A stretch of DNA of 64,000 nucleotides from Ulota crispa (taxonomy: Eukaryota; Streptophyta; Bryopsida; Orthotrichales; Orthotrichaceae), in contig OY987249.1 of assembly GCA_963920765.1 (NCBI GenBank), positions 12,400,817-12,464,816 of the forward strand. Reading direction: 5' to 3'. Shown here piece by piece: positions 1 through 64,000 of the stretch; position 1 is the stretch's first letter; the number at the start of each line of letters is the position of its first letter. Below the pieces are notes generated by a model. The model ran no database searches, had not been told where the DNA came from, and saw nothing but the letters and a program-made list of their open reading frames with translations. The position numbers and the translations under genes are program-made.

Positions 1-159
1 AGTGTTTGTAACAGTAGGACCAGTGTCAAAGTTAACTAGAATTAATACAAATCCTGGAAGATATTATCTCAGATTTGCAGGGCCCTTGCAGAGCGGTATT
101 CTTGATACAGGAATCAAAGGTGGAGTTCCCGAGGCATGGAGGGTGGTAGTGCTACGCAC

Positions 160-1910
160 CTCCAGGCAATAAAAGGTCGACGGCTCGGGTGGGCGGGCGC
201 GAGGAGAAGTTGGCATCCTGGAGCTTGAGAAACTCTTTGGCAGCCTCTGGTGAGGTGGCCACGATGCAGAGGCGCTGCCCCATCCATATCGACATCACTG
301 GTCCATGCTTTTGAGCCAAGTTCTGCAAGTTCCGGTGGGGATGCGTGCCCAACAAGTGCAACGACCCCACAATGGGCCACGCTCTTGGCCCAGGCGGCAG
401 CTTCAACTTGGGTTGGCTCCAGAGCAACTTGCTCACCTGAATCACCAACAACGCCACTGCCACAACCTGCTCGTATTCACCCACGGGCTTGGTGTCATTA
501 ATTAAACTGGGTTTTGCAAAATAATAATTCGTTTCAAACAACGTATTAGGTGAATTGAGAAAACAAAGGGACCGTTTTGTACTCCACCTTAATTTCACAT
601 TAGTAAATGTAGGTATTGATAGCTATTGCTCATAAGTTGAAATTATTGAAGTTCTTGGAGGCAATCACTAAGATTGCACTATTGTACAAGAAAATGCACT
701 TCATTTTTTTGTGATATGCTAATATATGCATAATGCATAATGGCAAAAATAGTGAAAGTCCCAAACTGTACTGTTTTTCCCAATTTACCTAATATGGTGT
801 TTCTCTCCTTTCCTCAAACTACCTAGCCCCTGCTAGCGTTTTGAACTCTCTTCATTTTACGTCCTTGAAGAACTACTATCGACACCAATCATCAAGGACA
901 ATTGGTGGGTATAGCAGAATCAGGTAGCATGTCAATTCGTTTTCCTGGAATGTCAATTTGAAATCACGATATCTCAAAGCTTGAAGGTAAACTAAACAAC
1001 CACAAACACTCAGAAGTGAAAAATAGAAAATAACGCCATATTTGTTAATTTTGGAAGAAATCTCAATTTTGAGAATAAATTAGGTTTAAGGTGATCATCT
1101 TAAACCAAGTTCTAGGTTCAAGCAATGTTTTTTTGGTACACGTGCCCTCACTTGAGAGGAATTTGAGAGGGACAAGATTTCAGTGGCTCAGATTGTATTT
1201 GATACCTTTGAATTTGGCATTTAAAGCTAGAAAGAAAAACATTAAGCTTAAGGTGAAGTATAACTTGGGAATCTGGTTTTCCCAATTTAATGAATATGGT
1301 GTTCAAATACAATGAAGAACTATAGATATTGGCTGGTTGCGATCTCCTTCGTGATGAAGTATGTTCGATCACACCACCCTTACAAAATGAAAAGTCGATT
1401 CACATTGTTTTTCTGGAGCACCATCTTGAGCGCGTCTTAGATGAGAGATACCAATTTAGACACTGGACTGACTCATTTTGAACACAATGCGTGTCGAACT
1501 TCGGAGTAAATTCTGGTTGTAATTTACTGTAAAGAAGGTCAGGACAAGTTTCCACAACTGAAAAAAAGAAAGTTTTGTTCTATAAACTAGATTGTCTTCA
1601 CTAAGTGTACCAAAGGACCAGCAGTATTCCCCCAAGTTCACTACCCAGAAGCATCTCCAGCCATTTCATGGTACAAATGAAGTGGCCTAGTTGCGGAGGA
1701 ATGTCAGAAGTGACGCTCGTATTAGTGGTATCTGTAAAGAGTACCTTGAATGACGTTCATTGATCAGCTAAGTGTGTGTCTTAACCGGAGATCAAACAAC
1801 AGAAGACTTGGAATGCGATTTTGGAGGCTGGAGAAAACTTGAACGAAAGGTAACTAAAGGAAGAAGAGCCTGTGACTTACCACGATGAGAGCCTCAGTGG
1901 TGAATGCCAT
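160..1910 (-). CDS. Cytochrome P450, CYP71 clan (5' part, gene runs off the left edge)
   Basis: Two coding exons are visible on the minus strand. Exon 1 is 1910-1881 (ten codons, reads MAFTTEALIV, followed by a GTAAGT donor). Exon 2 is 466-160 (307 nt, after a pyrimidine/CAG acceptor and ending at a GTGCGT donor). Together they encode the N-terminal membrane anchor, the proline-rich hinge (KLPPGPRAWPIVGSLHLLG) and the first beta region of a microsomal P450. The exon lengths (30 and 307 nt), phases and splice sites are the same as in the complete gene at 30696-37233. The proteins differ at about 16 of 102 residues in exon 2, so this is a diverged paralogue with no break in the visible part. 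Intron 1 is 1414 bp here against 454 bp in the partner because of a repeat insertion. Later exons would lie left of position 1, so it cannot be said whether the gene is intact. P450s of this type are ER-anchored haem monooxygenases; the substrate cannot be inferred. Confidence 0.82.
985..1665. repeat. Insertion in P450 intron 1 carrying an inverted-repeat MITE (about 1030-1312)
   Basis: Flanking intron sequence on both sides (about 880-985 and 1670-1880) aligns in reverse complement with intron 1 of the plus-strand P450, but this block does not, so it was inserted here or lost there. Inside it, ends reading ACGCCATATTTGTTAATTTT (left) and, in reverse complement, ACACCATATTCATTAAATTG (right) form a terminal inverted repeat. 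The same terminal sequence recurs near 21590-21760, 23870-24145 and 34420-34690, so this is a dispersed MITE family. Confidence 0.6.
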
Positions 1911-2704
1911 AGTCGCACTGTCGGCAAACTGTACGCAGTTGAGGATCTCAGCTCCGTGGTGCAGATTTCTCAAATCCCACCCACTTGTGAGGCGAAGCCG
2001 AGCTATCGAAAGGTGCACACGCCTTTGGACAAAGCGCCTTCAATGCAGATCCACCCCCGGCCGTCTTTTATTTTTGGGAGACTCCGACAATGTAATTTAT
2101 TGTTGTTGGAAGATGCTTCACGCGCCGGTGGTGCATGCTTGCGGTGGACCGGGGTATCGGAGATGCTTGAGTGCAATGATCGGTAAAAGATCAGGCTCTC
2201 AAGATAAAGTCACCTGGCTGAAACTGCAGGAAAAGGAAAAATAAAATAAAATAAAATAAAACATTGTTGAAACTTGAAAAATCTGTAAAAAAATCGGTCA
2301 GATTCTCCAAAATAATTACAGCTATAGGAAATATTCGGATCGTATCCGTGTAAAACCGGTCGAAATTAGGAAACACTGAGTTTCAGCCATTGAAACTCAA
2401 AAAATCTCACCGCTTGACTGCTCTGCACGAGAGCTCAATCTCTGCGCGTTTGATGTGGTTTTCAAAAGGCGTACGAATCTCTCGCCAGCCCTGAGATTGC
2501 CACTGACATTGCCAACGTCCACGAATTGAATCATCATGGTAAAAGTTCGTCTCTTTGCTTAACCTCACATCTGACTAGGCTGACAAGTCTCTCACGGTTG
2601 GTGCCCTTTCACGTGGTCGACTTCCATGGTGGTCCGGAATCGGCCATGGTGATGATGAGCATTTTTCGATATCCAGTGCTTATGGGCTCCCATGAGCATG
2701 CATT
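1911..2704 (-). promoter_or_regulatory. Upstream region of the minus-strand P450, conserved with the partner copy
   Basis: In reverse complement this block matches the sequence upstream of the plus-strand P450 in two pieces. About 1911-2340 matches 30300-30690, and about 2410-2690 matches 29560-29880. Shared landmarks include the stretch around GATATCGAAAAA and a block near CTGAGATTGCCACTGACATT. It presumably holds promoter and 5' leader, but no TATA box or start site could be fixed. An (AAAAT)n tract lies at about 2238-2262. Confidence 0.55.
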
Positions 2705-2959
2705 TTAACCCTTAAAGGACCGAGATAATATAATAGCTACTATAATACATACTATGTATGCTGCTGTATAATTGGCATTTGCTACCAACAAAAAGTTTTA
2801 ATTTGAGATTTTTAGCTACCTCACTAGAACAGCATTGATCTGTATTCTAACTTCTTTGTTAATCTCAAATATAATAAAGGTGTGGATACACTCCAAATAC
2901 AAAAGAATTACTCCATATTGTACTAGTTGCGAAGGGCTGCTCGGTCATTCAAGGGTTAA
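2705..2959. mobile_element. TTAA-flanked MITE (255 bp)
   Basis: TTAA at 2705-2708 and 2956-2959 flank ends that read CCCTTAAAGGACCGAG (left) and, in reverse complement, CCCTTGAATGACCGAG (right), differing at two positions. The interior is homologous, in reverse complement, to the element at 21110-21347. There is no coding capacity. The target tetramer and the CCC start are piggyBac-like. It sits at the upstream edge of the P450-related block. Confidence 0.8.
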
Positions 2960-3611
2960 GCTTCTACCTAGACACTTGCCGATTGGAAACAATATTTCTT
3001 ATTAATATCTGTTTTGTTGTCGTCTATCAAACTTTTATGTACGGCTCCATAACTCGTTTGTCATCTCTTGATCATTTCAATCTTGAAACATCATGGAGGT
3101 TTACTCCAAGTTACAACAATTCACTTTACGTTCCACATTCCCACTGAATTCTCATTCCCCACGGCACGTCTCCTGCAGGCGAAGGTAGTTCAGTCACAGT
3201 GAGTGGGACGCACAGGAGAAGTCTTCCACGAAATGTAACCCCCATACAACAAGCCTTTCAACCAGAATCGGGTACGGGCGTTCACAGGGAATACGTTAGG
3301 GACTACGTCAGGGAATACGGTAGAAAGTTTATGGTGGGACCCCGCGGAGTGGTTCTGGAAAAAGCTATACGCTCTGGACAGAATCTCGTTCTAGACACAC
3401 CCATACCCGACCTTTTAACATGGTCTCCCCAATTCTGACTTTATGTACCCAGGGTGGATAATTCAAAATTGAAATGTACATCTTGGGTACATTAAGGGTT
3501 GGTCAAGGGAAGGGGTCAGTTTTAGGTGTGTCTATCTTACAAGATGAAAAGAGGTTGGGTGCCAAAGTAGGCTCAAGGACGTGGGAGAGACCTCGAGGGG
3601 GACATATGTAC
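2960..3611. other. Unassigned intergenic sequence
   Basis: No recognisable gene. Short open frames (for example 3199-3438) match nothing I recognise. Base composition is less AT-rich than the repeats around it. Confidence 0.4.
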
Positions 3612-3731
3612 TATAGAGCGGGCTGTGTAGGCCAGATTCCGCTCTATAAGCGGTCTTGTGACAAGCCCGTAGGGCGAGCCTTGTGACCGCACATAGGGCA
3701 GAATCTGCCCTACGCAACCCGCTCTATAGCG
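3612..3731. repeat. Short foldback element, ends CTATAGAGCGGG
   Basis: The left end CTATAGAGCGGGCTGTGTAGG is mirrored by a right end whose reverse complement begins CTATAGAGCGGGTTGCGTAGG, and the match continues inward (CAGATTC). The result is a 120 bp hairpin of higher GC content than its surroundings. Probably a small MITE; no target duplication is resolved. Confidence 0.6.
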
Positions 3732-3867
3732 TTAAAAGCACCTCAAGATGGTAGGATTGGCCCTAGAATGTAAAATTGGCCCTCCCAGCTAATTTTGCAT
3801 TCTAGGGCCAATTCTACCACTTTAATTTGCCTTTGGAATGGGCCTAATCAGCTTGAAGTGCTTTTAA
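3732..3867. repeat. Second foldback element, ends AAGCACCTCAAG between TTAA
   Basis: TTAA (3732-3735), AAGCACCTCAAG, then an internal inverted pair built on ATTGGCCCTAGAATG, then CTTGAAGTGCTT and TTAA (3864-3867). It is a 136 bp hairpin directly after the previous one. The TTAA edges could be a target duplication or simply part of the palindrome. Confidence 0.5.
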
Positions 3868-3884
3868 TGAACTTCAAAGACATT

Positions 3885-4710
3885 GGGGTGATGGCATGAT
3901 CTGGATACCTTTGAAAGAACCTACTTGACCTCTAGACAGGACTCTGCACTAGTGAGTTTAGATTATTTTTGTTTAGGGGAAAATTTGAACTTGCAAGTGA
4001 TGAAACATTTATTTTAAGCTTTCCTTATGTTATGACATTCATTTAGAAAGTGTTCCTTCCATCAAAAGGACTTTCTTGATTTTTTTTCACACTATAAAAG
4101 TGATTAGAACCCAAATTTCCCAATCAAGACTATTTTGACTTGTAATTTGTAATGACTCCCTGAAATGAATTATTAACATTTTAATCATTTTGACCATATG
4201 TGCACCTAGAAGTCTAGAACCAAGTATATGTGCATGCTTTTGCCGCTTTAAAAAACAATTACATATTTTTATTGTTCTTTATTGGACGTGGAAAAACTTG
4301 CATGAAATTGTCCCTAAAAGAATTCATAACAACTAATTTTAATAACGTATGGACTAATACACTTTAAATTCATGGACCATAGAAGCTTGCACAACTATAA
4401 ATGCATTAACCTAATTCCTACTAACCAAATATGTAGTCCAGATGAGTCCTTTACTTCATTTTGATGAAATGAAATAGTTCCAAAACTTCTCACAAATCAC
4501 TCATTTGGACATGATAACATTCATCATTTAAAAAAGTGCATTTTGTTTTCTACTAATCTACAAGTATAAGGAACTTCTTGTCAAAAAATAAATAGCAAAG
4601 CACTATTTGGTAAGATGTAATAAATAGCAAAAGTATCATGGGTATGGCCAAATTGGAGTTAAGCAATCCTTCTTGGATACCTTGATTGTGCCATTACCCA
4701 CAGACAATTT
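3885..4710. mobile_element. Dispersed repeat with inverted ends (family copy 1, holds the empty TTAA site)
   Basis: The left end GGGTGATGGCATGATCTGGA is mirrored by a right end whose reverse complement is GGGTAATGGCACAATCAAGG, followed on both sides by a GTATCC-like motif. An inverted copy lies at about 15940-17110 and a partial one at about 37690-38100. At 4030-4033 this copy has TTAT where the inverted copy carries the 16310-16960 insertion. No coding sequence. Confidence 0.6.
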
Positions 4711-4830
4711 CACGCCAAAAGGTAAGGTACAATGAAACTTTAAAGCTTCTTGTGGCACAGAGCGTGGCTAAGGAAGGACGTGACCCTTACGTGGATTGCA
4801 CCAAACAAAGGATTGACTAATGGGGATAGG

Positions 4831-4972
4831 CTAAGGGTCTCCTTCCATGTGAGGGGGTGATCAATAATTGATGGGAGGGGATTCCATAAAAATTGGGACT
4901 CCCATCGGACGGATTATAGATAAGCTAATCGGAGCTTCATTAGCCACCTCCTCTTATGGAAGGAGGCCTTAA
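4831..4972. repeat. Small MITE with ends like GTCTCCTTCCAT
   Basis: The left end GGGTCTCCTTCCATGTGAGG and the reverse complement of the right end, GGCCTCCTTCCATAAGAGG, form an inverted pair about 140 bp apart. A related end occurs near 43165-43190. Its right edge abuts the TTAA of the next element. Confidence 0.5.
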
Positions 4973-5324
4973 CCCCTAAATGTTGGCACAGACAAAAAAC
5001 GTTCGTTGCATCTGAAAAAAAACTTTGTATCCTAGAAAAAGACCAATTTTAATCTCATTTTTTTCAGAAGTGATCATAAAAGCGTAGTGCATCATGGAAG
5101 GCAAAAATTTACCTCTTGAGATGCATTCATTTTATATTGTAACCCAAATTGTGATACATGGTGTTAGCTCCCGAGCTGCCCGTCTTGCAATTTTCATGAG
5201 GGCACCAGGCACTGTTGACTTTTCCAACTTTTTGAAGCAATACTACTGGTGCCCATGTGCGAAACACTATAGAATGCTACAAGCAAGGCAAGCCACGGTG
5301 ATCCAGCTGTCCTTTAAGGGTTAA
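4969..5324. mobile_element. TTAA-flanked MITE (356 bp)
   Basis: TTAA at both edges, with ends CCCCTAAATGTTGGCACAG (left) and CCCTTAAAGGACAGCTGG (right, reverse complement). The ends agree in the outer CCCyTAAA but diverge inward, so it may be an old or recombined copy. Its right TTAA (5321-5324) is also the left TTAA of the next element. A 76-codon open frame inside (5094-5324) is not recognised. Confidence 0.6.
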
Positions 5325-5979
5325 GCCCTCAATATCCATGGACTTTCTCAAGTATTGCAAAATTTTCTCTTGGATGAACAAAATGGCAAAATTTTGATAA
5401 GTTGCATCAATTTTTTTATAAATTGTAACCGTACAAATTCAAACTAGATATGCTAGAGATCACATAGAAGAGAAAACACAACAATATCACTTATGAATTG
5501 AAAAATTATAAGATTTGATCATGTGGGTGTTAAAATTATGAAAGTGATTTGAAATCTTTCAATTCTCTTTTCACTTCTAAAATTTAAAAGTGAGGATTTA
5601 AAAAAAAATGAGTATGTAAAGTACAACATGTGTAACCTTTATCAATTTATGACTACTTAAATTCTACTTTATGTTCTTTTTAAATTAAGTTTCTAGTGTG
5701 AATGTTTCTACAAGTTCTAGTGAACTTGAGGCTCATTTCCAAGAGCTCTCAACACTAGAAAGTGAAGATTTGCTATGGACACCCTTGCACAAAATCTTCA
5801 ATAGAAAATCATAATCATTCATTTTCAAAATCAAATTTTTGATACTAAAACAAGACTCCAATAAGAATAATTTCAAACAACAATCACTAAAATTAATCTT
5901 CAAGAAAATTTAGTCATTTCCAAATTGAAATGCAAAGGTGGACAGTTTTGGTCCCCTTAATTTGGCAGTGAGGGGTTAA
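5321..5979 (+). mobile_element. TTAA-flanked element, 650-bp family, copy A
   Basis: Left end TTAAGCCCTCAATATCC and right end, in reverse complement, TTAACCCCTCACTGCC. The interior, recognisable from TTTTGATAAGTTGCATCAA and a block ending in GTGGACACCCTTGCACAA-like sequence, is shared with 11577-12230, 33710-34353 and, inverted, 16310-16960. No open frame of useful length. Both terminal TTAA tetramers are shared with neighbouring elements. Confidence 0.75.
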
Positions 5980-6706
5980 CCCCTAAATCCCTGAGTGTCC
6001 CCCTTGGGGGACAAATGAGATTTCGGGCAGGTACCTATGACTAAACTACTTTGTGTGATTTTTTGAAACTTTTATGGGAGATGGGGAATTTGAAGATCTC
6101 TGTGCACATCTAACTTTTTTTTCATTCTGATATTTTTTGAAGAAGTAAAAAATGAATTTCTGAATTTATTTGGAGACAGGGCAGTCCGGGCAGCCCAATT
6201 TTTTATTTATTTATTTATTTTTAAAATAAAAATCTGAAATTGGTTCTTTGAGTTTACATATACGTCGGAAGCTTTAAATCACTCACTTCCAGCACATGAA
6301 TTGAAAGTTATGAGGACTTTTAGTTACGTGGTAGATATGGCTCCATATCTACCACGTAACTAAAAGTCCTCATAACTTTCAATTCATGTGCTGGAAGTGA
6401 GTGATTTAAAGCTTCCGACGTATATGTAAACTCAAAGAACCAATTTCAGATTTTTATTTTAAAAATAAATAAATAAATAAATAATTGGGCTGCCCAGACT
6501 GCCCTGTCTCCAAATAAATTCAGAAATTCATTTTTTACTTCTTCAAAAAATGTCAGAATGAAAAAAAAATTAGATGTGCACAGAGATCTTCAAATTCCCC
6601 ATCTCCCATAAAAGTTTCAAAAAATCACACAAAGTAGTTTAGTCATAGGTACTTGCCCGAAATCTCATTTGTCCCCTGAGGAGACACTCAGGGATTTAGG
6701 GGTTAA
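5976..6706. mobile_element. TTAA-flanked near-perfect palindrome (731 bp foldback element)
   Basis: TTAACCCCTAAATCCCTGAG at the left is mirrored by CTCAGGGATTTAGGGGTTAA at the right. The two arms of about 360 bp match almost base for base, meeting at a two-base loop near 6341-6342 (ATATGG CT CCATAT). Ends of the same type occur at 10394-11326. It can form a long hairpin if transcribed. There is no coding capacity. Confidence 0.85.
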
Positions 6707-7345
6707 GGTGGGTGGAGAATGCAAACTCAAGGTGTGTTTTTTGCCCTAACCCTTTGGAAAGCACAAAGCATCTATTGTGGGGGTGTCTGAGACTATACTA
6801 TTTGGTGAGCGTAAAACGGTAAGCACATGATTGGTGAGCCAGCTAAGATTTTGTGAATGGAACCAATTTTGAGCTCAAAATCAATGAAAAAACTCAAAAT
6901 TGGCAAGTTTTTCAAAAGACAAATATCTATAATGCACAATTTTAAGTCCATATGAATATGTTTATAGGTGAAATTTAATATTTTGACAAAAAAGTCTAGG
7001 CTCACAACTCACAGCTCCCTGCTCACAATTTAGCAATTCTCCTAGATGACTATTTGCTGCAAAAATCTGACGTAGGTTTAATCAATCTGCTTGACAATGT
7101 GAAGCAAAGGAGATTACTTTGTACCAAGAAGCAACTTAGGGACACTTTGAGGTGGACTTCAAAAGCAATATAGTTAAATAAGTCTTCAAAAACCAGCCAA
7201 TGGATTCATTTGGGTCATGTATTTTATGGCAAATATGGAACGTGAGGTGTGATAAGACCTTAGAAGTTTAAGCGGGGCCACATAGCAATGAACAAGTTTT
7301 AGGAGTACCATGGATTAACATGTTACGCGTCATTTTGCGATATAG
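6707..7345. other. Unassigned AT-rich sequence
   Basis: No gene or clear repeat boundary is visible between the palindromic element and the CACTA element. Confidence 0.4.
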
Positions 7346-8229
7346 AGACACTAATAGAAAATTCAGCACAAAATCAACAGAATTTCAACCAAAAACTGTT
7401 GATTTTTTCTGTGAATTTGGTCAAGTTGATTTGGATACTTTTCTGTTGATTTTCTATTGAATATTTACAGTTTTCGATTAATTTGTTGCTGATTTCTATT
7501 ACGTAATTTATGTTGTTCAATTCTATTTCTTTTCATTTTAAATTTTTTTTTTTCATAGAGTTTGTTTTTATTTTACAAAAATGTGAATTTTTTAGGAGAT
7601 GGGCAACTGTCTGACCTTCCGGGCAGCTGCTGGTAGCGGGGTTTGAACCCTCCACCTCTCCTCTCACACTCCACAACTCTATCACATTCTCAAAAACCAC
7701 TAGAGAATGTGCAAATACACATGCACATATTAGTATCATGATTCTATTTGTACATTAAATGTTCATGTCTTTAATAATCCAGTAGACTTTGGAGGCTATT
7801 TCCGCCTATTATAGGACTTCTTTTCAAAAAACTTAGAACTAAGAAAAGTTGGTAAATGTATTTTACTTTCACCTTCAACAATTTTTTTTGGATTTCAATC
7901 TTTTTATCAAAAGTTATGAGCTAAAATCAGAGAAGGTGTTTAGGAATTTTAAAAACATTGTTTATTTCCATCATTTTGATTTTGTTTATAAGTTTTTATT
8001 GGAATTTGCAAATCTCATAAAGATTGTTGCAGGCAAACGCTGGATTCATTAATAATTATTATTTAGTGCTAATTTTTTTGTAAAAAGAACCTTATTTTGT
8101 TAAAATAACCTCCACAGTTTGATAGCTTCAAATAACATGATATCGTGAAAAGTTACAGAATTAAAACCTTGCAATTATAAAATCCAAATTCTATAGACTT
8201 TTGAATAGTTTTGGATATTTTTTAAAAGC

Positions 8230-8636
8230 ATTAATATGTGAACCACACCCTTTGAACTATTGTATCACACCCCCGGGGTAAATTTTAGATTTCTACCATC
8301 AAAAATTTGAGTTTGAGAATTTTGAATTCAAATTTGGACTTAGAGACCATGGTATTGTCTAAGACCATAAAAAATGTTGCAATTCAACAACATCCAATGA
8401 AAAAGCTTATTTTTTTTACAAACAAAAGTAAAATTAACAATTTTCTCCCTAACTAAACTTTTTCATTGGGTGTTGTTGAATTGCAACTTTTTTTATGGTT
8501 GTAAACAATACCATGGTCTCTAAGTCCAAATTTGAATTCAAAATTTTCAAATTCAGCTTTTTGATGGTAGAAATCTAAAATTTACCCCGTAGTGTGGTAT
8601 AGTAATTGGAAGGGTGTGGTACACATATCAATTCCC
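8230..8636. mobile_element. hAT-like palindromic MITE nested in the CACTA element
   Basis: A foldback of about 400 bp. The left arm begins ATTAATATGTGAACCACACCC, and the right arm ends GGGTGTGGTACACATATCAATTCCC-like. The internal arms pair through TACCATCAAAAA and GTTGCAATTCAACAAC blocks. The flanks ATTTTTTA / ATCTTTTA are a plausible eroded 8-bp duplication. It is present at the same place in all CACTA copies here, so it was inserted before they multiplied. A free copy is at 32257-32685. Confidence 0.7.
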
Positions 8637-9419
8637 ATCTTTTAAAGCTTATAAAAATATTTTATAAGATTGTTTTTTTTTAATTCATTTGGTTAGTAAT
8701 AGAAGGAAAAATACTAAAAATATCCTTTAAGTCTTTCAAAATATCAAGTTTACGCCAAAAATATGTGAAACATAAAAAATAGTCCTTATTTTTTGTAGGA
8801 ATATCAATTATACTCCTATCGTTTTGGAAATTTAATAAAAAACTCTTCTATTTTGAAATGATAAATATATCCTTGTGTTATTTGAAATGTAAAAATCACC
8901 TTTGGTTTCTTGTAAGAATTTGCATTAAACTATACACTTGGTTATCATGTAACACAAAGATATTTTTTGTACTTTTAATCCTTGAAGGACATATATGATT
9001 TCTTCAAAGATTTGAGGAGCATCTTTCATATTTGTTTGTAAAGAAATTTTGGTATTTAAAACAACAAAATGTTGTACTTTTTATATAAAATTTTGTTGAA
9101 TTAGTGAAGTTGTGTCCAAAAGTGTCCAGATCAACAGACAACTATTGATTTTTTTGTTATTATGGTCATGTTTTTACTTGACTTTAAAGGCTGCTAATTT
9201 TAAATCTTACCAAATTGTGAAAAGTAAAAAAAATAAAACCAGTCAATGTACACTCAAACTTCTAAAAGATTCTTTTTTTTTTGAAAACTTCTTTTATTTT
9301 TTAAAACTTCAAAATTTTTTAATGAGGTCCAAAAAGAGTTTAGAAAGATTTCAAAAACAAATCTAAACTATTGTGATAGTTTTTTTGTTAAAAATATTAT
9401 AAAGTATTTTGATGATTTA

Positions 9420-10225
9420 CAAAAAGATTCCTAAAGGACTCTAATTCAGTCGAAGAGATTCTATTTCTATAAATATTTTGAAGTACTTTCACAAATTTCA
9501 TAAAGATTTTAAAAAGATTCTCAAAGATTCCAAAAAGGTTCTTGAAAATTCTTAGAGATTTTCAAAGATTTTTTGAATTTCAAAAAAGATTCTCAAAAGA
9601 TTTTTAGAGATTCTCAAAGATTCTCATTTGTTTTCAAACATTCTCAAAGATTCCAAAATACTTGAAAAGATTTCCAAAGATTCCAAATGATTCTCAAAGA
9701 TTCCTAAAAGATTTTTAAAGATTCTCAAACATTCTCAAAGATTCCTAAAAGATTCTCAAAGATTCCTAAAAGATTCTCAAAGATTCCTAAAAGATTCTCA
9801 AAGATTCTAAAACATTCTCAATTGTTCTCAAAGATTTCCAAAGATTCTCAAAGATTCCAAAAAGATTCTCAAAGATTTTCAAAGATTCTCAATTGTTCTC
9901 AAACATTCTAAAAGATTCCAAAAAAACTTAAAAAGATTCCCAAAGATTTCCAAAGATTCTCAAAGATTCCTAAAAGATTTTCAAAGATTCTCAATTGTTC
10001 TCAAACATTCTCAAAGATTCCAAAAAAACTTGAAAAGATTTCAAAAGATTTCCAAAGATTCATGAAGATTCCTATAAGATTCTCAAAGATTCTAAAATCT
10101 CAAAAAGATTCTTAAATATTCTTAAAAATCATGAAAAGATTCTCAATGATTCCCAAAAGATTCTTGAAGATTCTTAAAGATTCACAAAAAATTCCCAAAA
10201 GATCCTCAAAAGATTCCAAAATTTC
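9420..10225 (+). repeat. Degenerate minisatellite, unit about AAAGATTCTC
   Basis: About 800 bp of imperfect repeats of a 10-12 bp unit (TCTCAAAGATTC, CCTAAAAGATTC, CCAAAAAGATTC). It is internal to the CACTA element. A shorter version is at about 59880-60440, and the reverse complement at about 61685-62250. Array length differs between copies 1 and 2, so it expands or contracts. Confidence 0.85.
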
Positions 10226-10393
10226 TATTGATTTAGATAATGGTGTCCAAATCAATAGAACATATTTAGTTTTATACAAAATTCTGTTAAATTAGTCAAT
10301 TAGCGTGGACAAGTGCCCAAATCAACAAGAAACTGTTGGTTTTTTGTTGTTTTGGAAGGAGTTTTCTACTAGTGAGAACAATTTACAAATTAG

Positions 10394-11326
10394 TTAACCC
10401 CTAAATCCTTGAGTGTTCTCTCAGGGGACAAATGGGATTTTGGGCAGGTACTTACAGGTTCAATTTTTGTCTTGATTTTTTGGAACTTTTTTTGAAGATA
10501 GGAAAATACATTAGTTTTTGGGGAATATAAATCTTATTCCAATCAATGCCCAAAAGCAAAAGTTATGCCTAGATAAGCAAAAACTTATGCAAATTGGGCA
10601 GCAAAAAAAACTTACAAAAACTTGAATTTTTTTAATTTTTGTTTTTTTTTTGTCATAGGTTATAGTTTTGTCTACATCTAAAGCTTTGATTCATTCCATT
10701 TGGACTAGTTATGCGAAAGTTATGGACAATCTTGTTTTTGGGCACCTCAAGCATCTTTTTGAAAATATAACTTGTAAACTTCATTTTTGAATGCAAGTAT
10801 AACAATTTTTCAAAAAAAATTGTTGGAGAGGGTGAAGTTTGCTTGCTAGAACAATCTCACCATTGGGATTATTGAGTTTCAATTCCATTGTAAGGTTATT
10901 AACAATTTAAGTTTTTGTTCAATCTCATACCTCCTTCTATCCAATGTTTTCTTTAAGAATGAAAATTAAGTATTTTTTGTTTTGATTTTTTTCCAAAGAT
11001 TCTCAACTCAATTTCCCACCATACAAAAGTAAACCTCAAAACTTTGTGGTGCAAAAATTTTAAGTTAAAAAAGTTCAAAGTCAAATAGTCTAGTCATGCA
11101 AGGTGCAAAAAAATTTGTTTTTTTCACTTTGAATGCAATTATCTTGCAATCTGTGCAATCAAAGTTTTTGAATTTTTGTTTCCACTTTCTTATACTAGTT
11201 TAGTACAAGATCCTATGGTTAGATATGCAAAAAGACCAATTTGCAAAAAAAATTACTCTTTACAATAGAAATGGCAATTTTGAGTGTCTTTTGACAAAAC
11301 AAAGACCCCAAGAATTTAGGAGTTAA
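10394..11326. mobile_element. TTAA-flanked element (933 bp)
   Basis: Left end TTAACCCCTAAATCCTTGAG and right end, reverse complement, TTAACTCCTAAATTCTTGGG. The left 60 bp is clearly homologous to the 5976-6706 palindrome, including the stretch GGGCAGGTACTT. The interior is AT-rich with no coding sequence. It starts only 20 bp after the CACTA element. Confidence 0.75.
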
Positions 11327-11576
11327 GAATAAGGAGAAATTGAGAGCTTAGAAGTGGCCTTGTTGGAGGAGTGGTTGCCCCATTGTTGCACCTCCAAGAG
11401 TCGCGGTGTTTATCATTACACCCCCTCAAAGTTTCATTCATTTTCTCTACTAATGAAACTGCTTTTTAGCGGGTCTTGGGCCGTGAACCCAAATGCCTAA
11501 AAAAACATTTACCCAGTGAAATCTCACAATCCGATTGCTTGAGAACCACAATTTGAAATTTGACAATTCACGTTAT

Positions 11577-12230
11577 CTTTCCCTAAATGTCCAAGGCCTT
11601 TTTTGAGCTTCTAGGAATTTGCTCTAAATTGAACTAAAAGTCAACATTTTGATAAGTTGTATTAGTTTTTTTTGAATTGTAGCCATGCAAACTCATACTA
11701 GATATGTTACACATCACGTAGGAAAAGAATACACAACAATATCACTTATGAATTGAAAGATTATAATGTTTGATAAAAAAGGTGTTAAAAATTGCAAAAA
11801 TAACTTCAAGTCTTTCAATCCTCTTTTCATATGTCAAATCTAAAATTCTGGTCACCAAAAAAATATGAGATTAAAAGATGTAACATGCATAACTCCAATC
11901 CATTTACAATTTTCAAAATCTCTTTTATAGAATTTTTAAAATGAATTTCTAATATGAATTTTTCTCCAAGATCTAGTATATTTGAGGCTCATTTTCATGA
12001 GCTCTCAACACTACAAAAGTCAAGATTGCAATGGACACCCTTGCACAAGATCTTGAATAGGAAATTCACTATCAATAATTTTCAAAATTGGGATTTTCTT
12101 ACTAAAACTAGACTTCAAAAATAATAATTTGAATATACTAAATACTAAAAACAACAACTTAGTTAGGTTTTATTAAACTTCAGAATATTGTTGACACCAA
12201 AATGTGGTACCTTGGACATTTAGGGGTTAA
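11577..12230 (+). mobile_element. TTAA-type element, 650-bp family, copy B
   Basis: The right end GGACATTTAGGGG plus TTAA (12227-12230) is intact. The left end CCCTAAATGTCCAAGGCC is preceded by CTTT rather than TTAA, so that target copy is eroded. The interior is collinear with copies A (5321-5979) and D (33710-34353). Confidence 0.7.
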
Positions 12231-13255
12231 GCAACACCTTTTGAAAGTTTTTGTTTCAAAAAAAGTGAGCCTTTAGTTAAAGCTTGAGCTAATCGTTTCA
12301 CTTGACCTGATGTATAGTCCAAGTTCCACCGTTAATTTGCATAAAATATTCATTGCTCTTTTTTGTACTTGTTCTTGCCCTTGATTGGGACCTTGCAACA
12401 AAGTGGAACATGCAAAGATGGAGTGTAGGACATAATGTAATCCATCTCTCTAAGCCGTAAGGTCAAATTTGGATGTTTTGATCAAGTCAATTGATATGTA
12501 CGATGTTTACTAATGTTGATATAATATAGTTTACAATTGGAGAAAAGACGCAACCTTTATTTAGAGAAAATTCGCATGCTAGGCCATAATTGTAAACCTA
12601 AAAACAACAAAAAAATTTGCATTGTAAATATGTTTACTGTTTTTTTTTTTTTAGTTTTTGAAGCACCACATAAGATTGCACTAAGGAGTAAGGACATCCA
12701 CATCCTTATTTGTTAAACAAAAGTTTAAACAATAATTTAGTTGCTTGGTCTCAAGTCCTTCCACCCATGGTTGTTATTATGGGCAAGTTTTGATTAAAGG
12801 ACAAGACATGCAAGCAAGCAATGTAGACCGTTCAAATAAGTAATTTGATCCAATGTTATATATTAGGATTTTTGGCCTGTAAAGTAAGAAACAAATTCCT
12901 ATATTTACCTTCATTGTATGACATGGTTTTTGATTTAGCACCAAGGGCACGTGATTGTACATGCTGAAATCAAGGCGCATACATTATGGTGCAAATGCAA
13001 GGTTGCATCTGCACCCTGACAACTTGCATTCGAATCCCAACTTTAAAAAATACAACTTAAATAAAATATAAATAAAAAGCTTGCATTGCACCTGAATTAT
13101 TTGTGTGTACACATTAACCACTTGAGTTTACTCCCAAACTATAAAATAAAATTAAAGAAACTTTAAAAATATGTTAAAAAAAATTTGTGTTTATACTCTA
13201 GTTGCATTCGTCTAGGCCTTGACCGTGACCATGCATTTGTGTCCATGTACATAAT
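12231..13255. other. Unassigned AT-rich sequence
   Basis: No gene, element ends or tandem array recognised. It contains one short poly-T run near 12640. Confidence 0.4.
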
Positions 13256-13327
13256 AAGTTCATGCCCCAACTCCATATTAAGTTCATGCCCCAACTCCAT
13301 ATTAAGTTCATGCCCCAACTCCATATT
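13256..13327 (+). repeat. Three perfect tandem copies of a 24-bp unit
   Basis: The unit AAGTTCATGCCCCAACTCCATATT type sequence (24 bp; key part CATGCCCCAACTCC) is repeated three times without change. A minisatellite with no spacers, so not a CRISPR array. Confidence 0.9.
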
Positions 13328-14199
13328 GACAACCATGTGTGCAAACTGCAATCAACAACCAATGTGTTCAAGATAAGTCCACATTGATCTTTTTATTGTA
13401 TTTTGAAGTCAACTTTGTGTTAACCGCATCAAACAAGCAATATGTTAACTCAATTGGGGCACACGCTGGTGACAAGCATGCGGATAAATGGTTGGTCCAA
13501 TGTGACAAATATGCTTCAGCCATTATGGTTCCAATTTTAAAATTGTTTGTATTGACCATGATAGAAGGTAGTTTTAGGAGAATCATGTGACAAAGAAAAT
13601 CTTCTATACACTACCTATAAAGTACAGAGTTTTCATGAATAGTGAATTCCTTTTCAGATTCTTTGTTATTTTTTTCAAACGCCCCTACTAAAAATCAAAG
13701 AACTTCTGGATTCGTACAAAAGGAGAAAAGAGTTCTCTTGGGTATGAAGTAGAAAATATCATAATTAAATATTGGCATGATGTAATACCAATGATTCTTA
13801 CTTGAAAGGTCGAAATGAAGCATTTTAAAAATGATGCTCTATCTCTACTTATAAACAAACCAGTAATATATGTTGAAAGTTGAGTGAGAGAGGCATAAGG
13901 TTTTGAGATTGGAAGTAAGGGAAACATACCCATTCTTGAGCACGTTTTAAATCCAATCCTATGTACTTAGATTGTTCATTTCAAAATTAATATGTATAAT
14001 CTTGGTACATAGAGGTTGGATTTCTTAAACCCTTGGGTATGAGTATACTTACGTTACAAATCATTGCTCATTTGCTCCACCATATTGACAATAAAATGCA
14101 ATACTGATTTTGCACCTACAGCTCAAATGGAATATGCTATGCTCATTAAAGTTTTGTGACTATAGATTGTTTTTGATTTTGGAAACAAATTAGCATCTT
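13328..14199. other. Unassigned AT-rich sequence
   Basis: Short open frames of 60-83 codons occur on both strands, but none shows recognisable motifs or splice context. Confidence 0.4.
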
Positions 14200-14340
14200 T
14201 TAGAATTGAGAATAGATTGGCCCTGAGATTGCCACTTATATTGTCAATGTAAATGACTTGAATTGTGCTTATAGTTTGTATCTTTGCCAACGTTACATCT
14301 GACTAGGTTGATACGTTCAACAGGGCTGGGGTTAAGCTTA
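14200..14340 (+). repeat. Fragment of the P450 upstream region
   Basis: The stretch around CCTGAGATTGCCACTTATAT and the later TTACATCTGACTAGGTTGA match, in the same orientation, the minus-strand P450 upstream block at about 2490-2600. They also match, inverted, the block near 29720-29810. It is a third, isolated and diverged piece of that region with no P450 coding sequence beside it. Confidence 0.55.
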
Positions 14341-15224
14341 GATATCATGCCATTATGGAGGGCCAGGGTAGAAAATTCTCCGGCAATAAAATGTGAGCGT
14401 TTAGATGTTTATTATCAAGAGAGTGAGTTTGAGAATTCTGAATTTAGATTTGGATTCAAAGATCTTGTTTTACTTTAATGCCTTGGAAGAGGCTACCATT
14501 GAACCACGGGGAGTGCACTTCCTTTTTTTATATTGTACACATGCACTCAAATGAAGAGTTGTTATAATTGCCTTGGTCCTAAATTTTTGACATGGTTTTA
14601 TAAAAAATAAGGATCATTGAAATGGGTGTGGGCTTTGTATAAATTATGAAGGGGTAAAGCATAATAATGAGAATTATAAATTTTTTTAGTTGTACAATAG
14701 CCTTACTAATATTCAAAAAATAAAATCTACACTTTTCTTGGATATTTTTTAATTATTTAATGGTTAGCTAAAGTATTGCATGTTTCGAATATGACAAAAT
14801 ATCCCATATTTGATCCCCGTCCAAGTATCCAATGTCAAATGTATTCAGCAGTAGCGTAGGGTCGTAGGATTGATAAATGATGTATAGGTAAGGATACAAG
14901 ATTAATGGACACATGGATGAAGCTTCCGTTGCTGTTCATTTACGAGCTTGTAGCCTAGGCTTAGGGTTTGCATGGGTTTGAGGGTTGGATTGTGCTTTAG
15001 CAACTCCCACTTGCACGCTTGCATGTTTTGTGGTTTTTATTGCACGGTTTGTCTCATATTCTTCAACAACGCTTTTGGTTGCGCGCGGTGTTTGGATTTT
15101 GTAAGGGGTCAAGTGCAACGCTATCTTTGCGTGTGGGTTCATCTAAATATATAATAGAATACACCTCAAAAATGTCCTTGGTGGTAGTCCTTGAAAATTC
15201 TATTACTAAGGATAACAAATCCGT
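14341..15224. other. Unassigned sequence
   Basis: No recognisable gene or element ends. A somewhat less AT-rich patch at 14930-15240 holds overlapping short open frames without motifs. Confidence 0.35.
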
Positions 15225-15375
15225 AACCAAATTATGAGGCTGTGAGTGCATGGGGTTTTGTAACCAAATCATGGGGATGTGAGTGCATTGGGGTTTGTAA
15301 CCAAATTATGGGGATTGGAGGCATGGAGATAGGAGGCATGGGCATTAAGAGCACGGGGATAGGGGGCATAGGCAT
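15225..15375 (+). repeat. G-rich imperfect tandem repeats
   Basis: Two longer units share GTGAGTGCATGGGG / TTTGTAACCAAATCATGGGG. They are followed by several short GGAGGCATGG and GGGGATAGG units. It is G-rich on the plus strand in an otherwise AT-rich area. Confidence 0.6.
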
Positions 15376-15939
15376 GGCTGATGCATTATGAATTTGAGAT
15401 TTTCTATAGTATTGGGTGTCTCTATATTTAATAAGTTTTGAAATTCAAGAACAAAAACAGGAGAGGCAAAGGTAGGGAAAGAAGGACAATTTGTGTGGAG
15501 GTCCGTTGGTACAATAGGAAGGAGGACTTGTTTCCCATCTTCTTTGATTTCTTTGCGCGCTCAACTTAAAACCTAGAGTTTGTGGTTGAAATGGAATGGG
15601 TTTCACTACTTTTTCCTTCAACCTATATTGAATTCACAAATATGCTTTTATGTATATTATATGCTTTTCCATGCATTCTATTTTCTCTCAAATTCTTGTT
15701 TGAAGTATTATGTGATTGGCTACAATTTATATTTTGAAGTGTTTGGTCTTTGATTACATGCTTGTGATTTTGTTTGTGTCATTGTGTATTTATAATGAAC
15801 ATAGGGTATACAAAAATATCACAAGAACTTAATTCAAATGAAGCCTAGGGTACATGAAATTTTCAAAATTTAGAAATTTAGGTACATATAACCTTATAGA
15901 AATCAATTTTTTACCTCCATAGCCCCCATCTTATAAAGG
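15376..15939. other. Unassigned sequence
   Basis: AT-rich with no open frame of note and no recognised repeat ends. Confidence 0.35.
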
Positions 15940-17110
15940 CTTGAATGCACATTACCCACAAACATCTTGTATAGTGCACTCCCCGTGAGTGTATTAGTCC
16001 ATACATTATTAAAATTAGTTGTTATGAACTCTTTTAGGGAAAATTTCATGTGAGTTCTTCCACATCCAATAAAGAACATTAAAAATTTGTGATTTTTTTT
16101 AAAGTGGCAAAAGCATGCACATATACTTGTTTCTAGGTGCACATATGGTCAAAATGATTAAAATGTTAATAATCCATTTTAGGAAGTCATTACAAATTAC
16201 AAGTCAAAAAAAGTCATGATCAAGACATTTGGGTTCTAATCACTTTTATAGTATGAAGAGAAATCAAAAAAGTCCTTTTGATGGAAAGAACACTTTCTAG
16301 ATGAATGTCTTAACCCCTAAATGCCCAAGCAACTAGATTTGGGTCTTTACAAAATTTCAAAGATAAATAAAACCTTACCAAATCACTCTTTCCACTATTT
16401 TTTTTCAATATAAGTTTGTTAAGAAGTCTATTTTCAACATCAAAAATCTGATTTTGAAAATGAGTGTTGATGATTTTTTTACTCAAGATTTTGTACAAGG
16501 GTGTCCACTGTAACCTTGAGTTTTCTAGTGTTAGAAGATCTTGAAAATGAGTCTCAAACACACCGGGGATTGGAGAAAAAATTTGCATGAGAAGTCCATT
16601 TAAAAAATATATAGGAGTAGATTTTGGAAGCTGTAAATTGATTAATTTGACATGTAATGACATTGAATCTCATATTTTTTTGGTGACCAACTTTTTAGAG
16701 TTGACATGTGAAATGAGGATTAGAAGACTTCAAGTCACTTTTATAGTTTTCACACCCTCAAGTTCAAACATTATAATCTTTTAGACTTTAAGTGATATTG
16801 TTGTGTTTTCTTTTTTCATGTAATCTCTAAAAAGTTTAGTTTGAATTTGTACGGTTACAATAAAAAAAAACTTGATGAAATTTATGAAAGGGTTGATTGA
16901 TTGTTCAGTTTCATGGAAATTCTAAGAAGCTCAGATAGGCCTTGGGAATTGAGGGGTTAACATAAGGAAAGCTGAATAAAAATGTCTCATCACTTGCAAG
17001 TTCAATTTTTTTGCTAAACGAAAAAAATCACGACTTACAAGTGCAAGAGAAATAATAGTCTTGTCCAAAGGTCTAGCAAGCCCTTCTAGGGGTACCCTAA
17101 TTGTGCCATC
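15940..17110 (-). mobile_element. Inverted copy of the 3885-4710 repeat, split by a TTAA element
   Basis: About 15990-16309 and 16961-17110 together match the reverse complement of about 3890-4370 with only scattered substitutions. The match is interrupted exactly at 16310-16960. This gives the paralogous filled/empty site comparison for the TTAA family. Confidence 0.75.
16310..16960 (-). mobile_element. TTAA-flanked element, 650-bp family, copy C (651 bp)
   Basis: TTAA at 16310-16313 and 16957-16960. Left end CCCCTAAATGCCCAAGC; right end in reverse complement CCCCTCAATTCCCAAGG. The interior matches copies A, B and D in the opposite orientation. The related empty site reads GTC-ATAA-CATAAGG where this one reads GTC-TTAA-element-TTAA-CATAAGG, which shows a 4-bp target duplication. 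Confidence 0.85.
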
Positions 17111-18617
17111 ACCTGCTTGAGTAAAAAGTTATGCTGCGCAAAAGAATTTGGGCACCTTGGGCAATTTGGGCATCTTTGGAGAATCTTATGCTAAAATTCT
17201 CATTAGCTTTTGAAACTTGGCATGTATGTAACTAATAAAGTGTGGTACACAAATGTCAAAAAAATAATAATTTTGAGCTCTCACATTGCATTTTGAGAGG
17301 AGTCAAACTTTGTTAATTATGTTTGGGTGGCTTCAAGAAAAGATATTTTCTTCCAACTTTAGGCCCTATTATTTTTCAATTTATGAATCCAAAGCACTTG
17401 AATATTTTTGCATATTCTTGATGTTTGTCTCTAACTTTTCACTATTTGAATTTCAAATAAAAGACTTCTTCACTGCACAAGAAATCATGAAAAAATCATG
17501 AGTGTATTGCCAATTCACCAAACCTCCTTGCATTACAAGGTGATTTTGAATAAGCTAGATTCTATACTTACTTCTGAATTTTTTATGAATGAACCTAATG
17601 TCATATACTTGTGAAGGGTCAAAAATCTTGTTTTTGTGTAGAGCAAAAAATTTACTTTAGGAAGGCTTGAAGTCTGCTAACCTTGTTTTGCAAGAATGAA
17701 AAAAAAAAAAAAAAAAAAAAAAAATCTCACTTCAAACGTTATAACCTTACAATCTCCCTGGTCAAGTGGACTAAATATTTTTTGCACGCATTGCCTTATC
17801 TGTATATTACATTTTGGTATGATCAAAATTTAGAAAAAGTTTTAATTTTGAATTTTAAACAAATCATCAAAAACTTCTCTGCAACACCGGTTCGGGCTTT
17901 AGGGGTTGGATGAATGTGAAAATCTCATTCTACAAAATCTTATTTTTTGGAAATGAAGACAAGGAATAAGCGTAATTGAAAGAGAAGCAGATATTATCAT
18001 ATTATCATATTACGTGCTTATGGAGTTCAACCAGATCTTGAAAAAGTGGATCGTTGGCTCGTTGCAAGTGTTTTCATGAATTACATGAAACTGCTAAAGC
18101 CAAACTTAAAATTGCTAATGCCACACCCCTAACATGTGCTTTGAGCATAAACTGTTAGAATTCAATGTTGATTTTTTTTAATTTGGATAAAAAAAACTTG
18201 TTTCACTTCTTTATTTTAAATCCATGTTCAAAAAAATTGAAGGTTTTTGAATTTGATACTAAGTATAGGAATTTTGAGTTATTTAAAGCAAAAATACATC
18301 AAAATAATAATATTGGTGCAATAAAAGTGAAACAAAGAATTATATTTGTTCTTCTTTCGTTCAAGGAGGTGGTAATGCCATGATTGGATGAATGATGAAT
18401 CACTTGAATAAAAATTATACAACATTAAATTCTCAAATTACATTTCACAAGGGTGTGGCATTGGCAATTTTAGATGTGACTTTAGCAATTCTTGAATTAT
18501 ATTGGTAAATATAATGCCAAGAAGAAGGTGGTTTGTTAGCTTGTTATTCTATATGGATTTTTGGAAATGAGAGAGTCTATACAAATACTGATTCAAGAAG
18601 TGTTGGAATGAGCTCTG
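17111..18617. other. Unassigned AT-rich sequence with a poly-A run
   Basis: Contains a pure A run at about 17700-17723. The sequence GGGCTTTAGGGGTTGG near 17894-17909 looks like an eroded right end of the TTAA family, but no partner was found. No gene recognised; the open frame at 18165-18383 is low-complexity. Confidence 0.4.
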
Positions 18618-18895
18618 CATAACATTCAGTAGCGCTACCAAGCGCTGCCCTCCCTCTAAATGACATGGTGTGGAATATTCCACACCCATCTTTAGCTATG
18701 GGGACACTTGGTTGAATTTGTCAGAAAGTTTATAAAAGAGAAGCTCAATTTAGAGCACATACGTCAATATGGGAACCAGCCATGTCAAATAAATAAATAA
18801 AATAAAAACTTTTTTTTTGTGTGTCAAGATAAAGTTCATGTATGATACTTGAATAGAGGGAAAGACAGCCTCCCTCCAGGCTACTGAATGTTATG
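18618..18895. repeat. MITE with ends CATAACATTCAGTAG (278 bp)
   Basis: The left end CATAACATTCAGTAGCGCTA and the reverse complement of the right end, CATAACATTCAGTAGCCTGG, form a perfect 15-bp terminal inverted repeat. No target duplication is clear. Confidence 0.7.
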
Positions 18896-19192
18896 TGACT
18901 TGGGATTGTTCAAGCAATTAAAAGATGCTGAATTGCAAGGAATTATTGGAATTTACAAAGTGTAAACGCCAAATTTTATGCATCTCTTGTCAGTGACCAC
19001 CTTTTTGCATAATCAGCAAAATAATTCGAAAATTTCTGAAGTACAGAATAATGCCGGGTAATTCTTTGGAACTTACTTTACATGCTACGGTTACAATTCT
19101 GTTTCAAGTTCAATGTTTAAAACGGTGTCACAACAACAAATCAAAAAATATAGAATTACCTTCCAAAAACAAGTGCTTTGAATATTTAGAGG
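18896..19192. other. Unassigned sequence ending in an eroded TTAA-family end
   Basis: The right edge GCTTTGAATATTTAGAGGTGAA resembles an inward-facing TTAA-family terminus abutting the next element. Its left partner was not found. Confidence 0.3.
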
Positions 19193-19273
19193 TGAACCCC
19201 TAAAGCACTAATCTCAAGCTATCACCAAAATTGCTTCAAAACTGCCATTTCTAGTACAAGTATCAAATTATAA

Positions 19274-19334
<61 letters not shown>

Positions 19335-20164
19335 TGGCAAATGTAGCCCTAAGATCTTCAAAAGATACCAAAAAAATTCAGGAATTTTTGCCATGTATTG
19401 TTAGATATTTGAGTTTGAATTGGCAAAAAGTCATTTTTTTGTCTTTGCAAAAATCAGGGCAGCTGCACTTCACAAAGTCATATTTGTATGAAAAAATTTC
19501 CAAAATGGTTGTAATTTTCTGGATTTTTTCTTCAAAGCAAGTCGGGAACACAATTAACATTTTTTGAATCATTTGGAATTGTCAAACCCGTGGAAAAAAC
19601 ATAGCAAATAAAATGAAGTAGAGAATGATTCAAACCACTAAATTGTTAAGAACTTAATTATGGAAATGAAAAATTGTAGTCCCAATAGCTATAATGTTGT
19701 AAGAAACAATCTGCATTTTTTGGTTTTTTTAATTTTTCTAAAATATTGAAAATTGAGTAGAATAATAGACTTCAAAGTTTATTTTAGAGTAGACAATCCA
19801 TAATTGCCAACAAACAAAGTCTCCTCATAACTTTCATCTCATTGATCAAAATGGAATAATTCAAAGCTTCCCAAGTATAGATAAATCTAAAAAACCAATT
19901 TTTTAAAAAAACAAAATCCAAAAGATGTAATTTTTAAAGAAGTTTTTTGGCTGCCCGTCAAGCAAAAAAAACTACATATCATGCAATAACTTTTCAACCA
20001 TGAAGCAAAACTTATGAAAAATTGTTGGGCCTTAAAATTTTTCCTTGAAAAAATCATGTGTGAAAATTTTAAAGAAAAAAAAACAAAAAATCTATTGTTA
20101 GTGAGTTGCCCAAAATTGCTATGTTGCTAAAAAAACAAAAGCTATTCAAGGCTTTGGGGTTCAT
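19193..20164. mobile_element. Probable old TTAA-family element (about 970 bp)
   Basis: The left end CCCCTAAAGCACTAATC is preceded by TGAA. The right end GCTTTGGGG is followed by TTCA, so both target copies are one base from TTAA. The reverse complement of the right end is CCCCAAAGCCTTGAAT. Part of the interior (CCCAAAATTGCTATGTTGC) recurs at 25525-25545. It contains the TA microsatellite at 19283-19331. Confidence 0.5.
19283..19331. repeat. (TA)n microsatellite
   Basis: About 24 uninterrupted TA units. Confidence 0.95.
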
Positions 20165-20565
20165 AATATTGTCCACCAGGGTTGAATGCTCCCCTAGCCG
20201 TGGAGGAATATCCTTCCCCTGATACTTGGGGAGCGGCTTAAGTTATAGATTTTGAATGCTCATTGGTCCCCAGTTTAGATCTGATTAGATCTGGCGAATG
20301 GCATTCAATGGGGGATCCTTGTATGTGGGGAGCAAGAGGGACCCCCCACTGAAGGTTAACAATGTTATGTTAAGGAGTAGTTTCGACTCCTTGTTTCAAG
20401 TCCCAAGTGAAATCTCAGAGCTTGGTTGAATGAAAGCCAAAAGTTGGGATTTTGGTAATTATAGCATGGATTATCAAATCCCAACTTTTGACTCTCAGGT
20501 CTCAACTATCCAAATTGTGAGGTTTTAGTGGGACATGAAATGCAGAATGAATTGCCCCTTAATCT
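20165..20565. repeat. Intergenic block with a hairpin at about 20399-20535
   Basis: GTCCCAAGTGAAATCTCA at the left pairs with a right end whose reverse complement is GTCCCACTAAAACCTCA. Inner arms CAAAAGTTGGGATTTTG / CAAATCCCAACTTTTG fold back around a short AT loop. A small MITE is likely. The preceding 200 bp has repeated GGGGAGC/GAATGCTCCCC motifs but no gene. Confidence 0.5.
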
Positions 20566-21113
20566 TTAACCCCTAAGTGCCCAATTGACCATTTTCTGGT
20601 CGCTGTCCATTTTTTTTGGGTTGCTTGAGACAATAAAAACATTTTTCAAAAAACTATTTTTTATTTGTGATAGAAAATCAAGTCTACTTTTCAACTTAAC
20701 TTGAATCATGTCAATCCAAGTTAAACTCCACCAAGGATAGATTTTCAAAGACAAACACTTCAATATTTGCTAGTGTTGTAAAATTTACAATTTTGGGAAA
20801 CTAATGATGTTTTCTCCTTTCAAAAGATTGCATTTTTGGAGTGTAGGATAGAATATCTATTTTTAACCAATCATACCAAAATTTGAAATCTATGAGTAAA
20901 ATTTGTAAATTTGGTGAATGTTAAATGGTAAATGCTTCTAAGTTTATTACATAAAAATTCAAATTTTTTTTTGAGTGTTTGACCATATGGATAATTACTA
21001 AATATTATGATTTTTGTTTCCTTTTTTTAAACAAAATTCATCAAAGTTACAAAAGTACCAGTTTATAACACATCTATGTTTTGCCCTTACCCGCTTGGGT
21101 CTTTAGGGGTTAA
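20566..21113. mobile_element. TTAA-flanked element (548 bp)
   Basis: TTAA 20566-20569 and 21110-21113. Ends CCCCTAAGTGCCCAATTG (left) and CCCCTAAAGACCCAAGCG (right, reverse complement). No coding sequence. The right TTAA is shared with the following element. Confidence 0.8.
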
Positions 21114-21347
21114 ACATTAGTTGAAAGATTCTTTCTATCTAATGTAATAAAAGGTATTTTGTTTATATTTAGAATGAATTAGCACCTTTCTTATATTTAA
21201 AATTACCAAAAGAATTGAAACATAGATCAATGCAATTCTAAACTTCTAGTGAGCTACTTGAGATCCTTGATTTAAACTTTTTGTTGATAGCCAATGCTAA
21301 CTATACAACAATATATCCACTATGTCCATGGGACATTTAAGGGTTAA
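21110..21347. mobile_element. TTAA-flanked MITE (238 bp), left end eroded
   Basis: The right end is CATTTAAGGG plus TTAA (21344-21347). The interior, including AACTTTTTGTTGATAGC, is homologous in reverse complement to 2705-2959 along nearly its whole length, which places the left boundary at the TTAA of 21110-21113. The left CCC terminus itself has decayed. Confidence 0.65.
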
Positions 21348-21823
21348 AACAAACTCTCATAGTGACTTGGAAGTGGAAAGCCATGAAACAACAAACTAGG
21401 TATAAAACCATGTATGGAAATACTCTAGAAAACAACAAAATTAAAAATTGAAATTTGTGCTTTGACTAGTGTCAAAACATGAGAATTTTGGGAACTCAAT
21501 TTTGATGTAGTGAGAGACACCATGAACTAACAATTTCTGGTCAAAAATTGTTAAACAATAGTCAATTTTGAATGTTGATAACTTTTATTTGGCAACCAAT
21601 AGGTCCAGTTTGTTCTTAAAACCACATTTGTTAAATTGGGAAAATCAAATTCCCAAGTTTTACTCACCTCACACCTAGAGCTCAGTTTAAAGTGGTCACC
21701 TTAAACTCCCAAAATCAAGATTTCTTCTCAAATTAACAAACATGGCATTTCTTGTAACTTTGTCCTAAGACCTTTGTACTTATGGTTACAAAGAGTTTTA
21801 GCTTACTGACGATTGGTGTATTG
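21348..21823. other. Intergenic sequence with a MITE fragment
   Basis: About 21590-21760 has the paired ends CACATTTGTTAAATTGGG and CAAATTAACAAACATGGC of the same MITE family as 23870-24145. The rest is unassigned. Confidence 0.45.
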
Positions 21824-21825
21824 TA

Positions 21826-23095
21826 CAGTACCCAAAAGAAAGAGTACACAACATCCTTTTATGGCATCCAAAGAAGTATGTATAACTCATGTATAACAAA
21901 GAATACAAGTAACATTTCTTTCTCACATTTTTAATATGCAATCCTCATGAAATCTTGATCAAGCATATCAAATTTCAGTTACTAAAACCCAAAATCCTAT
22001 TTTTGGTAAATGGTTTTGTGTCAAAATCATGGTTTCACAAGAAAGTATATTAATAAATAGTGGTGATGAATTTTTGAGATTTGATTGCATGGATATGTAG
22101 GAGACATCCATGCGTGCATCTTCCTCTCAAACAAGCATCTCCAAAAAAATCCAAATTCCCTCTATAAATATTTTAATGTTAGGGTGATCATGACCAAATT
22201 TAGTAAAATACTTATTTCTTCATGGAAATTAGTTTTTGGCAATTTGACTCATACACTGTGATTCAGTTTGTACCTTTAAACGTGGTGTTATGCTTAATTT
22301 GCCAAAAACTAATTTCCATGAAGAAATAAGTATTGTACTAAATTTGGTCATGATCACCCTAACATTAAAATATTTATAGAGGGAATTTGGATTTTTTTGG
22401 AGATGCTTGTTTGAGAGGAAGATGCACGCATGGATGTCTCCTACATATCCATGCAATCAAATCTCAAAAATTCATCACCACTATTTATTAATATACTTTC
22501 TTGTGAAACCATGATTTTGACACAAAACCATTTACCAAAAATAGGATTTTGGGTTTTAGTAAGTGAAATTTGGTAAGCTTGATCAAGATTGCATGTTAAA
22601 AATGTGAGAATGAAATGTCAATGATATACTTTGTTATACATACTTCTTTGGATGCCATAAAAGGGTGTTATGTACTATAGGTTGGTAGCAAATTCAGCAT
22701 AAAATAATTCCCCAAAATTTTGCCTAATTATTCTATAAATTATTCTCCTAAAGTGCCCAATGTCAAACAAATCAAGAAATTGAAATGTCAAATATTATAA
22801 AAGTCATTAAGCTTACTAACAATGGAAGGCCAAGGTTGATCCCAAGAGGGCTCAATCTATTGCAAATTTTATACCAAGGGCTAATTTTAGAAAGTGAAAG
22901 ATGCTTAGAAAAAGGCTTAATTCTACTAAAATTTTTTGGCTAAATGCCAAATAATAGCAACTTTTTTTGAAAGTGCCTAATATTGTTTAATTATGAAATC
23001 AGATGCCTAATTGGACTTTTCTCAAAAAATAATCGATTTGGCAGAGACCTGCCAAATCTGCTCCCAACCTACAGTACTCTTTCTTTTGGGTACTG
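21826..23095. mobile_element. Tc1/mariner-like foldback element split by a second insertion
   Basis: Ends CAGTACCCAAAAGAAAGAG in perfect inverted pairs, each flanked by TA (21824-21825 and 23096-23097). The arms of over 400 bp match almost perfectly around a short central unpaired segment near 22240-22290. The right arm is interrupted at 22676-23073. CAGT-type ends at a TA target are typical of the Tc1/mariner superfamily. There is no transposase, so it is non-autonomous. Confidence 0.75.
22676..23073. mobile_element. Insertion nested in the foldback element (about 398 bp)
   Basis: Terminal inverted repeat TATAGGTTGGTAGCAAA / TGTAGGTTGGGAGCAGA (right in reverse complement), with GTAC on both sides (22672-22675, 23074-23077). 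Removing it restores the pairing of the host arm. The target duplication could be read as GTAC or as TA with one more terminal base pair, so the superfamily is uncertain. Confidence 0.65.
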
Positions 23096-23097
23096 TA

Positions 23098-23465
23098 CAG
23101 GTCTAGCCTCTGACATTTCCAATGCTCACCTGATTGGTTGATATTCTAGAATACCCTTAGGGTTTATAATAAGAGGCGATGCTAATTTTTTTAAACAGGT
23201 TTTGATACTTAAAAAAAGATTTGACAGGTTTCCAATTTCCAAGATAGGGTCATTCAAATGTACAGCCAATTCTTGACCCCAAGGCCATTGTGAGAATTTA
23301 CATTAATATGATTTTTGAATAGAAAACATTCGTTTGAGTCTTGAGATTCTTAACACCCTAGGAGGCTCGAAAGCCTAGGATGGAGTCAAAACATCAATCA
23401 CTTTCCTTAGTTTTTTTTTTTTTATCTCTTTTCTCTTGAACTTTTTAAAGTTTATTCTATTGACC
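23098..23465. other. Unassigned sequence
   Basis: No gene or element ends recognised. Confidence 0.35.
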
Positions 23466-23704
23466 TTAACTCCTGAGCGTCCCCTATCGCCTCTGGTTTT
23501 TGAAAAATGTCCACGTTTGGCTCTTATCCTCTTATTAATGGTACATTCAAAGGATTTGTACTTTTTTTGTGTACCTTCATGCATGTGTCTATTACCACTC
23601 AAAAAAATTCAAGCTATTTGACTATACTTAAGTTATACTTTTATTGGACTAAGTACACATGGGTATGGATTTGAGTGAATTTGGCCTAAGCGCTCAAGGG
23701 TTAA
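23466..23704. mobile_element. TTAA-flanked MITE (239 bp)
   Basis: TTAACTCCTGAGCGTCCCC at the left; the right end in reverse complement is TTAACCCTTGAGCGCTTAGG. Its right TTAA (23701-23704) is immediately followed by CCCCTAAAGTTC, the left end of another element. The ends are closest to those of the outer element at 25808-28305. Confidence 0.75.
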
Positions 23705-25579
23705 CCCCTAAAGTTCTTTGACAGTGTTTCATCATAAAACACTCAAAAAGGGTCTACTTGATTGCAAAGATAAAAAGAGTTTGAAAATGAAATCTTGGTA
23801 TACTTTACCATAGGATCTAGTAGTAGCTTACTACATTATGATGTGGTTAAAATTTGAAAGAAACGCCACATTTGTTAAATTGGGAAAACCAGATTCCCAA
23901 GTTGTACTTCACTTTAAACCCATTTTTTCTTCTTAAATTGTTTAAACGTCAAAGTTAAAAGTATTAAATTTGGTTTGAGCCACTGAGATTTTATCCCTTC
24001 CAAATTCCCCTTCTTAGGTAAGGACACGTGTACAAAAAAAAACGCTTACTAAAACCTAGAGCTTGGTTTAAGGTGATCACCTTAAACCTAGTGGCTAGTT
24101 GCTTCCCAAAATGGGCGTTTCTTTCCAAATTAACAAATATGGCGCTAAGATGTTTACCATACGGACTGTGAGATTGTAAGGCTTGAACTTTGAAGTAATA
24201 TCAAAATAGATTTTTTGGGGGAATACAAATTTTGGGCAGCTGCAATTTGGGAGGGATTTCAACTAGCTAATTTCACGTTTTTGATAGAAGTACTTTAGAT
24301 TGATGCTTGTGACAAAGCTAGACATATGTCTAAAAAATTTCATATCATTTTGAATTGGGACATATACCAAAAATTCAAAACAAGAAATTATGGTGCATGA
24401 CACTTATAATCAACAACGCCCAGTTCAAGTGGTTAGTCTAAGGTTTGTCAAAAAAATTGGGGAAATTACAAATAGGGGCATGAAAACGTAAAATATTACA
24501 AATAGGAGAGCAGTTTCAAAATAATTACAAATAGGGGCACGATTTCAAAAAAAAATGTAATTTTTTGTAATTATTTTTTGGTTTGGACATTGATTGATTT
24601 AGATACATCACAACAAATGTTAGCTAACTTCCAAAAAACTTAAAAGTTTCTAAAAATTGCCATCTCTTTTACTAAATTTTCTTTATTTAGGCTTAATTTG
24701 GAAAATCCTTTAAGTTTTTTGGAAAGTAACTAACATTTAATGTGATGTGTCTAAATCAACCAATGTCAACACCAAAAAAAATTACAAAAAATTACATTTA
24801 AAAAAAAACTAAGCCCCTATTTGTAATTATTTTAAAATTGCACCCCTATTTATAATTTCCCCAAAAAAGTTATCATAAAATCAAGTCCATCAAGATGAAG
24901 CTCAGGGTTTGTCCAGCTTGGTGGTGGAATTACTTTTGAGCTAATGGATATATGTGTTGTGCTTCAGTGTTTCTTGTGTTGGCCAATAGTTTACTCTCAG
25001 TTATAAGTGTCATGCTCTATTAGATTCCAAAAATCCACATACAAAGTTATTCTTTCAAGAATTTTTTGCTTCCACATACAATCATCTTTTCAAAATTTGA
25101 TTAGTAAAGCTATTGATTTTAGCTAGCTTTAAAAAAATTGGGGAGGAAAAAAAGAAATTGGAATTTGGTCAAAAATTGAGACTTTGACAAGCTTGATCAA
25201 CAAAGGGCTGCTTCCAACAAAGGGGAAGTAAAGGAAAATATTAAGAAACAATTACCTTCACGGAATAAAGTTGATTGAGTTTGATTTAATAAGGAAGATT
25301 CTCAGCCCCTCAACCTCTAGGCAAGATCTCAAAATTTTAGTTGCAGTGTAAAAATTTTTGCCCTAATTGCCACTTGAACAAAAGAACTACACATTCCTTC
25401 ATAACTTTTACTTTACAAATTAAAATGGTTTAAAAATTGTTGCATTGGAAAGCTACTCCTTACTCCTTAGACACATATCCTCCAAAAAAAAGTGAAAGTT
25501 AATTGATTATTTTAGAAGTACTAACATGCCCAAAATTGCTATGTTGCCATCTAACACGATGTGATCCTTTAGGGATTAA
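23701..25579. mobile_element. Possible TTAA element with nested MITEs
   Basis: The left end TTAACCCCTAAAGTTCTTTG is clear. The best right end is CCTTTAGGGATTAA (TTAA 25576-25579), but the pairing is weak and the span may include more than one element. Inside lie a MITE at about 23870-24145 (ends ACGCCACATTTGTTAAATTG) and the Mutator-like MITE at 24459-24862. Confidence 0.4.
24459..24862. mobile_element. Mutator-like MITE, copy 1 (404 bp)
   Basis: Ends GGGGAAATTACAAATAGGGG, mirrored at the right as CCCCTATTTATAATTTCCCC. The flanks AAAAAAATT / AAAAAAGTT agree at 8 of 9 positions. Two other copies (27211-28022 and 53149-53583) have exact 9-bp duplications, which fits the Mutator superfamily. 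Confidence 0.8.
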
Positions 25580-27210
25580 CTTTTTGACAATAAGGCCTTT
25601 CACACACAAGAGAGTTAACCCTCATTATACTCATAAAGTCATTATATTATAATTGGTGTTTGGGCCAATCTTAAGACCATTTGGGCTTAAACTGTGGTTA
25701 AAATGGTCCCAAATATTCATGACCTTGACTCCTAGTATAAAGCTTTGTACCTTTAGGAATGGTTTTAACAACTATACCCTACCTTTGCTTTTCACAAATT
25801 TTTGTTATTAACCCCTGAGCTCCCAAGTTGATTTCACCAAAATTAAGGTTTTTGGAGATTGGTAACTTTGATGCATTGTATCTCAATCAATTGAATGATT
25901 CACAAAAAGTGACCATTGAAAAAAGTGAAACACCTACTTAAAATGGCTTGCAAATTTTGGGAATAGCTAAACATGAGAGATGGGAGATTATAACATCTAA
26001 TCAAACAATATGTGATAATAAAATCTCATTTTTTGGTAGGTAGTTGCTATTTGATGTTTTTACAAAATTCTATAAGGCCTTGATTCATCTTAAATTTTGA
26101 GGAGCAAGATTAGATGTGAAAGCACACACTTGAAAATTATTGAAGATTGCACTTCTTCTTTTGTTAAGTTTTAGAACTTCAAATGGCCATATTGCACAAA
26201 AAACAATGACCGGCAAAGTCGATGACGGTTGCCATAATAAGGATCTAGAACATGCTTGAACCCTTGCCAACAACTTTCCCGCTACCACAAAGCTTACACA
26301 AGGAAGCTTGCAAGGGATATTGACCAATTGCAGCCTATAAAACTCTGCTTGCCACCATGCCCTTGTTGCCCCATACAGTGTTTCACCAAATCAAATCTCT
26401 TGTAGCACTTGTATAACAATTTAACTTTCCTCACCATTACTCCATTGACATGGACAACTTGAATGCCTTCAAAATTGTAGTTTGTAGCAAGACCAAAAAA
26501 TTAGATCCAGTGCCTCAAAACAAGGCTTTAACCCTTAAATGCCCAAGGCACTAGATTCTGGTGTCCAAAAACTTTCAGGAAACTTTGAAACCTTGTTGAA
26601 GTTACAGATTTTATTGTTTTGAGGTTTTTTTGTGGAAAATTTGTGCATTGAAGTTAGTTTCATTGTTCAAATTCAACTTCATCCATATCTTGTTTCATTT
26701 GATTTTGGTGGAAGGTTAACTACAAGCATACATTTTCAATTGTGAATAGTGTTGTGAATAGTGCCATAGAGCCTATGAGAAATTGCCACATTGAAAAGAC
26801 AAGCATCAAGTTGAGCAAAAGGTGAAGATTTCCCTTGGACACTCCCTTGGGCAATAAGGGCCTTTTTACTAAAATTTTGACATCTAACAATATCTAAAAG
26901 TGCTTTTGAACTAATTTCACTTGGAATGTCTTTGTTATAGAAATTAGAATCCTTTCGCCGTTGAATTTTCTTTCATTCATAATGATTTTTGGTCAATAAT
27001 TGAAGTCAAAAATTTCTTTGTATTAGATGGTTGTATTTTGACAGTTGTGTTGTAGGCTCATTTGTGAAATTGTGGTCATGGATTTGAAAGAGAGGCCATT
27101 GGTTTTGAAATAACAACAATAAACACTAAGGCATCCTAAGTGGTTGTCTCCCAATTTTTGTATCCAAAAGTTGCCAATTTGCATTAGAAATTTTGGGTAG
27201 TTAAAAAAAA

Positions 27211-28022
27211 GGGGAAATTACAAATAGGGGCATGAAAACATAAAATATTACAAATAGGAGCTTAGTTTCAAAATAATTACAAATAGGGGCACAATTTCAA
27301 AAAAAAATTGTGTTTTTTTGTAATATTTTGTTGGTTTGGACATTGGTTGATTTAGACACATCACATTACATGTTAACTAATTTCCAAAAAACTTAAAGAT
27401 CTCTCCAAATCAAGCCTAAATAAAGAAATTTTAGTAAAGGGGATGCAATTTTTGAAAACTTTTTAAAATTTTGGAAGTTAAGTTACACTCACTATGATGT
27501 AAGGTAGGCACATCCATAAGCGTGGAAATAAGGCTTTTGGAGTAGGTAAAATAATTGAACAACTTTGAAAAAAATATTGTAAATTAGGAAATGGAAACCA
27601 AAAATATTGGCATCAATTTCAGGGTTCCAAGTGCAAGCATTTGTTCACAAAGGTTTTTCAAAGTCCAAAATCAGTGAAATTGTAGGGACCATGTGTAAGA
27701 GATGCTAAAAACAAGGCTTGCTGGTTCTCAAATAGTGAGATGGGTACTCAAAACCGTCATGGAGTCACCCACAACCATCACTTTGTCACCCATAAATATC
27801 ACTTAAGTATCCGTAAGCACCCTAACATTGTCAGTGATACCCATGGGGACCTCATGCCCATGGGTGCGGCTACCTTATATGAATCAACCAACGTCCAAAC
27901 CAAAAAAATATTACAAAAAATATGCATATTTTTTAAAATCATGCCCTTATATGTAATTATTTTGAAACTGCGCCCCTAAATGTAATATTTTACATTTTCA
28001 TGCCCCTATTTGTAATTTCCCC
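27211..28022. mobile_element. Mutator-like MITE, copy 2 (third level)
   Basis: Ends GGGGAAATTACAAATAGGGG on both sides, with the exact 9-bp duplication TAAAAAAAA at 27202-27210 and 28023-28031. It is about twice the length of the other copies because of the insertion at about 27500-27877. Confidence 0.85.
27500..27877. mobile_element. Fourth-level insertion, ends TAAGGTAG
   Basis: The left end TAAGGTAGGCACATCCATAAG-like sequence pairs with the right end, in reverse complement TAAGGTAGCCGCACCCATGG. The other two Mutator-like copies lack this block. The exact target duplication was not resolved. Confidence 0.55.
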
Positions 28023-28305
28023 TAAAAAAAAGAAAAAAATTCCATGGCCATCACCATTCAATCACAAGTATCTTAAAATCCACATGGGTATTTTGAATTC
28101 TTTTTGATTAGTGCCATCTAGAAACTTTGAAGTTCAAGATTCAACAGTTACAATTTTATTTTGATGTTTATAATGATCTTACAAGGAAAATTCAAAAACT
28201 TCAAAACTACCTTTTGAAAACAAGAAAAACATCCTTGAGGCTTGAACATTTAGGGGTTAAATCAGGAGAGGCAATATATGGGGCGCTGGGGCGCTCAGAG
28301 GTTAA

Positions 28306-28707
28306 GGTAACCACACCCATACTTGAGCGTTTAAGGGTTTAGGGTACTTCAAAGTCTTGGAAAATTTAGGAATTTTTTTTAGGGTTAGCTTTTCAACAAG
28401 CTATTCTGGAACGTAATTTTTGTGGAAAAAAATATTGTAGATTATTTTATATTAAAGGGCAAAGTGCAGCTCATAGGGTCCCTATTAGCAACTCTAGACT
28501 ACCCTGGATACTGCTTTGATGTGTTCCTATACATGTGCTTCATGGTCCCAATCCCAACCATTTCACAGCAATTTAGCAATTGACATGTGGCAAGATTTTC
28601 TTGTGCAAGTGACATTCACTGCTCCACTTTGGGTTCACAGTGAGTGGTGAACACCTCAAAAATGAGGGCTCCACTTTAGGGACTGCTCTTGTATGGGTGT
28701 TGTAACC
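28306..28707. other. Unassigned sequence
   Basis: GAGCGTTTAAGGGTTTAGGG near 28325-28344 resembles an eroded TTAA-family right end. Otherwise nothing recognised. Confidence 0.35.
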
Positions 28708-29451
28708 TTAACCCTTAAAGGATGGGCCTACAACCATGGATTTTCCATGGAATTGCAATAATCTTCTAGGAGTTATTTTGGCAATGCTATCAACATCAAA
28801 ATTCAATATTATAATTTTAGCAGAAGAAGGTATGTGCATACTACATGTGTAAAAAATGTTCATAAATTTTGGTGAAAATTTGAAATTATTGTAAATTTAT
28901 GAAGCAAATGCTAAAGAGATTCATATAAATTACAAAATGTATTGAATTATGCCAATTTTTTTTATTGTGGATGTGAATCATGATGGAAATCATCATGATG
29001 GAATTTTTCTTCCCATACTGGTACAATTAGAAAAAGTAACCATCCCATGGTAATAGGTACTCAACTTGTGATAGTAATAAAATTTTCAAAACTTAATTTT
29101 TTTCAAAATCTTAAAGTACAAGGAGAAACTAGATTTGGTAAACTTTCTATAGCTTGTTATGCTCAAACTAAAAGCACAATATTTTAATAACTTAAATTGA
29201 GTTTTGGGAAAAAAATCCTCAGAATTCAAAATACACCACACAGTGGTGCATTTTTACTACTCAATTGGCAAGTGGGACCCTTTTGTGAACATTGTGCATA
29301 CAAAAACTATCTATCTACATGCTCTAGAATTACACTATACATATCTCAACAAAATCTTAAATGAAAAACAGTGTTATTACACTTTGACAACACTTTTCAA
29401 TCACAATCACCCAGAAGCCACAAAATGGCTTTTGCCACGTTTAAGGGTTAA
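28708..29451. mobile_element. TTAA-flanked element (744 bp)
   Basis: TTAA 28708-28711 and 29448-29451. Ends CCCTTAAAGGATGGGCC (left) and CCCTTAAACGTGGCAAA (right, reverse complement). It contains a 91-codon open frame (29204-29479) that crosses the right boundary and is not recognised. It ends where the homology between the two P450 upstream regions begins. Confidence 0.75.
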
Positions 29452-29459
29452 ACAATCAA

Positions 29460-30695
29460 TGACGGATCCGGGGACATGACCCCTGAAGGCCTAAAAGGGC
29501 ATTCACACCTAGTGTAAAGCGGCCATGCGGGGTGCTATAAGCGTCTCGTACGGTTGGAAGGAACTGTGGCTTTATGTTGTCTTGTACTGTACATCGATAT
29601 CGAAAAACGCTGATCACCATGTCCGAATCCAGGCCACCACGGAAGTCGACGCCAAAAACCCTCCAAGAATTATAAGTACAAAATAGTTTCGTAAAAGATT
29701 TTTCAGCCTTGTCTGACGTGACTTTGGCAAAGATACGAATTTCTAGCCCAATTGCAAGTCATTTACGTTAGCAACCTTGGTGCCAATTTCAGGGCTTTCG
29801 AGAGAATCTACCAACTATTAAAAATTGCAACTATATGCGCAGAGATTGAGCTCTTATGCAGAGCATTCCGCGGTGATATTTTTAGAGTTTCACCTAACGC
29901 GTTATTCGTTAATTTGGGACAAAGCTTGCAAAGTGGGACTTTTGGCCTTTCTGGAAGAGAACGCCATGTTTATTGAATTGGGAATCTGTTGGCTGTTTTC
30001 TAAGGAAATGAGATATATATTTTCAAAAAAGACGCTCTTTTTGGACAGAAAATTCATTAACATCTGAAAATTTGGACAAAAAGTTCATTAAGCAAGTTTC
30101 AGAAGGCCTCCTGAATTTAATGAATATGATTCCACATAAATTAAGGTGACAACCCCAAATTTAGGTGAGTACAAAATGGGACTCCTCGTTGTCCCAAATT
30201 AACGAATAACGCGTTACCTGCTGAAACTCGGTGTTTCTCGAGTTCGACCCGTTTATCCTGGGCTCGATTCCATATGATTCTTAAAACCGTCTTATTTTTG
30301 GAAACTCTAGCCGATTGTTAACAGTCTTTTCAAGTTTCAACCTGTTTTTTTAAATTTTTTAAATTTTTCCTCCACTTTCAGCCAGCTGATTTGTCTACTG
30401 TAGATAGCCTGATCATTCCAATCGTTGTTCTCTCGCCTCTTCGAGACCCCGGTCCACCGCATGCATGCACCACCGTCGCGTGAAGCATCTTCGACCAGGC
30501 AGCACTTACACTGTCGGAGTCTCAGTCTGTGAATACAGACCCCGGTGTCGATCCGCATTGAAGGCGCTTTGTCCGAAGGCGCGTGCACCTTACCCGAGCT
30601 CGGCCTCGACCCTGAACTGGTCGGGATTTGAGAAATCTGCACCACGGAGCTGATATCCTGAACGGCATGCATGCTGATAGAGTCAATTATCAGCA
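29460..30695 (+). promoter_or_regulatory. Upstream region of the plus-strand P450
   Basis: Homologous in reverse complement to the block at 1911-2704, in two segments (about 29560-29880 and 30300-30690) separated by a MITE at 29895-30216. Promoter and 5' leader presumably lie in the second segment. No TATA box or start site was fixed with confidence. Confidence 0.55.
29895..30216. mobile_element. MITE with ends TAACGCGTTATTCG (322 bp), upstream of P450
   Basis: The left end TAACGCGTTATTCGTTAATT and the reverse complement of the right end are identical for about 27 bp. The corresponding place upstream of the minus-strand P450 lacks it, so it was inserted after the duplication or lost from the other copy. 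It ends about 480 bp before the P450 start codon. The inner GTTAATTTGGGA recalls the 23870-24145 family. Confidence 0.75.
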
Positions 30696-33600
30696 ATGGC
30701 ATTCGCTGTTGAGGCTCTCATCGTGGTAAGTCAGGCTCTTCTAGCCTTCTTTCATTTCGTTCAAGTTTTCTCCAATCTCCCGCGTTGCATATATTCTATT
30801 TTTCTTTATCTCCGGTTTCTACATGCATTAAGCTGATCAATGAGCGTCGTATAAGGTAGTCTTTACTCTTTACTGGTACTACTAGCACGACCTGACTTCT
30901 GTCATTCCTCCGCAACATTTGTACTTTGAAATGGCTTCGAGATATCGTGGTACTGAATCGACATTCCAGGAAAATGGATCAACATGCTAGCTGGTTGACT
31001 GTGCTATATCCACTGATTCTTCTTGATGATTGGTGTCGAAGGTAGTTCTCAAGAACGTGGAATACAGACAGTTCGAGACGGTAGCAAGGGGCTAGAACGT
31101 TTGAGGATAGGATTGTAGTATCAAAATGTGCAGAGCCCAGTGTGACTGTGACACCTGGCCCACGAGTGAGTGCGTGCAGGTCGTGGTAGTGGCGTTGTTA
31201 GTGATTCAGGTGAGCAGGCTGCTCTGGAGCCGACCCAAGTTGAAGCTGCCGCCGGGGCCGAGAGCGTGGCCCATCGTGGGGTCGTTGCACTTGCTGGGCA
31301 TGCACCCGCCCCGGAATTTGCACAAATTGGCCCAGAAATATGGGCCGGTGATGTCGGTATGGCTAGGGCAGCGCCTGTGCATCGTAGCCACCTCATCTGA
31401 GGCTGCAAAAGAGTTTCTCAAGCTCCAAGATACCAACTTCTCCTCGCGTCCACCGACCCGATCCGCCAAGCTCTTACTACCTCGAGGTGCGTAGTATTAT
31501 TGCCCTCCATGCCTCAGGAACGCCGACTTTGATCCCTATCTTGGGGTATAGCTCTCTGCAGGGACTAATCTATGTCACTAATTTATACCGATTCTAATAG
31601 TCCTTGATTTTGGTTTTGATATCACACAACTCAAAGTGCGTAATGAAACTAGAGACCAAAAAAGCATGGAGTATACTTCTCCTTTGGGTCTTGGTTTGAG
31701 TTCTAAGGCATCATGTTGTCAATCATTAAACTAAACATATTTTCTAGTCAAACTTTCCTAGTTTCAAGCTGAGTGTGCACTTGCCGGAGTTGTTGCTGTG
31801 GCTTGGCGAAAACTTTTCACCACAGGTATAATATCTGAGGACATCACGCCCATGGCTCGGCACCTCCGAAAGATTGTGATGACAGAGCTGATGTCCAGCA
31901 AGCGCTTGGAAATGTCTAGCCATATCCGAAGCGATGAAATGGCCTCCTCGCTGCAGAGACTGTTTTGCGAGGCACCAGCTCCGACCCAACTCATCACGCA
32001 CCTTAACATCATGACCTCCAACGTGCTGTCGCGTATGATCCTCAACAGACGGTTCCTGGGCAAGGAGGAGGACCACAATTCAACCCAAATGATTCAGGTA
32101 CCAGTGACATTTCTTTTGCCTTTTTCTTTCCAAAATTAGCAAAACTTGCTGAGACCTTGTTAATGTGGAATGACAAGCTTGATTGTTCAATTTTACATGG
32201 TTTCTGACATTCTGGAAATGAAAGCGCATCACAAAAATATATATGCTATTATAGTTGGGAAATTGATATGTGTACCACACCTTTTCAATTAATGTACCAC
32301 ACCCCAAAGTAAATTTAGGATTTTTACCATCAAAAAGCTGAATTTGAGAATTTAGAATTCAGATTTGGACTTAGAAACAATGATTTAGTCTAAAACCACA
32401 AAAAAGGTTGCAATTCAAAAACATTGTCAACATCCAATGAAAAAGCTTATCTTTTTTTACAAACAAAAGTAAAAGTAACACTTTTCTTCCTAACTAAACT
32501 TTCTTATTGGGTGTTGTTGAATTGCAACTTTTTTTAATGGTTCTAGACTAAATCATGGTCTCTAAGTCCAAATCTGAATTCCAAATTTTCAAATTCAACT
32601 TTTTGATAGATGATATCTAAAATTTATTTTGGGATGTGGTATAGTAATTGAAAGGGTGTGGTCAGTCATACACATATTAATTCCCTTATAGTTGTATGAA
32701 AATAATGAAACCAATAGTACAAATTTCAATGATAGTATGGTTAATGTAGAAACATTGTCAACCATGGTTGTCACATTGGACCATCCCTCAATTTGCTTGT
32801 CTGTTCATAGTGTTTGATTGAGCTCATGGTCTATCCAATCACTCCAATGGGGTCAACTCATAGTTGACTTCAAAAAATGATAAAAAAATGATAAAAAAGA
32901 ACTTATTTCATACTTGTTGATGATATTCATTGTTGCCAACATGAAATCAAAATAGGGATTTAAAGCCATATCAACTATCAAGTACTCAAAATGAAATATA
33001 ATAATTGAATTTTTCCCTTTTTAGGTTAAAAACCCTAAAATGCCCTCAAAAAACAAGAGCATGGACATGTCCATATGCGCAGTACTTTTTTTACATCCGT
33101 CTATGCTATTTGACAACCAAATCTTGCCCAAAGTAACAAGTCAACCCTGCTGTCAACCCAAGCTTTCTTGAGGTTCCTTGATATGAGTGAGACTGTGAGA
33201 GTTGAACTGGAGAAGAGCAGTAGATTGAGAATTTATTGACATTGACTAAACTTTATAGCTATCAATGTAACATGAAAGATGCTAACATCACGCTACCATT
33301 CCCATAACTAATGGTTTGTCCTGCAAAACTATTAACTTAGATGAGTTTATCATGATCAATTGATCACTATTTGAGTCTAATGTTCATAAATTTAACATTA
33401 TGAACGCAGGCAAGCTCAAAAAAAATCTTTTGTGATAAAAAAATCTTTAATCTTTATCTAATTGTGCCTAATCTCTATTACAAATACATGGACTAGTTGA
33501 GGGTTTCATATCATGTATCCAATAAATCTAGTCCCAAACTCCCAATTTGAGTAAAGTCCAAACATTACTTTATTGTGAAGGTGTTTATTGAACCTTAAAA

Positions 33601-36600
33601 AATTCAAGTTAAGGAGGATGAGATTACCATGATTGCTATGTAATATTATGAACAATTTCAGTTTCCTCAACATTGAGGTAATATAAGCTTTCATTCATTT
33701 TAACCATGTTTAACCCCTAAATGCCAAAGGCCTTTTTTGAAATTTTAGGAATTTTCTCTAAACGGAACAGAAAGCCAAAATTTTGATAATTGTATCAATT
33801 TTTTTAAATTCTAACCATACAAACTCAAACTAGATATGTTAGACATCACATAGGAAAAGAAAACACAACAATACCACTTATGGATTGAAAAATTATAACA
33901 TTTAATCAAGAGGGTGTTAAAACTATGAAAATAACTTCAAGTCCTTCAATCCTCTTTTAACATGTCAAATCTAAAATGTTGGTCACCAAAAAAATATGAG
34001 GTTAAAGGACATGACATACATAACTCCAATCCATTTACAACTTCTCAAAATCTATTTTACGACTTTTCAAAATGAATTTCTAATGTGATTTTTTCTCCAA
34101 AATCTAGTGTATTTGAGGCTCATTTTCATGAGCTATCAACACTAAAAAAGTCAAGATTGCAATGGACACCCTTGCACAAAATCTTGAATAGAAAATTCAC
34201 AATTGATAATTTTCAAAATCAGGTTTTAGATGCTAAAGCTAGAGTTGAAAAAGAATAATTCTAAATACTAAAGATAGCACCTTAGTTAGGTTTTATTGAA
34301 CTTCAAAATATTGTCGGCACCAAAATGTGGTGCCTTGGGCATTTAGGGGTTAAAGGGTGCACTTCCATATTGCTTTAGAACTAAAAATTTGGAAAGATAA
34401 AAAAATAAACATAAAGCAATATTTGCAGCTAACATGATATTTGTTAATTTGGGAAAAATCCTTTCTCAAAATGGATTCTAGGGATACCAAATTTTGCATT
34501 TTTGAGAATATTTTGGTGACTTAAAGTGAGTCTTTTGATAAATTAATTCCTTCAAGATGTTTTCATCATTGATGTAAGGTCTTAAAAAATCATCATAAAA
34601 TTCACTCTAAATCACCTAAAAACTCTTTAAAATGAAAAATTCAGAAGTCCCAAAATTAAGGTTTGTTCCCAAATTAATGAATATTGCGGTAAGTGGCTAA
34701 AAGCACCAAATTCAGAAATTGAAAATAGTGTTCTAAGAAACTTCTTGCAAACGCACATTTGGACATTTGAATTATTTCAGGTTAGGAAACGCCAATCAAG
34801 GTTGTTACTTTGGGATTTTGGGTGATTTTAGGCTGTTGGACAACATAGAGTCAAGGACAAACCGCCCAAAAAGACAACATGGAGGGACGTGTCCGCCTGC
34901 TCGTGTTTTTTAGAGCATTTTTAGGGTTTTTGACCTGAAAATTAGAGTTGTCTTGTTGGATAAATTTTTGGGGTTTGGTCATTGTATTGTCTATTTGTCT
35001 AATGTTGCGCATGATAAATATTAAATATGCGTAACATTGTTGTCTAATAAGGTCGTATTTAACAACTAAGATAATTTGAAAATCTATTTTAAATATGACC
35101 CAAAATTTAGAATCTAATAAATGTTTATTAAATTGAGATATTTCAACAAAATGGAATGTTAATATGTCAAAATTGGAAATAGAGAGTTCTTTATTTAAAA
35201 GTCTAATTTAAAATTGACTTTAATAGATAGACAGAGGAGCTCTTGTCCATTTGTGATGTTGTATTTGTTGAGTTGTTGCCATGTTGAGGAAAACAATGTT
35301 GCTAAAAAGGGAAGAATCAAATTATTATTTTTTGCTTTTATTACATAATATACTAATATGACTTTGAATCCATAATTTGACTTTATGTTGGCAACAATGA
35401 GTATCACTAACATGTACAAAATAAGTTTTTTTTATCATTTTGAACCATTTTTTAAAATCACATCAAGTTGACTTCATCAGACAAACCATGATCTCAATCA
35501 AGCACTCAAGCATATAAGCGGGCAAGCAGACAAAAATGCGTTCCAATGTGAGTCAGGTGACAACTATGACGCCAATTGTCATGGCCAATTTTGATTTAGA
35601 ATGAAAGTTTGCCTAGCTTGTTGTCATGGTTGTCACATTGGATTGTATGTCCGTCTGCTTGCCCGTCCGCTTGAAGTGCTTCATTGAGCTCATGTCTGTC
35701 TAATGTAGTCAACTTATCGATGACTTCAAAAAATGATAAAAATTTGATGAAAGAAACTTACTTTGTACATGCTAGTGACACTCATTGTTGCCAAGTTGAA
35801 GTCAAAAGGTGGATTTAAAGCCATATCACCTAGTAAAAATTAAAAATAATGATTTGATTTTTCCCTTTTTAGGTCAAAAACCCTAAAAATGCCCTAAAAA
35901 GAAGAGAGGACGTGACCAACCGCTTGTGTTGGTCCATTTTGTGTGTTTGCCCATGATATCCAATAGCAAAATCTTGCCCTAAGTAACAATAATCTACTTG
36001 CTGTTGATTTCCTTATTTTGGTAACAGCTAATAGTAGTTTTGATTTGTTTCCTTATTGATGCAGGAATTTGTGGAGATTGTAGATGAATTGAATACGTGC
36101 TTGAGTGCAATTTACCTTGGCGATTTTTTCAATTTGCCTGAGTGGTGTGACCCTCAAGGGTTGCGCAAGCAATTTAAGGGACTACGGGCCCAATTGGATC
36201 AATTTTACACAATAATAATTGATCAACATCTTGAAGAGCGGCAAAGAAAGCCCATCAAAGACAATGGCCAAAAGGTGCTCCTTGATCTTTTGCTAGAGCA
36301 ACAACAAAATCCGCTGACCAAAATTACCAAAGAGCACGTCCAAAGCACTATCTGGGTATAAAATCTAGAAACCCTAAATTGCAACCTAGACAATTTTACC
36401 TTTCTTTAGTCACTTCCTTGTAATTGATGTATTTTCTTTGTAAAATTGATGTCAAGAAATACTTTGTTTTTGTAAAGCATCACGTTGATATTCCCAATTC
36501 ATATCTTGGGAAAATTCATTTGCAAAATTCAATATTTTGGAGAATTTGTTGTAGTTTACATTGGGCGCCAGATGATTGAGTTTCTCTAATGGATTGATTT

Positions 36601-37233
36601 TAATTTTTCATGGACTAGGATTTGTTGGTAGCGGGGATAAGCACGACAACAGAAACTACAGAGTGGGCAATATCAGAGGTGCTTTACAATCCAACAGTGG
36701 CAAGTAATGCGAGATCTGAGCTTGATTGCGTTGTGGGCCGCAATCGCACAGTGCAAGAATCCGATATTCCTGACCTCAAGTATATCCAAGCAATTGTCAA
36801 GGAGACTTTACGCCTACACCCGCCAGCCCCATTGATTGTTCGCCAAAACAAGACCGCCACCATGGCCTTTGGCTACAACATTCCTAAGCAAACGCGGTTG
36901 CTAGTGAATGTGTGGGCCATTGGACGAAGCTGGGAAAGGCCATTGGAGTTTGTGCCGGAGAGGTTCATGGAGGGTGCCACAAGTGAAGCCATGGCGTTCC
37001 AAGGGCAACATTTTGAGTTTTTGCCATTTGGATCCGGGCGGCGTGGGTGTCCGGGCATGGGACTGGCTTCTCAAGTGGTGCATTTCCAAGTGGCAAGCTT
37101 GTTGCACGCTTTTGAGTGGGTGACAAAGGAGTTGAATGTGATGGAGGCAAGCCCTCGCGTGACGCTGCCAAAGAGAGACCCCTTGGTCGCCATTGTGACT
37201 CCTCGGTTGCCACCCCATTGCTACCAAGGCTAG
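30696..37233 (+). CDS. Cytochrome P450, CYP71 clan (complete, five exons, 523 aa)
   Basis: ER-anchored haem-thiolate monooxygenase; substrate unknown. Exons: 30696-30725, 31180-31486, 31769-32097, 36065-36355, 36619-37233 (TAG). Phases fit and the coding length, 1572 nt, is a multiple of three. Features: hydrophobic N-terminus (MAFAVEALIVVVVALLVIQV), hinge KLPPGPRAWP, helix C region WRKLF, I-helix AGISTT (residues 324-329), K-helix ETLR (381-384), PERF (432-435) and haem loop FGSGRRGCPG with ligand Cys463. The usual Asp/Glu of the I-helix A-G-x-D/E-T motif is Ser327. The start is chosen because the ten-codon first exon is conserved, with its GTAAGT donor, in the minus-strand paralogue at 1881-1910. 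Introns are 453, 282, 3967 and 263 bp. The 3967-bp intron is filled with transposons. The second exon-intron border (exon from 31769) rests on phase and weak similarity in that segment. No disabling mutation was seen. Confidence 0.85.
32257..32685. mobile_element. hAT-like MITE in P450 intron 3 (429 bp)
   Basis: Ends GGGAAATTGATATGTGTACC and, right in reverse complement, GGGAATTAATATGTGTATG. Exact 8-bp duplication TTATAGTT at 32249-32256 and 32686-32693. Foldback structure. Same family as the MITE nested in the CACTA elements. Confidence 0.85.
32757..33190. repeat. Partial copy of the repeat at 34800-35990, in intron 3
   Basis: CATGGTTGTCACATTGGA, GATTTAAAGCCATATCA and AAAAACCCTAAAATGCCCT all recur in the same order at 35624-35960. 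It ends with CAAATCTTGCCCAAAGTAAC, matching the terminus of the larger element. Confidence 0.6.
33191..33709. other. Intron 3 sequence, unassigned
   Basis: No element ends recognised. Confidence 0.3.
33710..34353 (+). mobile_element. TTAA-flanked element, 650-bp family, copy D (in P450 intron 3)
   Basis: TTAA 33710-33713 and 34350-34353. Ends CCCCTAAATGCCAAAGGCC (left) and CCCCTAAATGCCCAAGGCA (right, reverse complement), the best-preserved pair of this family. Collinear with copies A and B. Confidence 0.88.
34420..34690. repeat. MITE fragment, ends ATTTGTTAATTTGGG
   Basis: GATATTTGTTAATTTGGGAA at the left is mirrored by CCCAAATTAATGAATATTGC at the right. Same family as about 1030-1312 and 23870-24145. 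Confidence 0.5.
34795..35990. mobile_element. Foldback element with GTTACTTnGGG ends (intron 3)
   Basis: The left part (TTGTTACTTTGGGATTTTG ... TTTAGGGTTTTTGACCTGAAAA) is mirrored at the right (TTTTTAGGTCAAAAACCCTAAA ... CAAAATCTTGCCCTAAGTAAC). Its right edge lies about 75 bp from P450 exon 4, which starts at 36065. No coding sequence. Confidence 0.5.
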
Positions 37234-37532
37234 CTCCTTTCATGTGTAACCCTAAATCCTAAAACCCCCTTCCACCTTGGTATCACATTCTATCACCCAT
37301 AGTTGGTGCAAGACGGAGACCATCTTTGTGAAAGAAGTCATGAAGTGTAGATTTATTTGGAGTTCATGAAACAATAATGCAATTGTACATGCAAAAAAAG
37401 GTGTCTTTCATTATAATGATAGCCTCTCAAAGTTAAACACTATAGTTTGTATTATTAGGAATTTCAAAGTCTTCATTGTCTTGATGGAAATTCTAATATA
37501 CAATTTGATATTACAATTATGTGACTTCATAT
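37234..37532 (+). other. 3' flank of the P450 gene
   Basis: Immediately follows the TAG. It probably includes the 3' untranslated region. A motif AACAATAATGCAATTG around 37370 is AT-rich, but no canonical polyadenylation signal is certain. Confidence 0.4.
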
Positions 37533-38113
37533 TTAACCCCTAAACCACAAAAGTTCATTCAATAGTTGGTTGAAAGTTTGGATAGGTTCCTATGAAGTCA
37601 ATCTCTGGTGGATCTTTATGAAATTTGGAGATAAGGTGCACACAATGAATACCTTATTGCGAAAAAAAAGAAAATTTCAATTGGATGCTTGGATGATGGC
37701 GCAATCAAGGTAACCAAAAAAGGACTGCTTAGGCCTAATTTGGCCATATCCATGATACTTTTGCTATTTATTGCGTCTTACTAGATAGTGCTTTGCTGTT
37801 TATTTTTTGACAAGAAGTTGCTTATACTTGTAGATTAGTAGAAAAAAAAATACACTTTTTCAAATGATGAATGTTATCATGTCCAAATGAGTAATTTTGT
37901 GAGAAGTTTTGGAACTATTTCATTTCATTAAAATAAAGTAAAGGACTCATCTGGACTACAAATTTGGTTTGTAGGAAATAAGTTAATACATTTATAGTTG
38001 TGCAAGCTTCTATGGTCCATGAATTTATAGTGTATTTGTGATGTAATCATGATTGGTTTGTATTAAACTCATACATATGGCCAGAAAGGACCTTTGGGCC
38101 ATTCAGGGGTTAA
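37533..38113. mobile_element. TTAA-flanked element (581 bp) 3' of the P450
   Basis: TTAA 37533-37536 and 38110-38113. Ends CCCCTAAACCACAAAAG (left) and CCCCTGAATGGCCCAAAGG (right, reverse complement). About 37690-38090 is homologous, inverted, to the right half of the 3885-4710 repeat. That repeat may therefore itself be a derivative of the TTAA family. Confidence 0.7.
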
Positions 38114-40396
38114 AGAGGTGTGAAGCATTTTTGAGAGAGATAGAATAACTCCACTAAGATCAAGATATAATAACAAACTCCAACATACCTTCATTCAATC
38201 TCCACCCTCCATAGCAAGGTGGGCTTACTCATCTCTTTCAAAGTTTGGATATCCCTTTGATGTGAAAGCATCCTCATGTTCTACAAATTCAAAATTACCA
38301 ACTACTTGTTTATTCATAGTGATTGACATTCAATTCAATGTGAGGTGGTCATGAGTTTAAGCCTAGGCTTGGCAATGTATCTACCATCATAGTACATCTA
38401 ACTATGGGAGGGTCAAATGACCTTGTTTTCACATGGCTACTCATAAAAATTTGTGAAGAAAGCAACATGTTTATTCTATTTAAGTTTTACCTCTTAACAA
38501 AAACATAAAGGATGAAATTTGCCATCTAGGTCCATGAAACTTTAATAATTCAATCATTTCCAACAAAAGCTTCATTCACAATGGTCATTCATGCCAATCT
38601 TTTTGACCAAAGTTAACCTTCTATTTCTTGAGTTCAATGTCTTGGGACTACAAGATAAGAACTAGGATAAAAGTAGACTAGTCTTCCAAAATGATGTATA
38701 CATTATAGTATAGGCAACAAGTCTTGTAAACCTATTTACCAAGGTAAATGAATACCTTAACACATTCTCAATGTCTATGTTATCTTTTGTTTGACATTTC
38801 TAATTCAAATAAGTTACACTTCCAACTTACAAAGAAAATATCTAAAGTGGCACAAGGTTGACGAACCTAAGTTTATTGCCTTTTAGGTTGCGTTTAATGA
38901 CACGAACAACAGTAATCCTGCTCTTTTGCCATGATGGAACCTCACCAACGAGCAAGCATAAATGCTACAAAATAGTTGAAGATGCAAAAATTCAAAACCT
39001 CAATAGCAAGCACAAAGAAAGTGCAAAGATCCACAACCTAACCATCTAATTGCCAAGTACACTTACTAGGGTTTTGCAAGGGCATTGTGGGAGAGACAAA
39101 GCCTCACTGACAAGCACAAAGAAAGTGAAAGATCCGCAACCTAGCCGTCTAACATTGATTACAAACTATTTTTTGACAACAAGTAAACCAGTTAGTAGCA
39201 ACTGAACGGACAGATAGCCAACGTGAGTTTTTTTAGTGATTGTAGATATATATGGTGACACGGAAAAAACTGGTTGAAAATGGACGGATGTTAGCCAATG
39301 AAACTCCCATACACCGTCAACAAGCAAGAAAGGGCATGAGCATGACTTGGCTAAATGTCACCTGTCCTTTCACGTCTACCGTCTTTCACTTTGAAACTGC
39401 ATGAGAAATCCATACCCAGGAATGGGAGTTCAACCTTAATAGACTTGGAGATTTGGCTCTTGTAAATACAGCACTAAACCAAATAAGATTTACACAAGTA
39501 GCTCAACAGAAAAACCTGCTAATTAAATGTGCTGAAAATCCAACTTCATCACTGATATTCACATGTTTTGTAGCAATTTAAAATACAAAAAAAATGGTAT
39601 AAACTTTGTAAAACGTAGCCTCAAAGTGATCTCCCCTCAGGTCTATACCCATAAATCACCCTTCAACATGCATGAGCAGAACGTACGAAGTGTTACAAGT
39701 GGTATCTTCTTCCTTCCACATGATTCAATCCTAACTGCCTAGCACCGTGATCCCAAATGGGGGTTTATGTGATACGCCCAAGTGGTTAAAAGCAGTGCTA
39801 AATATGCAAAGACTTAAGATTCAGCACTCTGATATTCATGCTTTCAAAGCTACCATCTTCAACAACAAAAAAACAGGAGAAAAAAAAAGAAACGAAACAA
39901 TACAACACACTATCGAATCAAATGAAAGTCTAGGGAAAAAGAAGTTTCACAGAATGAAGGACAACATTGGCAATGTTTTATCACTGTACATCTGTACATA
40001 GCTGTTATGACTATAACCGTGAATAAACACTCTCTAGATCTCAAACCTTCCAAGTGCATCAACCCTAAACCTTTGCAATCATCCCTCCTCATTCAGCGTT
40101 CTAAAGCTATCACTCGCACTATCGAGAATTCTAGTACACATGACGTGCAATGGATGGAAAACTCTCTCTCTATGATCTGATCTCTGGCAAAACTTCGGCA
40201 ACAGAAGGGGACGAGATTGAAGTAACCGGGATTCGAAAGCAACTTCTCCCTTTGGAGTGATTAGGTTTGCAATGTGCTTGAAAATCTACAACTAGTATAA
40301 TGGTCGCTATCAACTCTTGATCTCCACCCTGACGTTGGTATGTTGATGATGGAGCTCATGGTTGCAAAAGAAACATGAAAGGATTGGTTTTCGGTA
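38114..40396. other. Intergenic region with a short direct repeat
   Basis: No gene recognised. About 38995-39050 and 39100-39152 are direct repeats (CAAGCACAAAGAAAGTG, AAGATCCrCAACCTArCC). The last few hundred bases are probably the 3' untranslated region of the ISN1 gene. The open frame at 39747-40001 has no recognisable motif. Confidence 0.4.
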
Positions 40397-42094
40397 CTAT
40401 TCTAAGTAAGGGTGGAGTCGCGCTAACCGGATATCAGTCAACAACAACCGCGCGAAGAAGGCCGTCTCCTCGGGATTTGCGACCCACAGAATGGAGCACT
40501 GCGACCGCGTCGCCATGTCGTTCCCGCTCACGGTGAACCGATCACCCACGTGCAATGTTTCACATGGTTTTTTGTTCAAAAAACGCATGAGAGCTCGCAA
40601 TCCAACACTCTTATTCCCAACATCCACAAAAACATCGTTCCCTCCATTAAAAGCACAAAACGGAAGCCTGGAGCCAATCAATTGCACCTGCACCGTCAAA
40701 GCGAGCTCCTCCAAGACCTCGTAAATCGTGGGCTGGCACGGCACCGCGCCCACAGCGCGCGGTTTGCGAACAATCTCGATTGGGATGCGGAGCCTGGCCG
40801 CGCCGGAGCGAAGCGCGCATTCCGCGTCGGAGAGCAGCGCGTTCACGTCGTAATCGGACCACTGCAGCATATCAGGCGACATCCAGAGCGCCTCCGGGAC
40901 GAATTCCAGCTGGTAATGCTGGTTCACCTTCAAGAGGTAGTTGCACTCGCCCCCCATGACGTGGAACAGCGACGTGATGGTGGGAGGGAGCCGAAGCTCC
41001 TGGAACGCTTCCAACAGCCCCGCCAAGCGCGATTCGAATTTGGCCGCGTTCCCGGGGTAGCCCGCGGCGGTGACGATGGCGACGTGAACCCCGCGCTGCA
41101 TGAGCTTGATGATGTGCCCGATCATCTTGTTGTCGCCCTCGATGTGATGCCCGTCCGCGTAAACCGTGCCGTCCGCGTCGAACGTGATGAGCGCCAGCTT
41201 CTCCGCGATGGCGTGCACTTGCGCGATGTTGAGCACGTGCCGGATTTCAGCGAAGTTCGGCGGCACGAAGCGGCGGCGCGAGAGAGACGCGAACTCGTCG
41301 TACTCGTGGAACGCGCGCACGAGTGGCAGGGGTGTGTAGAAGCGGCCCAGCGTCGGGATGAGGCGGCTCAAAGTGCTTCGCATCGGATCCTCCAGATGCT
41401 CCCGCACCCATCGCTCCAGCTTCTCCATCACCTGGAACGGCGAGTGCGTGGAGTGCATCGAAATGATGAACTCGATCAACCCGTCTTGCTCCTTGAGTCG
41501 CCCCTTGCGCCGGAGCACGTGCGCGTCGGATACACTCGACGCGCGGTTCAGGTGTGCGTCCTCTAAAGCTTCTTTGCTCAAAAGCATGTTCCATCGCATT
41601 CCGCCCTTGCTGCCGGTCCCCAAATCCTCACCCCTTGTCGAGCCACTGTTCTTCACCCAATCCTCAGCATCTCGAGGCGCTCCTTCTGCATCTCGAGGAC
41701 GAGAATCGGCGCGTTCTTCGACAATGCTGCTGCTGCTGTTCGGCGCTGCTCCGTATGACCTAAATTCCGCCTCCTCGCGGCTCTCTGACACTTCTTCACT
41801 CAGCTCCACTTCAGAGATTTCATGGATGTCGACAGTGGCGTTGGTGTTGTACCTCGCGAGCTTACGATTGCAAGGCAGCGCACCACCGGAGACGAATGTT
41901 GAGCTTCGGGCTAAAACCCTCGTAAAACCCCCGCGCGCCGCCCCGGGGCGAAATGCAGCCACGGAATTGGTGTAGCTCGCAAGATGCGTCGTTGTTGTCG
42001 TCGTCGTCGGCTTGCCTCGCAGCGGAAGAACGCACGACGGCGACAGCAGCACACGTCCTCCTCCGGTCACCGCTGCTGGCGGCGCCATGCCCAC
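40397..42094 (-). CDS. ISN1: IMP-specific 5'-nucleotidase (HAD superfamily, ISN1 family), 565 aa
   Basis: Predicted to hydrolyse IMP to inosine and phosphate in purine turnover. A single uninterrupted exon. The conserved part spans about residues 165-565. HAD motif I is FDADGT (305-310, nucleophile Asp306, second Asp308), motif II VTAAG (341-345), followed by GYPGNAAKFESRL, which is highly characteristic of ISN1. The later block HVGDRF...GND (515-526) supplies acidic residues expected to bind Mg. The first ~165 residues are low-complexity and rich in Ser, Thr, Arg and Ala, with a run of seven Thr (30-36). They could be an organelle transit peptide, which is inference only. The start is the first in-frame Met, and a second lies two codons on. 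Yeast ISN1 is about 450 aa, so the extra length is N-terminal. The coding region is markedly richer in GC than anything around it, and codons end mostly in G or C. A long plus-strand open frame here (40550-41566) is its shadow. Confidence 0.88.
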   Translation of the reverse strand: MGMAPPAAVTGGGRVLLSPSCVLPLRGKPTTTTTTTHLASYTNSVAAFRPGAARGGFTRVLARSSTFVSGGALPCNRKLARYNTNATVDIHEISEVELSEEVSESREEAEFRSYGAAPNSSSSIVEERADSRPRDAEGAPRDAEDWVKNSGSTRGEDLGTGSKGGMRWNMLLSKEALEDAHLNRASSVSDAHVLRRKGRLKEQDGLIEFIISMHSTHSPFQVMEKLERWVREHLEDPMRSTLSRLIPTLGRFYTPLPLVRAFHEYDEFASLSRRRFVPPNFAEIRHVLNIAQVHAIAEKLALITFDADGTVYADGHHIEGDNKMIGHIIKLMQRGVHVAIVTAAGYPGNAAKFESRLAGLLEAFQELRLPPTITSLFHVMGGECNYLLKVNQHYQLEFVPEALWMSPDMLQWSDYDVNALLSDAECALRSGAARLRIPIEIVRKPRAVGAVPCQPTIYEVLEELALTVQVQLIGSRLPFCAFNGGNDVFVDVGNKSVGLRALMRFLNKKPCETLHVGDRFTVSGNDMATRSQCSILWVANPEETAFFARLLLTDIRLARLHPYLE

Positions 42095-42841
42095 TCAAAA
42101 ACACCCCAAACGACGCCAACTCTCTTGCGCCTCGAAAAGTACTCTCAAGACAACAAAACAAAGAGTAGAAGGATAGCACGGAAGTGCGAGGTTTGTTGGT
42201 CACGCTCCGTTGAATCTCTCCGACAGCACAAAAAGCAATGCTTTGGGAAAAAACAGAGCAACGGACAACTACGACGTCGTCGGCGAGCAATTGGAAGTGA
42301 TGGAACAGTTGAGCTCCATGCTTGCTACTACAGCGACGACGAGAAGTGCCGTGAAACAAAATCTCTGTCCAATTTGGTGATTTTCTGGAACTCGTTGGGA
42401 GAATCTCAGTTGCAGAATTGTCGGTGTTCAGTGCTGGGGACGCACTGAATTTTGTCAAGCTCCTGCGGGGAGTGATACTTGCAGCTTTTTTTTCGTCTGA
42501 CTGAAAGGGTCAAGGCTTTATCTTCTTCTTTCCTGGCCCTCCCAAGCAGTAATCCCAATTTTATTTGCAAACTTAGCATAAGTGGCTTCAAAGAACACTG
42601 CTAAATGTGCTAAAACTTCGAGATTTAAGTTATCTCTATTGCGTTCAGTAAAATGTCGTCTAAGTTTTGCTTATGTTAGCCGTGGTTGGGAATAATGCTC
42701 CCCAGCCCTAACTGCTCCTCCCTTGGGTTCCAAGTTCCAACTCCCTCTTGAATTCAGCTGGCTTTTTCCTTGGACTGTCCGAGGATGTCGAATGAAAATT
42801 AGAAAGTTCGTTATTCTTGCTATTTCTGTCACCCATTAGAG
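42095..42841. promoter_or_regulatory. Upstream region of ISN1
   Basis: The GC-richer composition continues to about 42460, so the 5' leader may extend this far. No promoter motif could be fixed. Beyond about 42500 the sequence returns to AT-rich intergenic DNA. Confidence 0.35.
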
Positions 42842-43030
42842 CCAGTTTCCATGGGGGCTGGAGGGGTTCAGTCGTGCAGGCCTGGACGTCCAGTCTCCGA
42901 TTCTGTAAATGTCAAACTATATGTCTGGAGGGTTTGGACCCAAATTAGAGGTACATTTCAAAATTTTTTCTTTGTTTTACCCAAGTCATTTTGGAGGTCC
43001 CCTCCAATTCCGGTCCCCCATGGAAATTGG
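42842..43030. repeat. MITE with ends CCAGTTTCCATGGGGG (189 bp)
   Basis: Left CCAGTTTCCATGGGGGCTGG; right in reverse complement CCAATTTCCATGGGGGACCG. Inner GGAGGGG / CCCCTCC also pair. No clear target duplication. Confidence 0.65.
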
Positions 43031-43937
43031 TCGAGGGGTTGGGTGGTGAAGCTCACTATAGCTTACCAATAATTAATCAAAAACAAATTTTGGATAATGG
43101 ATCAAATACAAGTTTTGGTTCTCTACAATCCCATCTCACCAATTATGAGTGAGCTCCATTGGCTACCCCCTCATATGGAAGGACGCCGTGAGTCCATGGA
43201 GCTCATTTTTGTCACTTGTTGGATAAGGACAAGTATTCTGTTTCTTACCAAAAGGCATTGCTTTTGCTTTATGATGTTTGTCTAAAAATTTATTTTTTAG
43301 ATTCTTGATTGAATATGATTGAACAAGTTTCAAGCATTGAGGCTCTCCTATATATTGTTTGCAACAATAAGTTAGGAGGCTCATAAATGGATCATCTAAG
43401 GGTTGAAACTGAATTTTGGGGAGGTGAAAGTTCTTAGAATTTTTTTCCATAAATTTTTTTTTCAAAGACAAGAGGAATTTGCACTTGACCCAAGTTGTTT
43501 CATGTTTTTTGAAGCTTTGTAGAATTAGTTATGATGTTTTGAAGTTGAAATGACATAGGACTCTAAAATAGATCACCTCCTCAAATGTAGAGTACATTGT
43601 TTACACATTACTCAACATATACAATTGTAGTACATTTGAGAAGGTGATCCATCCTAGAGTCTGAGCCAAATTAGAGCCTCTTACCTTAGAGCTTGCAAGG
43701 GCTTTATTCTTGTTTCTTAGCATAGATATTGATCAAAATCCTTGCCTAACTTACTGCCGATCTTCCTTGTGGGCTAGGTTCAATGCTTTCTTGCTGTAGA
43801 TAAATATAACCCTTCTAGAGAAAATTGAGTTGAAATTCAAACTCACAAATGAATGATATGTGCAAAAGTTACAAGAGGCCGAGTTCAACTCATAGATCTT
43901 CGAAATCCTTGCCTTACACTAGGATTACATCTATACA
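43031..43937. other. Unassigned intergenic sequence
   Basis: CCCCCTCATATGGAAGGAC near 43168 resembles the end of the 4831-4972 MITE. Nothing else recognised. Confidence 0.35.
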
Positions 43938-44414
43938 TTGTCTAGAAATGTTAGTGTATTCTTTTGTGTACCTGCCCACTTTCTGACCACCTTTTGCCTA
44001 CCTGCTTTTTGTACACATGTTTTTGGATTATCCACCTTAGTTGGCCAGAATTCATTTGTACTTCCCTACGATAGCAGAACCAAAGGTTTGATGAGTCAAT
44101 TTTGGAAACATGGATTCACAGTTCACACACAAAATTCGTTAGAAATCAATGCACAAAGCACCATGAACATTAGAATCGACAAACACGGAAGAATGCTACG
44201 AGGAGCCAACAAAAGCATGGAAAAGGCGTGTACTCGTGAGGATTGGAATAAATATGTAATGTATGTAACTCTCTATTTGCACATGACCAGCGCAAAGATT
44301 TACGAAATCCCCACGATAGGGATTCTTTCAAACACTAATTCTCCAGCTCAAAATTCTAAGGAAGCATACAACTACATGTCACTTCCTCTTTTCCCCGAGG
44401 GCTTACATGATTAG
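43938..44414 (+). CDS. Unrecognised 158-codon open frame, doubtful
   Basis: The longest open frame in this region outside the named genes. It has a hydrophobic, cysteine-rich start (residues about 5-35), then a polar body with no motif I recognise. It lies about 240 bp from the EXO70 stop codon on the opposite strand, so it could overlap that gene's 3' untranslated region. There are no supporting splice sites or promoter. An open frame of this size can occur by chance. Confidence 0.12.
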   Translation: MSRNVSVFFCVPAHFLTTFCLPAFCTHVFGLSTLVGQNSFVLPYDSRTKGLMSQFWKHGFTVHTQNSLEINAQSTMNIRIDKHGRMLRGANKSMEKACTREDWNKYVMYVTLYLHMTSAKIYEIPTIGILSNTNSPAQNSKEAYNYMSLPLFPEGLHD

Positions 44415-44655
44415 TACGTACTACGGAACTGCACTTACTTCAATTTGCAAAAGCTTCTTCAGGCAGCACAAAAGAATTAGAACCTACCAAATAACATAAA
44501 CAAGCATCTACTTTTGTTACGTGCATTGCTCAATGAAATGTCATCGTGGATAGACTATCTTCCCAGCATTTTATGTACTTGAGGTAAAACAACGACAAAT
44601 TTCCAGCATTATCTTCAAAGAAACACTAGGGGTTCTGGTTGCTACAACCAAGCCC

Positions 44656-47600
44656 TTATTGTCGTGCTCTGGGTTCTTGTCGAGACTTGCCTTCGAATAA
44701 GTCATTCAACATGCGCTCCAAGTCATCAGGATTGTACTTCAAGTACTTGTTCACACTTTGCTTTCCTTCAATCATAGCGCTGCAATACCACCAAAGGAAG
44801 AATATGGCTAAGTTTAACAATGCTTTTATCCAAATAAAATCTAGCTACAAAAACTGTAACCAGTGGCAGATGTAAATTTTTAGCACATTTCGCAATGTTT
44901 TTAGCCACTTAAGATAATTTTGAAATCACATCTCGGATCACTGGAAGGGAGTGTTGAGAAAAAGAGGAATTTTGCATGGTACCTGTAACGCTTCAAGAAT
45001 GACCGGTACGCAGGCAGAATAATCTCCTGGACTTGCAGCCGGACGGCTTCTTTGAGCTCATTGTCAGGTATTGTCCATTGAGTTTGGCGTAGATATAAAT
45101 CTTCAAAGGTTAAGCTGAAACCTTTCAATCTGCGTACAAATTTACAATTCAGCGTCATTACATGCAGCTTGTTCAATCACTCTCTCAGAAATGAACTGTC
45201 GTCCAAGATAGCAACAAATATAGAATAAGAACTCTACGAAAAAAATAGCATAGAAATGACGTATCAGTATCGAGAGTGACTATTTACAAGTGAAATATTT
45301 TCACTTGCAAGTAGAGATCAGCTTTGACAATCGTCTCACTGGGAGATACTTTCAAGAAATAATTTTGAACCTTTCTTTGAGCTGGGTTTTGGAAATGCCG
45401 CTATCACCACTAGATCCACCACCTGATCCGGTTATATATTGCAACACCTGCAGACAAGGTCATGGACACAAGCTTCTTAATGCAGTTCACAAGATTTGAC
45501 AGCTCTAGAACAATGCTCTTACAGTTCCAGAACTGCTTAATTCTGTCATTGGATAAATAAAAAGGGGGTTCTTTTTGTGAATAAGAAGTATTAGAGGCTC
45601 TCGTTGCACACCTTATTCCAAGCATTTCGCTGGTAAGAAATGCCATGCTGCTGAACAACTCTTCGTTGAATCTGTACCCAGTCGTCACCTAACATATCCT
45701 TTGCTTCTGATCTGCAAGGATCAGCATTCTGTGTTCAATAAACAAGCAAACGCAGCACTGGAAACAGGTGGATGAAATAAAATAAAAACCGATTACTGTA
45801 ACTTGGGCACGTGAGCATCAGGTTTTATAGGATTGAAAATGTTACCTGCGGACAGATTTCACCATGTAATGAATGTTATTCATCAGGAACAAATGGGCAA
45901 GTGCAGGGTCTTTGTATAGTTTCGCTTTGCCCTCTAGATTAGTTTGCAAAACCTTCATAATCCGCTTAGTCGCAGCTGCCAAATGTGATGTCTTGTCGTC
46001 AACATTGCCACCTGAGAAGAGCTCGTTCAATGTGTTCTGATAACTGCATCATCACAAAGTACAGTACAGAATGGATTCAGTGAGGAACATGGAAAAGCAG
46101 AGATGTCAAGTTGGCCGTCATCGAATAACACACAATCGCAGTCACCAGCGAATTACATTGATATGAACCTTCTCCTTTCAACCAAGGACACGTTCATGAG
46201 GTGTTAACGATAATCTACGTGCAGAGAGGAGCTGAAGGAAAGGAGAGATGCAGTAAGAAACCAAATCAACACAAAAGTATGCAAAGTACAAAGGTTGGCA
46301 CGTACTCCAGCAAGAATTTTACGTAGTTGATGACATAACTCGTAAGCATATGAACCGTTCCGTCCAGAACCAGCGTTTTCGTTGCATCTTTGTCCACGGC
46401 ATCTTCAAAGTCTGCAAAAGTGTCCTTAGCCGTCTGACCTAACTTCCTGATAAGGCCGGTTGCAGCTTCCCGCATGCCTGTAGCTGCATCACCTGAAAAT
46501 ACTTGTTCAATCTGCACGTCACGCAAACAGTCAAGTGAAAACCTTGCATAGGTATCTCATTCTTACAAAAATATTTACCAACTTGCCTTTAAAGCCATAC
46601 TTTTCGTTTGAAAAATGCAAAAAAAGAGTGTTAACAATGACCTTGGAGCAAGCAGTAAACTTTAAAGAGAATTTCACCTACACATGTTTAAACTCGGGCA
46701 GCGGATATACAACGACAGGCACAGTAACATGATCTTAAAATCACCCCAAACGACAAAGAATTCATAGATTTAGTTTGACCAAATTCAATTGCTCATATTT
46801 GTGATATATATACAACTCAGCTAGGCCAAATTGTAGTCACTAGAATCAGTGAAGAACTTTCGTATTTGTTAGCCCAAAAAAATCCTTGAGAGAAAAGAAA
46901 GACCCCATACGACCTACTCCAGAATGATCAAAAAGGAAAAAACACAAGAGCCTAATCGAGGCTTCTTGGTCTTCCAGGAGGTCGGAGGAAAAAGAGAATT
47001 CACCTCAGGTTGAAGATCACGCATTGTTTCATACATGTCAAGGAGCACAAAAAGTTTCTCCGGGGTTTTTTTGCTCTTAGCAATAGCTTCCCCGAAGCTC
47101 AGCAGCATGTGAACGCTGGAATCAGTCACGTCTGCAAAGCATTTCTCTCTGTGTGGGTCGAGGCCTGCCCATATCTGGTCACATAGCTTTCGCTCCGTTG
47201 AAAACAGAAGCTTTATCTGAACATACATTGCCTCTGAAGTGAGGATCCCAACTTAAGCACAAAAACAGGAAACAACGGCAAAACTTCTCAACTACTGAAC
47301 ATTACCTGCATCGTACAAATTTTTCTCACAATCTAAAAATTAGAAAATCCACTTAGGAAGCCAATAGTCATTTATGCTACCTTTTAAAATAGATTCCATT
47401 GTTCGATTTGAAGGACATGATTTCTTAGTTCCTGAAATGTTTTGTTACCTTCGTTGAAGGACCTTAAATGACCTATTTTTAGCTACTGTAGATATGAAAG
47501 CAGCCATGTTTGGCCATGAATACAAAAGGGACACTGGAAGGAAAAGCAGTGCAGGAAACTTACAGCGATGCGCATGTACTGTATCCAGTTAGTAATCTTG

Positions 47601-50548
47601 CCCTCAAGTGACTCCCATGGCATTTTCATAATGTCATCTTTGCTTAACCTTTCAACTCCCAGTTTTCGTAGACTTTGCTCCAAATTGGAAGCCCTCACCT
47701 CCCTATGCCAACCCACATAGATGCCGTAAAATACTGAGTTTCCAGTAAAACAAAAACTTCTCGAAATTGTCAGCCATGACCTTAACCCAAAGTGCCCAAG
47801 CTAAAACTAGAAGATCACTGTGGACGCTAACTGTCAACTTCAAAAAGCATGTTTGTCATTGAAACAGTATGGGACATTGTTTCCTCTTTCTATTGATGCG
47901 TGTTGTTACCTTCCTTGAAACTTTAAATGAGAACTATGTAAGTTTGACCATTTGGGCACTTCGGGTTAACAATATTCATACGGACAATGACTTTGTTGAT
48001 TATAGAATCGTTTTTCAAAACAGTCAGCACATAGTCACAAAAATGTCGACATTCTTATATGCATATATAGGTCACTAACTCACGGAATCATAAAATAAAG
48101 AGGCCAATAAGAAGCAATGACAGATATATTTGTACCTGTAAGTCTTGAGACACTGTTGATGATGGCCAGCAGCAACCAGGCGTTGTGACATCTCGTGCAG
48201 TTGAGGAACAACCTTTGGTGATATCAACACCGGAAGCACTGGAGGATTAAGAGCCTTATCGTTGTGAGGAGTATTTGTCAGCAATAGCTTCACCTCTTCA
48301 CCTTCAGCTCCGCCGTTCTGTGCCGTTTCTGGTACATGCTTCCCAGGGATAGGTAAAGTCTCCATAAGTCGAGCAGGATCTGCTGGCTTACTACAAAGAG
48401 CACCAAACAGGGAAAACTCTGAACTGTGAGTGCTGGCTTACCATGCATGAGCTAACATGTAGTTCCCATTCTTCACTCAACCAGGGTAGAGGAAACTATC
48501 TATGTCACTTAGGCATTTTCCAATACGTAGGACTAAGGTCTTTGAGAGATTTGGAGAGCTCTAGAGAGATCATTTTAAGGGAGGGTCGGATCTGTATAAG
48601 AGCTAATTATATCAATGTATGAAATTCGTGTGCAGTTCCAATCAAAGTGAGAGATTGTAAATCACTGTGAGCAATGGTAGACTCCCTATATTCTCCATTC
48701 AAAGATCAGTGGCCATAGACATTTAGTCAAGTCGTACTTACAACAAGTGCTAATAAGTCCAAGAAAGTGTATGACCAAATGAGCTGCTTTTAAGATCAAA
48801 AATATAGGAGATGTGATAAGGTCCCTAACAAATTCAGTATCCTCTACCTTAGCATCCATAATCCCAGCTCAGTTACACATCTGGACACATTTCTTCACCT
48901 CATCGGCTAAAGAATAATCACACTTGCAAGCACAAAGGAATCCAACTTTACAATAAACAGCAAGAATACAGGAATTATCCAGCCGCAAAATAGAACAAGA
49001 GCTCCTATTTCCCAGTACTGTACTGACCTGTGGTTTGTCAGAAGCACCTTGAACTCTTCTTCAAGGCGGCTCATGCCTTTTCCAAACAAATCTCTCGCTT
49101 GGTTCAGAGCAGTGTCACTTGCTTTCAAACTACGCATAAGCGTTAGATACTCAACATTTTTATGCAGCGTGTCACAAGCGGCCAAAAATCCACCAAAATC
49201 GCTTTTGGGTCCCTCCAGCACCTTGTTTTCCACCTGCATCCCAAATCACACTTAAGTTGTTATCCCCTAAAGGCCACTAACATATCTACAGGAGTTAAAA
49301 TAAAATAACAAGGAGGCTTGAAGGTAACAAATGTACCAATAGAAAGATGAAATTATAGTCTCCATTTGTGAACAATAGAAACATATATTGAAAGTTACTA
49401 TAATAGATTCCTAGCTTTCAAACTGAAATTCATGTTTACCGTGTCCATTCAAAGGTTCAAACAAATCATGTATGAGGGTTTCCAGCTCTAATCTGAACTC
49501 AGATGTAAGATATCGGCCAAAAGTAGGGCATTTCATACCTGACGGGAAATGTCAAACTGATGCAGCACAGATTGAGCTGCTTCGAGGGTATTATCAATGT
49601 TTTCATGCGCTTTTCGGAAAGCATGTGTTTTCACCTAGATTCACAGACATGTCACATAATAGCTGTCAAGATGGCTCACTCCACTGACAACAATATACAT
49701 GTCTGCAAAGCCAAATTATATTGCAGAAACAGAACTGATGACAAAGCTAATCTTTTCTGCTGGTAAGAGGTCCCCCACTGTTTCTGCACACAAACCATTT
49801 CATAAAGGTGCTCGAGACAAAAAATTAGGTCAGAATTTTGGAAAATCCCCTATGCGACCAATATCTTCATGTCTCAAGCCTCTGGTGTGTATAAAGACTT
49901 GTTAAGAGCACGTTTTAAGAACTAATTTGAATTGCACAGGTCGAGGCAACATGCTCGTAATCACATGTAATCCTACATCGACTGGATCATTCACTACATT
50001 TATTCGTTTCACGTCATTATGTTCAATGTAGACTTTACAGTAGTATAAGCAACATGAAAAGGTGGCGAATTGCATAGCTCCTACGTGGCATGCATAAAGG
50101 ATTTGAGAGGTGGACTAAATGCTTGTTACTTCAAGCACATCATATATGCAACGGGTTATTTTCTGTAGGCTTAATCACCGATAGTTGCAAGCTGCACATG
50201 ATATTGATGAAAATTTTGAGCTTGTTGGTTCGACCAGTGCAATCTGAAGATGCAAGTTGCAATCTAATGACAAATTGCACCACTACTTGTGACAATTTAC
50301 TGTATTGCCTCAACTGTATATCATTGCACAAGTGTGAACGCCTACAATCTGATTCAGCTATTGGATTGGGAAAAGAGTATGACACTTACTTGAGTAGGTC
50401 GCATTGCAGTCTCAAGGGTAGACAACCGATTGTCAAAAGAGCCTAGAATGGAAATCATGGTGCCCGTCACGTCTCGGCTCTTTTCCAAACTCTCGCGCAG
50501 AAACTCCGCCCGAGACTTGATGGCCTCCATATCGTCGTCGGCCCCCAT
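44656..50548 (-). CDS. EXO70: Exocyst subunit EXO70 (EXO70A-like), 12 exons, 639 aa
   Basis: Subunit of the octameric exocyst that tethers secretory vesicles to the plasma membrane; EXO70 contacts membrane phosphoinositides through its C-terminal domain. Exons, 5' to 3': 50548-50390, 49634-49539, 49233-49028, 48390-48136, 47702-47564, 47216-47004, 46511-46306, 46043-45846, 45711-45612, 45447-45371, 45129-44983, 44779-44656. All borders are GT-AG, phases match, and the sum, 1920 nt, is exactly 640 codons with TAA. The N-terminus (MGADDDMEAIKSRAEFLRES) is a helical, coiled-coil-like segment. Family landmarks are LGVERLS (253-259), LLGDDWVQ-type sequence (around 498-504), KERLKGF, LPAYRSFLKRY and the C-terminal YLKYNPDDLERML. 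Length and intron-rich layout fit the EXO70A clade; Arabidopsis EXO70A1 is 638 aa. The donors of exon 7 (GTACGT, chosen over a nearby alternative to give LLDYQNTL) and exon 10 (GTTCAA, weak) are the least certain borders. No disabling change was seen. Confidence 0.93.
47782..47969. mobile_element. TTAA-flanked MITE in EXO70 intron 4 (188 bp)
   Basis: TTAACCCAAAGTGCCCAAGC at the left; TTAACCCGAAGTGCCCAAAT at the right in reverse complement. It lies wholly within the intron between 48135 and 47703, away from both splice sites. It is the smallest intact copy of the TTAA family here. Confidence 0.8.
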
Positions 50549-52660
50549 TTTGAAATCTTTCGACTAAGAGGCTACAGCTCTCTCAAATCCAATGAAAAAG
50601 CATCACCATCATCCGACGCCACCACTTTTCTTGAGGCATGCGAGACCGATTTTCTATTTAAAAATCTCTACCCAGCAACGCACCCTAAGTGGCAATCACT
50701 CTGTTCCTCGTAGTCTCCGCTTCCAAAGGGCGTAGCCATTTCGGGTACACGGTGACCACGGCTTCCTCAACCAAATGATGTCCTCGCTGAAATCCACAAA
50801 TACATTCTTCAATCAAAACTTCAAACAAAAAATCTCCTCCTCCTCAAGACCGTAACAGACAGCAGATTTCAAGTCAGGAGCTTCTAGCGTTATCTGAATA
50901 GTACCGCGTTATTAGGTCACCTGATGAAGATGCAACCGAGACAAAAAGTTCCGGCTTGAGAATATTTAGGGCACACCTGATAACGAAGACCACTACTCCT
51001 ACTAGTATTGCTATACTCTAGAAGAATACGATCTCTCACACTTTTCACCGTAACCTTTCTCATTCTAATTGCACTGTAAATGGCAGAGGAACTACACTTG
51101 CCTACTGCAATAGTTGGCTGGGTACAAATGCTTTCATTCTTACACTACCTCCGAAAGTTGGCAAAGTGCCAATGTTTTCATGCTTGACGTCAAGATATGA
51201 GAAGATTTGCGTCGAAGGAGTAAAAATGTCAAAGAATTGAAGCATCTAGGAAACTGTAACACTTCCTTGAGTTCTCGGTTGGACCTAAGATGTTCACATT
51301 TCCTTTCAAGAATATTATGATCTTCCGAATACGGTACTAAGAAAATCAAGAACTCCGCCTCATCGATACAAAACCTGGTCAGAAGGGAGAACGAAAAAGG
51401 TCACGATCACGACAATAATTTGGATCAGCTCTAAGCAAGAATCCCTAGTCTACGGGGGAAAATCCTTTCCATGCACAGCAAGCCCCGCACATCTAAACAA
51501 TCCGTTTGAATTCGAATGCAAAACATTCGAGAAAATAAAAGAAAATAAAAGAGCACGGTAGGAACAGCAAGGTCGTTTCCAATTAAAGGGAAAAAAAAAA
51601 AATCCATAGGCCTGTGTCCTGAAATAAAGATTCATCGTACCTACGTGCGTACTCTAACGTTGACCGCAAAATGTACAAATAAACCTAACAGCTCACCGGC
51701 CAAATACACTGCTCAAAAAGAATATCGTACTCTCGAAAGCAGAAAATGTAGGCAACCAAAACCTATCTAAATGCGACGCTACCAAACCTTGTACAACAAG
51801 GACACTGATTTTCTGACAGTACATCAAGACTTGCGTTCGGTTCAGATCATCTACCAAAAAAAATTCGAACTCTTTTAGTATCCAGGCATTCCGTTCTTTG
51901 ACGCGTTGGAATCACCTTCGCTTCGTTAACAAGAACATTTAGAAATCTGGCAATTTTAACAATAAGAGAAGCTACGCACAAGCACTTAAAATGACGCAAT
52001 CAGGAGTGGCCTGGAAAAGAGACTCACGAGCTCGCCAACGCAACGATCCGATAGTAAACAAGAACAAGAGCTTGGCAATAAAGAAAAACAAAAAAAGAAA
52101 CGTTTCAACTCCTCGCAATTTACAGAAACTCAACACAGAGCTAGAAGACCGAGAGGAACAGATTCTTGAACCCTAACATCACGAGTTGCCTCAATTCGAG
52201 CAGTACATCATTCCACAAAACGAACAAACCTCGATAGCTCAATTTGTGGAATAACTTACGTTCGGGCTTCAAAAGCTTCGCCTTCTCCAGATGCCAAGTG
52301 GTCAAATGAACAGAATTTTGATCCCGGAAATAGAAACTGAGAAAAGAGGGTTAGCTGCGAGGTGGAGAGAGAGTGGAAACAGTCAAGGGCGATGAAGGAC
52401 GATGAAGGAGGAGCAGCAACGAGAGAATAGAAAGGCGAGGAAGAGGAAGAGAAAGCGCGGATGCATTATAAGTTTACGCGCAAGTGAAAGAAAGGAAGAA
52501 AAGGAGCCTACGGTCCACCGGCACTGCTGGTTTTGTTTGACTGGTCTGCCCGCGAGCTGCCCCCCTCTTTGGGCAGTTATTATTGATGCCACGCTGGCAC
52601 TGCAGGAGGGATTTCTGGCCTCGCCTCCATTTCCAATTTTGGATTATTATTTAACTTGAC
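50549..52660 (-). promoter_or_regulatory. EXO70 5' leader and promoter region, probably with a leader intron
   Basis: On the minus strand a strong donor, CCCGAAC|GTAAGT, ends a possible untranslated exon at 52260. Upstream of it (about 52380-52500) the minus strand is CT-rich, as is common in plant leaders and near start sites. The matching acceptor before 50548 was not fixed. Short open frames here are not convincing genes. Confidence 0.4.
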
Positions 52661-53139
52661 TCGCATGGCCTTTTTCTAACTTTTTTTACTGTCTGGGGGA
52701 ATTGAAATTGTAAAGTAGATCCCGTCGATCTATTAGATCCTCTCCTCATTCACATTCTTTGTACATCTATACCAGGGTTTAATTTTGGTTTTGTCAGGGT
52801 AGAGCGACCCGCACCCCAAAATGCAGGCAGGGAAGGAAAATTTAGCTAAAATTGAATCACGTGAATGATGGACAGATGTTCATCCAAACTAACTTCTATT
52901 ATAAGCTATTTTCATCCAAAATTTGGTGAATTGGAACTTTGCTCCAAATAGAATCCGGCAAATTCATCCAGTTTTTCACAAAGATTTTTTAGTGTAACAA
53001 TAGCCAATTCACTTTTGAGGTAAGATTTAGGCAAAAATTTGCCAACAAATTAAACGCTGATCTATACTACTATAAGCGGGAGGATTTCCCTAGGCATGCC
53101 CTTTTCTAGAACCTTCTAGAATTTTTTCACTAAGCAATA
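52661..53139. other. Unassigned intergenic sequence
   Basis: No gene or element ends recognised. Confidence 0.35.
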
Positions 53140-53148
53140 AATAAATTT

Positions 53149-53583
53149 GGAAAATTACAAATAGGGGCATGAAAACGTAAAATATTACAAATAGGGGCGT
53201 CGCAGTTTCAAAATAATTACAAATAGAGGCACATTTTCAGAAAAATGTAAATTTTTGAAATGATTTTTGGTTTGGGCATTGGCTAATTTAGATACATCAC
53301 ATTAAATGTTAGCTAAATTCCAAAAAAAATAAACGTTTTCAAAATTTGCCATCCCCTTCACTCAAATTTCTTAATTTAGGCTTGATTTGGAGAAACCTTT
53401 TAAATAAAATTGAAATTAGCAAACATTTAATGTGATGTGTCTAAATCAACCAATGTTTGAACCCAGCAAAATTATAAGAATTTACAATTTTTTTTGAAAT
53501 TGTGCCCCTATTTGTAATTATTTTGAAATCGCGCCTCTATTCATAATATTTTACATTTTCATGCCCCTATTTTTAACTTCCCC
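53149..53583. mobile_element. Mutator-like MITE, copy 3 (435 bp)
   Basis: The left end GGAAAATTACAAATAGGGGC has lost part of its G run; the right end closes in CCCC. Exact 9-bp duplication AATAAATTT at 53140-53148 and 53584-53592. Collinear with the copy at 24459-24862. Confidence 0.85.
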
Positions 53584-53592
53584 AATAAATTT

Positions 53593-56500
53593 TAGAAGGG
53601 CTTGATAACAACAATGACGTTGTTGAAGAACAAATTTGCACATCCACATCATAAATCATGTGAAATCCTAGAGTCTAAAGAGTTGTATGCACCTCCAAGT
53701 GACCACACAAATAATCATGAGGTGACTTTCTAGGATAAAGCAATCTAATTGTCAAGGCAACCTAATTAAGTGCAATATTCAATGTAGCTAATTCCTTCCC
53801 AAAATCTAAGCATACATTCCAAAAGTTAAGAAAGGTGGATCAATGCATGGAAATGTGAAGCGAATTGAGAATGGAAACTGATAGTAAAACATTCTTAAAA
53901 GCAAGTATATTTTGTCGCCAAAAGGCTTTGGAGGTAGTTACTAACTTGTCACAAATCTATTCCAAAAATACTACCAAATTTTGTGAATATACCACCAATC
54001 CACTTTGAGTCTATTACCAATCTAGTTTGAATATTAAAAAAAATAAGAAGAGTGGAGGCATTTTTAGTTCTAGATAGTGAATAGATTAAAAGAGGCAAGA
54101 AAATGAATTCTTTCCAAATTTAAGGTTTCCTAAATCAATAGAATATATTCTTGAAGACAATGAAACTTTTTGTCAAATCATGACCAATTTTTGACTTAAA
54201 TGTGCTGCCTTTATAAGAATTGACACAAGTATTGTAAACATCATTTGATAATAGAAATATGGGAACTTTTCTTTATGGCATGTAACGTATTAATATAATT
54301 AATTTTAGGAGCTAAAAGTCAAGCTTTTAAGAAGCCAACTCTTAACCCAATGTCCTCAAAAACAACCATGAAATCGCGGAACTAAGACCCTTTATAATGA
54401 TCAACTTCAAAGACCAAATGTTACAAACATTTGTCTAAACCTTTTTGTGAATGTGGTAAGTTTAAAAAAATAACTAGTTGTTATTGAGTACAATTTCTAC
54501 TTGGGATCAATTTATACCAAGAAAAAAGCAAAAAGTCACTCAAAATTTCAAATCCACAATTGAATCAAAAATGTTTTTGTAGTCCAGTGACCTTGCCATT
54601 CTTTTGTAGTCAAGGATTTTGTTTGGAATCTTATATGTCCAAAGTAAATAGCCCTAAATTTTAGAAGCATTTTATTCTCTCAGTCTTTGAAAACTACCTA
54701 ATAGAATTCCAAGACACCATAATCCTTCAAGCCTCACATTCATAGATTTTACTTACCTAGTGAATATAGTGATCTAAACTCTAAAATGTTACAATAAATG
54801 GATACAAACACCAACTATGGTTTATTATGGATTTACACAAAAATCCCCATGCAAATTACAATTGAAGTACTAGTAGACTCTTTGTGTAGAATTTGTGCTT
54901 CTTATTGTCACGTTCAATAAACTGGGATATAACTAAATTTTATGATTAGTGTATAAAGTTTGGATATAAACCACTCTCCACATGAAATGAAAGGGTATTG
55001 CATAGAATACATGACAAAGAAAAGGCATTAGCCATTCATAATTTATCATGTTTGCTCTTTTTAATGAGTGTTAAGGACAATTCCCACTTGATTCCAAATC
55101 TAGTTGAAATTTAAAAATTTGATTAGTTAAAGGATGAGAATTGAGACTTAAAGCGTCATGCCAAGTCTAAATCCCAAGTCCAAATCCTAAGTTCCACTAA
55201 ATCCTCAAAATTTGATTGATTGAAAGGTAATATGTTAGAACATATAGCTTCACATCATGTCCCAATTCTTGATTCCCCTTGAAAACATACACAACTACAT
55301 TTCTTGAAAGTTTTTGTGCTCCAAAAAGAGAAATTTGGGTTTAGTATATACATAATCCAATTTAAAATCAAATTTTCAACAACTATATTGAACAAAACAT
55401 TCAAGCATTTTTATTGATACATCTACATGGCCCTTTGAAAGCTAGCAAAGTTAAAACACAAATATAGATTTGGATGGGTAGAGCCAACTTGTGGGACATA
55501 CAATAACTTATCTCTTTTGATTTGTTGGAACAAGATCTTTTATTACCGTGTACAACAAACAAAGGAGCAATTCATATTAGATCTCACATCCCAACTTTGC
55601 ATGTTTCAACTCAATGCCAAGTCCTAACTTTGTTGTGTTGAAAAAGGAAAATAATAACTAATTAATTTTTTGAATATTTTGAGCAAAAACATTGTTGAAA
55701 TTTGCCTTCCAAGCTAGATCTTCAAGTATGCTACACCAATTCTTGAGCAAAGATTTTGTTGACACCAAAGCTTCCAAAAATTGCTACCATGTACATGCAT
55801 ATTTATATGCACTAGGATGTAGAATATAGTGTAAATTGCCCTTTTAAGTCCTATTGTTCATGTATCTACCAATCAAACTCTAAACCTTTTGAATGGCACT
55901 TGGAACAAACAAAGAGGCGTTATGACTATAACTTTTGCTAAACAATTAAAAAAAAGTCAAGCTTAAGCCTAAATGATGCTGCCATTGCCTTTTGTCTTCT
56001 AAAACTCACATGTGTTGTGCAATTCGTTTGGACCGTTGCTAATTTATTTAGGTTTTAGAGCGTATGTGAGGTTTAGGTTGTGCCGAAAAATAGGTGAGCT
56101 CTTCAGGTCATACTCTTTGATTCAATAGCTAAGAATTTGTGATTGTTTGAAAAATGCGCGGTGAGGGTTTCAAAACTACTTTAGGCAAAAATGATTGCCT
56201 TCTTTTTTTTCTAATCGATGTCTCTTGCTTATTTTGAAAGATTGAATTTATTATGCTGATGGATGTCTACATGCTCTCTAGCTAGGTAGAGTTTTCAGAT
56301 CAACGGCTATTGAGTTTTTGGTGTATTTAGATTTGTTGGAAGTAGAGTTCAGTTATTATGAACTTGCATGCGCATGTCCCCCAAGAGTAAAAAATTCCAG
56401 CGGCTAAGTGTCTATGACTAAAGAGTAGCTTGAAATAACTTTCTATTGAACCGTCAAAATTGTATAGTTTTTCCCCCCTTACTTTCTGCTTTGCTAAACT

Positions 56501-56617
56501 AGATATCATTGGGTTGTGAGTCCATTTTCTCAACGGAAATCAAATCGCTTGATTTGCTATACCTTCTTCTCTGCCGCAAACGGGTTAATTTATTTCTTAT
56601 TTCCGTTTTGTTGCAAA
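53593..56617. other. About 3 kb of unassigned AT-rich sequence
   Basis: No open frames of note, no inverted-repeat ends, and no match to the families elsewhere in the window that I could see. Confidence 0.4.
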
Positions 56618-56759
56618 CACTAGAAGAAAAAATTGTCCTAAAGAATGGTTCACGACAACTGCAAATGTCCTAAACGATTAAACAATGACTCAATTGCAGT
56701 CATTCAGGACATTTGTAGTTGTTGTGGACCAATTTTTTATCACAAGATTTCTTCTAGTG
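56618..56759. mobile_element. Small CACTA-type MITE (142 bp)
   Basis: CACTAGAAGAAAAAATTGTCC at the left; the right end in reverse complement is CACTAGAAGAAATCTTGTG. The arms also pair inward through GACAACTGCAAATGTCCT-like sequence. The expected 3-bp duplication is imperfect (AAA / AGA). Confidence 0.65.
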
Positions 56760-57727
56760 AGAGCTCTAGACACGGGGTTGTTAGGAGGCGGGTGATGCCA
56801 TAATTAGGAAAAATATGGGGCCCCAATAAAGCCCTGAGTTTTGAGGGGTCTCTAGCCATGGGAACCCAGTTCCCAATAAAATCATGCTCAAGCTGGTGTG
56901 GCATCATTGATGCCACGTCAACTTTTTCAAAAAATTAATGAAAAAAAAATCAAAAAAAAAAAAAAAAAATCTTATTTTTTTCTAAGATTATTTTACTGAT
57001 TTTGTTGATTCTTTATATTCTCTTGATTTTTTTGATTTTTTTGATATTTTTGATTTTTTCAAGATTTATATACAAGTATTAATTGCTAAACTACTTGTCC
57101 ATACCTACTAGGTTACAAGAACACCAATAAGGCCATAATTCTATACTTTTGCTTGTATAAGCTTCTTTGAACATACATGCTTCTATATAATGTTTAAAGC
57201 CATATAGAATAAGAGGAAGAGGCTCTATGCTTCTATCCACCCTTACTCGAGCATCTCCTATGTACTTTTGTGACACTCTTACAAAGCTCTATTTAGCTTT
57301 ATATGTGAATGTTGACATAGTTATTATACAATATCAACTTACAAGTAATTAAAGATACATACACTAGCCGTAGAATATGCTCTTCTATAATGGATACAGA
57401 TCCATGAGCTTATTTACCAATAATATGAAGAGAAAATGACAGGATTCCTCTGCAATGACAATGGTGTCTAATGTCATGATTTGGGTATAAATACTTATGA
57501 GTTACTCAAATACTTTGAGCTCACAATAAGCTTGCCAAAAAATCCCATGGTTTTGGCTCTAGTTACTCATTTTATTGCACTATTTTAATACTTCACTAAT
57601 TGGACCTAACAAGAGCTTTTTTGTTGCTAGCAAAAAATAACACTCTAGCCATAGCAAACCTAAATTACTTGGTTTTACTCCCATGTTAGCATACAACTTA
57701 CAACATGAGAATTTGAAATATCCGCCA
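56760..57727. other. Unassigned sequence with A/T-rich simple tracts
   Basis: Homopolymer and TTTTGATT tracts at 56940-57065. Otherwise nothing recognised. Confidence 0.35.
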
Positions 57728-57730
57728 TGT

Positions 57731-60598
57731 CACTAATAGAAAATTCAGCACAAAATCAACAGAATTTCAACCAAAAATTGTTGATTTTTTCTGTGAATTT
57801 GGTCAAGTTGATTTGGATACTTTTTTATTGATTTTTGTTGATTTTCAATTGATTATTTATAGTTTTTTGTTAATTTTTTGTTGATTTCTGTTACTTTTCA
57901 CGTATTTTATGTTGTTCAATTCTATTTCTTTTCAATTTTCAATTTTTTTTTTCATAGATTTTTTTTTGTTTTATGAAAAAGTGAACATTTTAGGGGATGG
58001 GCAGCTGCCCAAACCCACGGACAGCTACCCGAACCCCCAGGCAGCTGCTCGAGCCCCAAGGCAGCTATCCGAACCCCCGGGTAGCTGCCGGCAGTGGGGT
58101 TTGAACTCCCCCACCTCTATCCTTACATTCCACAACTCTATCACATTCTCAAAAACCATTAGAGAATGTGCAAATACACATGCACACATTAGTATCATGA
58201 TTCTATTTGTACATTAAATGTTCATGTCTTTAATAATCTAGTAGACTTTGGAGGCTATTTCTGCCCATTAAAGGACTTCTTTTCAAAAAACTTAGAACTA
58301 AAAAAAGTTGGTAAATGTATTTTACTTTCACCTTCAACAATTTTTTTTGGATTTCAATCTTTTTATCAAAAGTTATGAGCTAAAATCAGAGAAGGTGTTT
58401 AGGAATTTTAAAAACATTGTTTATTTCCATCATTTTGATTTTGTTTATAAGTTTTTATTGGAATTTGCAAATCTCATAAAGATTGTTGCAGGCAAAGGTT
58501 GGATTCATTAATAATTATTATTTAGTGCTAATTTTTTTGTAAAAAGAACCTTATTTTGTTAAAATAACCTCCATAGTTTGATAGCTTCAAATAACATGAT
58601 ATCGTGAAAAGTTACAGAATTAAAACCTTGCAATTATAAAATCCAAATTCTATAGACTTTTGAATAGTTTTGAATATTTTTTAAAAGCATTAATATGTGA
58701 ACCACACCCTTTGAACTACTGTATCACACCCCCGGGGTAAATTTTAGATTTCTACCATCAAAAATTTGAGTTTGAGAATTTTAAATTCAAATTTGAACTT
58801 AGAGACCATGATATTGTCTAAGACCATAAAAAATGTTGCAATTCAACAACACCCAATGAAAAAGCTTATTTTTTTTACAAACAAAAGTAAAATTAACAAT
58901 TTTCTCCCTAACTAAACTTTTTCATTGGGTGTTGTTGAATTGCAACTTTTTTTATGGTTGTAAACAATACCATGGTCTCTAAGTCCAAATTTGAATTCAA
59001 AATTTTCAAATTCAGCTTTTTGATGGTAGAAATCTAAAATTTACCCCGTAGTGTGGTATAGTAATTGGAAGGGTGTGGTACACATATCAATTCCCATCTT
59101 TTAAAGCTTATAAAAATATTTAATAAGATTGTTTTTTTTTAATTCATTTGGTTAGTAATAGAAGGAAAAATACTAAAAATATCCTTTAAGTCTTTCAAAA
59201 TATCAAGTTTACGCCAAAAATATGTGAAACATAAAAAATAGTCCTTATTTTTTGTAGGAATATCAATTATACTCCTATCGTTTTGGAAATTTAATAAAAA
59301 ACTCTTCTATTTTGAAATGATAAATATATCCTTGTGTTATTTGAAATGTAAAAATCACCTTTGGTTTCTTGTAAGAATTTGCATTAAACTATACACTTGG
59401 TTATCATGTAACACAAAGATATTTTTTGTACTTTTAATCCTTGAAGGACATATATGATTTCTTCAAAGATTTGAGGAGCATCTTTCATATTTGTTTGTAA
59501 AGAAATTTTGGTATTTAAAACAACAAAATGTTGTACTTTTTATATAAAATTTTGTTGAATTAGTGAAGTTGTGTCCAAAAGTGTCCAGATCAACAGACAA
59601 CTATTGATTTTTTTGTTATTATGGTCATGTTTTTACTTGACTTTAAAGGCTGCTAATTTTAAATCTTACCAAATTGTGAAAAGTAAAAAAAATAAAACCA
59701 GTCAATGTACACTCAAACTTCTAAAAGATTCTTTTTTTTTTGAAATCTTCTTTTATTTTTTAAAACTTCAAAATTTTTTAATGAAGTCCAAAAAGAGTTT
59801 AGAAAGATTTCAAAAACAAACCTAAACTATTGTAATAGTTTTTTTATTAAAAATATTTTAAAGTATTTTGATGAATTACAAAAAGATTCCTAAAGAACTC
59901 CAATTCAGTCTAAGAGATTCTATTTCTATAAATATTTTGAAGTACTTTCACAAATTTCATAAAGATTTTAAAAAGATTCTCAAAGATTCCAAGAAGATTT
60001 TCAAAAATTTCCAAAGATTCTCAAACATTCTCAAAGATTCCAAAAAAACTTGAAAAGACTCCCAAAGATTTCCAAAGATACTTGAAGATTCCAAAAAGAT
60101 TCTCAAAGATTCTTAATTGTTCTCAAACATTCTCAAAGATTCCAAAAAAACTAGAAAAGATTCTCAAAGATTCCTAAAAGATTCTCAAAGATTCTAAAAC
60201 ATTCTCAATTGTTCTCAAAGATTTCCAAAGATTCTCAAAGATTCCTCAAAGATTCTCAAAGATTCCTAAAAGATTCTCAAAGATTCCATGAAGATTCTCA
60301 AAGATTCTAAAATCTTGAAAAGATTCTTAAATATTCTTAAAAATCTTGAAAAGATTCTCAATGATTCCCAAAAGATTCTTGAAGATTCTTGAAGATTCTT
60401 AAAGATTCACAAAAAATTCCCAAAAGATCCTCAAAAGATTCCAAAGTTTCTATTGATTTAGATAATGGTGTCCAAATCAACAGAACGTATTTAGTTTTTT
60501 ACAGAATTCTGTTAAATTAGTCAATTAGCGTGGGCAAGTGCCCTAATCAACAAGAAACTGTTGATTTTCTATTGTTTTGGAAGGAGTTTCTATTAGTG
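57731..60598 (+). mobile_element. CACTA-type non-autonomous element, copy 2 (2868 bp)
   Basis: CACTAATAGAAAATTC at the left and CACTAATAGAAACTCC at the right (reverse complement), with the 3-bp duplication TGT at 57728-57730 and 60599-60601. Collinear with copy 1 apart from a shorter minisatellite and an expanded 20-bp repeat near the left end. It contains the same hAT-like MITE at about 58689-59095. No transposase. Confidence 0.88.
57999..58095 (+). repeat. Tandem repeat, unit about GGCAGCTGCCCGAACCCCC
   Basis: Four to five imperfect 20-21 bp units in CACTA copy 2, where copy 1 (about 7601-7640) has about one. GC-rich in an AT-rich element. Confidence 0.8.
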
Positions 60599-60911
60599 TG
60601 TGAGCTGGTATCCATAGCTAAGGATATCTGATCCCTGAGATCTGCCATAATGGTAACTTGACAGGTGTAATGAGAGGAAGCTGGGCCGCCAGTGTCTCTC
60701 CCAATTCTCATGTCCTAATCTCAATGTTTAGCTGTAGTGCTTTTGCTAAGCAAGCTGCTCGTACCCACTTAGCAACGTTCCACTTATGGTCTCTTCCATA
60801 CTAACTAGCTATCCACTACAGTAGTGGCCCCACACGGTGGTTTACCACGTATCTCACATGACGCATATAGAGAATAGTACCGGACACTAGTAGAAATCTC
60901 CTTCCAAAACA
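60599..60911. other. Single-copy spacer between two CACTA copies, left of the gap
   Basis: About 285 bp of normal-composition sequence (starting TGTGAGCTGGTATCC) followed by the first bases of an inverted CACTA end. No gene seen. It is repeated exactly after the gap. Confidence 0.6.
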
Positions 60912-61111
60912 NNNNNNNNNNNNNNNNNNNNNNNNNNNNNNNNNNNNNNNNNNNNNNNNNNNNNNNNNNNNNNNNNNNNNNNNNNNNNNNNNNNNNNNNN
61001 NNNNNNNNNNNNNNNNNNNNNNNNNNNNNNNNNNNNNNNNNNNNNNNNNNNNNNNNNNNNNNNNNNNNNNNNNNNNNNNNNNNNNNNNNNNNNNNNNNNN
61101 NNNNNNNNNNN
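60912..61111. other. Scaffold gap of exactly 200 N
   Basis: A round-number run of N, so an assembly join of unknown true size. Confidence 0.99.
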
Positions 61112-61553
61112 GTCCAAATCAACAGAACGTATTTAGTTTTTTACAGAATTCTGTTAAATTAGTCAATTAGCGTGGGCAAGTGCCCTAATCAACAAGAAAC
61201 TGTTGATTTTCTATTGTTTTGGAAGGAGTTTCTATTAGTGTGTGAGCTGGTATCCATAGCTAAGGATATCTGATCCCTGAGATCTGCCATAATGGTAACT
61301 TGACAGGTGTAATGAGAGGAAGCTGGGCCGCCAGTGTCTCTCCCAATTCTCATGTCCTAATCTCAATGTTTAGCTGTAGTGCTTTTGCTAAGCAAGCTGC
61401 TCGTACCCACTTAGCAACGTTCCACTTATGGTCTCTTCCATACTAACTAGCTATCCACTACAGTAGTGGCCCCACACGGTGGTTTACCACGTATCTCACA
61501 TGACGCATATAGAGAATAGTACCGGACACTAGTAGAAATCTCCTTCCAAAACA
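61112..61553. repeat. Exact repeat of 60470-60911 across the gap
   Basis: The 442 bp after the gap equal the 442 bp before it as far as I can compare. This is the pattern of two contigs whose overlapping ends were scaffolded without merging. Confidence 0.9.
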
Positions 61554-64000
61554 ATAGAAAATCAACAGTTTCTTGTTGATTAGGGCACTTGCCCACGCTA
61601 ATTGACTAATTTAACAGAATTCTGTAAAAAACTAAATACGTTCTGTTGATTTGGACACCATTATCTAAATCAATAGAAACTTTGGAATCTTTTGAGGATC
61701 TTTTGGGAATTTTTTGTGAATCTTTAAGAATCTTCAAGAATCTTCAAGAATCTTTTGGGAATCATTGAGAATCTTTTCAAGATTTTTAAGAATATTTAAG
61801 AATCTTTTCAAGATTTTAGAATCTTTGAGAATCTTCATGGAATCTTTGAGAATCTTTTAGGAATCTTTGAGAATCTTTGAGGAATCTTTGAGAATCTTTG
61901 GAAATCTTTGAGAACAATTGAGAATGTTTTAGAATCTTTGAGAATCTTTTAGGAATCTTTGAGAATCTTTTCTAGTTTTTTTGGAATCTTTGAGAATGTT
62001 TGAGAACAATTAAGAATCTTTGAGAATCTTTTTGGAATCTTCAAGTATCTTTGGAAATCTTTGGGAGTCTTTTCAAGTTTTTTTGGAATCTTTGAGAATG
62101 TTTGAGAATCTTTGGAAATTTTTGAAAATCTTCTTGGAATCTTTGAGAATCTTTTTAAAATCTTTATGAAATTTGTGAAAGTACTTCAAAATATTTATAG
62201 AAATAGAATCTCTTAGACTGAATTGGAGTTCTTTAGGAATCTTTTTGTAATTCATCAAAATACTTTAAAATATTTTTAATAAAAAAACTATTACAATAGT
62301 TTAGGTTTGTTTTTGAAATCTTTCTAAACTCTTTTTGGACTTCATTAAAAAATTTTGAAGTTTTAAAAAATAAAAGAAGATTTCAAAAAAAAAAGAATCT
62401 TTTAGAAGTTTGAGTGTACATTGACTGGTTTTATTTTTTTTACTTTTCACAATTTGGTAAGATTTAAAATTAGCAGCCTTTAAAGTCAAGTAAAAACATG
62501 ACCATAATAACAAAAAAATCAATAGTTGTCTGTTGATCTGGACACTTTTGGACACAACTTCACTAATTCAACAAAATTTTATATAAAAAGTACAACATTT
62601 TGTTGTTTTAAATACCAAAATTTCTTTACAAACAAATATGAAAGATGCTCCTCAAATCTTTGAAGAAATCATATATGTCCTTCAAGGATTAAAAGTACAA
62701 AAAATATCTTTGTGTTACATGATAACCAAGTGTATAGTTTAATGCAAATTCTTACAAGAAACCAAAGGTGATTTTTACATTTCAAATAACACAAGGATAT
62801 ATTTATCATTTCAAAATAGAAGAGTTTTTTATTAAATTTCCAAAACGATAGGAGTATAATTGATATTCCTACAAAAAATAAGGACTATTTTTTATGTTTC
62901 ACATATTTTTGGCGTAAACTTGATATTTTGAAAGACTTAAAGGATATTTTTAGTATTTTTCCTTCTATTACTAACCAAATGAATTAAAAAAAAACAATCT
63001 TATTAAATATTTTTATAAGCTTTAAAAGATGGGAATTGATATGTGTACCACACCCTTCCAATTACTATACCACACTACGGGGTAAATTTTAGATTTCTAC
63101 CATCAAAAAGCTGAATTTGAAAATTTTGAATTCAAATTTGGACTTAGAGACCATGGTATTGTTTACAACCATAAAAAAAGTTGCAATTCAACAACACCCA
63201 ATGAAAAAGTTTAGTTAGGGAGAAAATTGTTAATTTTACTTTTGTTTGTAAAAAAAATAAGCTTTTTCATTGGGTGTTGTTGAATTGCAACATTTTTTAT
63301 GGTCTTAGACAATATCATGGTCTCTAAGTTCAAATTTGAATTTAAAATTCTCAAACTCAAATTTTTGATGGTAGAAATCTAAAATTTACCCCGGGGGTGT
63401 GATACAGTAGTTCAAAGGGTGTGGTTCACATATTAATGCTTTTAAAAAATATTCAAAACTATTCAAAAGTCTATAGAATTTGGATTTTATAATTGCAAGG
63501 TTTTAATTCTGTAACTTTTCACGATATCATGTTATTTGAAGCTATCAAACTATGGAGGTTATTTTAACAAAATAAGGTTCTTTTTACAAAAAAATTAGCA
63601 CTAAATAATAATTATTAATGAATCCAACCTTTGCCTGCAACAATCTTTATGAGATTTGCAAATTCCAATAAAAACTTATAAACAAAATCAAAATGATGGA
63701 AATAAACAATGTTTTTAAAATTCCTAAACACCTTCTCTGATTTTAGCTCATAACTTTTGATAAAAAGATTGAAATCCAAAAAAAATTGTTGAAGGTGAAA
63801 GTAAAATACATTTACCAACTTTTTTTAGTTCTAAGTTTTTTGAAAAGAAGTCCTTTAATGGGCAGAAATAGCCTCCAAAGTCTACTAGATTATTAAAGAC
63901 ATGAACATTTAATGTACAAATAGAATCATGATACTAATGTGTGCATGTGTATTTGCACATTCTCTAATGGTTTTTGAGAATGTGATAGAGTTGTGGAATG
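61527..64000 (-). mobile_element. CACTA-type element, copy 3, inverted (runs off the right edge)
   Basis: Starts CACTAGTAGAAATCTCC and continues as the reverse complement of copy 2. Matching landmarks keep a constant coordinate sum (122126) from about 58126 to 60590, so there is no indel. The only differences noticed are in the first bases of the end. The other end and its target duplication lie outside the window. Confidence 0.85.

What the first reader, a model, noticed from the sequence alone, without database searches (positions are those of the whole stretch)
2705..47969. A piggyBac-like family of TTAA-flanked MITEs in a plant genome
At least 14 elements have the form TTAA-CCC(C/T)TnA...TnAGGG-TTAA: 2705, 4969, 5321, 5976, 10394, 11577, 16310, 20566, 21110, 23466, 25808, 26528, 28708, 33710, 37533 and 47782 are the left edges, with varying confidence. 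Interiors fall into several unrelated groups, while the outer 8-16 bp are shared. The TTAA target and CCC termini are the established hallmark of piggyBac-type transposases. I know this superfamily mainly from animals, fungi and some protists and algae, so a large active-looking set in a land plant would be notable. The assignment to piggyBac is inference, since no transposase is present.
Basis: partly seen in the sequence, partly recalled or inferred. Interest (0 to 1): 0.82.

Follow-up and report, generated by a model that had tools for sequence, protein, structure and literature searches.

The report
Moss genome full of piggyBac transposons
The short repeats in this plant (probably moss) chromosome are piggyBac-type jumping DNA, a kind best known from animals, and the same genome carries very many of their ends plus mostly decayed copies of the transposase genes that move such elements.

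Summary
Exact TTAACCCYTNA ends number 25 in the window against a mean of 0.55 in shuffles. All 16 listed left edges have a right partner. Genome-wide, TTAACCCYTNARNGMCC occurs 25,820 times against 3 for the reversed pattern. Of 3,517 copies of one 16-bp terminus, 2,978 directly follow TTAA.

Insertion at TTAA is shown directly. Element 16310-16960 has empty sites: 40 of 40 scored copies of its host repeat align across the junction, and 11 of 13 aligned carry one TTAA.

The missing transposase exists: 120 DDE_Tnp_1_7 matches, best E 1.3e-73. One transposase-bearing element (L024 2301-7608, 5.3 kb) sits at a TTAA inside a relative of window MITE 20566, the empty homologue. Another (L012, 5.7 kb) has nearly the MITE's terminal 16 bp, and window element 26528 shares about 560 bp with it.

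The genome is a green plant, inferred to be a moss. Sampled MITE copies differ by 6.6-30% and 110 of 120 transposase matches contain stops, so recent activity is not shown.

The parts
2705..2959 (.). piggyBac-type MITE, 255 bp (family of 21110)
   Evidence: TTAA both sides, termini 14 of 16 alike
3945..4182 (-). paralogous empty site of the insertion at 16310-16960
   Evidence: joined flanks align across the junction, 86.6% over 239 bp, ATAA once where the filled site has TTAA twice
   Evidence: 91% over 350 bp to 38039-37690
4969..5324 (.). piggyBac-type MITE, 356 bp
   Evidence: TTAA both sides, termini 10 of 16; relatives in L022 and L014 at 72-73%
5321..5979 (+). 650-bp family member, shares TTAA with both neighbours
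   Evidence: 77-79% to 11577, 33710, L027 and L009 copies; left end GCCC
5976..6706 (.). 731-bp near-perfect palindromic (foldback) member
   Evidence: 97% self reverse-complement, termini 16 of 16
10394..11326 (.). 933-bp element sharing its left 112 bp with both ends of 5976
   Evidence: 78-79% over 114-115 bp, termini 13 of 16
11577..12230 (+). 650-bp family member, left TTAA mutated to CTTT
   Evidence: 85% over 652 bp to 33710-34353
16310..16960 (-). 650-bp family member with empty sites found
20566..21113 (.). 548-bp MITE; homologue of the pre-integration site of the transposase element L024 2301-7608
21110..21347 (.). 238-bp MITE, left end decayed, shares TTAA with 20566
   Evidence: 71% over 158 bp to 2705 in reverse
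23466..23704 (+). 239-bp MITE
   Evidence: 86% to L012 8768-8971
25808..28305 (.). element interrupted by 26528-28260 (host element probably about 765 bp)
   Evidence: outer termini 13 of 16; boundaries less certain
26528..28260 (-). non-autonomous relative of transposase-bearing L012, itself carrying a nested insertion of about 0.8 kb
   Evidence: 330 bp at 84% and 237 bp at 80% to the L012 left end 1567-2120; termini 13 of 16
28708..29451 (.). 744-bp MITE
   Evidence: TTAA both sides, termini 10 of 16
33710..34353 (+). 650-bp family member used as genome query
   Evidence: termini 15 of 16; 5,225 first-look candidates genome-wide, 40 scored, 40 matched
37533..38113 (.). 581-bp MITE
   Evidence: TTAA both sides, termini 10 of 16; 73% over 162 bp to L011
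47782..47969 (.). 188-bp MITE with a variant terminus
   Evidence: TTAACCCAAAGTGCCCAA and TTAACCCGAAGTGCCCAA read inward from the two sides (sequence printed)

Best explanation
These are non-autonomous piggyBac-superfamily elements (MITEs) in the nuclear genome of a green plant, most likely a moss. They were moved by cut-and-paste at TTAA by transposases encoded in larger piggyBac elements of the same genome (5.2-5.7 kb in the three that are firmly bounded). The transposase recognises the shared outer tip (CCCYTNARNGMCC...) and does not need the interior, which is why unrelated interiors share the same ends. Insertion at TTAA with duplication is shown here by empty sites. Tip recognition and excision that restores TTAA without a scar are inferred from piggyBac biochemistry (PMC7351741, passages read). 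Much of the expansion looks old.
For: Ends are far above chance. TTAA precedes 2,978 of 3,517 exact 16-bp ends. Empty sites of 16310-16960: 40 of 40 scored candidates align across the junction, the window's own copy among them; 13 were aligned, of which 11 TTAA, 1 TCAA, 1 ATAA. There are 120 DDE_Tnp_1_7 matches and 0 in 14 control genomes (the one control named is a bacterium, so this control is weak). Transposase element L024 2301-7608 and its relative L028 2195-7424 (89-93% alike) stop being alike exactly at TTAA, and the empty homologue of the L024 insertion is window element 20566 with one TTAA. L012 1567-7312 carries a transposase, and its CCCCTAAATGCCTAA(G/A) ends differ from the MITE end by 1-2 bases. 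Window element 26528 shares about 560 bp with L012. The L018 protein matches T. ni piggyBac 6x67 (E 4.1e-20) and piggyBat 9c0f (E 5.8e-17) over the catalytic region. A C-terminal Cys/His motif was found in 9 of 20 loci. The transposase core evolves under constraint between families (w 0.08 and 0.10 in the two pairs with unsaturated dS).
Against: Pairing control: left and right ends taken from different loci matched at 12 or more of 16 in 56 of 380 combinations, so 2.9 of 20 would be expected against 9 of 20 seen; at 9 or more it is 13 of 20 against 10.2 expected. End matching alone therefore does not fix the boundaries of most transposase elements, and 7 of 20 loci had no pair at 9 or more. 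For the main 650-bp family, beyond the outer 50 bp or so no match longer than 25 bp to a paired transposase element was listed. No fully intact transposase was seen: 110 of 120 matches hold stops, L018 has lost an aspartate (GVNVGDQ), and L017 is stop-free over profile positions 30-349 but has a stop before its Cys/His domain. In the close pair L024/L028 the core shows w 0.46, as expected of decay.
Confidence: 0.95

Rival explanations
1. The elements belong to another superfamily that also duplicates TTAA, such as Kolobok or Sola3 (their TTAA preference is recalled, not from a call).
For: TTAA alone is not unique to piggyBac (recalled). No search of the genome for Kolobok or Sola3 was run.
Against: Elements with these tips carry DDE_Tnp_1_7 transposases with the piggyBac catalytic motifs and, in 9 of 20 loci, a C-terminal Cys/His domain, and one such element has its own TTAA empty site.
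Confidence: 0.03
2. The set is still mobile today.
For: Many perfect ends (2,978). 10 of 120 transposase matches are stop-free, and L017, L021 and L022 keep recognisable DE, DN and GxDxxDQ motifs.
Against: In 18 copies of the 650-bp family, chosen for exact ends, the closest pair differs by 6.6% and the mean is 19%. Two related transposase copies differ by dS 0.14-0.17. The stop-free match covering most of the profile (L018, positions 2-340) reads GVNVGDQ. Ten 350-base starts of another common tip gave no pair above 90% over more than 100 bp.
Confidence: 0.12
3. The TTAA-flanked units are chance arrangements of a common motif in AT-rich DNA.
For: One-mismatch ends are only 2.8 times more frequent than in shuffles.
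Against: Exact ends are 45 times above shuffles, the 17-bp motif gives 25,820 against 3, and empty sites exist.
Confidence: 0.005

Closest known systems
Acropora CMITEs and AmiPB piggyBac-like elements (PMC2872659, table passages seen)
   Same: MITE families with CCC-starting tips (for example CCCTTTAAGCCCTA, CCCCTCAGTGTCCG; AmiPB5 CCCTTAGAGACCTA), TTAA flanks, transposase partners in the same genome.
   Different: Those MITEs are 96-108 bp, estimated at about 1,600 copies in one coral, with partners of 2.2-3.7 kb. Here elements are mostly 190-930 bp, with 25,820 exact 17-bp ends, and the three firmly bounded partners are 5.2-5.7 kb, in a plant.
Trichoplusia ni piggyBac (6x67; PMC7351741 passages; 2,472 bp per the abstract of PMC10803768 in the listing)
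   Same: DDD catalytic transposase, TTAA target.
   Different: The bounded elements here are about twice as long, with long coding stretches upstream of the core, and their C-terminal motif is CxxC-CxxC-C-C-H, not CxxC-CxxC-CxxH-CxxC (PMC8086355 section 5).
piggyBac elements of compact animal genomes (PMC10813416, abstract and passages)
   Same: TTAA in most, CCC-starting tips; lengths 1.23-9.51 kb and one terminal repeat of 528 bp, so long elements and long inverted repeats are not new in themselves.
   Different: Animals only in the passages seen.
PiggyMac-type C-terminal domains (PMC8086355 section 5)
   Same: CxxC-CxxC then C, C and a final H, with a histidine upstream (seen in L017, L026, L027).
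   Different: PiggyMac is a domesticated ciliate protein; the loci here are mostly decayed transposon copies.
piggyBac labels reported from plants: repeat counts in the fern Ceratopteris (PMC6890710, table passage) and an angiosperm MITE superfamily list (PMC10004981, passage)
   Same: Label piggyBac in a plant.
   Different: In the passages seen these are annotation labels, with no transposase, end or empty-site evidence shown.

Membership tests
piggyBac superfamily | TTAA target duplicated on insertion | tested here: met
   Empty sites for a MITE and for a transposase element; 2,978 of 3,517 ends follow TTAA
piggyBac superfamily | Short inverted tips starting CCC | tested here: met
piggyBac superfamily | DDE_Tnp_1_7 transposase in elements with the same tips | tested here: met
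   tip pairing alone is weak for most of the 20 loci
piggyBac superfamily | Catalytic aspartates (D268, D346, D447 of T. ni, PMC7351741 passage) | tested here: met
   Alignments (the 6x67 match stops before the third; the 9c0f match covers it). Motif scan of 20 loci: G-x-D/N-x-x-D-Q in 17 of 20, one of them GVNVGDQ (L018); first motif in 12 of 20; second pattern in 16 of 20, chance and mutated hits included
piggyBac superfamily | C-terminal cysteine-rich domain | tested here: met
   motif in 9 of 20 loci, PiggyMac-like arrangement; not found in the other 11, many of them broken
piggyBac superfamily | Scarless excision | not testable with these tools
   needs an assay or several individuals
Functional autonomous piggyBac element | Intact transposase between intact ends | tested here: inconclusive
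   None seen among 120 matches, but only 116 of 528 first-look candidates were scored, introns are ignored, and only 20 loci were fetched with flanks
MITE | Short, non-coding, high copy number, borrows a transposase | tested here: met
   14 of the 16 listed units are 188-933 bp; no DDE_Tnp_1_7 match lies in the window; 5,225 first-look candidates for one family; tips shared with transposase elements. Mobilisation by those transposases is inferred
Kolobok or Sola3 | Own transposase type in the elements | not tested
   No genome search for these was run; the linked elements carry piggyBac transposases instead

The most novel reading that the evidence does not exclude
Mosses carry a long-resident and diversified piggyBac radiation of their own: several deeply split transposase lineages (dS saturated between some families) in elements of over 5 kb with a long fast-evolving coding stretch ahead of the core and a PiggyMac-like C-terminal domain. 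Its MITEs make up roughly a tenth of a moss genome, and at least one intron-bearing copy (L022) may have become a host gene.
Probability: 0.4. Interest if true: 0.7.

Novelty: new member of a known kind. Interest (0 to 1): 0.55.

Why it matters
piggyBac is a workhorse of animal genetics. The plant reports seen here are labels or one-line statements without mechanism. This genome supplies a native plant set with ends, target duplications, empty sites and transposases. That allows tests of when piggyBac entered land plants, whether it came by horizontal transfer, how it shaped a compact genome, and whether plant-adapted piggyBac tools could be built from it.

Tried and rejected
Rejected: chance motif. 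Rejected: my first reading, that 20566 was an internal-deletion derivative of the L024 transposase element. Searches show instead that the transposase element (2301-7608) inserted into a copy of the 20566 family, so 20566 is the homologue of the empty site. Rejected: using end-pair similarity alone to bound transposase elements, because the cross-locus control is high; its first version had an indexing error (all zero) and was corrected. In one search the best-scoring partner for L024 (8910) is not the true one (7608), and for L020 the similarity to L012 speaks against the paired left end at 565.

Not counted as evidence: TTAA on both sides of the 18 sampled 650-bp copies. They were picked from exact TTAA-bearing matches, so this holds by selection; one of them I also cut 10 bases too long.

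Led nowhere: no viral contig matched the patterns made from the L012 transposase. No Rfam family in the window at gathering scores. The upstream coding stretches scanned had no convincing Pfam match. The first 300 bases printed of contig C1 are N, so no telomere repeat could be read. The survey of the piggyBac superfamily (Bouallegue 2017) and the two-Hypnales genome paper are not held. Literature searches on piggyBac with moss, bryophyte, Physcomitrium, Hypnales, MITE and green-plant terms listed no paper whose title or abstract start describes a moss piggyBac; the moss paper that came up (PMC10619864) only uses the word piggybacking. Several of those listings were capped, and only this open library was searched.
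Full report
WHAT WAS CHECKED. The window lies at G000:C8:12400817-12464816 of a 274.8-Mb assembly with 157 contigs. A scan for TTAACCCYTNA on both strands gives 25 exact ends, against a mean of 0.55 and maximum of 2 in 20 Markov shuffles; with one mismatch, 42 against 15.2. Element 47782-47969, which looked doubtful, has matching inward tips TTAACCCAAAGTGCCCAA and TTAACCCGAAGTGCCCAA (sequence). The listed elements cover about 9.9 kb of the window (sum).

FAMILIES. By BLAST the interiors of the 15 listed elements compared (47782 was not in that comparison) split into about ten groups, my count. They include a 650-bp family with four members (5321, 11577, 16310, 33710), a 240-255 bp family (2705, 21110), and a pair of which 5976 is 97% its own reverse complement and shares about 112 terminal bp with 10394. 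Unrelated interiors share the outer tips. Four neighbouring pairs share one TTAA, as expected if the flanking TTAA of one element is the target of the next (inference).

GENOME SCALE. TTAACCCCTAAATGYCCAAG occurs 1,461 + 1,517 = 2,978 times, and its reversed control 0 times. Without the TTAA the 16-mer occurs 3,517 times, so 84.7% directly follow TTAA. The looser TTAACCCYTNARNGMCC occurs 25,820 times against 3. The window has 6 of these in 64 kb, the same density as the genome. Eight arbitrary 6-kb stretches hold 11 exact 11-bp ends in 47.8 kb and 0 reversed controls; three of the eight hold none. Extrapolated, that is roughly 60,000 ends and very roughly a tenth of the genome; this is an estimate from a count of 11, not a measurement.

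TARGET DUPLICATION SHOWN. The joined flanks of 16310-16960 align across the junction to 3945-4182 of the same window (86.6% over 239 bp). Genome-wide, each of the 40 scored candidates of the ten-pair query has a match spanning this junction, the window copy among them (3,975 first-look candidates, so a small part was scored). Twelve others were fetched. With the window copy, 13 align: 11 have one TTAA, one TCAA, one ATAA. The other nine pairs gave no spanning match. That is expected if they do not lie in repeats, and also if the scoring limit was filled by the abundant repeat.

THE TRANSPOSASE. PF13843 (DDE_Tnp_1_7) has 120 matches (116 of 528 candidates scored), best E 1.3e-73; 0 of 14 control genomes ring, a weak control since the one named is a bacterium. 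Protein comparison of L018 gives T. ni piggyBac 6x67 at E 4.1e-20 and piggyBat 9c0f at 5.8e-17. In 20 loci the DE motif was found in 12, the GxDxxDQ-type motif in 17 (one with N for D), and a C-terminal CxxC-CxxC-C-C-H motif in 9. That Cys/His pattern resembles the PiggyMac type and not the T. ni type described in PMC8086355 (section 5 read).

LINK BETWEEN MITES AND TRANSPOSASE. L024 and L028 carry related transposase elements of 5,308 and 5,230 bp. Their similarity (89-93%) begins and ends exactly at TTAA. The L024 element interrupts a MITE whose uninterrupted relative is window element 20566-21113; the empty form reads CCAAG-TTAA-ACTCC and the filled form has TTAA on both sides. L012 1567-7312 is a second transposase element, with CCCCTAAATGCCTAAG and CCCCTAAATGCCTAAA tips. 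Window element 26528-28260 shares 330 bp (84%) and 237 bp (80%) with its left end. Pairing of tips alone is weaker evidence: 9 of 20 loci at 12 or more of 16 against 2.9 expected from cross-locus pairs, and 13 of 20 at 9 or more against 10.2 expected; 7 of 20 loci had no acceptable pair.

MECHANISM. Shown: insertion at TTAA with duplication, shared tips, and transposase genes in elements with such tips. Inferred: the transposase binds the shared tips, cuts the element out and inserts it at another TTAA, as the T. ni enzyme does (PMC7351741 passages). Which transposase lineage moved which MITE family is not shown, except for the long similarity between 26528 and L012.

AGE AND ACTIVITY. Eighteen copies of the 650-bp family on C1, chosen because both ends were exact, differ by 19% on average (6.6-30%) and seem to form at least two subgroups. 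Ten starts of another common tip show no pair above 90% over more than 100 bp. Two transposase copies differ by dS 0.14-0.17, with w 0.46 in the core. Of 120 transposase matches, 110 hold stops. The stop-free ones are partial or flawed: L018 covers profile positions 2-340 but reads GVNVGDQ where others read GVDVADQ; L017 covers 30-349 with the catalytic motifs kept but has a stop before its Cys/His domain; L022 keeps the motifs in two exons, with no Cys/His motif found. Constraint on the core between families (w 0.10 for L012/L020 and 0.08 for L013/L018; dS saturated in L026/L027 and L009/L014) says the enzymes were working while the lineages split. Current activity is not supported but not excluded.

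ANATOMY OF THE LARGE ELEMENTS. Three are firmly bounded: L024 5,308 bp, L028 5,230 bp, L012 5,746 bp. Candidate pairs in ten other loci would give 5.0-7.0 kb, some of them probably wrong. Upstream of the transposase core lies a long open stretch in several loci: L012 430 aa, L020 464 aa, L013 539 aa, L018 354 aa. The ones scanned have no convincing Pfam match. They are related between elements at 26-43% identity, 82% in the close pair. This is read here as an N-terminal extension or first exon; it is not proven.

ORGANISM. Window genes include cytochrome P450 parts and an ISN1 gene (3 of 6 proteins scanned matched). The genome has 56 chlorophyll a/b-binding matches; 1 of 14 control genomes, a cyanobacterium, also rings. 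For one of these proteins the top solved chain is the multi-domain 9vfj_2, followed by the single-domain 8htu_U and 7xqp_a (458.5 and 457.1 bits, next single-domain chain 436.9). 7XQP is named as Physcomitrium patens in PMC13066549, and 8HTU as PpPSI-L in PMC10005731. Ten large contigs of 15.8-41.4 Mb fit a moss assembly. Moss is an inference; green plant is well supported.

LITERATURE. Papers seen by abstract or passage say piggyBac-like elements occur in fungi, plants and animals without detail on plants (PMC8086355, PMC10140906, PMC10813416). A fern genome table lists 1,230 piggyBac-labelled pieces (PMC6890710), and a review lists piggyBac among angiosperm MITE superfamilies (PMC10004981). 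None of the passages seen gives plant transposases with ends and empty sites. The broad survey of the superfamily (Bouallegue 2017) could not be read, so prior description in mosses cannot be excluded.

VERDICT. The finding is real and its assignment is now well supported. It is a known kind of element in an unusual host at high abundance, and most of what was sampled is old.

Noticed in passing
window 58126-64000: Inverted duplication at 99.9% around a gap of 200 N (about 60912-61111), with a 442-bp exact direct repeat beside the gap; looks like an assembly problem or a large palindrome. The matching TTAATCCTTGAAGG ends at 59434 and 62692 come from it.
   Followed up: partly
window 24450-24856, 27211-28023, 53139-53592: A different, partly self-complementary repeat family of about 400 bp; copies are nested inside 26528-28260.
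   Followed up: no
window 8230-8636, 32262-32685, 58689-59095: Another self-complementary repeat of about 410 bp with several copies in the window.
   Followed up: no
L022 3950-5638 (G000:C1:1180649-1182337): piggyBac transposase in two stop-free exons separated by about 270 bp that look like a GT-AG intron, catalytic motifs kept, no paired ends found within the 4 kb searched on each side: candidate host gene.
   Followed up: partly
L014 517-1429, L023 8162-9078, L026 8175-9089: A 913-917 bp family with CCCTTTARRGACCAC-type tips, not among the listed window elements.
   Followed up: no
G000:C7:18203169 and 18223004; C2:36765124 and 36779670: Transposase matches with equal scores on opposite strands 15-20 kb apart, suggesting large inverted duplications, real or from assembly.
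   Followed up: no
window 114-622, 31111-31494, 36619-37233, 40397-42094: Pieces of cytochrome P450 genes (Pfam matches at 31111-31494 and 36619-37233; 109-518 is 83% alike to 31129-31537) and one ISN1 (IMP-specific 5'-nucleotidase) gene.
   Followed up: partly
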